From positions 22,107,652 to 22,171,651 of the forward strand of contig CM055613.1 of NCBI GenBank assembly GCA_029379385.1: DNA of 64,000 bases, read 5' to 3'. Below, piece by piece: positions 1 through 64,000 of this stretch (within the stretch, counting starts at the first letter, position 1; each line of letters starts with the position of its first letter). The position numbers and the translations under genes are program-made. The notes beneath the pieces are model-generated. The model made no database searches. It was not told where the DNA came from and was given only the letters and a program-made list of their open reading frames with translations. This stretch comes from Quillaja saponaria. Lineage: Eukaryota > Streptophyta > Magnoliopsida > Fabales > Quillajaceae.

Positions 1-2387
1 TATCACTCCAATCCCACTTCACTCCCTTTCTAGTTAGTGGAATAGCAATTTGTGAGAACCCTTAGATAAATCTTCTATAATAGCCTGCCAACCCTAAAAA
101 ACTTCTGATTTTAGTGACATTAGTTGGCACTTCCCGCTTCAAAACTGCTACTTCCTTTCTTGGATCAACTGCAACACCTTTACCACTAATCATATTCCTC
201 GAAAATACTACTTCATCCAACCAAAAATCACATTTCCCCAACTTAGCATACAACTGCTTATCTTTAAAGTTTGTAGCACTATCCTTAAATGGTTTTCATG
301 TTCCTATACACTCTTAGAATAAATTAGAATATCATCTATGAATATTATCACAGACTAATCAAGGCAGGGTCTGAACACCCTATTCATCAAGTCCATAAAC
401 ACTACAAGTACATTAGTTACTTTAAAAGGCATTACCACAAATTCAAAGTGGCCATACCTTTTCCTAAAAGCTATTTTAGGAATATCTTCAAACTTTACTC
501 TCAACTGGTGATATCTTGACCTTAAATCAATTTCAGAAAACATAACGGCCCCTTGAAGCTGATCTAGCAAATCATCTATTCTAGGCAGTGGATATTTGTT
601 CTTGATGGTCACTTTGTTGAGTTGCCTGTAATCAATGTAAAGCCTAAAAGTCCCATCTTTCTTCTTTACTGAAAGTACTGATACCCCCCAGGTGAAGTGC
701 TAGGTCTTATGCAACCCTTATCAAGTAGTTTCTCCAACAGCTTGTTTTTAAGTTTAGCAAGTTCCACCGGTGCTATGCTATATGGAGCTTTGGATATTGG
801 AGTAGTACTTAGCAAAGTTTCAATGGAGAATTCAACTTCGCTTTCAGGTGATAATCCAGCTTAATCATCTAGAAATACCTCGGGAGAGTCCCAGACTATA
901 GGAATTTGCTTTAACTCCTTTTTCTCTTCCTTGGTTTCAATTAATACAACTAAGTACCTAGAGCAACCTTGCCAAACCATTTTCCTAGCTTGCAAGGCTG
1001 AAAAAAGCATTGAATTAGACTTTAGTCTAGGTGTGCAATTACGAATTGGAGGAAAAGTTATCCTTCTATTTTTACAATCCAGTACTACCTGCTACTCTCC
1101 TAACCAATCCATTCCTAGTATTAAATCTAAGTCTTCCATAGGCAAGCAAACCAAATTAGGATAGCTTATCTTGTTTTGCATTTCTAGTTCCACAGTCTTG
1201 CACAAATCTTTCAGATATAGAGATTTACCTACTGGGGTTTCAACCAGCAGTCTACAAGGCATATTACATATTTCTAATCCAAGTCTCATAGCACAATCAA
1301 TATAGATAAAAGAATATGAAGCTCTAGCACAAACAAAGCAATCATTTCTTGACAAGCTAATAGACACTTCTAAGATAACATTTCTATCTTCTAGTGCCTC
1401 CTTCTAGATTAAGAAAAATACTCTGCCTGGTGCTATTAGCTTCCTTAGAATCCTCTGGTCATGTAGGTCTGGACAGATTCGAGCCATATGTCCTTCCTTT
1501 TCACATTTAAAGTAATTATTACAGCCTATTTGACAAGGCCAATCCCTATGGAATTTCCTATATCTACCACACTGTCCTTCCACCCTTGACTGTTCCCCTA
1601 TTTGCTTACCCTTATTCTACCACTGATTTTGTTTCCCATTGCCAGCTCCAGTTGCTTTTTTGTTACTTCTGTTCCTCTTAAATTCCCTAACCATACAAAT
1701 CCTCTAAGCAATTTTACTTTTTCCCACTAGTTGAGCAAAGTTGTCTATTTCTAGTGTAGCTATCTTGCCCCTCATATTAATGGGTCTGCAAGTAGGTTGA
1801 GAATATAGATAGTTCTTTAAACCTATGTTCATATCCAGCCTCACATATATTCGCTGCTTGACTTGATTAAACTCAGCCTCAAGATCTTACTTCACACTGT
1901 TAGGAAAATAAATCCTATAGAATGTCTTTTTGAAGTTATCCTAAGTCAAATCAACCTCTCTTACCATAAGTAACTTTTTTGTACTCTACCACCAATACTT
2001 AGCCTCACCTTCCAACATATACACTACCAAGATAAGTTTATCATCTTCTTCACAACCCATCACCTTAAAGATCTTTTCCAATTGATTCAACCACCTCTCA
2101 GCTATAGTATAATCACAATTCCCGAGAAAACTAGATGGGTTTGCCCTTCTAAAATAATCCATGAGTGCTCTAACTTCTCTTGGTCTAGGTTTAGGCCCCC
2201 TTGATTCTCCCATGCCTAATGCAACATTAGTTTGTGCTCCAACATTAGCAGCAGTAGTGGCTGCCAATGTAGACTCCATAGTAGCATTCTAATTTCCAAC
2301 TTGTTCCTTTATCACTCCTAACACACCTTCTAGTGTATTGAGTATACCTTCCAAAAGCTCATTTTGAGATTTCTTTTCAGGAGCCAT
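1..2387 (-). pseudogene. Ty3/gypsy element A: gag-pol remnant, runs off left edge
   Basis: Minus-strand retrotransposon polyprotein with many stops and frameshifts. Reading from 2387 leftward: a gag start (M at 2387), a gag core at about 2280-1986 containing the AERWLNQLEKIF and GEAKYWW motifs, a zinc-knuckle area near 1540-1480, a pepsin-like protease region (1367-1092), a linker with PIVWDSPEVF, and reverse transcriptase from about 830 down to 62 ([17 protein letters not shown], then FLGLAGYYRRF). The protease catalytic Asp motif is replaced (CARAS at the DTGAS position), so it cannot be active. The RNase H and integrase parts lie beyond base 1. It is homologous along its length to element B at 17.6-20.5 kb on the opposite strand. 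The domain order gag-PR-RT and the tRNA-Met primer site identify Ty3/gypsy. I cannot assign the lineage firmly; chromovirus is possible from the related B integrase tail. Confidence 0.9.
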
Positions 2388-2627
2388 CTTGGAAAGCACA
2401 CACAACACACATTCAGATTTATCTTATCACAAAATATTTTAAGACTCTTTACTATACTACATCACCTATCTAGTACATAAAATTTATCACTTACACATAA
2501 TTAACAGTTAACATTCAGTAGCAAAATAATTGAGCAAGTAACATCACAACTTAACACATACAGTACACACGATGAGTATTGGCAAGGACTCCTAAGACTC
2601 TTTCTACCCAACAATGTCCTAGACATT

Positions 2628-2639
2628 ACTCTAATACCA
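2628..2639 (-). other. Primer-binding site of element A (initiator tRNA-Met)
   Basis: On the minus strand the sequence is TGGTATTAGAGT, next to the LTR end. It matches the usual TGGTATCAGAGC complement of initiator tRNA-Met except for two changes. Element B has the unmutated form at 17380. It fixes the 3' end of the minus-strand 5' LTR at base 2644. Confidence 0.8.
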
Positions 2640-2643
2640 TAAA

Positions 2644-4201
2644 TGTAATACCTTATATCCTAAGAGGTCAATATAGTTGAAATACGTAGAGTATTAAGAT
2701 TCACGGCTAAGATTTAAATTTTTTTTTTCCATTTTGTAAGATTAGTAAAAGATTTTAGCCTTGTTAAATCATAGGATTATATACTTTAATGAGTAATTAA
2801 CCTTATTTTTCTTCTTTTTTGATGATGATAATGTTAGGCCGTGGAAAATTTTACTCTATCTATTAGTTACTAATTTTTCTATTATTCAACATACTTTCTT
2901 GAGTACTTTCTTATTATAAAAGTAGGTCCTCCCACTTCTATTCAAACTATTACACGAGTACTTTCTTATATTTATATATATATATAATGCCCTTGACTTG
3001 AGTTGTATTTCTAGTTACAATAAGAGAGCATTCATTTCTTTTATATGGTCACTTGGATAATGTAATATGTGAGAGTCACTTTATTATTATTATTAAAAGT
3101 GAACTTGATAAGTCCTACCTTGCTAATTATACTTACAAAAGTGAAATTGACTTTTCCCATATTACATCAAATTACCACCTATCAACATTTTCATTCCCAA
3201 AGTCTACCTTATAACAAAAAAATTTCTTTTTTTACTAAACAAGTACACCGAGATTACAATTATAAGTAAATTAAAGGCAAATTTAGACTAACATCGAGGC
3301 TCAACATCTTTACTTCAATTACATATGATTTAGATAATAGTTACATGAATACAAGAGACTAAGAGGTGCTTTTACATTAACACATAGGCAAACCTCCAAA
3401 AAGTTTATAACTTATATTAACATTGCAAGAACTACTACTTCAACATTAAGTAAACACAAAGGAACACCTCCATTACAAGTTTTAAACCTATTACATCCAA
3501 TGTTTCTAATTGTTTACTAAGACAAAATAATATTTTCCAGTTTCATTTGTTCCAACATAGGCCACGGGTACACCGTGGACAAAAGGGTATTCTTCATCAT
3601 TATAGTATCCCTTCCATACTTGCCAATACTCTTCCACATATTTTACATTTTCATGGTACGTCGCATAACAAACATAGAAACATTGGAATCAAAGTATAAT
3701 CATGTTTGCCAAGTATGACCCATAAAGCTATCAATTTGAACATTAAGAATTTTACAAACTGAGACAAAAATCTCAATACATTCCATATATTTGAATTTCC
3801 AACATTATTTACTTGATGCTCAGTTGCAAAAAAAGGAAATGAAAACAGAATTTGAATGCAAACCATTCTTGTAATCTAACCTATTTGTATATGTAAACCG
3901 AGACCTTCCTTCTTAAAAAAAAAGAGAACATGCATACAAAGCAACTTAACAATTAGTCTCAACTAGACATGGATCCATAACTAGGGATTTAGGCACTTCT
4001 TAGGGCCGAGACTTCTTGGGACACCACATAGCTTAGGTGAAAACCACAATTTCACAAAAACATGCAATTTCTCAATACTTCATCTGCAAAGCACATGCAT
4101 CCTCATCTAACATGCAATTTTTTAGAAGGAGTAGTATAGATGAAAAGGAAGTAGTTTTCATACTCATTTAAAAAGGATTAGTAAGGAAATACATGGAACA
4201 T
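2644..4201 (-). repeat. 5' LTR of gypsy element A (1558 bp)
   Basis: On the minus strand it begins TGTTCCATG at 4201 and ends TTACA at 2644, directly before the primer-binding site. It aligns by eye over its whole length with 15822-17375 (plus strand) and with the truncated copy at 22777-24482, at roughly nine in ten bases where I compared. It contains a short TA run around 2970-2985 in the position of the TATA-like tract of the other copies. Several spurious ORFs, such as 3651-3866, fall inside it. The matching 3' LTR lies outside the window. Confidence 0.9.
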
Positions 4202-4640
4202 GCATCTTTTGTAACCAGAATTTTCTACTTCTAACATCTTGACAATTGAATTCCTTCACTTCTCTCTCTCGGCTCCTATTTGTAGAATTTCTTTTCTTCA
4301 ATTAGGGCTTACTCATAACCCAAGCAATGTGTTCCCTAAGTGAATCCACGGCAAACTACGGTGCTCTCTTGAAATTTGGACGTGATTTAAGCCTCCATCA
4401 AAGACTTTGTTTTTCTCTCACTAACTAACTCTCTCTCTCATTGTTAAGACTTGTAGATTTTTCAAGAATGGTGAGATATGGTGACAATGAGGGCTTAAAG
4501 AGAGATATAAAATGGAAATCCCTAAAATGCCTTTCTATCGATTATTTTATATTATTTATTTTACCTAATCTCTCACTTAGCATTATTTTAATGATTATTA
4601 AGTCAGCTTATCATTACATAGGTAGATATATATATACAAC
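4202..4640. repeat. Flank shared in inverted orientation with 15401-15821
   Basis: This stretch lies between the LTR of element A and the viral leader. It is the reverse complement (diverged) of the stretch between the viral leader and the LTR of element B. It contains CT-rich runs (TCTCTC at about 4260 and 4435) and, at its right end, a short TA tract at about 4627-4637. No protein domain is recognisable; the ORF at 4441-4665 is not conserved in the other copy. Because the similarity continues to the exact LTR boundary, the flank and LTR were probably duplicated together. It may be an older transposon or host sequence into which both the LTR element and the virus were inserted. Confidence 0.75.
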
Positions 4641-5057
4641 AAATAAAGGACCGGTGAGGCCCTAAGAGTGGAAGAAGATCACGGAGGTGGTGAAGTAGGG
4701 AGTAGCAGGACCACTAAGGAGATTATGCTATGCAATGCATAAATTAAAGACAGAAATTGAAAGAGAGGAGAAGTGACGGTACTCCACACACTAATCCGAG
4801 GAAGGAAAATGCATAAATTAAAGATGAAGAAAAAGTGGTGATAGTCCGCACGCTAATCCGGGAGAAGGATATACAGAAATTAAAGACAAAAATAAAATGT
4901 CACTGATAGTATTCAAAATAGAATAATACAAGTGAAGGATAGCTCCGAAAGAATACCAAGGGAAGCTCTCAGACTAAACTTGGCTTAGAATTCTGAAATA
5001 AAAAACTTGATTGAATGAGAGATGCAACTCTCTATAAATAGAAAATTGAAATTTACT
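4641..5057 (-). promoter_or_regulatory. Endogenous pararetrovirus promoter and leader, inverted copy
   Basis: The minus strand carries the same non-coding block seen on the plus strand at 11350-11620 and 15213-15355. It has a TATA box (TATTTATAGAGAG at about 5042-5028), then a run matching the segment downstream of the plus-strand TATA, then leader sequence with loosely repeated CGGATTAGCGTG-type units. In caulimovirids the single genomic promoter lies in the large intergenic region before the leader, which fits. The left end meets a TA tract near 4637. Activity cannot be judged from sequence. Confidence 0.75.
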
Positions 5058-5924
5058 ATTGGAACCAATTTCTGATTTAAGTGGTGTAAGTTTTCAAGGC
5101 ATTAAAGCGTGTTTACCATTATACTAGAATTTATTTTTGAAAATATAAGCCATGAATGCTTATACTCACTATTTTGGAAATTTAAGACATTATACCAATT
5201 AGGTTGATAATCCCAATAATTGTAACCAATAGAATTGAACGGCTGGGAAAATTTCCGTTTTTTGAAAAGATTGATTTTCTAGATGAACGACGGATTACCT
5301 TTAGGATTTGGATTGTAGAATGTGTAATGAAATTAGCATCCAATTTTGATTTATAATGTTTGATAGCAACAGAATCACTATCAACCAAAATAAATTCATA
5401 ATACTTATGAGTTTTTGAAAGGTCTATAGGCATAAAACGCCAATTTGGTGAAAAAACCATTTAGAACTTATTAGAGATTATTAGTAAAAAAATGGGGTTC
5501 CATTTGAAGAATAGTTTAGGACTAGAGAAATTGGCACATAGAAAGATTGTGATTTTTGGGAGGAGATTGGAGGAGTTTGAGAGAGAAGTTCCTTACTTAA
5601 AGGTATCGTTGTCACTGATTAGTCTAATAGGGTGATAGCCTGAGCTAGATGTTCTTGATTAAACTGGATGTAATCTTTTGAATTGGGAGGGGCAACTAAC
5701 TTAGATTGCTTTTCGTCAGCAATGTCTGCCTAAAATTGCTTCGAAAGGACAAGAGGTTTTTGGATTGATTTCTAGATTTCTAAAAGGGTCTCTATGGGAT
5801 AGGCATAAGACTCTTTGGATTGCTTATGAGTTGATTGGCCTGAGGAATTGAATGGTCCCTCTTTGGATTGCGTTTTTGATTTTGTAGGAGGCTCCACATC
5901 TTTTTCTTTCTTTTTTCGAGACAT
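5058..5924 (-). pseudogene. Caulimovirid ORF of unknown function, N-terminal and middle part, inverted and deleted
   Basis: Minus-strand reading from an ATG at 5924 gives a Lys/Ser-rich N-terminus, several in-frame stops (for example at 5772), and then a block with KYYEFILVDSDSVAIKHYK (about 5430-5370). That block is nearly the same as the plus-strand ORF at 10264-11229. This copy has the N-terminus that the plus copy lacks. Compared with the plus copy it has lost the parts corresponding to about 10610-10865 and 10928-11352, so the coding remnant runs straight into the promoter block. I recall such ORFs of unknown function beside the polyprotein in endogenous caulimovirids (Florendovirus is the group I have in mind), but the genus is not established here. 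Confidence 0.7.
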
Positions 5925-5936
5925 ATTATCTACCTT

Positions 5937-6318
5937 GCAAGAATTCTCGAGTAAGATAATTGAGAATAGAATTGGAACTACCTTTGATGTATTCAATCTT
6001 AAAATTGATCCTTTATCTACCTTGGAAATAATTCCAATTGATTCTGATTGTGAAGAAATTCCTTTACTTTCAGAAAAATCTGTAAAAATTCATACGCAAA
6101 ATTACAATTATCTCCATCTTGGATGCGTCCAAATTACAGCAAAACCTCTAATAAGAGAAGGCTTTAACACCTCTATTCTCTTATGTCTTCGTAATTGTCG
6201 GATGACCAATTTTCATGAATATCTCTTTGGCACTGTTGATACTAGTCTCTGTAGTGGTCCGATCTATTTTGATTGTTTTCTAAACATGACAATCTCTTTA
6301 CAAGATGAAACATTTTAA
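5937..6318 (+). pseudogene. Caulimovirid movement protein (30K-type) remnant
   Basis: The plus-strand reading frame contains the conserved movement-protein core: LHLGCVQITAKPL (about 6113-6150), then GFNTSILLCLR and the SLCSGPIYFDCF block near 6246-6280. In this virus family the protein forms tubules through plasmodesmata and is the N-terminal part of the polyprotein or a separate ORF. The frame breaks at a stop at 6316, and recognisable coding continues only as fragments to about 6470. Its upstream end abuts the inverted ORF at about 5925-5937, so the native start is not preserved. An open frame reaching back to 5848 is accidental overlap with the opposite-strand ORF. Confidence 0.8.
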
Positions 6319-6439
6319 ATTCTTTAGACTTAAATGTTAAACTTTCAATTTTTAATATCAAATTTGGATCATTACCGATAGCTTTAGTCTAACGTATATA
6401 ATATAAAATAATGATATCTATTTTCACTTCAAAATCTCT

Positions 6440-7690
6440 CCAACAACGAAGAAAATGAGAAACAACAATGTTTCTAACTGATTTTTCAAAAGCAAACGTT
6501 ACTACTCTAAAATCAATTTCTTAGAAAGAAGTTAATTTTCCTGAAAATTAGACTCTTGATAAGGTAATGCCTGTTCAATATCAAAAACCCTCCTCTATTT
6601 CAGAAATTACTCAATACCCCATAGGTAAAGTAGAATTATTTTTTAATAGAACAAACAGTTAAAGAAATTTTAGATCAACTTATCAAGACTCAGCAAGAAA
6701 TTCTTGTTCGTCTAGATACTCTTGTTCTTCAATCCCTTTAATAATTCATCTTCAAGGTTTAGAAAACACATCTAGGATTTGTAGAGCTTTATACACCAAA
6801 GAAAATGATAATTAATCTAAAAAACGTCATTCTCTTACTTCATTTTTAAATGATAACCTGGAAATCAATATAATTCAAACTATTTTTTAGATTGATAAAG
6901 AATCCCTTAGAAAAGATTTTTATCAAAAAAAAAAAATAATAATAATAATACAATCTTGAAAGAACTTGGTTTTTAAAAAAAATTTACTGGTTTTAAAAGA
7001 CAAAAAATTCAAAACTTTTATCACAAATTTATGGAAAACTCGTAAAATTTATATTATGTTATTTGAATGGTTTGAAGTTTATGTAAAGGAAAAAGGTATC
7101 AATTATCCTTTCTCCAAATCCATAAATGTTAATACTCAAAAACAAGAAATCGGATAACTTATAAGGATGAAGTTATTAATTCAGTTTTTCCTCCTCATAA
7201 GTCCCTAAAAATTCCTACCCAGAATCCTACTAAAAAAATAGTTCCTGTACCAGTAATTCTTTTCAAAAATAAAATTTAACTGAAATAGTTAATTTTAAAG
7301 ACATTCAATCTCTTTATGAGCAAAATAATTATACCAATTGTTATCTTCAATCTTTCTCTGAACCCAAACCTAATCTGCAAAGTGAAAATCCTAGTTTTAC
7401 TCCTTACCAGATTCTTTCAAAAATCAAAAAAGAGTTAGGTTCTAATTCGAGATCCTCTTCTCAACATGAACTTCTTAACAAAATCTCTAAACAAATTATC
7501 CAAATAGAGAGAAATATTACTCCTGACACTCCTCAACAAACTAATTCCTCTCTTATGATTAATAATTTAAGTGATGTAAATTCTGCATCCGAACAAACTG
7601 ATGATTCTAGAAAAAATTTCAAAAAGAAATCAGTCCAATTCAAAATACCAATTAGCGAAAGCCACAAAAATTATATTATCTTAGGGCTTC
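6440..7690 (+). pseudogene. Caulimovirid polyprotein, coiled-coil and linker region
   Basis: This is degenerate plus-strand coding sequence between the movement and coat domains. A heptad-rich stretch near 6655-6725 (VKEILDQLIKTQQEILVRLD) looks like the coiled-coil linker found between movement and coat regions in related viruses. The frame is then interrupted by stops and an A-rich run (about 6930-6945). From about 7275 to 7680 a long Ser/Gln/Asn/Lys-rich frame is open again. Assignment is by position and composition; only the coiled coil is seen directly. No function should be expected. Confidence 0.55.
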
Positions 7691-7734
7691 TCCTCCTAAC
7701 TTAGTCACAAAAGAAAAACCTCAAATAATCAATA

Positions 7735-8700
7735 ATTATTTTAGTGCAAACAACATCTATGAAAAAAATATAGATGGCCAATCTGAATACAATATTCTTA
7801 ATATGTTGTAGCAAATGACTATGGTCAGTACTGCTTATAAAGTCTCTCACAATTATTCTGACTAATCTATCATTAATATTTTAATAAACGGTTTTACTAG
7901 TCAATTAAAAGGATGGTGGGATGAACACCTCATTGAAGATGAGCGAAGCCAAATAAACTTAGCAATCAAAATTTATACTAAAGGAAATCCTCTCCTTGAC
8001 GAAGAAGGAAATCAAATCCAAGATTCCGTAAATACTCTTATTTACACTATCACAAAACATTTCATCAGAGATCCGTCTATATGGCATGACAAATCTGCTG
8101 AACTCCTTTCCAATCTTAAGTGTCATACCCTTACTGACTTTAGGTGGTATAAAGATACCTTCTTCACTAGAGTCTTCTCTAGGTCTGATAATAATCAATA
8201 TTTTTGGAAATAAAAATTGCTAGCTAGTCTTCTCCGTTCTTTAGGAGACAAAGTTAGAGAAAAAAACAGAAATATTAACAATAGAATCATTCCATATGAA
8301 CAACTAATTTATAGATAGCTTTACAGCTATGTCCAGAAAGTTGCTTTAAAAATTTGTCAAGACGACAAACTACAAATACAATTAGCCAAAGAAAGATCCC
8401 TTAATCATATAGAGTTAAGAAGTTTCGGTTCTCAATACAGTTTTGATTGTCCTCAAAGTTCATCTAAACAAAAAAAGAAACATCATTCTGGCCTTCCCAA
8501 AACTTAAGAAAAATCTTTAAAAAATAAAGCTGGCAAAAGAATTTACAAACACAAAAATTATAAACATGCTCCTCAATATTTTCAAAATAAAGAAAAACCA
8601 CATGTTATCTATTTTCAATGCAACAAATCAGGTCATATTGCAAAATACTGCATAATTACAAATAAAATCAAAACTTTAAATATCGATTAAGGTCTTTTAG
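7735..8700 (+). pseudogene. Caulimovirid coat protein with zinc knuckle, decayed
   Basis: A plus-strand frame with scattered stops carries capsid-type motifs in the expected order: an FTSQLKGWWDEHL block (about 7891-7930), a TLIYTITKHFIRDPS block (about 8033-8075), the DFRWYKDTFF block (about 8137-8165), and the conserved PYEQLIY near 8293-8315. A basic stretch (8465-8560) leads into a zinc knuckle at about 8610-8650. The knuckle has lost its first cysteine: it reads YFQC-x4-H-x4-C instead of CxxC-x4-H-x4-C. The protein would package viral RNA/DNA. The minus-strand ORF at 7959-8198 is a shadow of this region. Confidence 0.8.
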
Positions 8701-9560
8701 CTCAACTTGATTGTCTTCTAATTGAAGATTCTTCTGATAGTGAAGCTCAATCTTTTTATGATATTTACAAAATTAACCAAATCGAAAATGATGGCGAAAC
8801 CTCTTCAGATTCATCTCTAGAAACTCTTGAATGTAATGTCCTCATTAGAGAACAAGATCTTCTCTTTGAAGTCATTACTAGCCTTTCAAATGATAAAGAG
8901 AAGACAAATTATCTTCTCAAACTCAAAAAAACCCTGAAAATCCCAGAAAAATCAAACAGACATCCTTACAATCTTCCAATAGTTACTAACTCTTTTAATC
9001 TAATTGTCGTTTTATCCATGTTCAACTCTGAGAAAAAACCTGTAACACTTTAAGATCTTCAACATTAAGTTTCAAAACTAAAAACTAAAGTCAAATATCT
9101 CAAAATTCAACAACAAGAAAATACTTCAGCAATCCAACTCCTTCAAAAAGAGAAGAAAAGAGAAGAAAAATCTATTTTTAAGACATTCTCATCAAAACAT
9201 TATGAGTCTTCCTCGTCAGATGAAAACTAAGATATTTCGAGTAATAATTTTCTTAATCTAATGACTCGGGTTTCATATTAGAAATGGTACATCCCAATCA
9301 AACTATAAATCATTTGTGGGTAAATAAAGCAATGTTCAAAAAGGCTATGGGTCAAACCGTTTCCTTCCCTTTCTTTAAAAACCTACTTTTAGGAATTTCA
9401 ATCTTATTGAAAATAAACAAAAACAAATCAATTTTTTTTCTGATGAAATTTTCTTTCAAAAGAATAGAAACTCAACTCAATGATCCAAGTGTCAAAAACA
9501 AAATAAAAATTTTTGAAGAAAAAATTCATAAGCAAATCTGCTCTGATCTTCCAAATGCTT
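8700..9560 (+). pseudogene. Caulimovirid polyprotein, acidic segment; protease domain not recognisable
   Basis: After the zinc knuckle comes an acidic Asp/Ser-rich segment (8700-8870) and a Lys-rich coiled-coil-like segment (about 9060-9180). An aspartic protease should follow before the reverse transcriptase. Near 9275-9560 only a short fragment resembling the start (KWYIPI) and AT-rich non-matching frames are seen, and no D-T/S-G motif could be found. The protease is therefore deleted or too decayed to see. The ORF at 9284-9565 has no domain I recognise and may be partly the protease C-terminal linker. Confidence 0.5.
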
Positions 9561-10300
9561 TCTGAAAAAGAAAACAACATATGGTAGATCCTTCTTATGA
9601 AAAAGAATTTTATGAAATACAAATTCCTACAAAAGCCCTTTCAATACAAATGAATCAAAAATTTCTTGATTTCTGTCAAAAAGAAACTAGTGATATTCTT
9701 TTCAAAGGAATAATCCGCAAGAGCAAAGGTCATTGGTCTTGTTTTGCTTTTTATGTAAATAAAAATGCAGAGATTGAAAGTGGTACTCCCCGTTGATTCA
9801 TCAATTATAAACCTCTCAATCAAGCTTTACAATGGATTAGGTATCATATTCCTAACAAAAAAGATATTCTCAATCATTTATACTCTTCAAAATTGTTTTC
9901 AAAATTTGATCTAAAATCAGGTTTCTGGCAAATTCAAATCAAAGAATCTAATAGATACAAAACTATATTTATAAGTTCCTTTTGGTCAATACGAATGGAA
10001 TGCAATGCCTTTTAGATTAAAAAATGCTCCTTTTGAATTCCAAATAATCATAAACAATATTTTTAATCCTTATGCCAAAATCATCATTGTTTATATTGAT
10101 GATGTTTTAATCTTCTCACAAAATGTTGATGAACATTTCAAATATCTCAATATTTTCTTTGAAATTACAAAAGAAAATAGTTTGGCTGTTTCTAGAACAA
10201 AATTCAGTCTTTTTCAAATAACAATAAAGTTTCTTGGTCATAACATTCACCACGGAACTATCAAATGGTTTCTTTGCCAAATTAGCATTTTATGCCTATA
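9561..10300 (+). pseudogene. Caulimovirid reverse transcriptase remnant lacking RNase H
   Basis: Plus-strand frames give the pararetrovirus RT signature in order: GIIRKSKGHWSCFAFYV (about 9703-9755), a NYKPLNQAL block (about 9805), the FSKFDLKSGFWQIQI block (about 9898), MPFRLKNAPFEFQ (10005), the catalytic YIDD at 10092-10103 followed by VLIFS, and FLGHNI near 10231. The catalytic box is intact, but stops and a frameshift (about 9794 and 9960-9990) break the frame. RNase H normally follows directly. Here the sequence passes within a few codons of HGTI into the unknown ORF at 10264, so RNase H is absent. Confidence 0.88.
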
Positions 10301-11229
10301 GACATTTCAAAAACCCAAAAGTATTATGAATTTATTTTGGTTGATAGTGATTTTGTTGCTATCAAACATTATAAGTCAAAATCGGATACTAATTTCATTA
10401 CGCATTCCACAATCCAAATCCTAAAGGTAATCCATCCTTTAGATTGAAAAATCAATCTTTTCAAAACCTGCAAATTCTCCCAGTTGTTAGATCCTTTCGG
10501 TTACAATTACTGGGATTATCAAACTGCTTGGTACAATGTCTTAAATTTCCAAAATAGTGATTATAGGCATTAATGACTTATATTTTTCAAAAACAAAGTC
10601 CAGTATAACTTCCCACATTGGTTCTTCCAGTGGTGGTCTTTACATGATTCTTGTGCAAAAAACTTTCTTGATGAAGTAGCTAATGGCTTAATTTATTTTG
10701 AAAAACATTTCAATATACCTGACCATAATCCCATACTATTACATTTCTTCTCAAAATTTGTACTAGAATGAATTTATGCATGGCAATACAAGTACCCCAA
10801 AGACTTTCATAGTCTTCAGGGTCCTTTGTAAAAGTTACCTCCCCTTCTCATACAAGACTCAACAAAATGGTGGACAAGCTTTAATGCCTCAAAAGCTTAC
10901 GCCACTTCAATCAGAAATTGGTTCCAACAAAATCTCCAATTTCTAAAAAAGTCTTCTCTAGAAGTCACTCAATTTTTATAGCATAAATCTCAAATTGTAG
11001 CCAAGCTAGCTTCTTATTCAAACAAATAAGAATATCTTCAGAATCTCAAAACCATGGTTTAACTGTTATAAGCAAAAGAACATGCAAATGATGAAGGTAC
11101 CTCTGCCCTTCAAAAGGTTAATAGAAAACTAGTTTCCAGTTTCTTTTCTAGAACTTTAGAAAATAGTTCTACTGACTATATCCAATCCAATAAAGACAAC
11201 TATTATGGCATCAACTTAGAAGATGACTA
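10264..11229 (+). pseudogene. Caulimovirid ORF of unknown function, plus-strand copy
   Basis: A degenerate ORF begins in the ATG overlapping the end of the RT fragment. It contains KYYEFILVDSDFVAIKHYK (about 10320-10375), a WDYQTAWYNVL block (about 10531), a W-rich block (FPHWFFQWWSL, about 10612), further Trp/Lys-rich segments, and a C-terminus ending at the TGA-phase stop near 11229 (NLEDD then stop). In-frame stops occur at about 10447, 10769 and 11042. It lacks the basic N-terminus present in the inverted copy at 5924. Its last ~120 bp are included in the 600 bp tandem repeat. The function is unknown; membership of an endogenous caulimovirid ORF family is inferred from context and recollection. 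Confidence 0.65.
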
Positions 11230-11239
11230 AAACAGTTGA

Positions 11240-11640
11240 ATTGTTCTCTTTTTGATGCAATTTGTGGATCACTGGGATAATCACTGTAGCAAACTGTGGC
11301 AGATTACTGTTATAACGCGGAGCACTGTAATATTTTACTGCAGCAATTACTATTCAAAATAGTAAATATCAATTTTCTCTTTATAGAGAGTTGCATCTCT
11401 CATTCAACCAAGTTTTTCATTTCAGAATTCTAAGCCAAGTTTAGTCTGAGAGCTTCCCTAGGTATTCCTCCAGAGCTAGTCTTCACTTGTATTATTTCTA
11501 TCTTTAATTTTTGCATATCCCTCTCCCGGATCAGCATGCGGACTACCACCATTTCTCCTTCCTCTTTAATTTTTTAATTTTCCTTTCTTGGATTAGCGTG
11601 TAGACTACAACGATAACACCCTAATGCTCTGAAACCATAA
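11240..11640 (+). promoter_or_regulatory. Endogenous pararetrovirus intergenic promoter and leader (first copy)
   Basis: This non-coding block directly follows the viral ORF. A TATA element (CTCTTTATAGAGAG at about 11377-11390) is followed by a short pyrimidine-rich start region and a leader with repeated CCCGGATCAGCATG / TTGGATTAGCGTG units. Position and layout match a caulimovirid genomic promoter. The same block occurs at about 11980 and 12580 in the tandem copies and inverted at 4641-5057. Confidence 0.7.
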
Positions 11641-12813
11641 TTGTAATACCCTAATGCTATGATACAATAATTGTGACACCCTCTTTCCCTAATCCTTTAC
11701 TTAATCTACTTCAAAAGGTTAATAGAAAACTAGTTTCCAGTTTCTTTTCTAGAACTTTAGAAAATGGTTCTACTAACTATGTCCAATCCAATAAAGACAA
11801 CTATTATGGCATCAACTTAGAAGATGACTAAACAGTTGAATTGTTCTCTTTTTGATGCAATTTGTGGATCACTGGGATAATCACTGTAGCAAACTGTGGC
11901 AGATTACTGTTATAACGCAGATCACTGTAATATTTTACTGCAGCAATTACTATTCAAAACAGTAAATTTCAATTTTCTCTTTATAGAGAGTTGCATCTCT
12001 CATTCAACCAAGTTTTTCATTTCAGAATTCTAAGCCAAGTTTAGTCTGAGAGCTTCCCTAGGTATTCCTCCGGAGCTAGTCTTCACTTGTATTATTTCTA
12101 TCTTTAATTTTTGCATATCCCTCTCCCGGATCAGCATGCGGACTACCACCATTTCTCCTTCCTCTTTAATTTTTTAATTTTCCTTTCTTGGATTAGCGTG
12201 TAGACTACAACAATAACACCCTAATGCTCTGAAACCATAATTGTAATACCCTAATGCTATGATACAATAATTGTGACACCCTCTTTCCCTAATCCTTTAC
12301 TTAATCTACTTCAAAAGGTTAATAGAAAACTAGTTTCCAGTTTCTTTTCTAGAACTTTAGAAAATGGTTCTACTAACTATGTCCAATCCAATAAAGACAA
12401 CTATTATGGCATCAACTTAGAAGATGACTAAACAGTTGAATTGTTCTCTTTTTGATGCAATTTGTGGATCACTGGGATAATCACTGTAGCAAACTGTGGC
12501 AGATTACTGTTATAACGCAGATCACTGTAATATTTTACTGCAGCAATTACTATTCAAAACAGTAAATTTCAATTTTCTCTTTATAGAGAGTTGCATCTCT
12601 CATTCAACCAAGTTTTTCATTTCAGAATTCTAAGCCAAGTTTAGTCTGAGAGCTTCCCTAGGTATTCCTCCGGAGCTAGTCTTCACTTGTATTATTTCTA
12701 TCTTTAATTTTTGCATATCCCTCTCCCGGATCAGCATGCGGACTACCACCATTTCTCCTTCCTCTTTAATTTTTTAATTTTCCTTCCTTGGATTAGCGTG
12801 TAGACTACAACGA

Positions 12814-12873
12814 TAACACCCTAATGCTCTGAAACCATAATTGTAACACCCTAATGCTCTGATACAATAATTG
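12814..12873 (-). repeat. Duplicated 30 bp LTR-end plus primer-binding-site unit
   Basis: Two 30 bp direct copies (12814-12843 and 12844-12873) each read, on the minus strand, as an LTR end (GTGTTA or GTGTCA) followed by a spacer and a tRNA-Met primer-site-like sequence (TTGTATCAGAGC or TGGTTTCAGAGC). They sit exactly between LTR E and viral leader sequence and are repeated in each 600 bp unit. This is an unusual end for an LTR insertion and suggests slippage or template switching during reverse transcription or integration. Confidence 0.75.
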
Positions 12874-15212
12874 TGACACCCTATTTCCCTAATCCTTTAC
12901 TTAATCTACTAAATAAATTCTTAAGCCAATTTAATCAGTAATACTTTTGTTACTTGTATTTTCTAACATCTTTATTTTCTACATGATACTTGTATAATTT
13001 TTCTTAGACCTTCTTATTTCACTTTACACCATACGACCATGATTACTAATCTTGTGTTCCTCTTTCTAAATTTTATCTTTTCTTCCAATTAACTTTAAGT
13101 CCATGCTACTCTATTTATTAACCAAGATTTACCTAAGAAATGTAACTTGTGAACCATGGGTTATTATTTCTAAAGACACAATTTGCAAATTATTATTTAT
13201 ACAAGAGCTAATTTTAGTAATGCTAGGCTTCCTTCCAATATTAATAAAATTACTAAGTAAACTTGTTAAGAACACATTACAACTTTATACAAAAGCAACT
13301 CCATACTACATAATTACATTTTCACACAAGTACTTTTATGTTTTTCCAAACAAGGTCCACTTGCCATCTTTTCCCATTACATAGACCATGCTTTTCTCCA
13401 AGAAAAACAATACACATTCATGGTACTAATTAATCTTCACATCAAGATGAAGAAAAGTGAGTCGAACCTTAACAAGTATTCATACATAACGATGAAGGAT
13501 TCTTGATGGCAGTTTTAAAAATTTAGGAATATGCAATACAAATTAGCCTTTTTCTTCATTTACTCAAAGTTTCCTAAAAGGGATTCATCTTCCTCATTTT
13601 CCATTTCATATGCATGAAGGATGTAAGAGTAGCATGAAGAATATAAGAGTAACAAGGAGGTAGCTTTCAAAGCAAAAATAAAATAAAACAATTGAATGCA
13701 TAAATACTTGCCTAATACCCTTAATGTTTGTTTTCTTTCTTTATTTCCCTTTATTCCTTCTCTTCCCTTTTTCCTCTTAGTTTCTTCTCTTCTTTTCTCC
13801 TACGATTTTACCCTTTCTTTCCTCCTAGTTCACGTTTTGCCTTTTCTTTGATTTCTCACTATTTCTCTCACTTTCTTTGTTTCCTCACTTTTTCTTTCAC
13901 TTTCTCTCATTTTAGTGCACACTTACCTTGCCTATGCATTTCGGTCACCACCCCCTCCTATTTATAATGTGTGGCCAAGGTTTAGGATTTAGAAGAAAGT
14001 TTTGTTTTCTATTTTACCTTTTTAGTTCTCTAAAATTACAACCACCTACTTGTTATTCTCTAAATTAACATGTGTTCTTTCTTCCTAACACTTGTCTACC
14101 TCTTATTCCCTAGTTTAGATTCTTTAATTATTAGTAAGCCACCTAGTTACCTTAAATCTCTACACATGCCTTATTAATCATTCCATGTACACCTTGCTTC
14201 CTCAAATCTCTACACATATTCACCATAATCATTTCATGGACACCTTGTCACCTTAATTCCCTATACATGTTCTACTTAATCATTTCATGGACACCTTGTT
14301 TCCTTAATTCTCTACACATATCCTACTTAATTATTTCATAGACACCTAGTGTTTTCCTTACCTTCCACTTGTCTAGTAATCTTTCTATATTGATTATTAC
14401 TTGTCATTTTATGTCCTAACTTTCTTTCACATGCCCTTAGTTATTACAACTTTTTCACCATTTTCCTCCTTCTTACAACCAAGCCCTTTCATTAATTGCA
14501 AGTTTCCATACTTATTCTCCTTCTTACACCTAAGTCCCTTCATTAATTGTAAATTGTCACACTTAATTATTTCATGGACACCTAGTGTTTTCCTTGTCTT
14601 CCACTTGTCTAGCAATCTTTCTATATTAATTATTACTTGCCATTTTATGTCCTAACTTTCTTTCACATGCCCCTTAGTTATTACAACTTTTCCACCCTTT
14701 TCCTCCTTCTTACAACCAAGCCCTTTCATTAATTGCAAGTTTCCATACTTATTCTCCTTCTTACACCTAAGTCCTTTCATTAATTGCAAATTGCCACACT
14801 TATTCTCCTTACACCTAGCCCCTTCATTTATTACAAATTGCCACATTTAATTTTCTTCTTACACTTAATTCATCACATTTCCTTTTCTAGCAAGAAACCT
14901 ATATTTTCTCTTTTTTTTCTTCTTCTTCCAACGCCACATGTAACATTTTTCCATCTTTGTTCCAATGCCTATACTTGTCCATGTTTTTATACATATATAC
15001 ATGTATGTATACGTATATACGTACATGTATTTATACATATTTTTAAACATATATACTATTCTTATACTAATACATATTTTTATATGTATTTTATACGTAC
15101 ATGAACTATTCCTATACATGAAATAATATGTAATAAATTTTTATCTTATTTAACTCATAAGATAATTACTTATCTTATAATTAATTTAGGTATTAATTTT
15201 GGGGGTGTTACA
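12872..15212 (-). repeat. LTR E (2341 bp) of a gypsy-type element, in the viral leader
   Basis: The plus strand reads TGTGACACCC at the left end and GGGTGTTACA at the right end, the inverted termini of a TG...CA LTR. A tRNA-Met primer site on the minus strand adjoins the left end, so the LTR is minus-oriented. A promoter-like TATAAATAG lies on the minus strand at 13966-13958. No coding domain is attached; the internal region is missing apart from the short primer-site units. A ~236 bp tandem duplication lies within it. The open frames inside (13103-13384, 13728-13967, 14401-15119) are low-complexity and not credible genes. A clear target-site duplication was not found. Confidence 0.82.
14326..14800. 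repeat. ~236 bp tandem duplication inside LTR E
   Basis: The stretch beginning GACACCTAGTG at 14341 recurs at 14577, an offset of 236 bp, with scattered substitutions. Shorter repeats of a TTAATTGCAAATTG/CATACTTATTCTCC theme continue to about 14840. The block lies in the U3 part of the minus-oriented LTR, where repeated promoter or enhancer modules are common. Confidence 0.8.
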
Positions 15213-15352
15213 ACCACTACTTCTCCTCCCTTTCAATTTTTGTCTTTAATTTATGCATTGCATAGCATAATCCCCTTAGTAGTCCTGTTGCTCCCTACTT
15301 CACTACCTCCGTGATCTTTCTCCTCTCTTAAGGCCTCACAGGTCCTTTATTT

Positions 15353-15355
<3 letters not shown>
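15213..15355 (+). other. Remaining viral leader to the right of LTR E
   Basis: This ~140 bp corresponds, inverted, to 4641-4785 at the left end of the virus. It contains a TTATGCATTGCATAGCATAA stretch and continues the repeated CACTTCTCCTCCCTTTC theme of the leader. LTR E separates it from the rest of the leader at 12810. It ends at the TA microsatellite. Confidence 0.65.

Positions 15356-15400
<45 letters not shown>
15356..15400. repeat. TA dinucleotide microsatellite at the virus/flank junction
   Basis: About 22 uninterrupted TA units separate viral leader from the flank shared with element A's side. A shorter TA tract occupies the mirror position at about 4627-4637. Endogenous caulimovirids have been reported at TA-rich simple repeats in several plant genomes, so this is the likely integration junction. 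Confidence 0.85.
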
Positions 15401-15403
<3 letters not shown>

Positions 15404-15821
15404 CTATGTAATGATAAGCTGACTTAATAATCATTAAAATAATGCTAAGTGGGAGATTAGATAAAACTAGATAATTTAAAATAATCGATGGAAAGGCATT
15501 TTAGGGATTTCCATTTTATATCTCTCTTTAAGCCCTCATCGTCACCATATCTCACCATTCTTGAAAAATCTGCAAGTCTTAGCCGGGCGAGAGAGAGTTA
15601 GTGAGAGAAAAATAGAGTCTTGGATAGAGGCTTAAATCACGTCCAAATTTCAAGAGATCACCATATTTCATCGTGGATTCACTTAGGGAACACATTGCTT
15701 GGGTTATAAGTAAGCCCTAATTGAAGAAAAGAAATTCTACAAATAGGAGCCGAGAGAGAGAAGTGAAGGAATTCAATTGTCAAGTTGTAAGAAGTAGAAA
15801 ATTCCTTTTATAAAAGAGGTA
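15401..15821. repeat. Flank shared in inverted orientation with 4202-4640
   Basis: The sequence from TACCTATGTAATGATAAGC to the base before the LTR matches the left flank in inverted orientation, with small differences, right up to the LTR boundary (AGAGGTA here, AGATGCA there). It holds GAGAGAGAG runs and no convincing protein. It is absent upstream of the 3' LTR of element B, so it is not part of the LTR. Confidence 0.75.
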
Positions 15822-17375
15822 TGTTCCATGTATTTCCTTACTAATCCTTTTTGAATGAGTATGAAAACTACTTTTTTAATCTATACTACTCCTTCTAAAA
15901 ATTGCACATTTGATGAGGATGCATGGGCTTTGCCGTGACTTGAAGTGTTGAGAAATTGCATTGTTTTTGCCAAATTGTGGTTTTGATATAAGCTATGTGG
16001 GGGCCCAAGAAGTGTCGGCCCCAAAAAGTCCTGGCCCCAAGAAGTGCCTAACCCCTAGTTATGGATCCTTGTCTAGATAAGACTAATTGTTAAGTTACTT
16101 TGTATGCATGTTCTATTTGTTTTTAAGGATGAAGGTTACAAGAATGGTTAGCATTGAAATTCTGTTTGCATTTCCTTTTTCTGTTAACTGAGCATCAAGT
16201 AAACAATTTTGGAAATTCAAATAAATGGAATGTATTAAGATTTTTGTCTCATAGTTTGTAAAATTCTTGATGTTAAGATTGATAGCTTTATGGGTCATAC
16301 TTGGCAAACATGATTACACTTTGCTACTAATGTTTCTATGTTTGTTATGCGACATACTATGAAGATGTAAAATATATAGAAGAGTATTGGCAAGTGTGGA
16401 AGGGATACTATAATGATGAAGAATACCCTTTGTCCATGGTGTACCCGCTATGTTGGAACAAATGAAGCTAGAAAACGTTATTTTCTCTTAGTAAACAATT
16501 AGGAACATTGGATGTAATATGTTTTAAACTTGTAATGGAGGTGTTCCTTTATGTTTACTTAATGTTTAAGTAGTAGTTCTTACAATGTCAATATAAGTTG
16601 TAAACTTTTGGAGGTTTGCCTATATGTTAAAGTAAAGGCACCTTTTAGTATCTTGTACTCATGTAACTATTATCTAAATCATATGTAATGGAAGTAGAGA
16701 GGCCGAGCCTCCATGTTAGTCTAAATTTTCCTTTAATTTACTTATAATGTAAGAATTGTAATCTCGGTGTACTTGTTTAGTAAAAAAAGGAAATTTTTTT
16801 GTTATAAGGTAGACTTTGGGACTGAAAATGTTGATAGGTGGTAATTTAATACAATGGGAAAAGTCAATTTCACTTCTATAAGTTTAATTAGCAAGGTAGG
16901 ACTTATCAAGTTCACTTTTAATAATAATAATAAAGTGACTCTCACATATTACACTATCCAAGTGACCATATAAAAGAAATGAATGCACTCTTATCGTAAT
17001 TAGAAATACAACTCAAGTTAAGGGCATTGTATATATATATATATAAATATAAGAAAGTACTTGTGTAATAGTTTGAATAGAAGTGGGAGGACCTACTTTT
17101 ATAATAAGAAAATACTTAAGAAAGTATGTTGAATAATATAAAAATTAGTAACTAATAGTTAGAGTAAAATTTTCCATAGCCTAACATTATCATTATCAAA
17201 AAAGAAGAAAAATAAGGTTAATTATTCATTAAAGTATATAAATTCTATGATTTAACAAGGCTAAAATCTTTTACTAATCTTACAAAATGGAAAAAAATAA
17301 ATTTAATCTTATCTGTGAATCTTAATACTATACATATTTCAACTATATTGACCTCCTAGGATATAAGGTATTACA
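15822..17375 (+). repeat. 5' LTR of gypsy element B (1554 bp)
   Basis: It starts TGTTCCATG at 15822 and ends TTACA at 17375, five bases before an intact primer-binding site. A TA-rich tract with TATAAATA at about 17040 is a plausible core promoter; the duplicate LTRs have the same tract. It is homologous to the minus-strand LTR of element A and to the 3' LTR at 22777. The ORF at 16113-16307 on the minus strand is not conserved and is not a gene. Confidence 0.92.
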
Positions 17376-17379
17376 TTTA

Positions 17380-17391
17380 TGGTATCAGAGC
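17380..17391 (+). other. Primer-binding site of element B (initiator tRNA-Met)
   Basis: TGGTATCAGAGC is exactly complementary to the 3' end of plant initiator tRNA-Met. It primes minus-strand synthesis, defines the end of the 5' LTR, and sets the element's orientation. Confidence 0.95.
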
Positions 17392-17628
17392 AATGTCTAG
17401 GACATTGCTAGGTAGAGAGAGTCTTAGGAGTCCTTGCCAATACTCATCGTGTGTACTGTATCTGTTAAGTTATGATGTTACTTGCTCAATTATTTTGCTA
17501 CTAAATGTTAACTGTTAATTGTGAGTAAGTGATAAATTTTATGTACTAGATAGGTGATGTATAGTAAAGAGTCTTAAAATATTCTATAATGAGATAAATC
17601 TGAAGGTGTGTTATGTGTGCTTTCCAAG

Positions 17629-18600
17629 ATGGATCTTGAAATGAAATCTCAAAATGAGCTTTTGGAAGGTATACTCAATACACTAGAAGGTGTGTCAGGA
17701 GTAATAAGGGAACAAGTTGGAAATTGGAATGCTGCTGTGGAGTCTACATTGGCAAGCACTGCTATTGCCAATGCTGCAACATAAACTAATGTTGCATTAG
17801 GCATGGGAAAACCAAGGGGACCTAAACCTAGACTAAGAGAAGTTGGTGCACTCATGTATTATTTCAGAAGGGCAAACCCACCTAGTTTCTTGGGGAATTG
17901 TGATTATACTATAGCTGAGAGGTGGTTGAATCAATTGGAAAAGATCTTTAAGGTGATGGGCTGTGAAGAAGATGATAAACTTATCTTGGTAGTGTATATG
18001 TTGGAAGATTAGGTTGAGTATTAGTGGCAGAGTACAAAAAAGTTACTTATGGCAAGAGAGATTAATTTGACTTGGGATAACTTCAAAGAGACATTCCATA
18101 GGATTTATTTTCGTAACAGTGTGAAGCAAGATCTTGAGGCTGAATTTAATCAAGTCAAGTAGGGAATATATGTGTGGCTGAATATGAACATAGGTTTGAA
18201 GAACTATCTAAGTTCTCAACCTACTTGCAGACCCATTATGATGATAGGTGGAAAGCTAATAAGTTTCAAAAGGATTTGAATCGTAATGTGAGGGGGCAAG
18301 ATAGCTACACTAGAAATAGACAACTTTGCTCAACTAGTGGGAAAAAGTAAAATTACTAAGAGGATTTGTATGGTTAGGGAATTTGACAGGAACAGAAGTA
18401 ACAAAAAAGCAACTGGAGCTGGAAATGGGAAACAAAATCAGTGGTAGAATAAGGGTAAGCAAATAGGGGAACAGTCAAGGATGGAAGGACAGTGGTAGAT
18501 ATGGGAAATTCCATGGGGATCAGCCTTGTCAAATGGGTAGTAATAATTACTTTAAATGTGGGAAGATAGGACATATAGCTTGATTTTGTCTAAACCTAAA
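17629..18600 (+). pseudogene. Element B gag (capsid and zinc knuckle), decayed
   Basis: It begins with an ATG at 17629 giving a coiled-coil-like N-terminus (SQNELLEGILNTLEG). A stop follows after 51 codons (TAA at 17782-17784), and the frame reopens with GKPRGPKP. The capsid core has FLGNCDYTIAERWLNQLEKIFKVMGCEEDDKL in two adjoining parts (about 17890-17985). A stop at 18010 and frameshifts follow, through LTWDNFKETFHRIYF (about 18070-18115). The zinc knuckle near 18545-18590 reads YFKC-G-x3-H-x4-C with a stop inside it; the first Cys is Tyr, as in element A. Confidence 0.88.
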
Positions 18601-18689
18601 TGACCAGAGGATTCCAAGGAAGCTAATAGCACCAGGCAGAGTATTTTCCTTAATCTAGAAGGAGGCACCAGAAGATAGGAAAGTTATCT

Positions 18690-18971
18690 TGGAAGTGTCT
18701 ATTAGCTGGTCAGGAAGTGATTACTTTGTTTGATGCTGGAGCTTCACATTTTTTTATCTCTGTTGATTGTGCTAAGAGACTTGGATTAGAAATATGTAAT
18801 ATGCCTTGTAAACTGCTGGTTGAAACCCCAGCAGGTAAATCTCTATGTGTGAATGATTTATGCAAGATTGTGGAACTAGAAATGCAAAACAGGCTAAGCT
18901 ATCCTAATTTGGTTTGCTTGCCTATGGAAGACTTAGATTTAATACTAGGAATAGATTGGTTAGGAGAGTAG
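18690..18971 (+). pseudogene. Element B aspartic protease region
   Basis: The frame shows LFDAGASHFFIS, with the catalytic Asp at 18732-18734 in a DAGAS version of the usual D-T/S-G-A-S. It then shows CAKRLGLE, and the family's second half LPMEDLDLILGIDWLGE (about 18918-18968), the flap and C-terminal hydrophobic motif of retropepsins. Unlike the copy in element A, the catalytic Asp is kept. A stop (TAG) closes the frame right after GE. In an intact element this would be continuous with RT. Confidence 0.85.
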
Positions 18972-19019
18972 CAGGCAGTACTGGATTGTAAAAATAGAAG
19001 AATAATTTTTCCTCCAATT

Positions 19020-20070
19020 CTTAGTTGCACACCTAGACTAACATCTAATTCAATGCTTATTTTGGCCTTGCAAGCTAGGAAAATGGTTTGGCAAGGTTGT
19101 TCCATGTACTTAGCTGTATTAATTGAAACCAAGGAAGAGAAAAAGGAGTTAAAGCAAATTCCTATAGTCAGAGACTCTCTCAAGGTATTTGCAGATGATC
19201 AAGCTGGATTACCACCCAAAAGAGAAGTTGAATTCTCCATTGAAACTTTGCTAGTTACTACCCCAATATCCAAGGTTCCATATAGGATAGCACCTATGGA
19301 ACTTGCTAAACTTAAAAAGCTGTTGGAGAAACTACTTGATAAGGGTTACATAAGACCTAGCACTTTACCTGGGGGCATCAGTACTTTTTGTAAAGAAGAA
19401 GGATGGGACTTTTAGGCTTTGAATTGATTACAGGAAACTTAACAAAGTGACCATTAAGAACAAATATCCACTGCCTAGAATAGATGATTTGCTAGATCAA
19501 CTTCAAGGGGCTATTCTTTTTTTCTAAAATTGATTTAAGGTCAGGATATCACCAGTTGAGAGTAAAGTCTGAAGATATTCCTAAAACAGTTTTTAGGACA
19601 AGGTATGGCCATTTTGAATTTGTGGTAATGCCTTTTAGAGTAACTAATGCACCTGCAGTGTTTATGGACTTGATGCATAGGGTGTTCAGACTCTACCTTA
19701 ATCGGTCTGAGATAATATTCATAGATGATATTCTAATTTATTCTAAGAGTGTATAGGAACATGAAAACCATTTGAGGGCAGTGCTACAAACTTTAAAGAT
19801 AAGCAATTGTATGCCAAGCTAGGGAAATGTGATTTTCGGTTAGATGAAATAGTATTTTTGAGGCATATGATTAATGGTAAAGGTGTTGCAGCTAATCCGA
19901 GAAAGGTAGAAGTAGTTTTGAAGTAGGAAGTACCGACTAATATCACTAAAATTAGAAGTTTTCTAGGGTTGGCAGGCTAGTATAGAAGAGTTTAACTAGA
20001 AAGGGTTCTCACAAATTGCTATTCCACTAACTAGATTAACTAGAAAGGGAGTGAAGTGGGATTTGAATGA
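19020..20070 (+). pseudogene. Element B reverse transcriptase, frameshifted
   Basis: Linker with PIVRDSLKVFADD, then LLDKGYIRPSTLPGG (about 19328-19375). Next come a frameshift and stop, LCIDYRKLN-type sequence near 19420, [17 protein letters not shown] (about 19460), [20 protein letters not shown] (about 19590-19655), and catalytic FIDD at 19718-19729 followed by ILIYS. The thumb and connection follow (KCDFRLDEIVF, SFLGLAG near 19955). At least four stops or frameshifts separate these pieces. The enzyme would copy retrotransposon RNA into DNA; this copy cannot make a full protein. Confidence 0.9.
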
Positions 20071-20095
20071 AAGTTGTTGAAAGAGTTATGAGAAA

Positions 20096-20560
20096 TTGAA
20101 GAAAAGACCAACCACTGCACCTGTTTTGATTATACCAGATCCTAAAGAGAAATGCATAGTATACAATGATGCTTCTAAAAGGGGATTAGGTTGTGTGCTT
20201 ATGCAACAAGGAAAAATGGTAGCTTATGCTTCTAGACAGTTGAGGCCAAATGAAGAACATTACCTTACACATGATTTTCAACTTGCTATAGTTGTGTTTA
20301 AGGTATATACTGATCATAAAAGGCTAAAATACTTATTTGATAAAAAAGAATTAAACATTAGACAAAGGAGTTGGTTAGAATTCTTGAAGAACTTTAAATG
20401 TGAATCGAAGTATCATCCTGGAAAGGTCAATGTAGTGGTACATGCACTTAGCTGGAAGTCAGGTCATATGGCTAAGCTAATGATCCAAGAGTACAAGTTG
20501 TTAGAAGAATTTAGAGATTCAAGGTGTCAATCGTTTGAAATAAAGCTTGAAATAGCATAA
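20096..20560 (+). pseudogene. Element B RNase H domain with internal deletion
   Basis: An open frame of 154 codons covers the Ty3/gypsy RNase H-like domain: [14 protein letters not shown] (catalytic Asp in NDAS), [56 protein letters not shown] and a degraded HALSWK (normally ADALSR). The segment between IVVF and KVYTDHK is shorter than usual; about fifteen residues around the usual WRHYL motif are missing. After VVHALS the frame enters the integrase spacer and is then cut by the insertion at about 20560. Confidence 0.88.
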
Positions 20561-22438
20561 GTCAAATTTAAGTCAAACATGTTTATGAATATTAATAATG
20601 CATGTGGAAAGTACAATGAAAACACCACTATTTGGCACTATCCACTCACAGTACAAGCAAAACTTCCAAATATGTCGGGAACCGAAAGTCACCTGATGGA
20701 AGGTGTGGGAATCTGCAACGAGCCTAAAACAATTTAAAAGAAGATTCCGAAATAATGAAGAAGAGCTAACAAGAGTTTGAGGAACTAAATGGCGTAACTA
20801 ATAGAATAGGAATAATGAGTTCCTCACAAAACCCAAATTCAAAGTTAACCCTAAATAACGCATTCTAGCCCACAAGCAAACATCCAAATCCAACGAACTC
20901 CAAAAGTGGCCAACACATGCTAAATTAGCCTTAGTGAGCTCAAAACAAAAAGTATATAGATATACGATGGCTAAAACATATGCTAAATACCAAGATTCTT
21001 AAAGTTTTACAAACTAACAAAACTAGACAATTCCAAGATTTTTTCAAATCCGACAATTTCAAAGTATGTTTTAGAATTACCTATTTACCCAAATTAACCC
21101 AACAAATCCATTTCCAATACTAATAACAATTTAAAACTTAAAAGTCCTAAACTTGAATTTACGCAATTTTCACATTTAATTCATAACCAACAATTCAACA
21201 CCAAAAATGACATTCTTGTAATTGAATTTTCACACCAACACCTACACAAATAGCCAAGACTTAATTCATGGAAATTCCAATAAGTTAGGTTATGCTAGGA
21301 TTTCTAATTTGGGGAAACAAAAGACAATACAAATAATCCACAATTGGACTCAAGAGAACACAACTTCATTTCCAAATTCTAAGTTCATAAGTAAAGGAAT
21401 TAGCTTATCATATTGCAAGGAAATTCAAGAGTACAAGAAGGACCCATAGGCTACTAATATACCTTACTGATTTGGGGTGCTTTAGGTGCCAATTAGGAGC
21501 TGAAATTTCAGCTAGAAGTGGCTAGAAACACTTCCAAAAACGAGCTGGACTAGAGCTGAAAAATGGGCAGTAATGGTGGCTGAAAATAGCTCCAAAGTGT
21601 CTTGAAATAAGGGAGCTAGAGTGGCTGGAAATGACCCTCAATTGGATGCAATTTGGAGCTTGAATGACCACCTAAATTGGCTAGAAATAGAGCAAAAATG
21701 GACTGAATTTTTTGGGCAAACTGAGTTACTGTAGATGCTGTTTTTTGGGTGGTTTGTGGTGGCTGTTTGAAGGAGGAAGAAAGGCAAAATTTGAGGGAGT
21801 TTAGGTGGGTCTTGGTGGTAGAAAAGAATGCTGAAATAGAGGGGAAAGTGAGCTGGAACAGTCATAGAATTCATTCCAAAAATGGACTGAAATTGAGCCA
21901 AATTCGTGTACAATTTTGGGTATGTTTTGGAGCTGAAATTGAATGAGGATGAGAGGGTTTTGAAGGGGGAAATAGAACTGATCTTCAGTTGGAAGTGGGG
22001 TGGCTTGCAACTGCTTTAGAGGAGAAGAAGAAGAAGAGGAAAAGAAGGAGAAGTGATACACGGGTAAGGAGGAAAAGAAAGAAATAAAAGGGAAAGGAAA
22101 ATAGAAAAAGAAAAATTATTAATGTAAGGGGAGACTTATCTCCTATTGTGTGATCCAACATGATTTTTCCATGTTAAATTTTGAAAACAGGTTCCCAAAG
22201 TCTTACTCGGTTTAATGTAAACTCACAAAATTATTAATGTTTAATTTAAAAAACTTTGTACTATTTAAATCATGTAAAAAAAATATAATTTAGTTATTGT
22301 GTAAAATGAAAGCTTTGTATAATTGAATAAAATAATTTTATCGACTCTAAAATAAAAAATTTATTTTAGAGCTCACTAAGTTATTTTAACTGATTCGAAA
22401 CATTTACTTGAAACTTCAAGTCCACTAATTTGATACAG
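20561..22438. repeat. ~1.9 kb unidentified insertion replacing the integrase core of element B
   Basis: Between the RNase H frame and the integrase C-terminus lies non-coding sequence, with no HHCC or D,D-35-E integrase motif. It contains a run of GCTGGA/GCTGAA-type repeats (21480-21680), a purine-rich run (22015-22130) and an AT-rich end (22230-22400). The open frames 21222-21449, 21638-22061 and 21749-21946 are not recognisable. The layout resembles an LTR or non-autonomous element, but I could not fix termini or a target duplication. Confidence 0.5.
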
Positions 22439-22776
22439 TTGAAAATACTGGTCATCACAAGCTTGGACCAAGATATGTGGGACCATATGAAATCTTAGAA
22501 AGAATTGGAGCTACAACCTATAAATTAGCCTTACCCCCAAAACTTAGTCAAAGTGCATGATGTTTTTCATGTTTCACAACTCATAAAATATAAACCTAGC
22601 TTTGAACACATTCTAGAATATGAACCTCAAAGAATAGAAAGCAACCTTAAAACAAAAGCTAAACCAACGATAATAGTGGCTAGGAAAACAAAATTCTCGA
22701 AAGGGCAAATGATTCCATTGGTGAAAGTAGCTTGGAAAGGCTATATAAAGAAGGATGCAGCTTGGGAAAAAAGGTA
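22439..22776 (+). pseudogene. Element B integrase C-terminus (GPY and chromo-like end) and polypurine tract
   Basis: The frame reads HHKLGPRYVGPYEILERIGATTYKLALPP, the GPY/F module of Ty3/gypsy integrases. After a one-base shift near 22540 it reads VHDVFHVSQLIKYKPS (22555), a linker, and IPLVKVAWKGYIKKDAAWE (about 22715-22770), the degenerate chromodomain-like tail. The coding end runs into a polypurine tract (GGGAAAAAAGG, 22764-22774) that primes plus-strand DNA synthesis and marks the start of the 3' LTR. Confidence 0.88.
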
Positions 22777-24482
22777 TGTTCAATGTATTTCTTTACCCTT
22801 TTTGATCGAGTTTGAAAACTACTTCTTTTTATCTATACTACTCCTCCTGAAAAAATTGCATGTTTGATAAGGATGCATGTGCTTTACCGTGAGATGAAGT
22901 ATTGAGAAATTGTATGCTTTTGCCAAATTATGGTTTTGACATAAGCTATATGATGGCCCAAGAAATCCCGGCCCCAAGAAGTGCCTAAACCCCTAGTTAT
23001 GGATCCATATCTAGATGAGACCAATTGTTAAGTTGTTTTGTATGCATGTTCTTTTTTTTTTTAAGGAGGGAGGTCTTGGTTTACACATATGCAAAGGGGT
23101 TAGACTACAAGAATGACTTGCATTGAAATTCTGTTTTCATTTGCCAAATTATGGTTTTGACATAAGCTATATGATGGCCCAAGAAATCCCGGCCCCAAGA
23201 AGTGCCTAAACCCCTAGTTATGGATCCATATCTAGATGAGACCAATTGTTAAGTTGTTTTGTATGCATGTTCTTTTTTTTTTTAAGGAGGGAGGTCTTGG
23301 TTTACACATATGCAAAGGGGTTAGACTACAAGAAGGACTTGCATTGAAATTCTGTTTTCATTTCCCTTTTCTGTTAACTGAGCATCAAGTAAACAGTTTT
23401 GGAAATTTAAATATATTGAGATTTTTGTCTCACGGTTTGTAAAATTCTTGATGTTCAGATTGATAGCTTTACGGGTCTTACTTGGCAAACATGATTATAC
23501 TTTGGTTCCAATGTTTCTGTGTGTGTTATGCGACCTACTATGTGGATGTAAAATATGTAGAACAGTATTGGCAAGGGTGGAAGGGATACTCTAATGATGA
23601 AGAATACCCTTTGTCCACGGTGTACCATGGCCTTTGTTGGAATAAATGAAGCTAGAAAACCTTAATTTGTCTTAGTGAACAATTAGGAACATTGGATGTA
23701 ATATGTTTAAAACTTGTAATGGATGTGTTCCTTTGTGTTTACTTAATGTTTAAGTAGTAGTTCTTACAATGTTAATATAAGTTGTAAACTTTTGGTGGTT
23801 TGCCTATGTGTTAATGTAAAGGCACATGTTAGTATCTTGTACTCATGTAACTATTATCTAAATCATCTATAATAGAAGTAGGGAGGCTGAGCCTCCATGT
23901 TAAGTCTAAATTTGCCTTTAATTTACTTATAATGTAAGAATTGTAGTCTCAGTGTGCATGTTTAGTAAAAAATGAAATTTTTTTGATAAAAAGTAGACTT
24001 TTGGAATGAAAATGTTGATAAGTGGTAATTTGATGTAATATAGGAAAAGTCAATTTTACTTCTACAGTACAATTGGCAAGATAGGACTTATCAAGTTCAC
24101 TTTTAATAATAATAACAAAGTGACTCTTACATATTACATTATCCAAGTGACTGTATAAAAGAAATGAATGCCTCTTATTTTAATTAGAAATACAACTCAA
24201 GTCAAGGGACTTGTATATATATATATATATATATATAAGAAAGTACTCATGTAATTGTTTGAATATAAGTGGGAGGACCTACTTTTATTATAAAGTACTT
24301 AAGAAAGTATGTTGAATAATAGAAAAATTAGTAACTAATAGTTAGAGTAAAATTTCCCATGGCCTAACATTAACATCATCAAAAAAGAAGAAAAATAAGT
24401 TTAGTTACTCATTAAAGTATATAAATCCTATGATTTAACAAGGCTTGAATCTTTTACTAATCTTACAAAATGGAAAAAAATA
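22777..24482 (+). repeat. 3' LTR of gypsy element B, truncated at its 3' end
   Basis: It starts TGTTCAATG after the polypurine tract and follows the 5' LTR to about 24482. There roughly the last 95 bases are missing and a different LTR (D) begins soon after. It includes a 221 bp tandem duplication. A TATATATA tract at about 24212-24236 matches the promoter position of the 5' LTR. The small ORFs in it have no support. Confidence 0.9.
22921..23362 (+). repeat. 221 bp near-perfect tandem duplication within the 3' LTR
   Basis: 22921-23141 and 23142-23362 are direct copies differing, as far as I can see, at one base (GAATGACTTG versus GAAGGACTTG); even the run of 11 T is the same length. The 5' LTR has a single copy. 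The duplication is therefore much younger than the LTR pair. Confidence 0.92.
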
Positions 24483-24519
24483 ATCTTTAAAGTCTTATAT
24501 CTAATGCACAGAGTATCGA

Positions 24520-27500
24520 TGTCATGACCCGAACTAGGGGCAGTGACTAGCATGAGAACTAAGGTTGACCAGGGCCCACCGTACCTCTCACAAACCAATA
24601 GTACAATCTTTTTCTCTAAGGTCATCTTAAATACTTAAATTACTAATGAACTTACTAAATTTTCAATAGTTTCCTTTTTTGCACTTGCAAATGATTATAG
24701 AACTACTTAGTTCATTGTTTTATTTTCATACTTAAAAAAAAAAATAAACAAAACTTATATTGTTTGACTTTAGTGTAATTTTGCTTGGTTGAGTTTATTC
24801 TAGATTACTTTCCTACATCATTTAACTCATAAACCTTCATCCACAAGTATTACTAAAACTAAGTCTCACTGATCATTTAACATAGTTGAAGTATTACTTT
24901 CATTATACAAGCAAGCAATAGTGTCATTGGATTAATAAGTTACATACATATTCATTTACAAAGCTTTACTACTTTATTAATTATTACATAGACAACTTGT
25001 ACTCTTTACATGAGTATAATCATACTTTCCCCAATCTCTCATGGCCAAGCTTCTGTACTTGCTTCCAATGAGTCCTATAGCCATCTACAATTTATTAAAC
25101 ATACAAGAATGAGATTTACATCTCAGTAAGCAAGGACATAATGCAACATGTGACAACAATGTGTCATATCAATCATATACTTCATGTATTCTTTTATAAC
25201 AATCACAACTTACACATAATTCATTTCACATTCATTCTTATATATCCAACACCACACATGTAAGATATACCATCATTCCACAGTCAATCATCACATCATT
25301 TAATCCATATATAGTTTAAGAGCAATTCAACGATTAAACATATCCATATGATGTTTATTCATATAAGCCACATATCTCAATAACCATAAAACAAGGAATA
25401 ACACTATCACAGGTATTAAACATCCAACAACTACTCAAAGTTGCTCAAATAGATTATTCAATCAACAACAATTCATAATGTAGTAAACAGGAAATCCTGC
25501 TTGCCTTCAACTTTAATCTAGAGCCCTTGAACTTGACCAAAACACACAAGGAAAAGCACTGGCATCATCCTCAAGATGTCAGCAACATCTTTTACTCAGA
25601 TGCCTTTCTTAAATTCTACCTTCATCTAACCCAGATTTGACTACAACTTAAACAGGTACAAAACATCAACATCTAAGACCTCAACATCTAAAATGCTTCC
25701 TCCAAGTCTCTTCTACACTTTTTCTTTAAACCTCAAATCTAATTTGGCCTCTAAGACCTCTATAACCAAGTTATACAAAACCGAGTATAAAGTATAACCT
25801 GTTTTACCCAATAAAACCCAAAATTGAATCCAAGAGCTTCCCCTTACACCTTATAAACAACCAGAACTTATGAAGATCCAGAATTGCCCCTTCAATGTGC
25901 TTGGAATAACTCTCATTTAGAAACCCTTGGCTTGTTCAGTCTATAACCTCGTGCAAAGTCTCTTGGACTAACTAGAGCACTGTTGTAGTTTAGCAAAAAA
26001 CTAGCAACTTCCTAATTGCTCTAGCACCTTTTCTACCCAAAATAAGATCACAAAATTCTCTATATATATATTCTCCTTGATGTTATTAAGAACTTCTCTT
26101 CAGGTACCTTTAGCAAATAGGCCAAGAACAACTTCTTTTTCCACCAAACACAACCTGGGTGCAGAACACAATGCAGCAGACCTCTTACTGCCTTCTAAGG
26201 TCTCCCTAGATGTTTTTGAGTATAATTAGCCCTTAAAACTCACCATAAAGGTCCTTCAATATGTTAGAAACAAGTTCTCATTAGGAAGCTTAAACTAAAT
26301 CTCCCTCCAAACCCAAGAAAACGACTCTAAACTGATAGAGGATGCATATATTCCAAAACAACAACAATTATGGTAAAATGACTATAACTCTAAAATTAAC
26401 TTAAGCGAAGCTCTAGTTATGATTATGTGGCCTTAATCTATAATGTTTCTTTAGGACCCATAGACTAATTCAACCTAAACCACACCCTGATCAATACACT
26501 TCCCTACCTGGTGCAAGACAGAACCCAAAAAATGTTGTATTGGCTTCAATAAGCTCCAAACTCCTCTTGGCATGTAGCTTGCCCCTGACCAATTCCAAAA
26601 ATATTCCTCAAGGTTCTAATAACAACTTTACTTCAGGGAACTTGAGCTAAAACAGCCTATATCTATAGCAAAAACGTTTTTTTTTTTTTTTTTTTTTTTC
26701 ACAAGTACAATAGGCAGCAATGTGAGCTCAAGCTTGCCTTGCAACTTCATCAATCTCCAAGTTCAAACCTCAATGACCTCTTCTATAGTTTTACATTTGG
26801 AAATCCCCCTACTTTAACCCTTACACTTCTCATGGCAAAAATCAAGATCCACAGCATAAAACCCATTTTCGCCTATCAAAGTCCCAATAACCACCTACCT
26901 CATTTCCTAGAAAAATTGGTTGTTTCCCGTCCATCTAAGCTTTACTTCCTTCTTTCCCTGCTGCCACCACCACCAAAAGCCTCAATTGCAGCTCCAAGCC
27001 TATTTGTCCTCTCCTTCCATTTCACTTTCTTTCTTGGTAACTCTTTTCTTTCTGCCCCTCTTTGCTTTCCCGTTTTTCCTCTATAAAGTAGCAGAGAAAA
27101 GGACTTTTCTGTCACCCCTCAAGTCCCAAAATCTGCCACCTAAAAAGCAAAGTAGGCAACAATAAAAAGAATATATCTTGCTTAATTGTAAAAATAGCCT
27201 ACAAGATTTGGGTTTGTGCAGTTGGTCCCTAAAACCAGTTTTTCTTGAATTTTTACAACCCTGCACCATAATAGTTTATCATTAAGTAGGCAGATTTTTT
27301 CCTAAAATTTTAAACAATAAAATGTACTAATTAGTAGGTCCAAATAATACATATAATACATGATTAAATAGATAGATATGTCTATTTATTTATCCAATAA
27401 ACGGATCATGATTTTCATTCTCCTAGGTTAAGTTATACTAATTAAACCACTGAAAGGTCAAAATGCCAAAATTCTACATTTTTAAGATTTTGCCTAAATT

Positions 27501-27800
27501 TGATTAATTACGTAGACTAATCCACCAATCCAACTATTACAAATGATATGTCATTTGAAAGCTACACAAGTCTATTTTTCAACACATTAGTCAGAATTAC
27601 ATTTAGACTTTTCTATCAAAAGATATAAGCATCTAACTCAGTAAGGTCATACGTCAAATTGAACAATTTTATGTTATCATCAAAGGCTTAACAATTCTCA
27701 CTTATACTTGCAAAAATCAACAAATCATACAAACAAATAGCAAAAAAATATTGTTCAAGATATTTTCAAGTACTTCAGAATATAATTTATTTCTATAGTT
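24520..27800. repeat. LTR family D, left copy
   Basis: It starts TGTCATGACCC at 24520 and is homologous, in reverse orientation and with clear divergence, to 28230-31889. Matching landmarks include the GTACCTTTAGC/GCTAAAGGTACC block near 26105 and the ACACCTTATAAAC block near 25845. It includes a poly-T run (about 26680-26699) and a CT-rich stretch (26930-27075). The ORFs 26739-27165 are low-complexity and lie in non-conserved parts. The second terminus is not clear; homology fades at about 27750-27800. There is no internal coding region. By the D-right promoter its sense may be minus. Confidence 0.75.
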
Positions 27801-28229
27801 ATAGTGGATTCACAATTAAATCATGACTTCTCTAATCTTAAGCAACTCAAACACACTCGCACGAGATGCAAGTACAAAGTCATACAAACATATATTCAAA
27901 TAACAACTGGAATTTTAGGGTTGTTAAATCAACGAGCTAACTCTCTAGGATTAGAATGTGGATTGTTCTTTAATCTTTGCACACAAGATTAATAACCTCA
28001 GTAAGCAGCCACAGCTCTTTCTTTAATAACATTGGAGTAGAATATGGTGTAAGGAAAATATGATAGAGATAATCTTTGAATGGTTATTTAATGGTTGTGG
28101 AATTGTTATGGTTACATACTCTCCTTATATAGGAAGAGTCTAATGGTCATAAACGAATATATTCTAATAGACATATTACAACGGCTATATTCCAACAATC
28201 ATATTATAATGGCTATATTGGAAATAAGT
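27801..28229 (-). repeat. Copia-like LTR fragment between the two D copies
   Basis: About 430 bp unlike D. On the minus strand a CTATATAAGGAGAG TATA-type element (about 28137-28122) is followed by sequence resembling an LTR transcript leader (GCTGTGGCTGCTTACTGAGG near 28010). No terminus was found. The 62-codon ORF at 27804-27992 is not recognisable. It may be the remaining end of a copia-type LTR. Confidence 0.35.
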
Positions 28230-31200
28230 TGGTAACACCCAAATTGATTCTTCTACAATTAATTTTACAACACATGTATTGTTTGGATCTGTATAATAGT
28301 ATAGTTAATTGTTTGAATTTGGCTGCAAGTATGAATTTGCACAAAGGAAATTAATTTGGAATAAAGCTTAATTGTTTGACCTATACATGCTTAATTGATT
28401 GTATCTTTGGAGATAAGTATCTAAATAAAATATGGATAGATGTTTTGAAAACTAGACTAGCATTGCTTTAAAATGATTTATAGCTTGTGATAATTGGACT
28501 CATGGATAAGTTTAGGTGATTCATTAAAGTAAAGCAAACTCTAGAAATGTAAGATTATTGGCAATTTTACCTTTAAGTGTTCTAATTGCTAAAACTTGAG
28601 TTATAGGAAAGCAAAAAAACAATCTACGTGTTGGTAAATAGTAGAAGTATGTAGGTTTGTATACATATATTTTATGTGTTAATTGAACATGCCAATGAGC
28701 ACAGTTAAATTAATGAAGTTAGAAGATAAGTTTTGTGCTTTGTACTATGTTATATGTGTTCATATAACTTATGTGTGTATATGTGATCACCAATATGAAA
28801 ATAATGATAAAAAAATTAATATAAAAGTGACAATATAAGTTAATTAATGAATGAAATATTTGAATATGTTGAAATGAACTATAATGTGATATATGTAATA
28901 TAATATGACATTACACTTAGTGGAAGGTGTCAATATATAGTACTAAGATTAATATAATCTACGTAATACATTAGTGGAATAAAACATGACTAAGTGAAAT
29001 ACTATACAATCCTAAAATATATAATAAATGTATTGTTAATATATTTATGTGGTGGAGAATGAATTATTTCCCCACTCATTCTTGTGTCCACCGGGTAAAG
29101 ATGTAAGCCAATAGAGCTCACCCCATTTGGCATAATTTCATCATTTTTCTTCCATGTTTCTGGTTTTAGTGAGAAGATAGAGCTTTTGCAAAGAAAGGGT
29201 AGATGTTCTAGGCTTCATGGGTGCCAAGAACCCATGCTTTTCACTAAAGTATAGAAGGCAAAGTGGAAAAGGAGAAAAAGGGGAGCAAGGTAATGTTCAT
29301 TTTTTTTTTGTTTGGGAATCTAGCATTTCAGGTGCTTTTTTAGACTGAATTACTTTATGAGTCCTGAAGAGAAAGTATAGATTAAGGTCTTGTGATCTTA
29401 TCCTGGAGCTTTTCTTGATCTAGTTATAGATACAAAAGGAGTTATGCCCATTTATAGTTGCTACTATTTTGGACTGCTTGCATCCTCATTTAGTTCAAAG
29501 TATTTTTCTTTGGTTTCGAGGGAGAATTAGTCCAGGGTTCCTAAATAAAACTTATTTCTAACATATTGAGGGAAATATTTGCAAAGTATCAAGGGTTGAT
29601 TATGCTCAATAACTTCTAAGGAGACCTTGGAATGCAATAGTAGGTTTGTTGCATTGTGTTCGACACCTAGGTTATGTTTGGTGGAAAATGAAGGTGTTCT
29701 TGGAATATTTTGCTAGAGGTACCTTAAGATAAGTTGTAACTCACATAAATATAAATATAGAAGGTGTTGGAGTTGTTTGGCAGATGCTGGTTTTTTGCCA
29801 AACTGCATCAGTGCTGCTGTCAATCCAGAGGACTTTGCATGGGGTTATGGATTAAATCTGCCAAGAGTTTATGAAGAAGATTATTTCTAGCACCTTGAAG
29901 GTTAATTAGAGCTCCCTAGGTTTTGGTTTTTTGTAAGGTGTAAGGGGAAGCTCTTGGAATTCAATTATAGGTTTTGCTGGGCGAAAACATGTTATACTTT
30001 GTACTTGATTTTGTATAACTTAGTTTTAGAGGACTTAAAGTTCAAACCAATGGGGGATGTTATACTTAGTTTTATACTTTCCCCTGTTTTTAGGCTATTT
30101 GTGTTCATTTGTGGATATGAGTGGGTTAAATGCTGATTTTAGGAGAAGTTGCTAAATAAGAAATGTAGCTAACTTCTTGGAAATGATTTTTGGACTTGGC
30201 TTTACTGAATTTGGTTAAGTATATAAGTTGTGGTTGGAGTGAGGTAGGCATAACTCTTTCCTTTGTTACTATTTTGAGCTGCTTATAAATCTTTATATAA
30301 TTGTTCATGCTTAGTTGCATCCTAGATGATTATGTATTAAATGGTGATTTGGTTATGTGTATAACTTCTTGGAATATGTAATTAGGATATTTGTTATATT
30401 AAGAGGCATGTTTATGTATTAACTTGTCCTAAACTTATGTATGATTGTATGACATTTATTAGTTGAAATCATATGAATATGTATTCATATTCACATGCTA
30501 CATCGCAACCCTACCTACTAAGATAGTTGTATCTCATTATTGTTAGCCTTAATTATTTCTAGAGGGTTAAGTACTTCACTGGCCACAAGGAGGAGCTTTG
30601 GGTAAACAAGGCTAGATGAAGAGTTATTTTAAGTTTAGTAAAGAGGGAAACTTGTAGCTGAATATTAGGTGTCTTCTGTTTTGTATGTTAGTATAGGAAA
30701 AACTGTAAAATGCATTATGAGAAATGTATTAATGATATTGTAAAGGTGTAGTCTTTGGTACTCTAAAGAGCAAGTAAAGTTGTCTACTTATAAGTAATAA
30801 AAGCAAGTTCGCAGTTATGTTGATGATGATTTAGCTTTTGTAACTTATAAGAAATGGCTGGGATATCAAATTGGCTAATTAAGTAAAATGGTAAGGTAAT
30901 TAAACTACAAGAGACAAACCTCTATGGCTATCTAAATAAAAGATTTGAAATTGTATAGTTGGTATATAATGAAAGAATGACTTGAATTAAGTTTGTAGTA
31001 TACACCTTTACTTAAGAACTTATGAAGTAGTTAAATAAGTAAACAAATGGTTAAGAAAGTATATATAACAATGGTTGAACATTGAAGAAAGAGTTTATAA
31101 GGTGATCTAGAACAAGAATTAAACAAATTAAGAACAAGGCAAGCAAGGTAAAGGCATAGCTATAATGATAATGATCTAATTGTAAATAACTTGGATAAAG

Positions 31201-31889
31201 GATTTCTAATAAGTTAGAATTGAAAATAAGCTTACTAAAATAAACTCTACCACCAACTCATTTTACAACCAAGTATAAAATACGCAACTTAAGGAATGAT
31301 AGTGAGGAAAACTAAGGAGGTAACCTCTAATTCAACAAGTTTCTATAATAACCACTTAGTAAGCAAGCTGATTCACTACAATTCAAGTCTCTAAGTTGAA
31401 CTTGGAGGTAGAACCTATAAAGTAAGGGTCTTAGTTTATAAGGTGTTACAATAGTAAATTAAGATAGGCACCTTAGTAACCAATAGTACAATTGAAAAAG
31501 TAACTAGTACAATTAAAAAATAAAAAATAAAAATGTTGTAGTAAATGTATAAGACAAGCACGGCTAAGTTAACTACAAACGCAATGTTGTAGTAATCCAA
31601 CCTGATAATTGAGTAATTTGGAAAAGAAATTATGTAAAGGTACATATTAGTTTAGCAAGATAAGTTGATAAGTAAGATGGAATAAAATGAACTAAGTTAA
31701 AAAGGTAATTATCCAATCAAATGTAAGTACAACACACAAATATCTTGAAATTACAACAAGTTTATTAATAATTCAATTATTTAAGACTGACCTAAAAAAA
31801 ATGTCATATTGTGTATTAGTTAGAGCTACGGTGGGCCTTGGTGTACCTTAGTTCTCATGCAAGTCACACCCCTTAGTTTGCGTCATGAT
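28230..31889 (+). repeat. LTR family D, right copy, inverted relative to 24520-27800
   Basis: It begins TGGTAACACCC at 28230 and ends at a CATGATA form of the family terminus at 31889. It carries the reverse complement of the landmarks of the left copy (GAGACCTTGG and TTGCATTGTGTTCG near 29620-29660; GTAAGGGGAAGCTC near 29940; TTCTCATGC near 31850). ATAAATATAAATATAG at about 29748 is a possible TATA element, suggesting plus sense. ORFs such as 29954-30136 and 31436-31645 are random. It is probably a solo LTR; no target duplication was identified. Confidence 0.75.
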
Positions 31890-32640
31890 AGGGCTCAACA
31901 AAAAGAAAAAAACAATCTTAAATAACCGAATAACTATTATTTACATCTTATGTAAATTCCCAGGTCCTTAAGTTAACGTTGCCTTGTCATTTAATTAATT
32001 TTAATTAATACCTAAGCTTAGTCCTTAAAAGCATGATAGCCTCGATAAGGGCCAACAACTATTGTTCTTAATTAAGTCCTAATCATTATTCTAATTTATC
32101 ACATAAATTCTATGGAATAATTGAGCTTAATGTACAACTACCTTGACTGGGGGCAAACAAATAGAAGTAAGTAGATCTTCTATTATGCCACAATAATGGG
32201 AAGCAACATGTTCTTAACATTTGACTTTATAATTTAGAGGGAACTTTAATTGGGGGTATGTTTGAATCCTAATGTCTCATTATGGCTTGCATACATACAT
32301 ATATTCATAGTACATCACATGCAATTAAAACATATATATAAGCAAGTCATAGAAATAAAATAAGGGGATAATTATGGATGATATGGTTTCCTCAATACTT
32401 AGAAAGACCATATATTAAGACTTGATATAGTCCCACCACATCATTGTCTTCACTTTTTCTTGGTGTCTTTATCTCCATATGCTTGATTTACAAGTAAATT
32501 CAAATCTAACTAAATCCTAAATCCTAAATCCAAACCTATGCAACTATTACATAATTTGTAAGAAACCTCAAGTTACATTAGAAGAGATTTAGATCAAAAG
32601 ATAATTTACTTAGAGAATAGGATATAAGGCAAGGCACGTA
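31890..32640. other. AT-rich repeat-like sequence without recognisable genes
   Basis: No coding motif, RNA gene or clear repeat terminus is visible. Stretches such as CATACATACATATATTC (32290) are simple-sequence-like. The block may be part of the copia-like sequence that follows. Confidence 0.4.
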
Positions 32641-34714
32641 GGCCTTATTTCCCAAAAATACCAAAACAAAACATACATTCAAAATGCGCGTGTGGTCACT
32701 AATCAACCCTATTCTAATTATTCCACCTGTGATATATTCATAATGCAAAATATAGAATATTTTGATTGTTGATTACTTATAGATCTACAAAAGTACTCTC
32801 ATTTAAAATCCCTTTTATTTTACAAAGTTCCCCAAAATACTCTTATTTCAGAGAATGGGTCGTAGAGTCGTGGGCCTTGGCCCTTGCCTACACCTTTGCC
32901 ATGCCCCTGGCCTTAGCCATGGGTGGTGCTACCTTGGCAGTGTGTGCCTTGGCAACCTGCTAAGGCCCTAGGCTTTCACTTGGTTTTAGTTAATTCACTA
33001 AATTTTAGGGTTTGGAGCAATTTCAAATCCCTAAAACCCTATAAATTGAACATTTCCAAAACTAAAACACTTGTAAAATTCAATTTTACTAAATTTAGGG
33101 TTTGGAAAAATTCCAAAACCCTAAAACCCAAGTTTTGTATTTTAGGGTTTAAAATAATTCTATAACCTTAAAACCCCAAAAGTCTAAAATCCTCTTTAGG
33201 GCTTTTCATAAAAGACAATTCTAAATAAATTCTATAGCATACTTCAATACTATGAACATCCATAAAAATCAAAAAACATATATAATTAATTGAAATAACC
33301 ACTTGAACCTTTCCTCACGTAACTAGTTTGATTATTTAGCAGGAATGTTTGGAGTTTCTGCACAAATTGTCAAAAAGATTCTCCCAATCAAACAAAAAGT
33401 AAGGTCAATGATTATTAAGCTATTCAAATGAATAAGCCTCTAATGAAATAGTTCACACAATTGATGGTTAAGAAACCTTCAACTTTTTCAAAAAGGATTC
33501 GAAGGAATCAATTCACCCTTATGATATGTGATAGCTTACACATAGTTGAATCGTTAATAGAGGATTGTCCTTGAAGCAAAAACTCTTTGCTTCAACAAAA
33601 GGGTGTCACAACTAAGGATGAGATTTTCAATAACTCTTCTTTCTCACAATTTCTAGCATATCACTTATGTCTAGCATAATGTCAAGGCCGAATATAGTGT
33701 GTGTCTAGCATATTGTCATTAATCTTGGCATAATTCCCTTAGTTTCATATATATAGGAGTCAGCTAAGGCTTAGGGACTTATAGTCCTTCATTGTTTAGG
33801 TTTTCATTAAATCTAAGGTATAAACTTTGGTTTTGCAAAACCGACCAACTTACATTTATAGATCAAGATTGACATTTAGCAATGTATCACGATCACCCAA
33901 GTACAAGCGAAGTTAAGATTATTTATCAAACTTTTCAGTGCTTGGTTATCATGTAATTCAATCATTTCATCAAACACATCCTGATATAGACATATGATAT
34001 GGATTCTCGTGTCAACCCTATCTTTGTCTAAATCCATTTGTACTTGAAGCCAAATTTACGTTTTCTTCCTCAAAAGAGATTCAAGAAAAAAAAAATTCTT
34101 AATCTGCCTTAATATGTTTCACTACATGTCTAATAATCACCCATGTATTATCCTTATTATAAGATAAGAGGAATGACATCAAAACATATTGGTTTATATA
34201 TAAGGTAATAAGATGATCTCAAGTCAAAGGACCACTTACACTACCAGCACTTTGAGAACTTCCATTGACACTTGAGTAAAGATTGCCACAAGTGTTGAAA
34301 GCAAGTTAGTAGTTGCTGAAGTAGTCAAAGGTGACTTATTGCTGAAGAAAAAGAGTTTGTAACTAATGCTTCGTATGCCAAAAATTTTTGTTTCACATAA
34401 TCGAAGTAGTTATTCATCTCTTTCAATTCAGTAGAGTGTTACTCTAACTTATGCTAAACTATTGTAGACGCGTCATCAGAGTTTATTCAAATTTATTATT
34501 TGTGCTTGCAAAACATCATCCTTATGGAAAATCAAATATTTGAATAAAGTTCATTTGAACAAAAGTCAACTTGACAAAACCTTTGAGAAAAGTAAGCAAG
34601 CCAAGCGTGCTCAGCAGTCTATGTTTATTCTAAACTGGATATCTATCTATAGGCAATAAATAAACAAGGCTTAAGGCACCATTTTCCAACTAGAACTTTC
34701 TAATAGGTCTCTTT
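32641..34714 (-). repeat. Copia-like LTR or leader fragment with AGGGTTT-rich repeats
   Basis: The block has a GC-richer patch of repeated GCCTTGGC/CCATG words (32865-32955), a cluster of AGGGTTT/AAACCCT motifs (33000-33180), and a segment at 33217-33290 that recurs at about 57995-58065 next to a primer-site-like sequence. The region around 33990-34030 (GATTCTCGTGTCAACCC) resembles antisense LTR or leader sequence of copia elements as I remember them. No gag-pol domain is seen. Family assignment is tentative. Confidence 0.4.
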
Positions 34715-34717
34715 GTC

Positions 34718-35366
34718 ATAACCAGAACTAGGGAATCATGACTGGCATGAGAACTAAGGTAAACAAATGCCCATTGTAGCTCCAATGAACCAACAATACA
34801 ATAATTTCCTCTTTATTCATCTTAAGTAATTTCAATTGGGTCACTTTGTCACAACCTAAACTATGGGACCATGACTAGCATGAGAACTAAGGTAGACTAA
34901 TACCCACCCTTTGATACAATATTTTTTTCTTAGTTCATCTTAAATACTTAAATTATCAATAAACTTGTTGTATTATGAAGAGATTCAATTGTTCTAGTTG
35001 CCTTCAATTATGGACTACTATTTAACTTAGCTCATTTTATTTTCAAAGTTAATCATTAATGGGTTGGTTTACTAGAACTTTGTGTGTGAATTGCTACATT
35101 CTTTGTACATTGTTTATTTTAATCTTACTTTGTGTTCCATTAGAATTTACCTTTACATTTTAGTTAGCAAACCATAACTGAATTTCTATAAACTCATTAG
35201 ATAACTCTTTTCATAAACAACCTAACTAATATTTACTGACATAAAACATTACTATTAATTTTCATTCAATGTCTACCAAATTATACGCATGCTTATAAAT
35301 TCGCTTGTCCTTTCCTATTTTTATACAACCTAAGACCTTCACTTACTATCCAATTTCCTTTATTTA
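34718..35366 (+). repeat. LTR family D terminus, duplicated, 5' part of a split copy
   Basis: Two tandem starts of the D family lie at about 34718 and 34848 (TGTCATAACCAGAAC and TGTCACAACCTAAAC), each followed by CATGAGAACTAAGG. The second continues along the D sequence for about 500 bp to 35366, where the solo LTR of family C interrupts it. The D sequence resumes at 38937. Confidence 0.75.
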
Positions 35367-38300
35367 TGTTATAACCCAACCTCATAAAGTTGAGTTTTAG
35401 TTATAATGAGTAGATTTTAGTTATAAAATAACAATTACAAAAATAAATTAAATAAATAATAGTATAATTAAATATGTTATAACTCGATATTGAAACGCGA
35501 GATTAGAGCAATTTAGCGTAACTCTTGATCGTAAAAATAAATGCAAGCATATGAAATAATAAATATTATATTTGTATGTATGCATAAGTTATACAGTTGA
35601 ATTAAAAATTTGGTTGACTTGGAGTTTGATTTTTATCTTGTGTATTTTTTATTTTTTTGTATAAGTGAGACACATGTACAAATCAAGTAAATAAGTAGAG
35701 AAAAAATTAATGTATATAAAAGTATTAAGAGTTAATTTCCACTGACTTGATCTTATTTTCTTATTTCCTTTATTTCTTTATTTTTCCTCCTCTTTCTATT
35801 TTGAGTGGCCGATTTTTTTTCTCCTTACCGCCATAGCAGTCCTTCCCTGTTGTGGATGGTTCTAGAGAACCTTGGAAAGCTTAACCGTGGGCATCATCAT
35901 CTCCTCCTCTCGTGGGTGTAATTTTCCTTACTTTAACGTTCCTTGAAGCTAGCTTCCGTGAGGAGTGTTCACTAGCAGGGACTGTAGTCAACCTACAAGA
36001 AATTGTGCTTAGTTCCTTTCTAGTTTTCACTACCATGCTTCTTAGCTAAACAAAACATAAATACAATAGCTGCGTCTTTGTTTTCTTCCTCCTTGTTGCG
36101 ATTATACCTTATTTTGTTAAACCTATACCCTGTTTTACCGTGCCCTGTCCTTGCTGTATTCTTTCCCTTTCCGTTTTGCTTCTTTGCTTGGCCATAAGCA
36201 ATTGGGAAGGCTTGGATCGATGGATTTGAGTAGTTCATTCATTGATTCAGGAAACTTTTGCACCTTTCCATGAACAAAAAATTTGGTATTGGAACAAAAT
36301 TTCAGATGAAAGACCCCATACATAAGACCAAAGCGGTGATTCGGCATTTGCCTTCATCCCTGACTCAGTCCGATCTCTTCCAACAGCTTGACAATCAATT
36401 TTCTAGTCGCTAAAATTGGTTCTCTTTCCATCATGGGAAGAACAGGTTTTCATTTTGAATAATAACAACTTTATGTTTTTTTCTTGTCTGTTTTCTTTGG
36501 GTGCAAATTGAAATTTTTGAATTTTTACTTGGATATAGAATTATATGTTTTACTTGACTGGTTTGAGTGTTGATTGGTATTATGTTGAATTATCTCTTAG
36601 ATTTTATTTTCTTCAATTTTCTAAAGAACTTCAATTTGTATGGAAGTATCCTATTGAAGCGATGAGGTATTTCTTAGCTAATGGTGGTCTGTGTTTAGTA
36701 CATAGTTTTTTCACGATTTTCCTTGAGAAAAATATTTTACTCCAAAAGGGAAAAATAAATAAATAAATAAAGTAGATGAAATCGGAACTTTATAGTCTTT
36801 TAGATGGAAATTTGCTAGTAATTTTTAGCCAAACAGAGGTTAATTGATTATATTATATGTTCTTTATTGATTACATCATCACTGTAATGGGGTGATTGAA
36901 CTGGACTCTGTTGCTTGTTTTTTTTTTTTTTTTTTCCTTTTCTTTAATTTTAAAATTTCACTATGGTGATAGATATTTGATTATTACCTGTTGGTTCTGA
37001 GAAATTTGAAATGTCTCATGAATGGAGTCTAATTTACTGATCTTTCTGACTGGCTTTTGTTTCTCCCACTTCTTTTAAACAAACATGATAAATGAATCTT
37101 ACTATTTTCATAGTATTTCTTTCTTCTATGCATGTTTTTGATAAACTAACTAATATAATGAATTAGTAAACTTAGAAATACATTTTATATAAAGGAAAGG
37201 GTGAACTTAGAAACACTTTGTTCTACACTATCCTTTTCTCCCCTTCAAGCCAAGCAAACCACACAACGTAAATAGGAATATATGTTGTTATTTATTCGCA
37301 TCCCTATGATCCACTCCTCAAAGAAGATTAAAGATTAATAACCTTTTCTGGCTACACTGATGAAATAATACCATCGATCAGAAACACTGAACTAAGGAGC
37401 TCTAGCAGTTGAACAATGCAGTATGAGATGATTAACATCCTTCCTACTCCTGTTGCACATATTGCAAAAACTATCTATAATCAGTTGTCTTCTTCTTAGT
37501 TCGTAGGAATGAGAATGTGTTTTAAGGTTTCTATCCAACTAAGAAAGGTAGCTAACGTCATAATATTTGAACTTGGTTTTGTTGAATTTGGTTAAGTACA
37601 TAAGTTGAAATCAAGCATATCTCCAAAGTGGTTGTGAAAATGCCTAGGAGGGGTTAATTTTAAATAACTGCATAAAACTGAATATCTATAAATTTTCATA
37701 ATTAAAAAGTTATAACCTATAAAATTGGCAAGACAAGTAATACTTGAAAATTTTAATTGCAGCTCTGGAACATGTTATTGAGCCTACTACATGCGTAAAC
37801 ACAAGAGAAAATGATGAGCAAAATCGGTAAATGGTGAATGGTTATTGTATTCTTTAGTTGCTAGATTAATATGTGTAATTATTTATGTGTGATTGAGTAA
37901 TTGTGTTTATATATAGAAGTATATAAGGATATGTACTATTTAATTTGAGTATTGAATTTATGCTTGACATATTACTTTGCTTGTGTTTGATAAAGACCAA
38001 TAAAAATTATTTTTGTTCCAAAATGAATTTTAGTTCTGAAATAGAATCCGGTTACATCTAGGATATTTTGCGTGATATGTGATTTAAAATGTTTGACTAT
38101 TTCAGCCTCGGTGGTATGGATATATACGGAGAATATATTTGGTGTGCGAGCATAAAAACTACCTGGTGGGAGGATATATGTTATGCAGGGCTTAGTTACT
38201 CTATTTGTCCTTTATGTTTCTTTGAGTGATTTAAATGTTTGATTTCTTTGTTGTATAACGTATTACATGATCCTATTTGATTAACTTTACATTTTTATAT

Positions 38301-38936
38301 TTACGTACGTGTAGAATTTTAATTATTTTATATTTCATGTTATTGTGAAATTACCTGAGCTATATATTTTACTTGTTTTCTTAGTGATGCTAGTACCATT
38401 TGGCTAAATTTTTTTACTCAGTCCGTGAGACTCACCACTCTCATGTAGATGCTTTTTTTAGTGATACGATACTGAGCTTCAATGATCGATACTGATCTTG
38501 CTGAGTGACTGGTAGCAAGATATATATTCGAGATCGCTTACTTGAAGTTAAATGATGGAAGTTTGCAGTCACATTAGGATTTTAGGTGTCTGATTAGATG
38601 TTGTGTAATAGTTTAGTTATTTGTTATTATGGTGAGAATTGGAGCGGAGCTTCTTGTGTATATTGATGTTATGTAAACTAGTTGAATCTTAGTAGAGATT
38701 ATATGTTTTTATTTTAGAGCATGTTCCATATTATAGGGAATCTTGTCAAAATTTTTAATAAATTGTTATATATTTCAGTAAATAAATATTTTTTAATTAA
38801 CTTGTGTTTTCTAAATTCTATTTTTATTCTTTGGTTTGGTCAAGCGTCTTATTTGTATGTTTGTATTGAGGTAAAGGTTACAAAAACTTGGTTACTTATT
38901 CTTCCAGTCAGTCATGTCTCTATGTGGGGTGTGACA
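35367..38936 (+). repeat. Solo LTR of gypsy family C (3570 bp) with 5 bp target duplication
   Basis: It begins TGTTATAACCC, ends GGGTGTGACA, and is flanked by ATTTA on both sides (35362-35366 and 38937-38941). It shares blocks with the 3' LTR of element C at 51482-54262 (inverted), notably GGTGGGAGGATAT at about 38164 and the GCTTACTTGAAG block at about 38536. TATATAAAAG at 35713-35722 is a likely core promoter. No internal sequence adjoins it, so it arose by LTR-LTR recombination or is the only survivor. All ORFs inside (36020-36347 minus, 36545-36766, 38721-38957) are non-coding by this reading. Confidence 0.88.
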
Positions 38937-39867
38937 ATTTATTTATTACAAATATAAAAATTAGATACAAGCATTACACGGCCACAATTATTAAAAACTA
39001 TCCAATAAGTCATGCATTGCAAAAGTTCCTCCTTGCTATCATTGAGTTACTCTCTGGAATTCATTTAAATACACAATAATGAGATATGCATATTAGTTGG
39101 CAGGGATGCAATGCAGCATACCAATATGAATGCGCTTTGCAATCATAACAATAACTGAACATAATTCAGTCTATATATACCTTCTCAATAATCTTACATA
39201 TAATATATGTCACCATTCCTCATATAAACATCCACAAATTTAAACAAAATTTATGAAATGTACCAAAGCATGCACAATAGTTCATAAGCAGTAAACATGA
39301 TAAACACCTACCTTAACTTCAAGCTACAAATTCTAAACAAATCCAAATGGATCAAGAAAGGTATTAAAATCTTCATTAGGATGTTTTCTACAAATTTTAT
39401 GTAGAAGACTTTCCGTAGTTCTCAACTAATCAGTTAAAAAAGCACATAATATCAGCAAAGATACAAAATAGGGAAAATAGAGTGTTCCCTTTGTCCACTA
39501 CCAAAAAGTGCTCCTGGAAACCCAATAAACTTATATAGGGCACAAATACTTTCTAATAAGTCCCATCTACATTTCTTCTTCATCCCTCATCTCATGATTA
39601 TACATTTAAAACCCCTAAAATCTTAATGCAAGCCATTAGGTACATGACATATTCTATCAAATCCAGTGTTGTCTCTAGAGCCTCTGTAGAAGCCTACACA
39701 CACAATCCTCCTTGAAATTCTTTGTAACTATCCCTAAAAGTGTTAGGAACAATTTCTCCTCATATACTACAACCTAATCACCCCTCTAACCTCATGAAAA
39801 ACACTTTGGACTGATAGAGTATACAAACTATGCAAAACAAAACCAGAGATGGCTTAGAAGCCATAAT
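38937..39867 (+). repeat. LTR family D, continuation after the solo LTR
   Basis: The sequence resumes homology with the left D copy (compare AATGAGATATGCATATTAGTTGGCAGGG near 39080, split here as in 25105-25125, and GGACTGATAGAG near 39810 with CTGATAGAGGATGC near 26333). It ends near 39867, where different LTR-like sequence begins. The split by a TSD-flanked solo LTR shows that D is older than that C insertion. Confidence 0.7.
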
Positions 39868-41750
39868 GTTAGTATTGGTGTCTAAGAATCAATCAATTCT
39901 CGATTGTAATGACACTTTATTTTGTATTTAATGCATTAAATGATATAAGTTAGGCATTCTTTAATTATGTATTTAAATGAGATTTAATATAACCATGTAA
40001 GTCCCTAGAATAATATCTATGCATGTATAATTAGATGTTGATCATAATTGTGAAATATGATATACATATAGTATTATTGTGAAATATTCCTAGTCAATGA
40101 ATCATTAAGAATAGGGATATTGATGATTCTTTAAAACTAGCATATGTTGTGTCATTCTTTTGTAAAGAGAATAGTGATCTCATAACTACAAGCATGGTGA
40201 TGCTGAGACAATATTGGTGCTTGTTTGTTGAACAAATACATTGAATTAACCCAACACGAGAAAACATTAGGAGACGTGTCAATAGAAGTTCTCAAAATGT
40301 TGGTGGTGAAAATGATCATTTAACTTGAGATCATCTTATTACCTTTTTGTGAAATGAACGAGAGTAAGTTTGACTATAAATATACATTTTATGATGAAAT
40401 TGACTACAAATGATATTTTTTGGATGAAACTGATAAAAATGATACTTAAGTGTTAGTTTAAATAAGCAAACAAGAGGGGGTGAACAGTTTGATTTACAAA
40501 AAATCTTGAAGTAAGATAAGTAAATGTAGAAACAAAAGTAAAGAGCAAAGACAATAATTTTTATAATGGTTTACCTGATAACCCTGATTACATCTACTGC
40601 TTAAGAATCCTCCTGAGTGTTTCACTATCACTAAATTTTATGCCAGGGATCAGCATCCTTTACAATGACTAAACTTATGAGTATCAATCAACCTCCTTTT
40701 GTTCCCCAGAAGACATAAATAGGACTTGACTTACAACTACCAAACATGACTTTTCCTTGTAAGGAAAAATGATTACAATACAAGAGATTTATACTCAATC
40801 ACAAAGACTAACTGTTTTGGATGAGATTTACAAAGAGTTTAAGGATATGAAAGTTTAGCTCTTTACAATGACTAAGTATGAAGAAGTATGGAAGTTTCGC
40901 TTGTGGAATTCTAAAGATTGATAAAAGAGGTGGTATTCAAATTTTCAAATCCAAAATTCTCATGTCACTATAGTGAAGTTGTCTTCTTCTAGCTTGATAG
41001 ACTTTCTCTAATATTGTAGTCATTTTTAATATGAAAAGATCCATTGAAAATTTTTAGCTAAAAGATGAAAACTTGAAAAACGCCTTTGAGTTTGCTTCAG
41101 ACAAATAATTTTCATTTTGGTGCAACTTGGACTGTTGAGCACTTTTTTGGTTTTGTCTTAGTTTTTGATACAAGCTTTTGTGTCAAGTTTTACATTGTTC
41201 AAATCAAACAGTGGACATAACATCTTTCTGATAAGCTATGAGCCAGCTTGAAGAACTATTTAGAAACTTAGTGCTTCAAAATCCAAGAGAAGTTCAGTTT
41301 ATACAAGAGCAACTATTATCCTTTAAGTTTTAGTAATTTAAGATGATGAAGAGCTTTGTTTGACTGTTTAATGAATGAAGTGTTTCATTCTTTAGCTTTT
41401 GTAATTTTGACTAACTTAGTGCTAGAATCTTCAGCAGATAATTAGTTTAATGAAACAGTGCATTTTATCTTTCAACTTCAGTAGCTTCAGCTGTTCAATT
41501 CTTCTGCTTTAACTTTAGTTCTTCAGTCTTCTAGACCTTTCAACTTTTAGTTCTTTAGCTCTTTAGTTTTAAATTCTTACGAGAAAAGATTGAGCTTTAG
41601 TAATGCTGATTTTGTGCTTTAGTGGAATGATTTCTTTCAACTCTCAATATTTTCTTGCGACTAAGTATCTTTAATAAGCCACTAATTGGTTTTTCAGCTG
41701 AGTTAGATTCATAGCATTCAGCTGTTGATTTCCAGTACATACATGAGAAA
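39868..41750. repeat. Copia-like LTR fragments, no coding domain
   Basis: TGTTAGTATTGG at 39868 looks like an LTR start. From about 40445 another block begins with GAGGGGGTGAACAG and later CAACCTCCTTTTG, the kind of sequence seen on the antisense strand of some plant copia or gypsy LTRs. No gag-pol motif, terminus pair or target duplication was found. The short ORF 40094-40282 is not credible. Confidence 0.35.
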
Positions 41751-42322
41751 AATATATAATAAAATAGTTTTTTTTTTTCCTTATGAAATGTAATATATCT
41801 TATAATTATCCAAAATCGAAAGATTTGGGATAATGTTAAATTGATTAGTCAAAACAAATTTGCATTTAATTCGACATTTAAGAACTATAATTTTTATTTT
41901 TATTTTCCAACTCAGCATATATGTGACAACCAAAAAATATTTTAATCCAAATCAACAATGCTAGGCTAAAGAAATATATTGCAAATATTTTAATAGTTAT
42001 GCATGAGATGAAATTGACCTGGAAAATACCTATAAGACGAAATTGATAATAATAATAAATAAATAAAAGGTTATACTTCAATAATGGTAAGATGTCATTT
42101 CCTCTTACTATTTCATGAATAAGAAACAGGAAATTTGATCAGTTTGATAATATTTTAAAATATTTCTAGATTTTCCTAAGAGAGAGGAATGACAAAGGGA
42201 TAAGAGAGGGTGAGAATGCAAAATACATTAATGATGAAAAATTAACAAATATATATTTAAGGGACAATAGATGTAACTTCATCTTTTTTTGACTAAGTCA
42301 ATGCAAATGTTGCAAAAAATAT
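41751..42322. other. AT-rich intergenic stretch
   Basis: Poly-T/A-rich DNA with no recognisable gene or repeat terminus. The minus-strand ORF at 41878-42081 is a hydrophobic low-complexity translation of AT-rich DNA. Confidence 0.4.
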
Positions 42323-43122
42323 ATCCGGATCCTCTGGCACTTTAGAGGATAAAATAAAACAACTTTGTACGTTATAATAAATTAATGACTTAAATTGTTA
42401 TATATTATTTCTAGAACTTCTCTTTCCAAAAATATAATAGACAATTATGAAGATAAATAAATAAAAAAGTGATTTTCATAAAGAATTTTTTTATAAAGAC
42501 ATTGTTATAAAGAATTTTTTTTCCTCTAGGAGTTATTGTATTTAGTTAAATTTTCTTCTACACCAAAAAAGTGATTTTGGCCTTTTCTAAATTCTTTATT
42601 TTTTTTTTTCATTATACAATTATTTCAGTTTTTAAAATATTTTGTACAAGAAGTAATATTATGCACAACGAAAAACCCATACTCAATATATGGCCATCAT
42701 TTTCTTTTGGAATTGCTTCATAATCAAAATTATAATATGTATAGAAATTGAATTTCTCCGAAATATTACAAATAAATATTTATAGACTCCACACATAACT
42801 TATTATTAGAGTTTGTTTGAAGGAATCTATATAAATACCAAAAAAAAATTCTCTTTTAATTTTGACCAATAAATTTAAACAATAGAACTAAAATTAAGGT
42901 TTAAGGTTCGCCAAAAAAAAAAAAAAAAAACAGAAATTAAAAGGATTTATTTTATTTTAGACCAAAAATTATGGGCTTTTGTAAGTTTTATTTTCTTTTA
43001 ATTATCTAGTTATTTTTGGAAAGAGAATGTTTAGTGAAATTTAAATTATTAATTTATTTTAATAATCAAAATTAGTGAACTTTACACCTTTAAAGTGTAA
43101 AGTGTATTTAGAGGATCCCGAT
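42323..43122. mobile_element. Candidate 800 bp non-autonomous element with terminal inverted repeats
   Basis: The left end ATCCGGATCCTCT (42323-42335) and the right end AGAGGATCCCGAT (43110-43122) are inverted repeats matching at 12 of 13 bases. Looser inverted similarity (ACTTT...AAAGTG-type) lies just inside. The interior is AT-rich and non-coding, as in a MITE. A flanking duplication was not convincing, so the superfamily is unassigned. Chance is possible because the repeat is short. Confidence 0.5.
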
Positions 43123-43610
43123 CTAAGAAAATATAATATATTGCAAGAGACTCAGTAATTTTTGTCCAAATTAATGCTGAATTAACTTAAAAGACATTAC
43201 AAACAATTTTAAAATTATAAAACAAGATTAAGCAAAGATAAAATTAATCGAAAAAAATAATTTTAATACAAAATAAACAAAATAATTATACTTCAGAGAT
43301 AATTTTTCCTTTCAACACATGTCCGTATGTATCATAAGCTACTGTCAAGGAAAAATAAAGAAAAGAATAGTCCAAAAGTTATTTGAGGGGCAACCTATGC
43401 TTGTCTTGTTGATAACATGTTCTTTTTTTATTTTTTTATTTTATTTATTTTTGCTAGTATATACCTCATAATTACGAAACATAAACTACACTCGTTAAAA
43501 ACAATAAACATTGTTTGGAAGTCATAGGATTAACCCACAAGACACGGTTTCTACAACACTTTTAAAACCGTGTATACCGCTTACCGACAACTAACTTTTG
43601 TCCCACCTTC
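43123..43610. other. AT-rich sequence upstream of the host gene
   Basis: No gene or repeat terminus is seen. Poly-A/T runs are common (for example 43420-43450). The last ~100 bp are less AT-biased and probably hold the promoter of the gene at 43736. Confidence 0.4.
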
Positions 43611-43624
43611 CATTTCTCCTTTTC

Positions 43625-43640
43625 GCTATAAAACAAGGAA
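43625..43640 (+). promoter_or_regulatory. TATA box of the small host gene
   Basis: CTATAAAACAAGG about 110 bp before the ATG is a good plant TATA element with normal spacing for a short 5' untranslated region. The upstream region lacks LTR features. Confidence 0.6.
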
Positions 43641-43735
43641 TAACTTATATCCATAAATGCCTCCCCATTACTCTGGAGTCCCACATTTTTGAAGGTGGCA
43701 GTGCACATCATCTCGCTAGCTAGGCGGTGAGAGAC

Positions 43736-44074
43736 ATGGCGACGGGGGCCGCCGACGGAATATTACGTTGTGTCTACGAAGGATGCATATCCGGATACGA
43801 CACTGGGATCCAGCGGCGGCCTTATCACCGGAATTGCAGTTGTGCACTCCACAGCAAATCACGCAAGAATTGCACACACGGTTCTCCAAGATGTAACAAT
43901 GTGACATATCCAATAAGGAGGGCTTGGAGCGAAGGGTGTTTGGCCTTGATGGCTTCTTCTGTTAATTCCTCACCTTCTACATCCCCAGCAAATGCAATGG
44001 TTGGGGGAAGGCCTCAATTGGGTTTGTATCGTAATCATGAAGAAGATGAGGAAGATCATAAAATTTTATTTTAA
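43736..44074 (+). CDS. Small Cys-rich plant protein of unknown function (112 aa), single exon
   Basis: Uninterrupted frame from ATG (GAGACATGGCG context) to TAA, with less AT-biased codons than the surroundings and a balanced amino-acid composition. The protein has MATGAADGILRCVYEGCISG at the N-terminus, then seven cysteines in all within the first ~65 residues (C-x4-C, later C-x-C, and further single Cys), an Arg-rich PIRRAWSEGCL block, a Ser/Pro-rich stretch and an acidic Glu/Asp tail. It has no signal peptide or membrane segment. I believe similar small proteins (IQRRPYHRNC and SWSEGC-like motifs) exist in other dicots as uncharacterised proteins, but I know no function. It has a TATA box upstream and AATAAA downstream. 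It is the only gene here that looks intact and host-encoded. Confidence 0.75.
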   Translation: MATGAADGILRCVYEGCISGYDTGIQRRPYHRNCSCALHSKSRKNCTHGSPRCNNVTYPIRRAWSEGCLALMASSVNSSPSTSPANAMVGGRPQLGLYRNHEEDEEDHKILF

Positions 44075-44080
44075 GGTTTG

Positions 44081-44086
44081 AATAAA
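44081..44086 (+). terminator. Polyadenylation signal of the small host gene
   Basis: AATAAA lies seven bases after the stop codon of the 112-codon gene, followed by T-rich sequence. Others could exist further downstream in the likely 3' untranslated region (to about 44340). Confidence 0.5.
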
Positions 44087-44339
44087 ATCTTTAGTTTTTA
44101 AATGAAATTTTATTCTTTCTCTTTCTTTTTTTTGGAATAATTTGAAAGCCAAAGTTGAGGTATGTGAAACAATTTTTATTTGTCATACCAAATTGATTGG
44201 TAAAAAATATTTGCCAATGTATATGATGGTGAACACCAATTTAAGTTGGGAACTATGCTGTAATTGCATTAATTCTACTCAATTTGGATGCTTTTGTATA
44301 ATTAATTTCTTGTATTATAGCTGCTAATAGAAATCCTTT

Positions 44340-45120
44340 CATGTGTGTAAATATAGATGATGTTGGGAGCTAGCTTTTGTTAATTTATGATGTTGTTGTT
44401 CAGTTGTTCTTATATGAAATCCAAATAGTACTAGCAAAAATATTCAATTAATTTGGAATATATATCTTCCATGAGAATTTATGGGATTAGCAAGCTTGAT
44501 CATGATCTAGATTGAAGACATTTTTTAAAATTTGATTTGAAATTTTCATCAAACTAAAATTGCTTTGGGAACAGCTGAGATCACATGTTGGGATCTTTGA
44601 ATATATTCTACTTAATTAAGTCTTAATAGAGTGTGTTTTCCAACATCATGCTAAGCATTACCTTGCTGGTAAGCATCACATGGAGGGCAGTTGTAATAGA
44701 TTCAGTGCACCACAAATTTTGATTGTATACTTACCTTATGAAAAGCGAGAGCCAGCAAATTAAAAAATATAATATTAGAAATAAAACGTTGCTTTCCAAT
44801 CCTATTTTTCTTTGGTTGTAGAGGAAATGGTGGAAGAGTTTATCTACTTCTTGATAGAAAAATTAAAATTTGCTATCTTCTTGTTATTTTAAGAGTCTTT
44901 CTAATGTTATGAAGCTTTCCACATGGGCGGTGAGATGGTGGGTGGGAGTGGGATACAGTTTCCAGATGATGGCAACATACCACGTGACTGCAATAATAAA
45001 TGTTTGTACACATAACATGTGCATCAAACTTGGTATATGTATTAAACATTAATATATATCCCAGTGACAATGGAATTGAATAAGAACTGACTTTGTAAAT
45101 GACTAATGCAATCTGGAGTT
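44340..45120. other. Intergenic sequence after the host gene
   Basis: No domain or repeat terminus is recognised. The pair of opposite ORFs at 44870-45070 are shadows of each other with no support. Confidence 0.4.
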
Positions 45121-48100
45121 AAAGTTCTTCTTTTTCTTTCTTTTTTTCCTTCAAATTTTATTAATTTAAAAACAAGACATGGCCAGAGTCGAGTCTAAAT
45201 CTAAAACATACAAAAATTGACGAAAAACATAAACTTGGGATACTATGACTCACACAATGACTCACACAATGGACCAAAGATATGGAATCACAATTCACAA
45301 GACCCATGAAGCACAAACTTTTAATCTTTCTAACAAAGCTTCATATTCATCCACCATGTGAAATTGAATTCCCAAATAACAATCATAAGCAAAAATAAAC
45401 TTACCATGTGAAGATCTAATGATGCCTTCCATGGCTGCCTCACCCTAGTTTCCCCGTAAGCAACCATCATAATTAAGCTTAATAAAAAGAGGAAGAGGGG
45501 ACCGCTGCCACTTAACGATTATGAATTTCTTCAAAAACATACCCTTAGGAATAATGAAAGGAAAGAACCGGAGTTTATAAGCATTATTCAAATTAACCTT
45601 TACCTTTCTATTAAAGAAGAAAAGATCAACCCAAGTGTCTTCAAGATTTGTTTGACAACATTGACCGAATTCACAGGAATGTTATCAGTCTCCTTTGCAT
45701 TTTTAATTTTCCAAATCTCCTAGACAATTAAGCAATGAGTAATCGCCCTCAAGTGATATACAAAGGAGCTAACACCTTGATGCTACTAACTATTAAAAAT
45801 ATCATGAATTGGCACTATCTTGAATTCAATATATCAAAACAATGCATTAAAGTAACCAAACTTCCTTAGCAACTTGCGGAGATATAAAAAGATGGTGAAA
45901 AGTTTCCACATCATGGTAAATACAACAATGACAACAAGCACCATGGAATAGTTGAACCTCATAACTATACTGTCCAAAGCTGAATACCCAAACCATAACT
46001 TCTAAAAGAAAATTGAGATTTTAATCATAAGCAAAGAATTCCAAGAGTTTTCCGTGAAATGCATTAATGAGCCACTTTGCCTACGTACCTCCCAAGCTGA
46101 AGAAAAAGAACAACGATCTGCTTTGTTAGGAGCCTAACTCTAACCCTAACCTTAACATCATCCTTATCATGCAAAAAGAAATAGGCTTCCACCTTTTTTC
46201 AAACAACAAAAGGAAGGAGTTCTTACTCCTCTCTTGGTAACAAGGCATAATTAGATAACTTCAAATTGTAATATTGTTGATGACCATCAGTAAAAAGCAA
46301 ATAAGTAGGGCCTAACTCACACCATTGATCTTACAAAAAATTAATAGAACCCTTACCAATATTCCACACCAAAAAAGGTTTTATCATACTGCTACAAGCA
46401 AACAACCGTCTCCATATAGGGGAATAATAAGAAGGATGAACCATAATAGGATGCATGTCTTTACAATATTTAGCCAGCATAAATCAAGACCATAAGGACT
46501 GACCTTTATGTAAAGCAAACCAAAGCTTCAAGGTAAAAGTAGTATACATATCAGCTAGATCATGGATTCCAAGTCCTCCTTCCTGAATTGGTAAGCAAAC
46601 TTTATGCCAAAAACACTTGTGAAATTTCCTCTTACCATCCTTTACTCTCTAAAAAAAAAAAAAAATTAGCTAAAGCACTCTCAAAAGCACCATCTTCATT
46701 GGATTTAAAGCATTCATAAGGTATAAAGTTAGGAATTAATGACATGCTTAATTAAAACTAACTTTCCCCCTTGAGATAAAAATTTTAAAGACCATGAAGT
46801 TATTTGCAGCTATATTTTAGCCACCATATATTGGCAAAAAGAGACACTTTCTTTCAACCAACAAAAAGAGGGTAGCCTAAATAAATTATCATAAGATGTT
46901 GATGACGAAAACCAGGAGCCTTCTTGATCACCCATATACGTTGAAGACAAATCTTAGAGCCTGTTATAAAATAACTTATTTGTATACTAACCAACTGGCC
47001 TGAATTAACTTAATAATCATTCAAGAAATGCATGAGACTTTTGCAAAACTCTTCCTACCCGTAGAGAATATTATTATGTCATTTGTAAAAGAAAGGTGAG
47101 AGATTTTTGGAGCACTAGCAAGATGATATTAATAATCAACCATATCTGCAGCCATATGCTACTTCAGACCTCGGCTCAAAACCTTAGAAGCAATAATGAA
47201 TAACAGTGGAGACAACAGATCCCCTTGTCGATGCCCTCTTGAAGATTTGAAAAATCTGTGTTTTTCCATTAACTAGAACAGAGCACCAAGGACTAAAAAC
47301 CATGCGCCAAATGAGATGAATCCAAAATTCACAAAAACCAAACTTCTTTAAGACATAAACCAAGAAAAACCAATTAAATCAATCACAAGCCTTTGTCATG
47401 ACAAGTTTAAATATTACTTTAAACCTTGAAACCTTCTTAGAAATATCATGAACTAATTCCTCAACCAAAGCCACATTATCAATATTACTTCTACCCCTCA
47501 TAAAGCCACTTTGTTTTTTATAAATTAAATCATGCGATATCAAGCTCGAACGATTCACCAAGATACGATGAATAATTTTTTATGAAAAGTTACATAAGCT
47601 AATAGGCCGTAGGTCTGAAAGGATTGCCAAGAATCAATTTTGGGCAATAACACTATTACAGTACTACTTACAAACTTGGTTAACCCACCTCCTAAGAGAA
47701 AATACTGAATAGCTCGAATGACATCCCCCAAAATAATTGGCCAATAAGAAGAGAAAAAGTGATCATTAAACTATCCGCACCAGTTGCATTATTGCAGTCT
47801 AATTGAAAGAAAACCTCATTTATCTCATGCCTCATTGAAATTTACTAAGGAGCTTATTATGTTTAGATGTTACCAAAGAAGGATTGCAATCAAGAAAGTG
47901 AATATCAAGAGAATTACCTTTCTCAGTAAAAAGATGTAGTAAGTAATTGACTGCTTCCTTTTCTATTTTCTCCTTCTGATCTAACCAAGCTCCAACCGCA
48001 TTCTTGATTTTATAAATAGAAAGATGACTTTGGTTGGCTTTAATTGTAGCACGAAAAAACTTTATGCACTGATCACCCTTTCTAAGCCATTTCTTTGATG

Positions 48101-48900
48101 ATTTTTAACTCCAAAAATCCTCCTCCATTTTAAGTTCCTCCTTTAAAAGGGCTTCAGCCCTATTGAGCTCATCGTTACATGCATCCTCTTGTCAACTGAG
48201 AGCTTAATTTAAGCAACAACATTTGCAGTATTTTTGACTCTATCTTGAATCCGTTCGAAAACATCTTTATTCCACACTAGTAAAAAAATTTTCAAAAAAT
48301 TCAACTTCGCTCCATGAACATACATTGAATTACCAATAGGAGGTTCCTCTTGCGACTATTGCACTTTTTCCATGAAAGTATTATGCCTACTCCAAATATT
48401 AAGAAACCGAAAAGGCACACAAAGTTTAAGCCCCTAAAATTTTCACTTCCAACTTCAAGGGATTATTATGAGAGTACTTCCTGTTGAGATAAGTGACATG
48501 AAAATCAACATCAATCCAATTAGAATTCATAAAAAAAATAAATGATCTAACCTTTTAAGATTATGAGTCGAGCTATCTCTTTTATTAGTCCATGTAGAAA
48601 TGGAACCTAAGAAAGGCACTTCATAAAGGTCATAAATAGCTAAAGTGCCCACAAAATCAGCAACTGAATCAGAATTAAATCTTGAAAAAACATATGAAGC
48701 TTCATCCTGATTGAGAATACAATTAAAATCACCACCAACAAGCCAACCAAAAAACCAACAAACCAATAACCTCCATCAAGTCATCCCACAAATCCATACA
48801 ACCCCTTACTACAATTAGAGTAGACCAAAAGTAAGGAAAATGAGAGTTCAAGTTCTTCATGCCAACTAATTAATTAGACAAGTAATGTGAATAACCTATA
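45121..48900 (-). pseudogene. LINE (L1-type) retrotransposon, 5'-truncated and decayed
   Basis: Minus-strand order: endonuclease C-terminal half (48766-48527, with WLVGGDFNCILNQDEAS and the RLDHLF motif), the endonuclease-RT linker (KKWLRKGDQCIKFF, about 48090-48050), and RT (KKQSGFMRGRSNIDNVALVEELVHDI, about 47524-47447). Then come the RT catalytic box as FTND instead of FADD (about 47090-47080), the zinc-binding region (about 46000-46400, much decayed), and an RNase H-like end (about 45530-45310, KLNYDGCLRGN and AAMEGIIRSSHGKFIFAYDCYLG). The 3' end is A-rich on the minus strand (poly-T/C on plus at 45125-45152). The N-terminal endonuclease and ORF1 are missing, typical of 5' truncation. It is inactive: many stops, and the catalytic Asp changed. 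Confidence 0.88.
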
Positions 48901-49440
48901 GAACACAATTTCAAGTGAAACTTATGTTATGTTGACATCCCAAATTCATATGTTGTTGGCTGAATAGAATATGAGATATTTGCTTATGAATGTAACCAAG
49001 GATTTACTTGATGAACATGCTAATACAACATTAGACATTTGATTTTAGGTCGAATGAAGGAATAAGAAATGACCCTGATGAACAGATGTAAAATTATAAG
49101 GTTGAATGCAACTGGTTGGACATCTGCATTGAAGATGTCTTGAAGAGGATGAAATCAGTTTCTGGCTTTTCAAGCCACTAAAAATGAAGAAGTTCCTACT
49201 CTAAATGATTATGCAGGCCTACACTAAGGCCACCCACAGAGGTTAACAAAAAGCATTTGGTAGAAATACAGTAATAGATGCAAGTCATGGCAATGAGGAT
49301 ACATCTTCATCCAGCCAAAGATCAGGAATCATGGCCCAAACTCCTCCACCAATAACTATGGAAAAGATTGATATAGCAAAAAAGATAAAGTCTAAGGTGG
49401 GAGAAACTTCTTCAAGCAAGTATTCTAGCCGAGAAGCAGT
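48900..49440. other. Sequence between LINE and gag remnant, weakly gag-like
   Basis: No clear domain. A translated plus frame around 48990-49160 is fragmentary and may be the N-terminal side of the gag remnant that follows. The minus ORF 49285-49473 has no support. Confidence 0.3.
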
Positions 49441-50470
49441 TTTGCCTCCATGATGGAAGGAGATAACTACCAACTTCCATATGTAGTTAGAACATAATAT
49501 AGATGGGTTGGCTCAAAGAATAAAGCAGTTCAAAAAGAACTAAGACCAAATTCATCAAGAGGTATGTCAAATGATTGGTTTAGTCATGAAATTACTTTAG
49601 TTTGCAATAAATCTTCAGTAAATGGTAATTTATATCAAAATTTTTACCGCAATGGTTTTCCATGTCGAATGTAGAATATATAATATTGCATCTAGATTAA
49701 TTCTTGGATTAAACAACCAAAATGGAAAATTTCCACTCATGGGATACCTTTCAAATAATGTTGTAAATCAAGTGAATAATAATTTGGGTTATTTACCTCA
49801 AGTCACTGTTTAACAAAACCCAATTAATGGTAATTAGATTCTTAATGTACCAAACTCAAAATCCCTACAGTCAAAATGGACCGCTCCCATATCAATAAAA
49901 TTTTAATAAAATTTTAATGGAAACTACAACTTAAAATGGTTTTCAGAATCAAATTCTATTTAGTCAAAATAGGTCAATAAGAAATCAATAAGGGAATTTT
50001 GGGGTTAATCCAAATGACTTTAATCATAACTAGTTTACGAGAAACTATCCTTAAAATATAAAATGGGGGAAAAATAATAATCTTGGTCAAATCGATCCAT
50101 TACTGAGGGACCAAATGAATGTTCTTCTCTAAGAATAATTTGGTTTAGGAATTCGGCCTTTAGCTAGATCGATGTATTGGATGACATATCCTAAAAGGAT
50201 CAATAAAATATTTTCATTCCCTAGGGCTTTGAAAATATCATAATTATCTACTTTTTGAGGTGAAGGTAGTTAGGTTACTATTGAACATATCAGAAGATTT
50301 AAGGTCCAATGTGGAGATGTGACTGAGGTTATACTCAAATTGTTTGGAAATTCTTTTACAATAACTGCTTTTAACTAATCATTTCCTTACCACAAAATTT
50401 AGTCCAAGATTGGTCACAGATGGAACATATATTTCATGCATAATTTTATTGGTCACATATGTTACCACAA
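49440..50470 (+). pseudogene. Gypsy-type gag (retrotransposon gag family) remnant
   Basis: Plus frames with many stops. After an N/Q/G-rich region (49690-49990) comes a recognisable gag core: FSFPRALKI, then GEGS-VTIEHIRRFKVQCGDV (about 50262-50330), LKLFGNSFTITAFN (about 50336-50375), and the following WSQMEH-type segment in a shifted frame (about 50410). This is the plant PF03732-type capsid core found in gypsy elements. No protease or RT follows, so only the gag is left. It is in the opposite orientation to the neighbouring LINE and to element C. Confidence 0.65.
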
Positions 50471-51481
50471 AATACAGTGATAAAGCATAAATCATTCCCA
50501 TGAGGAGTTTTTTCAAATATTATGTTAAGTATTAAAAATAGCAATTCTAATTTTATTCAAATGATTGAGTTTTGGGTTGATTATGAACTAATTATAACTA
50601 AAAGCAAATTAGCCAAAGATTATACTAGAGATAAACCTAGAACTACAACTTCACTCAACATTGCACTTGAATTATTATTATCTACTCTTGCTAGTTATGG
50701 CAAAGAATTATTAGGGTTCATAATCAATTATAATCATATTCCTATGATAATCATTAACCAATTCACTATATTCCTATATGAATTAAGTTAAACAAGACTC
50801 ATTACCTAACTTGGCTACACAAGGCATATAGGTATATTACTATCCTGTACACAAATCAAACTCAATATCATGTGATGAATTTAATCAAGTGCTAATTCAT
50901 TCAAGGTTAAACCCTAGTTACTTTTCCAAGATTCTAGAAGTTTCTTAATTCAATCTAAAAGATGGCCAATCAATTAGAAGCATTAAGCATAAAAATAACT
51001 AAATAAAGCATATGCCAAAACCTAAGCAATCTATAAACAAAATAATATCAAGCTACATGTTGAGTTCTAGTTGCAATTCTAGAAAGGAAATTACTCCATG
51101 CTACTAAGTGTAAACATGGTTTCAACAATAACAAACAACAAAGAATACAATGAAAGTAAAGAAAAGGTAGAAATTAAGAAAGCTATGAATGTTTTAGATC
51201 TTCAAGCTTTAACGATCCTTGCCCCTCTTCCTTCCTTCCACCCTTAACAAGCTCTAATGCTCCATAAAATCTTAGCTAACTTGTGTATTTTGAATCCCTA
51301 AGCTAATCTATCTTTTATAGGCTTAAAAACCTTCAATTATACTTTAATTCAGACTAAGAATTGTGCCAGCACAGTGGCCTTGAAAATTGACGAAATATGG
51401 CATCTTGGCAATGACTTGGGCATTGAGCCACACATGTCTTGGTGCCGTGGCACCCTCCGATCTTCATCCTAGCGCCTAGGG
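50470..51481. repeat. Non-coding LTR-like sequence
   Basis: No protein domain. The 89-codon ORF at 50522-50791 is not recognised. The part from about 50880 to 51480 has the look of an antisense LTR: simple, non-coding, with GC-richer sequence at the end including a GGTGCC-GT-GGCACC hairpin near 51450. The termini are not resolved. Confidence 0.35.
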
Positions 51482-54141
51482 GTAACACCCCACCTAATGG
51501 TAGGAAAAGCACACACAATATGACTTTAAATTATTTAACTTCATTAGATGATTTAAAAAATGTTAATTGATTATAGATGATATGTTTTACATTTAACTGG
51601 TATAAGTTAAATTGAATAGGACTTGCCGAGGATTGCACTATTATATAATAGATAATAGAAGGATAAAATTTGAATAGAAACTTATGACCCATAAAAAGGG
51701 AAAGAATTAGGAGCCAATTAAAGGTACTTATTTTACTGGATTCCTTCAATTAAATAAAGATTGAATGGAATGCATGGATTATATTAAATTAATAGTAATG
51801 TAAAGCTAACTAATTTATATTGTAAATTTATAAAAGAGAACTAAAGAATTATACCTTTAAGAATTGTTAGTTAGCACTTAAATTACAAAAAAGATGTTAA
51901 TGGAAATAAATTTCATTACAAATTTATTTAATTAGATTAAGAATCATAAGTATAATAATTTTATTAAAAAAAAGGGGACTAACTTATTATAATGAAAATT
52001 GATACCCATACCGTATGTGTACAAGTGAGTATATATATGAGGGCATGACTGGCCGAAAGAATGGATCATCAAACCCTCGTAACCTTGACCTCACATCAAC
52101 TAAACACAATTGACTTTTACAGGCTTATGGTTAAAAATAAAAGCTTTGACATAATTAGATTACATATATAGACTTATATAACAAATATATGGCATTAGTA
52201 ATTGAAAATTTTGGCAGAGGTTCCCCATAAATTGAAACATGCCCAATAATACACACATAGAATCTGGTTACAAGTAGCCAGTGTACCATAATACTTATAT
52301 ACATAGAGGAGCTTAGTTCCATTAGTCACAATAATCATTATTAAAATACTAGACACAACAAAACATAAGAAAGCCTAATGTCACTGCAAATATCTTCCTT
52401 CGGCTTCAAGTATGTGATTTCGGAGTATACCTTACCGCTAGAATGTTAGCAAGTCACAAATTCCTAGGCAACAATCGTTGATCTCTTGATACTAAAAAAA
52501 AAAAACAACAAAAAAAGAGTGAGTCACAAGGATTCAGTGAATGAAAAACGTACCCCGAGGGTACCAGTATCAATCATAGCACAAATATCATATATATGTC
52601 AGTTAAGCTTCAAGTAACCAATTTTCATATTTCCAAGTGAATATTACATGTACGAATATTCAATTATCGAAACAATTTACACTAACTCAAATTTTACATT
52701 GTTCAATATAAAGAATTCACTAATATCATTCAAATAATACAATTCAAGCAATTCAATCAAAAAGAGCCAATTAAAGTAACTTAGCATCCGCTCACTAAAT
52801 ATCCTCCCACCGGGCAGTTTTTGCACCCGTACATAGTCTCCGTACATAATGTTCCCACTGGGGCTGACTTACTCAGGTATTTAAAAAAATCACATATCTC
52901 ATAATTAAATCACATTATCCTAGGTGCATCTGGATTTTTATTTCAAAAGTAAAAATCATTTTGAAGAAAAATTCACTTTATTGGCCCATATCAAACACAA
53001 ACAAATTTCAAATATTCAAATTCATATAAAAAATTTCACATAATTATCTAGCAACCAAAGAGCACGAAATCCACTCACTCAATTCACAGATTTCGTTTCT
53101 CGTACCATCTATACTATGAAGGTGTCAGTATATCCTTGACACGCTTCGAAGCTGAAAATTATAAATTCATATGTTACTAATAATAACAAAGGCAATGAAA
53201 TTTCTGCACTTTTTCCTTTATTACCCTAACACATTAAAATCAAGATTAATTTAGAAGAAAACTATTTTAATTTTTAAACTTAGAAGTAATTTGAACTCTT
53301 ACAAGTTGCACTATAATTATGGCAGCATGCTAGTTAGTTTGCCTTATGTTACCCATACCCTATAAGTAACATGAGGAGTTAGGCCAAGAAAATTTTTGAT
53401 AAGCCAAAGCCAAAAGTGGTTGAATTATACTTCCTTCCTCATGGCTGTACTCACAAGAAAAATATGGCATATAATAGCTTCAATTGCAGCCACCTACAGC
53501 CTTATATTAAGCACACCCCTGCACCTACGGCTTAACATGTTAATTGCTGCCATAAATCAACAACCATACTACCAGCCACAACACAACACACACACACACA
53601 ATAATAGAGAACAATAATTTCATACAGCAAAGAAAAGGGACAGTCAAAAGAGTAAAGGGCTAAAGAGAAGGAAAGGAACAACAGCAGCTTGCCATCCTTC
53701 CTTGAGCAGATTTTTCAGCTCTTAAACTGTTACTAACAGGCTCCTATCATCTACAAGAAGTAGAATGGAAGAGGATAACTTACCAACCACTTGAACTTGT
53801 CTACCCCAAGTTGAAAAACTCACAGCTAAGGCAAGGTAAAAAATAGAGGACTCAATAAGTAGCAAAGCATGACCGAAATAGGAGAAAAGGAAGTAGCTAA
53901 GTCAGTGGATAAAAAGGGGAAAAGAAAAGACATAAAATAAAATAATATATGTTTATGTTCTAAACTTTGCTCTCAAATTTGTGGTAGCAATTAATTCTAA
54001 TAATATATAAGTATATACAAATATTATAATAGTTTTCTAATGTAATTTCTTTTTAATTTTACACCTCAATAAAGTTTACATCAACAAATTTCAAGTTTTT
54101 TTGTTAACCGATAATATAATAAAAATTAATTCCTAATTACA

Positions 54142-54190
<49 letters not shown>

Positions 54191-54262
54191 TTATTCATTT
54201 GCGTATTTGCAAAATTATGCATGAACAATTCTCAACATACGTTTAGCTATTGGGTTATAACA
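51482..54262 (-). repeat. 3' LTR of gypsy element C (about 2.78 kb)
   Basis: On the minus strand it starts TGTTATAACCC at 54262, immediately after a purine-rich tract (AAGGGGTAAAGATTG), and ends near GTGGGGTGTTAC at 51482. It shares terminal and internal blocks with the solo LTR at 35367-38936, including the CCCGGTGGGAGGATAT block (about 52811-52796) and the CACATACTTGAAGCCGAAGGAAG region (about 52420-52397). It contains a TA microsatellite at about 54148-54184. ORFs within it are not conserved. Confidence 0.82.
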
Positions 54263-54334
54263 ACAATCTTTACCCCTTAAAATAAATTTGTCCCGAATTC
54301 TAGACAAAAGAGTTACGAATATCATTTAACTGAA

Positions 54335-57300
54335 TTATTCAAATAGATACGAATAGCGTTGTTTCATAGCATACTTAGATTGCCAAGTGGCTTCATTTTT
54401 ACTATGGTGTTGCCACACAACTTTTACCAAAAGAATAACCTTTGATTGAAGTTTATAGACTTGCCTATCAATAATCACCACTGGTTGCTCCTCGTACGTG
54501 AGATTTTTATCTACATGTACTTCATGAATTTGTAGAACATGAGATTCATTTGACAAATACTTTCGAAGAATAAACATATGAAATACTGGATGTACCATAT
54601 TCGAATCCGAGAGCAACATCAACCTGTATGCCACTGCTCTAACCTTATCCAAGATTTGGAAAAGTCCAATGAATCTTGGATTTAGCTTGCCTTTCTTACC
54701 AGACCTCATAGTCCCCTTAAATGGTGAAACTTTTAAAAACACATGGTCACATACTTTGAATTCCAACAGTCTTCAACAGTTATCAGCATACGGCTTTTGC
54801 CTGCTCTTAGCTATCTGTAACCAATCACGGATCACTTGTACCTTTTCTACAGCATCCTAAACTAACTTAGACCCCAGCAATTGATCCTCACCAGTTTCAA
54901 ACCATCTGACCAAAGATAGACACTTCCTTCCATATAATGCCTCAAATAATGCCATTTGAATGCTGCTATGATAGCTGTTATTGTAAGCAAATTCCATCAG
55001 TGGAAGATGCCGATTCAAACTACCTTTGAAATTTATAACACAAGTTCATAACATATCCTCCAAAGTCTATATAGTTCTCTCGGATTAGCCATCAGTTTGA
55101 GGATGGAAAGCTGTACTGAATTAAAATTAAGTACCAAGAGCTTCCTGAAAAGACTTTCAGAATGCTACTATAAAATAAGTACCCTTGTTAGAGACAATAA
55201 AACTAGCATCCCATGTAATGAAGCAATCTCATCCAGATACAATTTTACATACTAATGCGCTGAATACTTTAGTCTTAATCGAAAGGAAATGGGCGAGCTT
55301 CATCAAATGATCCACAATCACCCAAATAAAATAAAAACCCCTAAAAGTTTTAGGAAGTCCTAATACAAAATCCATAGTGATCTTCTCCTATTTTCATTCT
55401 GGAATATCTAGCTTTTGTAATATTCCTACTGGCCTCTGGTGTTCAACTTTAACCTGTTGACACACCAAACATCTGGAAACAAAATTAGCTACACCCTTCT
55501 TCATACTACCCCACTAATAAAACTTTTTCAAGTCCTGGTATATTTTGGAGGAACTAAGATGCATAATATAAGATGAACAATGAGTTGCTTCGAGAATCTT
55601 CCTTCTCAACTCAAGATCCATTGGCACCATTATCCAGTCATTATACCTTTGCAGTCCTTCACTAAAATCATCAATAACATCCTGATCATGCATAACTTTT
55701 CTAGCATAAACTTCAGAATCAACTGCTTGTGCTGCTTTCACTGCTTCAACTAAAATGGATTTCACTTAGCTAATAATATCACCTGAGGAGACACTTCAAA
55801 TCTAATTCCATCAGCCATATGTCTTTGTAAATCCTTCCCAACTTGATTGCTAACAATTATTACATAGGATAAACTACCCACAGACTTCCTACTCAGAGCA
55901 TCCTAACCATATTTGCTTTACTTGGATGAAAAGAAATCGAACAGTCATAATCTTTTAGAAGCTCAATCCACCTACGCTGCCTCAAATTCAACTCCTTCTG
56001 ATTAAATATATATTTAAGGCTTTTGTGATCTGTGAAAATCTCAAAAGTCACTGCTGCCATTTCAAGATCATGAGTGTGGTAGTTTAACTTTTGAAAGCTC
56101 TCCTCACAAGCCTCAGACCAAACAAACTTAACTCATTTCTAAGTTAATCAAATCAAAGGAGTAGCAATACAGGAGAAATTCTCAATGAACCTTATGTAAT
56201 AACTAGCCAAACCCAAAAAACTTCAAATTTCAGAAATATTTGTCAGACGAGGCCAACCCTGAACTGCTTCAAACTTCTTAAGATCAGACTAGATTCCTTC
56301 TTTTGAAATTACATGACCAAGAAAAGTCACCTGATTTAACTAGAATTCACACTTAGAGAATTCACACTCAGAATTCACACTTGAAATTGCATTGTGTTTG
56401 CAATACAATGCAAAGATGTTGCTCATGTTCCTCCTTATTTCGAGAGTATACCAAAATATCATCAATGAAAACAATGATAAATTGGTCTAAGAAAGGCTTA
56501 AACACCCTGTTCATCAAGTTCATGAATGTTGCAGGAGCATTAGTAAGCCCATACTGAGTACGAAAAACAGTCTTTAGAATGTCTTCCTTCATAATTCGAA
56601 GTTGATGATACCCCGAATAAAGGTTAATCTTTGAAAAATATTGAGCTCCCTGCAACTGGTCAAATAAATCATCATTCTGGGGAGAGAATACTTGTTTTTA
56701 ACTGTGACTTTATTCAATTGCCAATAGTCAATGCACAGTCTAAATGAGCAATCCTTCTTCTTAACAAACAAAACAGGAGCTCCCCAAGGAAATGATTAGG
56801 ATGAATGAATCCCTTATCTAGCAAATCTTGCAATTGCACCTTTAGCTCTCTCAATTCACTATAAGCCATTCGATATGGGGAATAAAAATTAGTTAAGTAC
56901 TAGGTAATAAGTCAATACCGAATTCTATCTCCTGGTCAGGAGGAAGTCCAGGAAGCTCTTTAGGAAATACATCATGGAACTCTTTTACCACCAGAATCTG
57001 CTCCAAAGGAGGACATTCCAACTGAGTATCCTTGATAAAAGCTAAATGAGTTTGATGCTTCTTTCTGATAAGCTGTCTAACCTGAATAGCTGAAATTAGA
57101 TTACGAGAAACTTCACTTCGATTTCCTTGAAAAAAAAAAAAAAAAATGCTTCTTAGGGATACTGGACTTAACACTCTTATCACGATAATCAACCTCAACA
57201 TGATGGTTAGACAACCATTCCATACCTAAGATAGCATTGTACTCCAGTATGTCCATTATAATCAAACCAAAAAAGCATATATCATCCCCTAAAATAACCT

Positions 57301-57905
57301 CACAAGAAGGAATCTATTGGTCTGCCAAAATAATCTCCCTCAATGAAGTTGAAACCACTAAAAGGAATCTCAAAAGATTCAGAAGTCCTCTTCATACATG
57401 AAGCAAAATATAGAGATATAAATGAATGAGTAGCTCCAAAATCAAACAAAACTTTAGCACAAATTAAACGAACAAATCATCTACCTGATACTACTGCATT
57501 AAAAGCCTGTACATCTTGCGTCGTCAAAGCATAAATATGGGCCTGACCCTTGCCTGCTGATGATAAACCTCTAGTAAATGTACCACGTCCACCCTGAGAT
57601 CTGGCATGTGTCGCAGGCAATGGGAGTCTAACCTGAACTGAAGAAGACGTCCTAACTAGAGTAGAATACCCCTTCATTAAAAGACAATCCCTAATACAGT
57701 GATCTGTAGCCCTACATTTAAAGCAAGCACCAGGCTCTCATCTGTACTGTCCTAAATTTTCAAACCTATATGGAGAGCATCCTTGTACCTTGAGGCCCAC
57801 TAGACAACGCCCCCTGAGACTAACTTGTAAAACCTTATCTCATCTAGTCTCTGCCTACCTGTAACCCTCCTTGTAAAGAACCATGCCTGGAGGTAGATTC
57901 ACTGC
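54335..57905 (-). pseudogene. Ty3/gypsy element C: gag(3' part)-PR-RT-RH-IN remnant
   Basis: Minus-strand order from the right: an intact zinc knuckle CFKC-x4-H-x4-C (about 57730-57683), a protease site as DFGATHSFIS (about 57455-57425), a DVFPKELPGLPPDQEIEF linker (about 56975-56920), and RT ([19 protein letters not shown] near 56768; [13 protein letters not shown] near 56635). Then [14 protein letters not shown] follows, catalytic FIDD about 56480, [13 protein letters not shown], RNase H fragments (about 56150-55950), an integrase HHCC zinc site with ATHCSSYIMH and CLVCQQ (about 55595-55460), a decayed integrase core, and an intact C-terminal frame (54766-54335) with a KLNPRFIGLFQIL GPY-like motif and the LVKVVWQHHSKNEATW tail. 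About ten residues (the GHYEFLVMPFG part) are missing between RTQYG and LTNAP. The gag N-terminus is cut off at about 57905. Confidence 0.9.
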
Positions 57906-58110
57906 CAAGTCTATTACTAGATTTTAGGGTTTTGAACAAATCCAAATCCCTAAAACCATATAAACTAAAACTTTTAGGTTTTGGGAATAAATCGAAAGCA
58001 TGCTTCAATAATATGAACATCCATAAAAATCAAGAATTGTATAAAATTAATTGAAATAAACCTAAAGGCTTTGATATCACTGTTGGAAATTAAGGGTCAT
58101 GAATCTTATT
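57906..58110 (-). repeat. Copia-like leader fragment with tRNA-Met-type primer site
   Basis: The sequence shares AGGGTTT-rich and ATGAACATCCATAAAAATCAA segments with 33000-33300. At 58067-58080 the minus strand reads GTGATATCAAAGC, close to a TGGTATCAAAGC-type primer site, next to TTTCCAACA (58088-58080), an LTR-end-like terminus. It interrupts the gag of element C at the left and is cut at the right by a LINE tail. Confidence 0.45.
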
Positions 58111-58400
58111 ATTATTATTTTTTAACCCAAACTTAAGGAGGACCCGGGGCAGTCATTAAAATTTTGTTAATGAAAAATAAAATACAATTACTTGACTAGA
58201 GTCAAGTCATAACCAAGAAACTACAGAAAACTTGCAAAAATAAACTTGGGATACTATCCATTACGTGAATTAAAAAAACCTATGAAAAGCTTAACCTTGT
58301 TTAACAATATTAAGATAAGGAATCTGTTGTTTATCAAACCTAAGAAAGCCCCGAACCTTTGATAAACAACAGATATCAAAGCCCAACTTTTAGAATCATA
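58110..58400 (-). repeat. Severely 5'-truncated LINE tail
   Basis: A poly-T-like run (TTATTATTATTATTTTTT, 58105-58122) is followed by sequence with the same AAACTTGGGATACTAT block as the 3' end of the LINE at about 45232-45246, plus the ACTAGAGTCAAGTC block similar to 45185-45197. It is about 250 bp of a LINE 3' end in minus orientation. The left side abuts the copia-like fragment. The right boundary is uncertain. Confidence 0.65.
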
Positions 58401-58439
58401 AGCTAAATTTGCAACATATATGGCATTAACAAATGTAGA

Positions 58440-58545
58440 TAGACAAAAATTATTTAATAAAAATAATTCTTTTCGGCGTCTATAACTTAACTTATCTGTG
58501 TCTGCATTGGCAGACGCAGATACCTTTCCATTTTAAATTTCTAGA
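58440..58545. repeat. Subterminal repeat cluster of a CACTA-type element (left side)
   Basis: Short GCGTCT/AGACGC words (CGGCGTCTATAAC, TGTGTCTGCATTGGCAGACGCAGATACC spread over 58475-58525) resemble those near 63045-63090 and 63265-63320. Such short direct and inverted motifs are typical of CACTA subterminal regions. A CACTA terminus was not found on this side. Confidence 0.45.
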
Positions 58546-59930
58546 TTGTGGTCCCCTTCACTTTTCTTCTCTTCTTTCCTCAATTTCTCTCTAACTATCA
58601 GAACCACCATTGGAGCTTTGATTAGATCCACCCCTAGAGCTACAACTACTTTAGTTGCAGCCGTTGTTCATCATGTTGAAACCACCCTACTGCTGTACAT
58701 CCATACCCAGGTGCGCAATAGAACCCTTAATGTATAATTATGTTCATTTTCAGATAAATTCTATAGTTGATTATATGTACACTTTTCTTCTTCATTTTTA
58801 GAATCAATTTGTTAATTTTCTTTTCTAGATAAATTCTACGGTTGGTTCCTATTTATTTTAATTTTGATAATTTGGGACATTTTGTTATTGGTTAGGGTTT
58901 TGGGAATTTTAGTCATTTTGAGAGTTGGGCTTTACTGCATTGTTTTAACTATAATGTTGTCTTCATTTAAACTAATTTATATTATCACTCTTTCCCTCTC
59001 TGGTTTTCTATATGATTTAAGTCTTTAGATTGGTTAGCTAGGAAATTCTCTAATTTTTCTTCTACTGTTTAAGCTGTGTTTAATAATAATTAGATACATA
59101 CTTCATTTAGTTGTGGCTTGTTATGGATTTAACCAGTATGGCTTTAATCCTTTTTTGTTCTATCAAGTCCTATAGTTGAAATCAAGCTTAAAGAATAGAT
59201 TAAGTACTTGTTGGGGCCTTTATTTTCTATTGTATTTTCAATTTCAATTTGCTATAATTAGATAGAAACATTCAGATACAGATACATTATTAATTGACAT
59301 GAGGTATCTGTATGAAGGACCAAGGTTAGACCCATTTATAGTTGCCTAATCTATAATTTAGGGCTTGGGGGCCTAAGTAAAGCATTAACAAATATGGTAT
59401 TAGGTAGGTTTATTAGTAAATATTGTGAAGATACTTTTCTACCTTTTTTACTTAGGGGAATATCATTAGTAAGTAATTAAGAAAACAAGATATTCTTGGA
59501 CAAGTTCTTAGGTTAAGCATCCTTCTATTACTGCCATTTTTCATTGTTAAGTCTTGGAGGTGAATAAATGTTGAACTTAGAACTTGTATCTTGTTGTTCC
59601 TCTTTCTTGCCTTGTCATCAATTTTTGATTCACATTCCAATCTTAGTAGTGATAAAATGTGAATTCTAGTGTGTATTTAAAAATTATTATAGTTAAATGT
59701 ATAAGGTTATTTGTGGTTATTTAATCTTGTTATATATTGAATTTCTCAAACAATAATGTATGTTATGTTGGTACTCTAAAGTGGAATGTGTCCCTTTGAA
59801 ACTGTTGAGTTGTCCATTATGACTAATCGAGCTCGGTATCTGCATTGACGTGTAAGTTACAATTTCAAATTTTGATAATAAATTTTGTTGTTTATTGAAG
59901 TTTTATGAATTTCATTGTTATAAAACTACT
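58546..59930 (+). other. Probable leader/intron sequence of the CACTA-type gene
   Basis: 58546-58710 is CT-rich and less AT-biased, ending in a possible donor (CAGGTGCGC near 58711), which suggests an untranslated first exon. 58740-59930 is T-rich intron-like sequence with no domain; the ORF at 59452-59640 (minus) has no support. Confidence 0.35.
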
Positions 59931-59944
59931 TAACTTGTATTGCA

Positions 59945-61357
59945 ACTATAGATCATGATTAGGATATCGAGCATGGGGCGAATCTTGAGCCCCGTGTTGA
60001 GGATGACGTTTACTATGAGGCTGGAGACGTCGGTGAGTGTGCTACAAGAGTCAAGAAGGGGAAAAGGGGCAAGATTAAGATTACCCCTCTCTATAAGATT
60101 GAGGAGGATCATCCACTCATTCACATAGCTGGAGACAAGTAAGTAAATTGCCTTTATAATTTTGTATTTAATTGTTCATACACCTTGTACTTTGCTAACT
60201 TTTGTTTCTTTTTGTTTGTATTGTGGAGCATTCGTTAGGGATGACCCTAAGAACACGAAGATTAAGACTATAATATCTGATAAAATTCCGCTCTTCTAGT
60301 ACTGGAAGTTCCTAGAGGGCATGAAGTCCTTATGCTATAATAGTTTTATGGTAAGTTCAATTTTACTATTGTTTAAGTTTTAATTTCATTTTAAAATGTT
60401 GTTAAATTACTTACAATATACTTTTGTTTTGTAATTTATGCAGCAGAGATGGTATAAGGTCATCCTCTAGAAGAGAGTTGCATCTTGGGCTGTGTTTGAT
60501 GCAACGACTGCGAAGAGATATAGCGATGTCTTCTAGAAGCTATGTGCAGAATTAAAGAGAAAGCACCCCTCGGGCCCACTTGCTTGAAAGGAGGATGGTC
60601 CCACAGAATTGGTGGGAGCCCTTGTGTGACGAGTGGGTAAGCCCTGACTTCCAGAGGCGCTCACAAATGATGGTTGTGAATAAGCGAGTGAGTGATGAGC
60701 ATATTCACCATGCTTCTGGCCTTGTCAACATAGCTATTTGCCAGAAGCAACTAGTTAGTAATAATTTATTTAATATATTAGTTATAAATTTGTATCACTA
60801 TATTTTTAACTAATAGTATTTTAAAATTTTAAACAAGAGCAAGAGTTGGGTTGAAAACTTATAGTTATTGAGGTTTTCAACCGCACTTATAAGAGAAAGT
60901 CTAGTGACATTAGTGTAAGTATGAATTAACATTTTTTGTTTTATATAATTGTTATTATTTTTTATGTACATAAATTGTCTTCATTTACAGGAGAAGTTTA
61001 AGGTGTTAAAGGTGGTGGAGCTAGGGTAATCTAGCACCAAGTAGCAGAATAGCACTGATACACCCTGTTGCATCAACTTCTGCCCCTATGAGGGACCCAT
61101 CTCTCTTCGTGAAGCAAGCAGGCGACAAGATAAAGGAACTTATTTATGACTTTGGAGGTTGTATCAATTCAAAGCAAGTATTAGGTGAAGTCGTCGGGTC
61201 CGTAGTTTCTGCCACCACTGCTCACAGCTCTGCTACGGCTTTTGCTACATCTCTATCTCTTCTGGGATTCACTCCAGAGCAGATAGGCAAGAAATGGAGA
61301 GAGCTGGAATATATCCACCGCCTTCGATGCCACCAACTCAACTATCTTCAGGAATAA
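59945..61357 (+). pseudogene. CACTA/En-Spm-type transposase-associated gene (plant Transposase_24-like), multi-exon remnant
   Basis: Exon-like blocks separated by short introns with GT...AG ends: about 59945-60138 (ends before GTAAGT; Lys/Arg-rich KKGKRGKIKITPLYKIEEDHPLIH), 60239-60350 (before GTAAGT), and 60444-60753 (after CAG, before GTTAGT). The last holds RWYKVIL, KHPSGPLA, then WWEPLCDEWVSPDFQRRSQ and HHASGLVNIAICQKQL, matching the plant family around W-x-x-L-C-x-x-W-x-S-P-x-F-Q-R-R-S. A block at about 60838-60915 (VFNRTYKRKS-like) and one from 60991 follow. In-frame TAGs (for example at 60298, 60469, 60534) show decay. The 89-codon frame at 61088-61357 may be its C-terminal part; its family is unknown to me. 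Confidence 0.6.
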
Positions 61358-61360
61358 AAA

Positions 61361-62796
61361 TGGTCAAAAACTAGCTCGTTTTGGATTCCGGTTGTACCGG
61401 CATAACCCTAAGGACAAATAAAACTCGGAGGAAAATCCAAAAATCCATTTGGATCAACAATTAGGATTATAAGACAAAAATTAAGTTTCAAGGCAAAAAC
61501 TTGCCAAGTTTGGTTTTAGGGCCAAAATGGTCAAAAACTAGTCCTTTTAGGATTCCAGGAGTATTGGAATGACTGTGAGGATGAATAAGACTTGTAGGGA
61601 AATCCAAAAATCTATTTGGATCAATGGCTAGGATTTTAGGATAAAATTTGTGTTTCAAGACAAAAATTTACCAAGTTTGGTTTCGGGCGGTAAAATAGTC
61701 AAAAACTAGTCAATTTAGAATTCTGGGAGTACCGGAACGACCGTGGGGAGAAATAAGACTTGTAGGAAAATCCGTAAATCTATTTGGATCAATGGTTAGG
61801 ATTTGATAACAAAATTTGAGTTTCAAGGAAAAAACTTGCCAAGTTTGTTTTGAAGGGGCAAAATAGTTAAAAACTAGTTGGTTTAGGATTCTGGGAATAC
61901 CAAAATGAACATGGGGATGCATAAGACTTGTAGGAGAAGCCATAAATACATTTGGATTAACGGCTAGGATTTTATGACAAAATTTGAGTTTCAAGACAAA
62001 AACTTGCCAAGTCTGTTTTCGGGGTAAAATTGTCAAAACTAGTCTGTTTAGGATTCTAGGAGTATTGGAATGACCTTGGAGACAAATAAGACTTATAGGA
62101 GAAGTTGGCAATCCATTTGGAATAGTTAGGATTTTAAGATAAAATTTGAGTTTCAAAGCAAAAGGTTGCAAAGTTTGGTTTCACGGGACAAAATAGTCAA
62201 AAACTAGTCAGTTTAGGATTTCAGAAATACCAGAATAACCATGGAGACAAATAAGACTTGTAAGAAAAATCAAAAATTCATTTGGATCAATGGTTAGGAT
62301 TTTATGACAAAATTTAAGTTTCAATGCAAAAACTTGCCAAGTTTGTTTTCAGGAGGGCAAAACGGTCAAAAACTAGTTTATTTAGGATTCTGGAAGTACT
62401 GGAATGATTATGGGAACAAATAAGATTTTTAGGAAAAGCTAGACGTTCATTGGATCAATAGTTAGGATTTTAAGACAAAATTTGAGTTTCAAGTCAAAAA
62501 CTTGCCAAGTTTGGTTTCTGGGGGCAAAATGGTCAAAAACTAGTCCATTTAGGATTCCGGGAGTACCGAAACGACCGTGGAGACGAAAAAGACTTGTAGG
62601 AGAAGTTGGAAATCTATTTGAATGAATGGTTTGGATTTTAGTACAAAATTTAAGTTTCAAGATAAAAACTTGCCAAGTTTGGTTTGGGGAGAAAAAATGG
62701 TAAAAACAAATAGTCCGTTTAGGATTCCAGGAGTATCAGAATAACTGTGAGAACAAATTAGACTTGTAAGAAAGCCAGAAATCTATTTGGATCTTA
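61361..62796. repeat. Tandem array of a ~167 bp repeat, about 8.6 copies
   Basis: The marker TGGTCAAAAACTAG recurs at 61361, 61528, 61696, 61865, 62030, 62194, 62363, 62530 and (degenerate) 62699, spacings 164-169 bp. Each unit also has a CTTGCCAAGTTTGG block and a GGATTCCGGGAGTACCGG block. Units differ from each other at many positions, so the array is not freshly amplified. It lies between two exon-like parts of the CACTA-type gene, presumably within an intron. Minus-strand ORFs (61710-62171 and 62439-62660) read through three or more units because the unit is close to 168 bp (56 codons). Confidence 0.93.
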
Positions 62797-62844
62797 ATTT
62801 ATAAGTGTATATAACTCATAACATATTTATTTTGATTATTTCAG

Positions 62845-62919
62845 GTTCCACCACCTATATCCAGGCCTTTACACCCGAGTCAGGCTAACAAAAATGTTAA
62901 AGATGATCACGAAGACTAG
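62845..62919 (+). pseudogene. Probable last exon of the CACTA-type gene
   Basis: After a T-rich tract ending TTTCAG, an open block encodes VPPPISRPLHPSQANKNVKDDHED and stops with TAG at 62917-62919. Pro-rich and acidic ends fit the C-terminus of such genes. The exon call rests on the acceptor site and composition only. Confidence 0.4.
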
Positions 62920-63004
62920 CCGCCAATAATTTGGCTACCACGTATTAGTATCTGTAACCTAGAAGCAGCTAAAATTGTGTCTGTAAGGCAAACGTATAAA
63001 AAAA

Positions 63005-63330
63005 AGACACAAATTATTTAAAATTTTTTGTAAACTATTTGCGTCTACCTCGCGCAAACACAATAAAGACAAACGTAGATGCAGATAACTAGTGTTTTTT
63101 AATTATTTTATTTATTTTTTATTTAATTCATATTTTTATACCTATAAATACTTGTTTTAAAAGAATTTCTTATTTAAATCCAAATTTTATATAAATAAAA
63201 AAATTAATATACAAAAGTCATCAATTATATCGTAATAATAATTTATAATAAGAATGCAAATATATTCTATGTCTACGCAGATGCATAAATTTTTATCTGA
63301 TTCTAGTTTTACTGCGTTTGCTTTTCTGCA
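63005..63330. repeat. CACTA-type right terminus and subterminal repeats (candidate)
   Basis: GATGCAGATAACTAGTG ends at about 63091 and reads CACTAGTTATCTGCATC on the minus strand, fitting a CACTA terminus. GCGTCTAC, GACAAACGTAGATGC and, further right, GTCTACGCAGATGC (63271) and ACTGCGTTTGC (63311) are related short repeats. Because motifs continue past 63091, the true end could be further right. Confidence 0.45.
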
Positions 63331-64000
63331 TAGGATAATAACATCTTGACTAATTAAACCTAAAAAAACCATTACACCAATAAAACCCTTTTCAAAACTT
63401 AAAACAAACATTGTCATCTACATTAAAATATAAAAATGAATAAGGATAGAAAGACTTCCTAACATTGAAGCAAGGTGTAAAAACACAAATCCTTATTCTT
63501 GAAGCATCTAAGCTTTGTAGAAAGTAAAAAATGATGTGCTTGCAAAAAATAAAGAACAATTAATTAGAAAATTTCCAATAACAACTAAAAGAATAAAATT
63601 TTAGAAACTTAGGCTGCCTCCCAAGAAGTGCTTGATTTATAGTCGTCGACTTGACTATTGGAATAATGCCCATAAATAAACAGTTTTCGCCCATGGTAAG
63701 TGTCATATAACACTATGTAATTCACATAAGAATATAGTAAATTGATTAAGTGAGATATTATTATAAGACATAGAAATATGCTTATAATTGATTAAGGACC
63801 CTAGGTTAATAACTCTTTGCAATAACTAAGCAAGACAAGATAATAATAATTCAAGTGAAGTGTTGACAAAAATTATAGTTCTAGGTTTGTCTTCAGTATA
63901 TTCTTTAGTTAATTTGGTTTTAATTTATAACGAGTTTATAATCAACCAAAACTCAATTGTTTTAATAAAATTAAAATTGCTAATGTTAATACTTAGCATA
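63331..64000. other. AT-rich sequence, nothing recognised
   Basis: No coding, RNA or repeat terminus is visible to the right edge. CCTCCCAAGAAGTGCTTGATTT-type sequence near 63612 resembles the antisense leader of some gypsy LTR elements but is too short to call. Confidence 0.3.

Follow-up and report, generated by a model that had tools for sequence, protein, structure and literature searches.

How a fragment of viral DNA came to lie between two inverted copies of the same retrotransposon, and whether virus and duplication share one origin, is the question raised by a locus in the genome of Quillaja saponaria. The stretch analysed, referred to below as the window, comprises 64,000 nucleotides (C9:22107652-22171651 of the assembly) inside a 26.5-Mb contig, and no N occurs in it or anywhere in the 104 kb examined.

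The inverted arms

A large inverted duplication carrying the same gypsy element had been described in a first-pass annotation, and self-BLASTN of the window bears this out: positions 3-4774 and 15219-20070 form one inverted alignment of 4906 columns with 88.6% identity. Each arm contains, where virus meets host, a (TA)n tract (left, 4626..4639; right, 15355..15399, 22.5 copies), a host flank of about 420 bp (left, 4195..4625, minus strand; right, 15400..15817, plus strand), an LTR and gag-pol. Homology between the arms is unbroken through the LTR edge, as seen in a three-way LTR alignment together with the flank. This flank is common to the left LTR and the right 5' LTR, and is absent from the right 3' LTR. 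A search of the 352-Mb genome with positions 4195-4600 recovered two full-length copies of the flank, namely those of the left and right arms (91% identical); all 6 candidates were scored, and the other four matches are short and weak. Matches to the LTR elsewhere reach at most 72% over at least 300 bp, with a few pieces of 58-72 bp at 82-83% (40 of 184 candidates scored). The confinement of the full flank to the two arms, together with the homology across the LTR edge, supports a single ancestral host locus, (TA)n-flank-LTR-gag-pol, that was copied in inverted orientation. Two independent LTR insertions, already thought unlikely, are ruled out by the passage of homology through the LTR edge. 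A dispersed composite repeat in which virus, flank and LTR move together is also ruled out, as the full flank occurs nowhere else.

As had been supposed, the left arm leaves the window. The inverted copy runs on for about 525 bp, matching window positions 20558-20073, and past this point the left arm retains a reading frame that by eye resembles an integrase and of which no counterpart was seen in the right arm. Direct comparison of the left outer joint with the right pol end gave no better result than shuffled sequences. The host arms differ at 363 of 4530 positions (8%), and divergence is even along positions 1-4780 (20 bins, chi-square p 0.09). By segment, left-right divergence is 0.131 in the tail of viral ORF2, 0.120 in the viral promoter/leader and 0.095 in the leader end, and 0.074 in the flank, 0.073 in the LTR and 0.085 in gag-pol. 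Of 63 perfect runs of at least 21 bp between the compared arm segments, seven are viral.

The gypsy element and relative dating

The arms show the hallmarks of a Ty3/gypsy element, i.e. LTRs, a tRNA primer site, gag-protease-RT-RNase H and an integrase, the last in the left arm only and by eye. The left 5' LTR (2644..4194, minus strand) was delimited by three-way alignment, and the left gag-pol (1..2643, minus strand; zinc knuckle and RT fragments) by inverted alignment to the right arm. Open pieces of the latter match PF00098, at its cut-off, and PF00078, and it extends beyond the window to about L031:8430 (end placed by eye); no 3' LTR partner was seen within 40 kb leftward. After the right 5' LTR (15818..17375, plus strand; three-way alignment) come a tRNA-Met primer site without mismatch, at 17380, and gag-protease-RT-RNase H (17376..20558, plus strand; PF08284, PF00078, PF17917), whose homology to the left arm stops at 20558. 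The C-terminal part of pol, its start placed by eye, and the 3' LTR occupy 22450..24498 (plus strand), with the LTR from about 22780 and truncated short of its end; this part of pol matches PF24626 and PF00385 (a weak chromodomain match), both below cut-off.

The K2P distance between the left LTR and the right 5' LTR is 0.076, against 0.104 between the two LTRs of the right element itself, and the former was the smaller in 99.95% of 2000 bootstraps. Since the LTRs of the two arms have diverged less than the pair within the right element, the LTR clock dates the inverted duplication later than the LTR insertion.

The viral pieces and their junctions

A movement protein (PF01107) places the virus among the caulimovirids, with a further match to RVT_1, and it belongs to a dispersed family that appears florendovirus-like in the sequence of movement protein, RT and ORF2-like piece, in its tRNA-Met site and in its (TA)n junctions. 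As described in PMC4241990, florendovirus ORF1 encodes, in order, movement protein, coat, protease, RT and RNase H; ORF2 lies in another frame and is given there as lacking relatives in other caulimovirids, the tRNA-Met primer site stands at the leader end, and the viruses are associated with (TA)n. The copy in the window resembles the endogenous florendoviruses of that account in its order of movement protein, RT and ORF2-like piece, its tRNA-Met site, its (TA)n junctions and its many decayed relatives, but differs in being rearranged head to head; the likeness is one of features.

The same order had been reported on both sides of the virus. The outward order is indeed the same; the viral pieces are asymmetric, with a deletion and a head-to-head junction. 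The left viral piece (4640..6006, minus strand) consists of leader end, promoter/leader, ORF2 and the C-terminus of RNase H, the last identified by eye, and lacks two stretches that the right arm has. By eye, the ORF2-like piece lies beyond the RNase H end in a different frame; it has 24 relatives, Cajanus and Glycine proteins among them, and none carries a viral name. The right viral piece begins with an unduplicated spacer (6007..10262, plus strand) containing movement protein, coat region and an RT with stops. Its domains are PF01107 (2.3e-12), PF00078 (3.8e-18), PF24925 of unknown function (1.5e-9) and, below cut-off, the caulimovirus coat domain PF22909 (0.045). No viral protease domain was detected in the window by profile search, and RNase H is absent from the right piece. 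The RT piece had no confirmed relatives in the viral contigs collection, the movement-protein piece no match in the protein database at E 0.001, and Rfam no match at gathering scores.

After the spacer comes a segment (10263..11107, plus strand) with the tail of the right ORF2 and the region downstream of it; a deletion at 10261/10263, which removed RNase H together with the 5' portion of ORF2, joins this segment to RT. The right leader end lies at 15219..15353 (plus strand). In 10 of the 11 dispersed copies fetched, RT is succeeded by 454-603 bp missing in the window, then by the 6006-5463 region and by the 10263..11107 segment. Alternative splicing was set aside as an unnecessary explanation of the RT-ORF2 joint. 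All 11 copies have segment 6006-5119 as uninterrupted viral sequence, which rules out a viral junction at 5462/5463; the near-identical copies L039 and L040 are both counted here, as they are in the rare-state and codon-position counts below. The head-to-head junction instead falls at about 5992..6006, a short stretch resembling both viral pieces: the movement-protein homology of copy L051 begins at 5992, and RNase H/ORF2 homology ends at 6005-6006 in five of six copies. The limits vary, being 5919 and 5935 with L048 and L052 (6026 for L048 by BLAST) and 6066 with L038. The overlap may possibly represent an imperfect microhomology.

At the outer ends, the viral leader passes into (TA)n in 19 of 26 distinct places (rows read by eye), many of them picked by similarity to a query that itself contained the (TA)n tract, and this junction recurs elsewhere beside different host flanks. 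The dispersed copies L017 and L044 continue into the tRNA-Met primer site TGGTATCAGAGC; both arms in the window end short of this site at the viral leader end. As the junction recurs across the genome, its presence in both arms is no proof of common descent, and the same caution applies to this virus family in general, wherever two arms show equal virus-host junctions.

Extent of common history between the viral halves

Over 704 columns the viral halves have two rare states in common. Scaled to that length, 333 background pairs have a mean of 0.95, with 17% reaching two, and three tree-grouped pairs have 8, 15 and 25. By the same measure, copy L017 has more in common with the left piece (four rare states in 457 columns) than the right arm does. 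Among 40 scored matches to the right ORF2 tail, the left arm ranks 21st; 18 dispersed copies outscore it and one ties. The viral halves differ at 89 of 742 positions, more than the host arms (Fisher p 0.00065; p 0.14 for transversions alone). Differences show no excess at third codon positions, so that most of the divergence looks like decay after integration; RT differences by codon position number 152, 96 and 143, and the low at second positions suggests that part of the divergence may predate integration.

Some common viral history is possible, in view of the leader-end and promoter segments, in which each arm's nearest row is the other arm, and of a tree (26 rows, 775 columns) in which left and right are joined with unstarred support of 93/76. 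The tree contains both arms and 24 dispersed copies, which are the best matches to pieces of the window and not a random sample; rows covering only one of the three segments, or none, were left out beforehand, as were L011, L023 and L026, which duplicate or overlap other places. For the ORF2 tail alone, left-right sisterhood is not rejected (p-AU 0.354). Common history is near-absent overall, and the two halves have probably been separate since roughly the time of integration. The earlier claim of a single locus copied in inverted orientation thus holds for the host part, given the flank, the LTR edge and the LTR dating, and is not supported as stated for the viral part, given the rare states, the rank of the ORF2 tail and the recurrent (TA)n junction.

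Origin of the locus

We propose, tentatively and at a little under even confidence, that the locus is the remnant of one old chromosome-break repair at (TA)n, with viral capture and fold-back synthesis. Insertion of a Ty3/gypsy element some 420 bp away from a (TA)n tract would have come first. The tract would then have broken and been repaired with viral DNA attached by its leader (tRNA-Met) end. The other end of the viral DNA, which lies in the movement-protein region, would have been free to fold back at much the same time and to pair close to the RNase H end, where there is a short inverted similarity. Repair synthesis would have copied ORF2-promoter-leader-TA-flank-LTR-gag-pol in inverted orientation, and the new copy would have been joined within pol to the opposite broken end. 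Both arms would later have decayed, and the right one would have acquired the foreign LTR and the promoter triplication and lost sequence by deletion. The arms, the full flank confined to them, the dating after the LTR insertion, the scant common viral history and the approximate place of the junction are observed; we infer the fold-back, and that it coincided with capture of the virus. The even divergence along the arm and the resemblance to human fold-back duplications speak for this account. Against it stand the imperfect similarity at the junction, with limits that shift between aligned copies, the left outer joint, which matched the right pol end no better than shuffled sequences did, the signs of some common viral history and the excess of viral over host divergence. 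That viral capture and inverted duplication were a single event, a one-ended joining at (TA)n followed by a fold-back that mirrored host DNA, is a more doubtful proposition. With viral divergence exceeding host divergence, a simultaneous origin would need viral DNA to have changed about 1.5 times faster or the outer arms to have been homogenised afterwards. If a single event is the true history, endogenous viruses could directly found long inverted repeats and so supply hairpin-RNA loci with their raw material.

It is rather unlikely, yet deserves the most weight among the alternatives, that two viral molecules filled the break head to head, either in a pre-existing inverted duplication centred on (TA)n or during sister-end fusion. 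The viral halves look like independent family members in rare states and ORF2-tail rank, both outer viral ends are the leader-TA joint known from other copies, and filler capture at (TA)n has already been proposed in print for florendoviruses (PMC4241990; PMC10377300); however, one molecule would do, and a duplication that came first should look older than the viral decay. The host arms in fact appear the younger of the two, a difference that faster change in viral DNA could explain. The plain version of the first-pass annotation, in which a long-resident viral insertion was later duplicated inverted with its flank and gypsy element, we consider improbable. It would account for the identical outward order, the nearest-row signs in promoter and leader end, the weak joint branch in the tree and the sisterhood allowed by the ORF2 tail. 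At equal rates, about 20 common derived viral states would then be expected from branch lengths (with the background set at 0.9, the measured value being 0.95), against the two seen; the excess of viral over host divergence and the 18 copies that beat the left arm, with one tie, also argue against it. Still less probable is an early joint duplication after which gene conversion kept flank, LTR and gag-pol alike, indels blocking the viral centre: the fall in divergence from ORF2 tail to LTR (0.131, 0.120, 0.095, 0.074, 0.073) would fit, but divergence rises again in gag-pol and positions 1-4780 show no clear patchiness. An assembly artefact, with two haplotypes or paralogous contigs joined inverted, is hardly credible for an N-free region within so long a contig, with arms that differ by 8%, private insertions and no third full flank copy in the genome.

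The elements on both arms point outward, and viral and LTR transcription is predicted to run away from the centre. Arm transcripts are therefore predicted to be of the same sense, and hairpin RNA would require read-through of about 10.8 kb between the flanks; the suggested hairpin-RNA role is not favoured by this arrangement, and neither a present function nor a role as antiviral device is indicated.

Comparison with known loci

The review PMC10377300 terms the caulimovirid integration mechanism speculative, and links inverted-repeat caulimovirid loci with 22-nt siRNA in tomato and soybean, the tomato loci (TSAs) yielding such siRNA. Like the TSAs as reviewed there, the present locus is a rearranged caulimovirid with inverted repeats; unlike them, its arms are chiefly host flank and gypsy element, with the elements outward. 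Endogenous banana streak virus loci, in the same review, likewise have viral fragments duplicated in both orientations and adjoining Ty3/gypsy sequence, but there gypsy is proposed as a carrier, whereas here it would predate the duplication and have been copied with its flank. The human fold-back inverted duplications described in PMC3907307 have inverted arms, an unduplicated spacer and short inverted similarity at the junction, of which the first two recur here and the third possibly does; the present spacer differs in being viral, and the duplication in being short and internal. With an LTR clock, a full flank that is unique in the genome and numerous sister copies, the locus allows a test of the order in which the LTR inserted, the virus was captured and the inverted duplication arose.

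Later changes

The right arm, as had been noted, was lengthened later. A foreign LTR with adjacent primer-site-like repeats (about 12873-15212, minus strand) is present in the right arm and not in the left. Beside it are tRNA-Met-like sites with one mismatch at 12867 and 12837 (minus strand), and a relative left of the window has CTAGT on either side. A young triplication (11108..12910, plus strand) consists of three tandem copies of about 600 bp, comprising viral promoter/leader and the edge of the inserted LTR, that are 97.8-98.8% identical. Elsewhere in the window, a host reading frame at 43724-44071 matches flowering-plant proteins, nearly all of them from eudicots among the 120 of 158 matches listed, the best named match among these being from Cicer arietinum (76%).

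Structure and extent of the inverted arms

Self-comparison of the window gave a single long inverted alignment between positions 3-4774 and 15219-20070 (88.6% over 4906 columns), with shorter inverted viral matches closer to the centre. The inverted duplication proposed in the first-pass annotation is thereby borne out. Similarity had also been claimed to run straight through the LTR boundary, and this is what a three-way LTR alignment revealed: the left LTR and the 5' LTR of the right-arm Ty3/gypsy element remain alignable past the LTR edge into the host flank of about 420 bp and the (TA)n tract, a continuation lacking in the right 3' LTR. The inverted copy runs on past the left edge of the window, as far as the counterpart of window position 20558. 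Beyond it, an integrase-like frame (identified by eye) is kept in the left arm and none was seen in the right arm, which picks up again at the pol C-terminus, followed by a 3' LTR that is truncated before its end. The outer limit of the left arm was set by eye at about position 8430 of L031, the stretch fetched from the left of the window. Direct comparison of this outer end with the right pol end scored no better than shuffled sequences, and no 3' LTR of the left-arm element was seen within 40 kb to the left.

Genome searches identified two full-length copies of the flank, i.e. those of the left and right arms (91% identical), and just four short weak matches elsewhere (six of six candidates scored). 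For the LTR, three close copies were found, all inside the window; among the 40 of 184 candidates scored, no match of at least 300 bp outside the window exceeded 72%, and a few pieces of 58-72 bp occurred at 82-83%. With full-length flanks and, among the scored candidates, close LTR copies restricted to the window, the arms are a local inverted duplication rather than a dispersed composite.

K2P distances over the 1411 columns common to the three LTRs were 0.076 (left-right 5'), 0.099 (left-right 3') and 0.104 (right 5'-right 3'), the first being smaller than the last in 99.95% of 2000 bootstraps. As the left and right 5' LTRs are closer to each other than the two LTRs of the right-arm element, insertion of the LTR element preceded the inverted duplication. 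Divergence is uniform along window positions 1-4780 (20 bins, p = 0.09).

Viral pieces and their junctions

The open pieces of the florendovirus-like caulimovirid match plant viral movement protein, reverse transcriptase (RT) and PF24925 (a domain of unknown function); a caulimovirus coat domain match falls below the cut-off. The homologue of 6006-5119 (minus strand) runs directly into that of 10260 onward in all 11 fetched dispersed copies, and in ten of these 11 it lies after RT, across 454-603 bp absent from the window. This segment order shows that the left viral piece is a continuous stretch from the RNase H end to ORF2, and that the right piece has a deletion at 10261/10263 which removed RNase H together with the 5' portion of ORF2. 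Two stretches that lie between ORF2 and the leader are also missing from the left piece. As a genome query, the RT-ORF2 joint gave at least 42 matches (40 of 671 candidates scored).

The head-to-head junction of the two viral pieces lies near 5992-6006, where a short stretch resembles both, with limits that shift according to the dispersed copy aligned. Inverted viral joints also occur at other places: in one dispersed copy (L044:3269-3445) a coat-region piece is reversed immediately past a leader end. A young triplication at 11108-12910 (about 98% identical) comprises viral promoter/leader and the edge of an inserted LTR. Two related LTRs of another element are located at 12873-15212, inserted in the viral leader, and at L031:4245-6451, left of the window, the latter with CTAGT on either side.

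The leader end was readable in 28 rows, representing 26 distinct places. It passes into (TA)n in 19 of the 26, as counted by reading the rows, many of the places having been found by a query containing the tract itself; seven of the 19 have the TTGGTATATAT joint, as in the right arm. Two viral copies extend into the tRNA-Met site TGGTATCAGAGC. Host DNA past the leader-TA joint is different in each copy. The first-pass annotation had read the virus-TA order as a sign of common copying; since the joint recurs with varying host sequence, its presence on both arms is expected from the mechanism and is uninformative on descent. The flank of about 420 bp can serve as such evidence.

Descent of the viral halves

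Between the left and right arms, 89 of 742 sites differ in the viral part, compared with 363 of 4530 in host DNA and LTR (Fisher p = 0.00065; for transversions alone, p = 0.14). Differences of the left ORF2 piece from the right arm or from ten copies show no third-codon-position excess, and neither do those of RT between the right arm and 12 copies (152, 96 and 143 summed by codon position, the second being lowest). Most of the viral divergence therefore appears to reflect decay that followed integration.

In the promoter and leader-end segments the two arms are mutually nearest rows, and a concatenated tree (26 rows, 775 columns) pairs left with right (support 93/76, unstarred; branch 0.0095). 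For the ORF2 tail alone, this sisterhood is not rejected (p-AU = 0.354). Against this pairing, the viral halves have two rare states in common over 704 columns, ranking 62nd of 339 pairs; background sharing has a mean of 0.95, with two or more in 17% of 333 pairs, and three tree-grouped pairs have 8, 15 and 25. When the genome was searched with the right ORF2 tail, the left arm came 21st among the 40 matches scored, counting the match of the query to itself, and was outscored by at least 18 dispersed copies, with one tie (40 of 208 candidates scored). In simulations with an assumed background, the probability of two or fewer common states was 0.019 at branch 0.0095 and below 0.001 at 0.02 or more. 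On these data, any shared history of the viral halves was short or absent, and the earlier reading of the shared viral order as a viral insertion copied along with the arms is not supported as it stands.

Proposed origin

If the rate of change in viral DNA at this locus is about 1.5 times that of the arms, capture of the virus and the inverted duplication would have been nearly simultaneous, both following the LTR insertion. The locus resembles human fold-back inverted duplications (PMC3907307) in its inverted arms, unduplicated viral spacer and short stretch of inverted similarity where the viral pieces join. The idea put forward in PMC10377300 and PMC4241990 is that caulimovirid DNA is taken up as filler at (TA)n breaks. 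From this likeness and the filler idea, we favour a single repair event, in which viral DNA may have been attached by its leader end and then folded back. Head-to-head joining of two viral molecules is a serious rival. No report of an inverted duplication copying host flank and LTR element around a caulimovirid was found in titles and abstract openings, most subscription papers being outside this coverage.

Transcription and other features

Element orientation predicts that the viral and LTR promoters of both arms point outward, so that the arms' own transcripts would be of the same sense and would not pair; only a transcript spanning the centre could form a hairpin. The compared arm segments retain 63 perfect runs of at least 21 bp, seven of them viral. 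In a review (PMC10377300), 22-nt siRNAs are described from inverted-repeat caulimovirid loci in tomato, and from caulimovirid- and TE-derived inverted repeats in soybean.

Elsewhere in the window, an inverted pair of about 750 bp (25743-26479 and 29339-30046) has 72% identity, and a host reading frame at 43724-44071 encodes a small, uncharacterised plant protein, relatives of which occur in many flowering plants. A satellite-like tandem array occupies 61357-62793, with 8.6 copies of a unit of about 168 bp and 77% matches.
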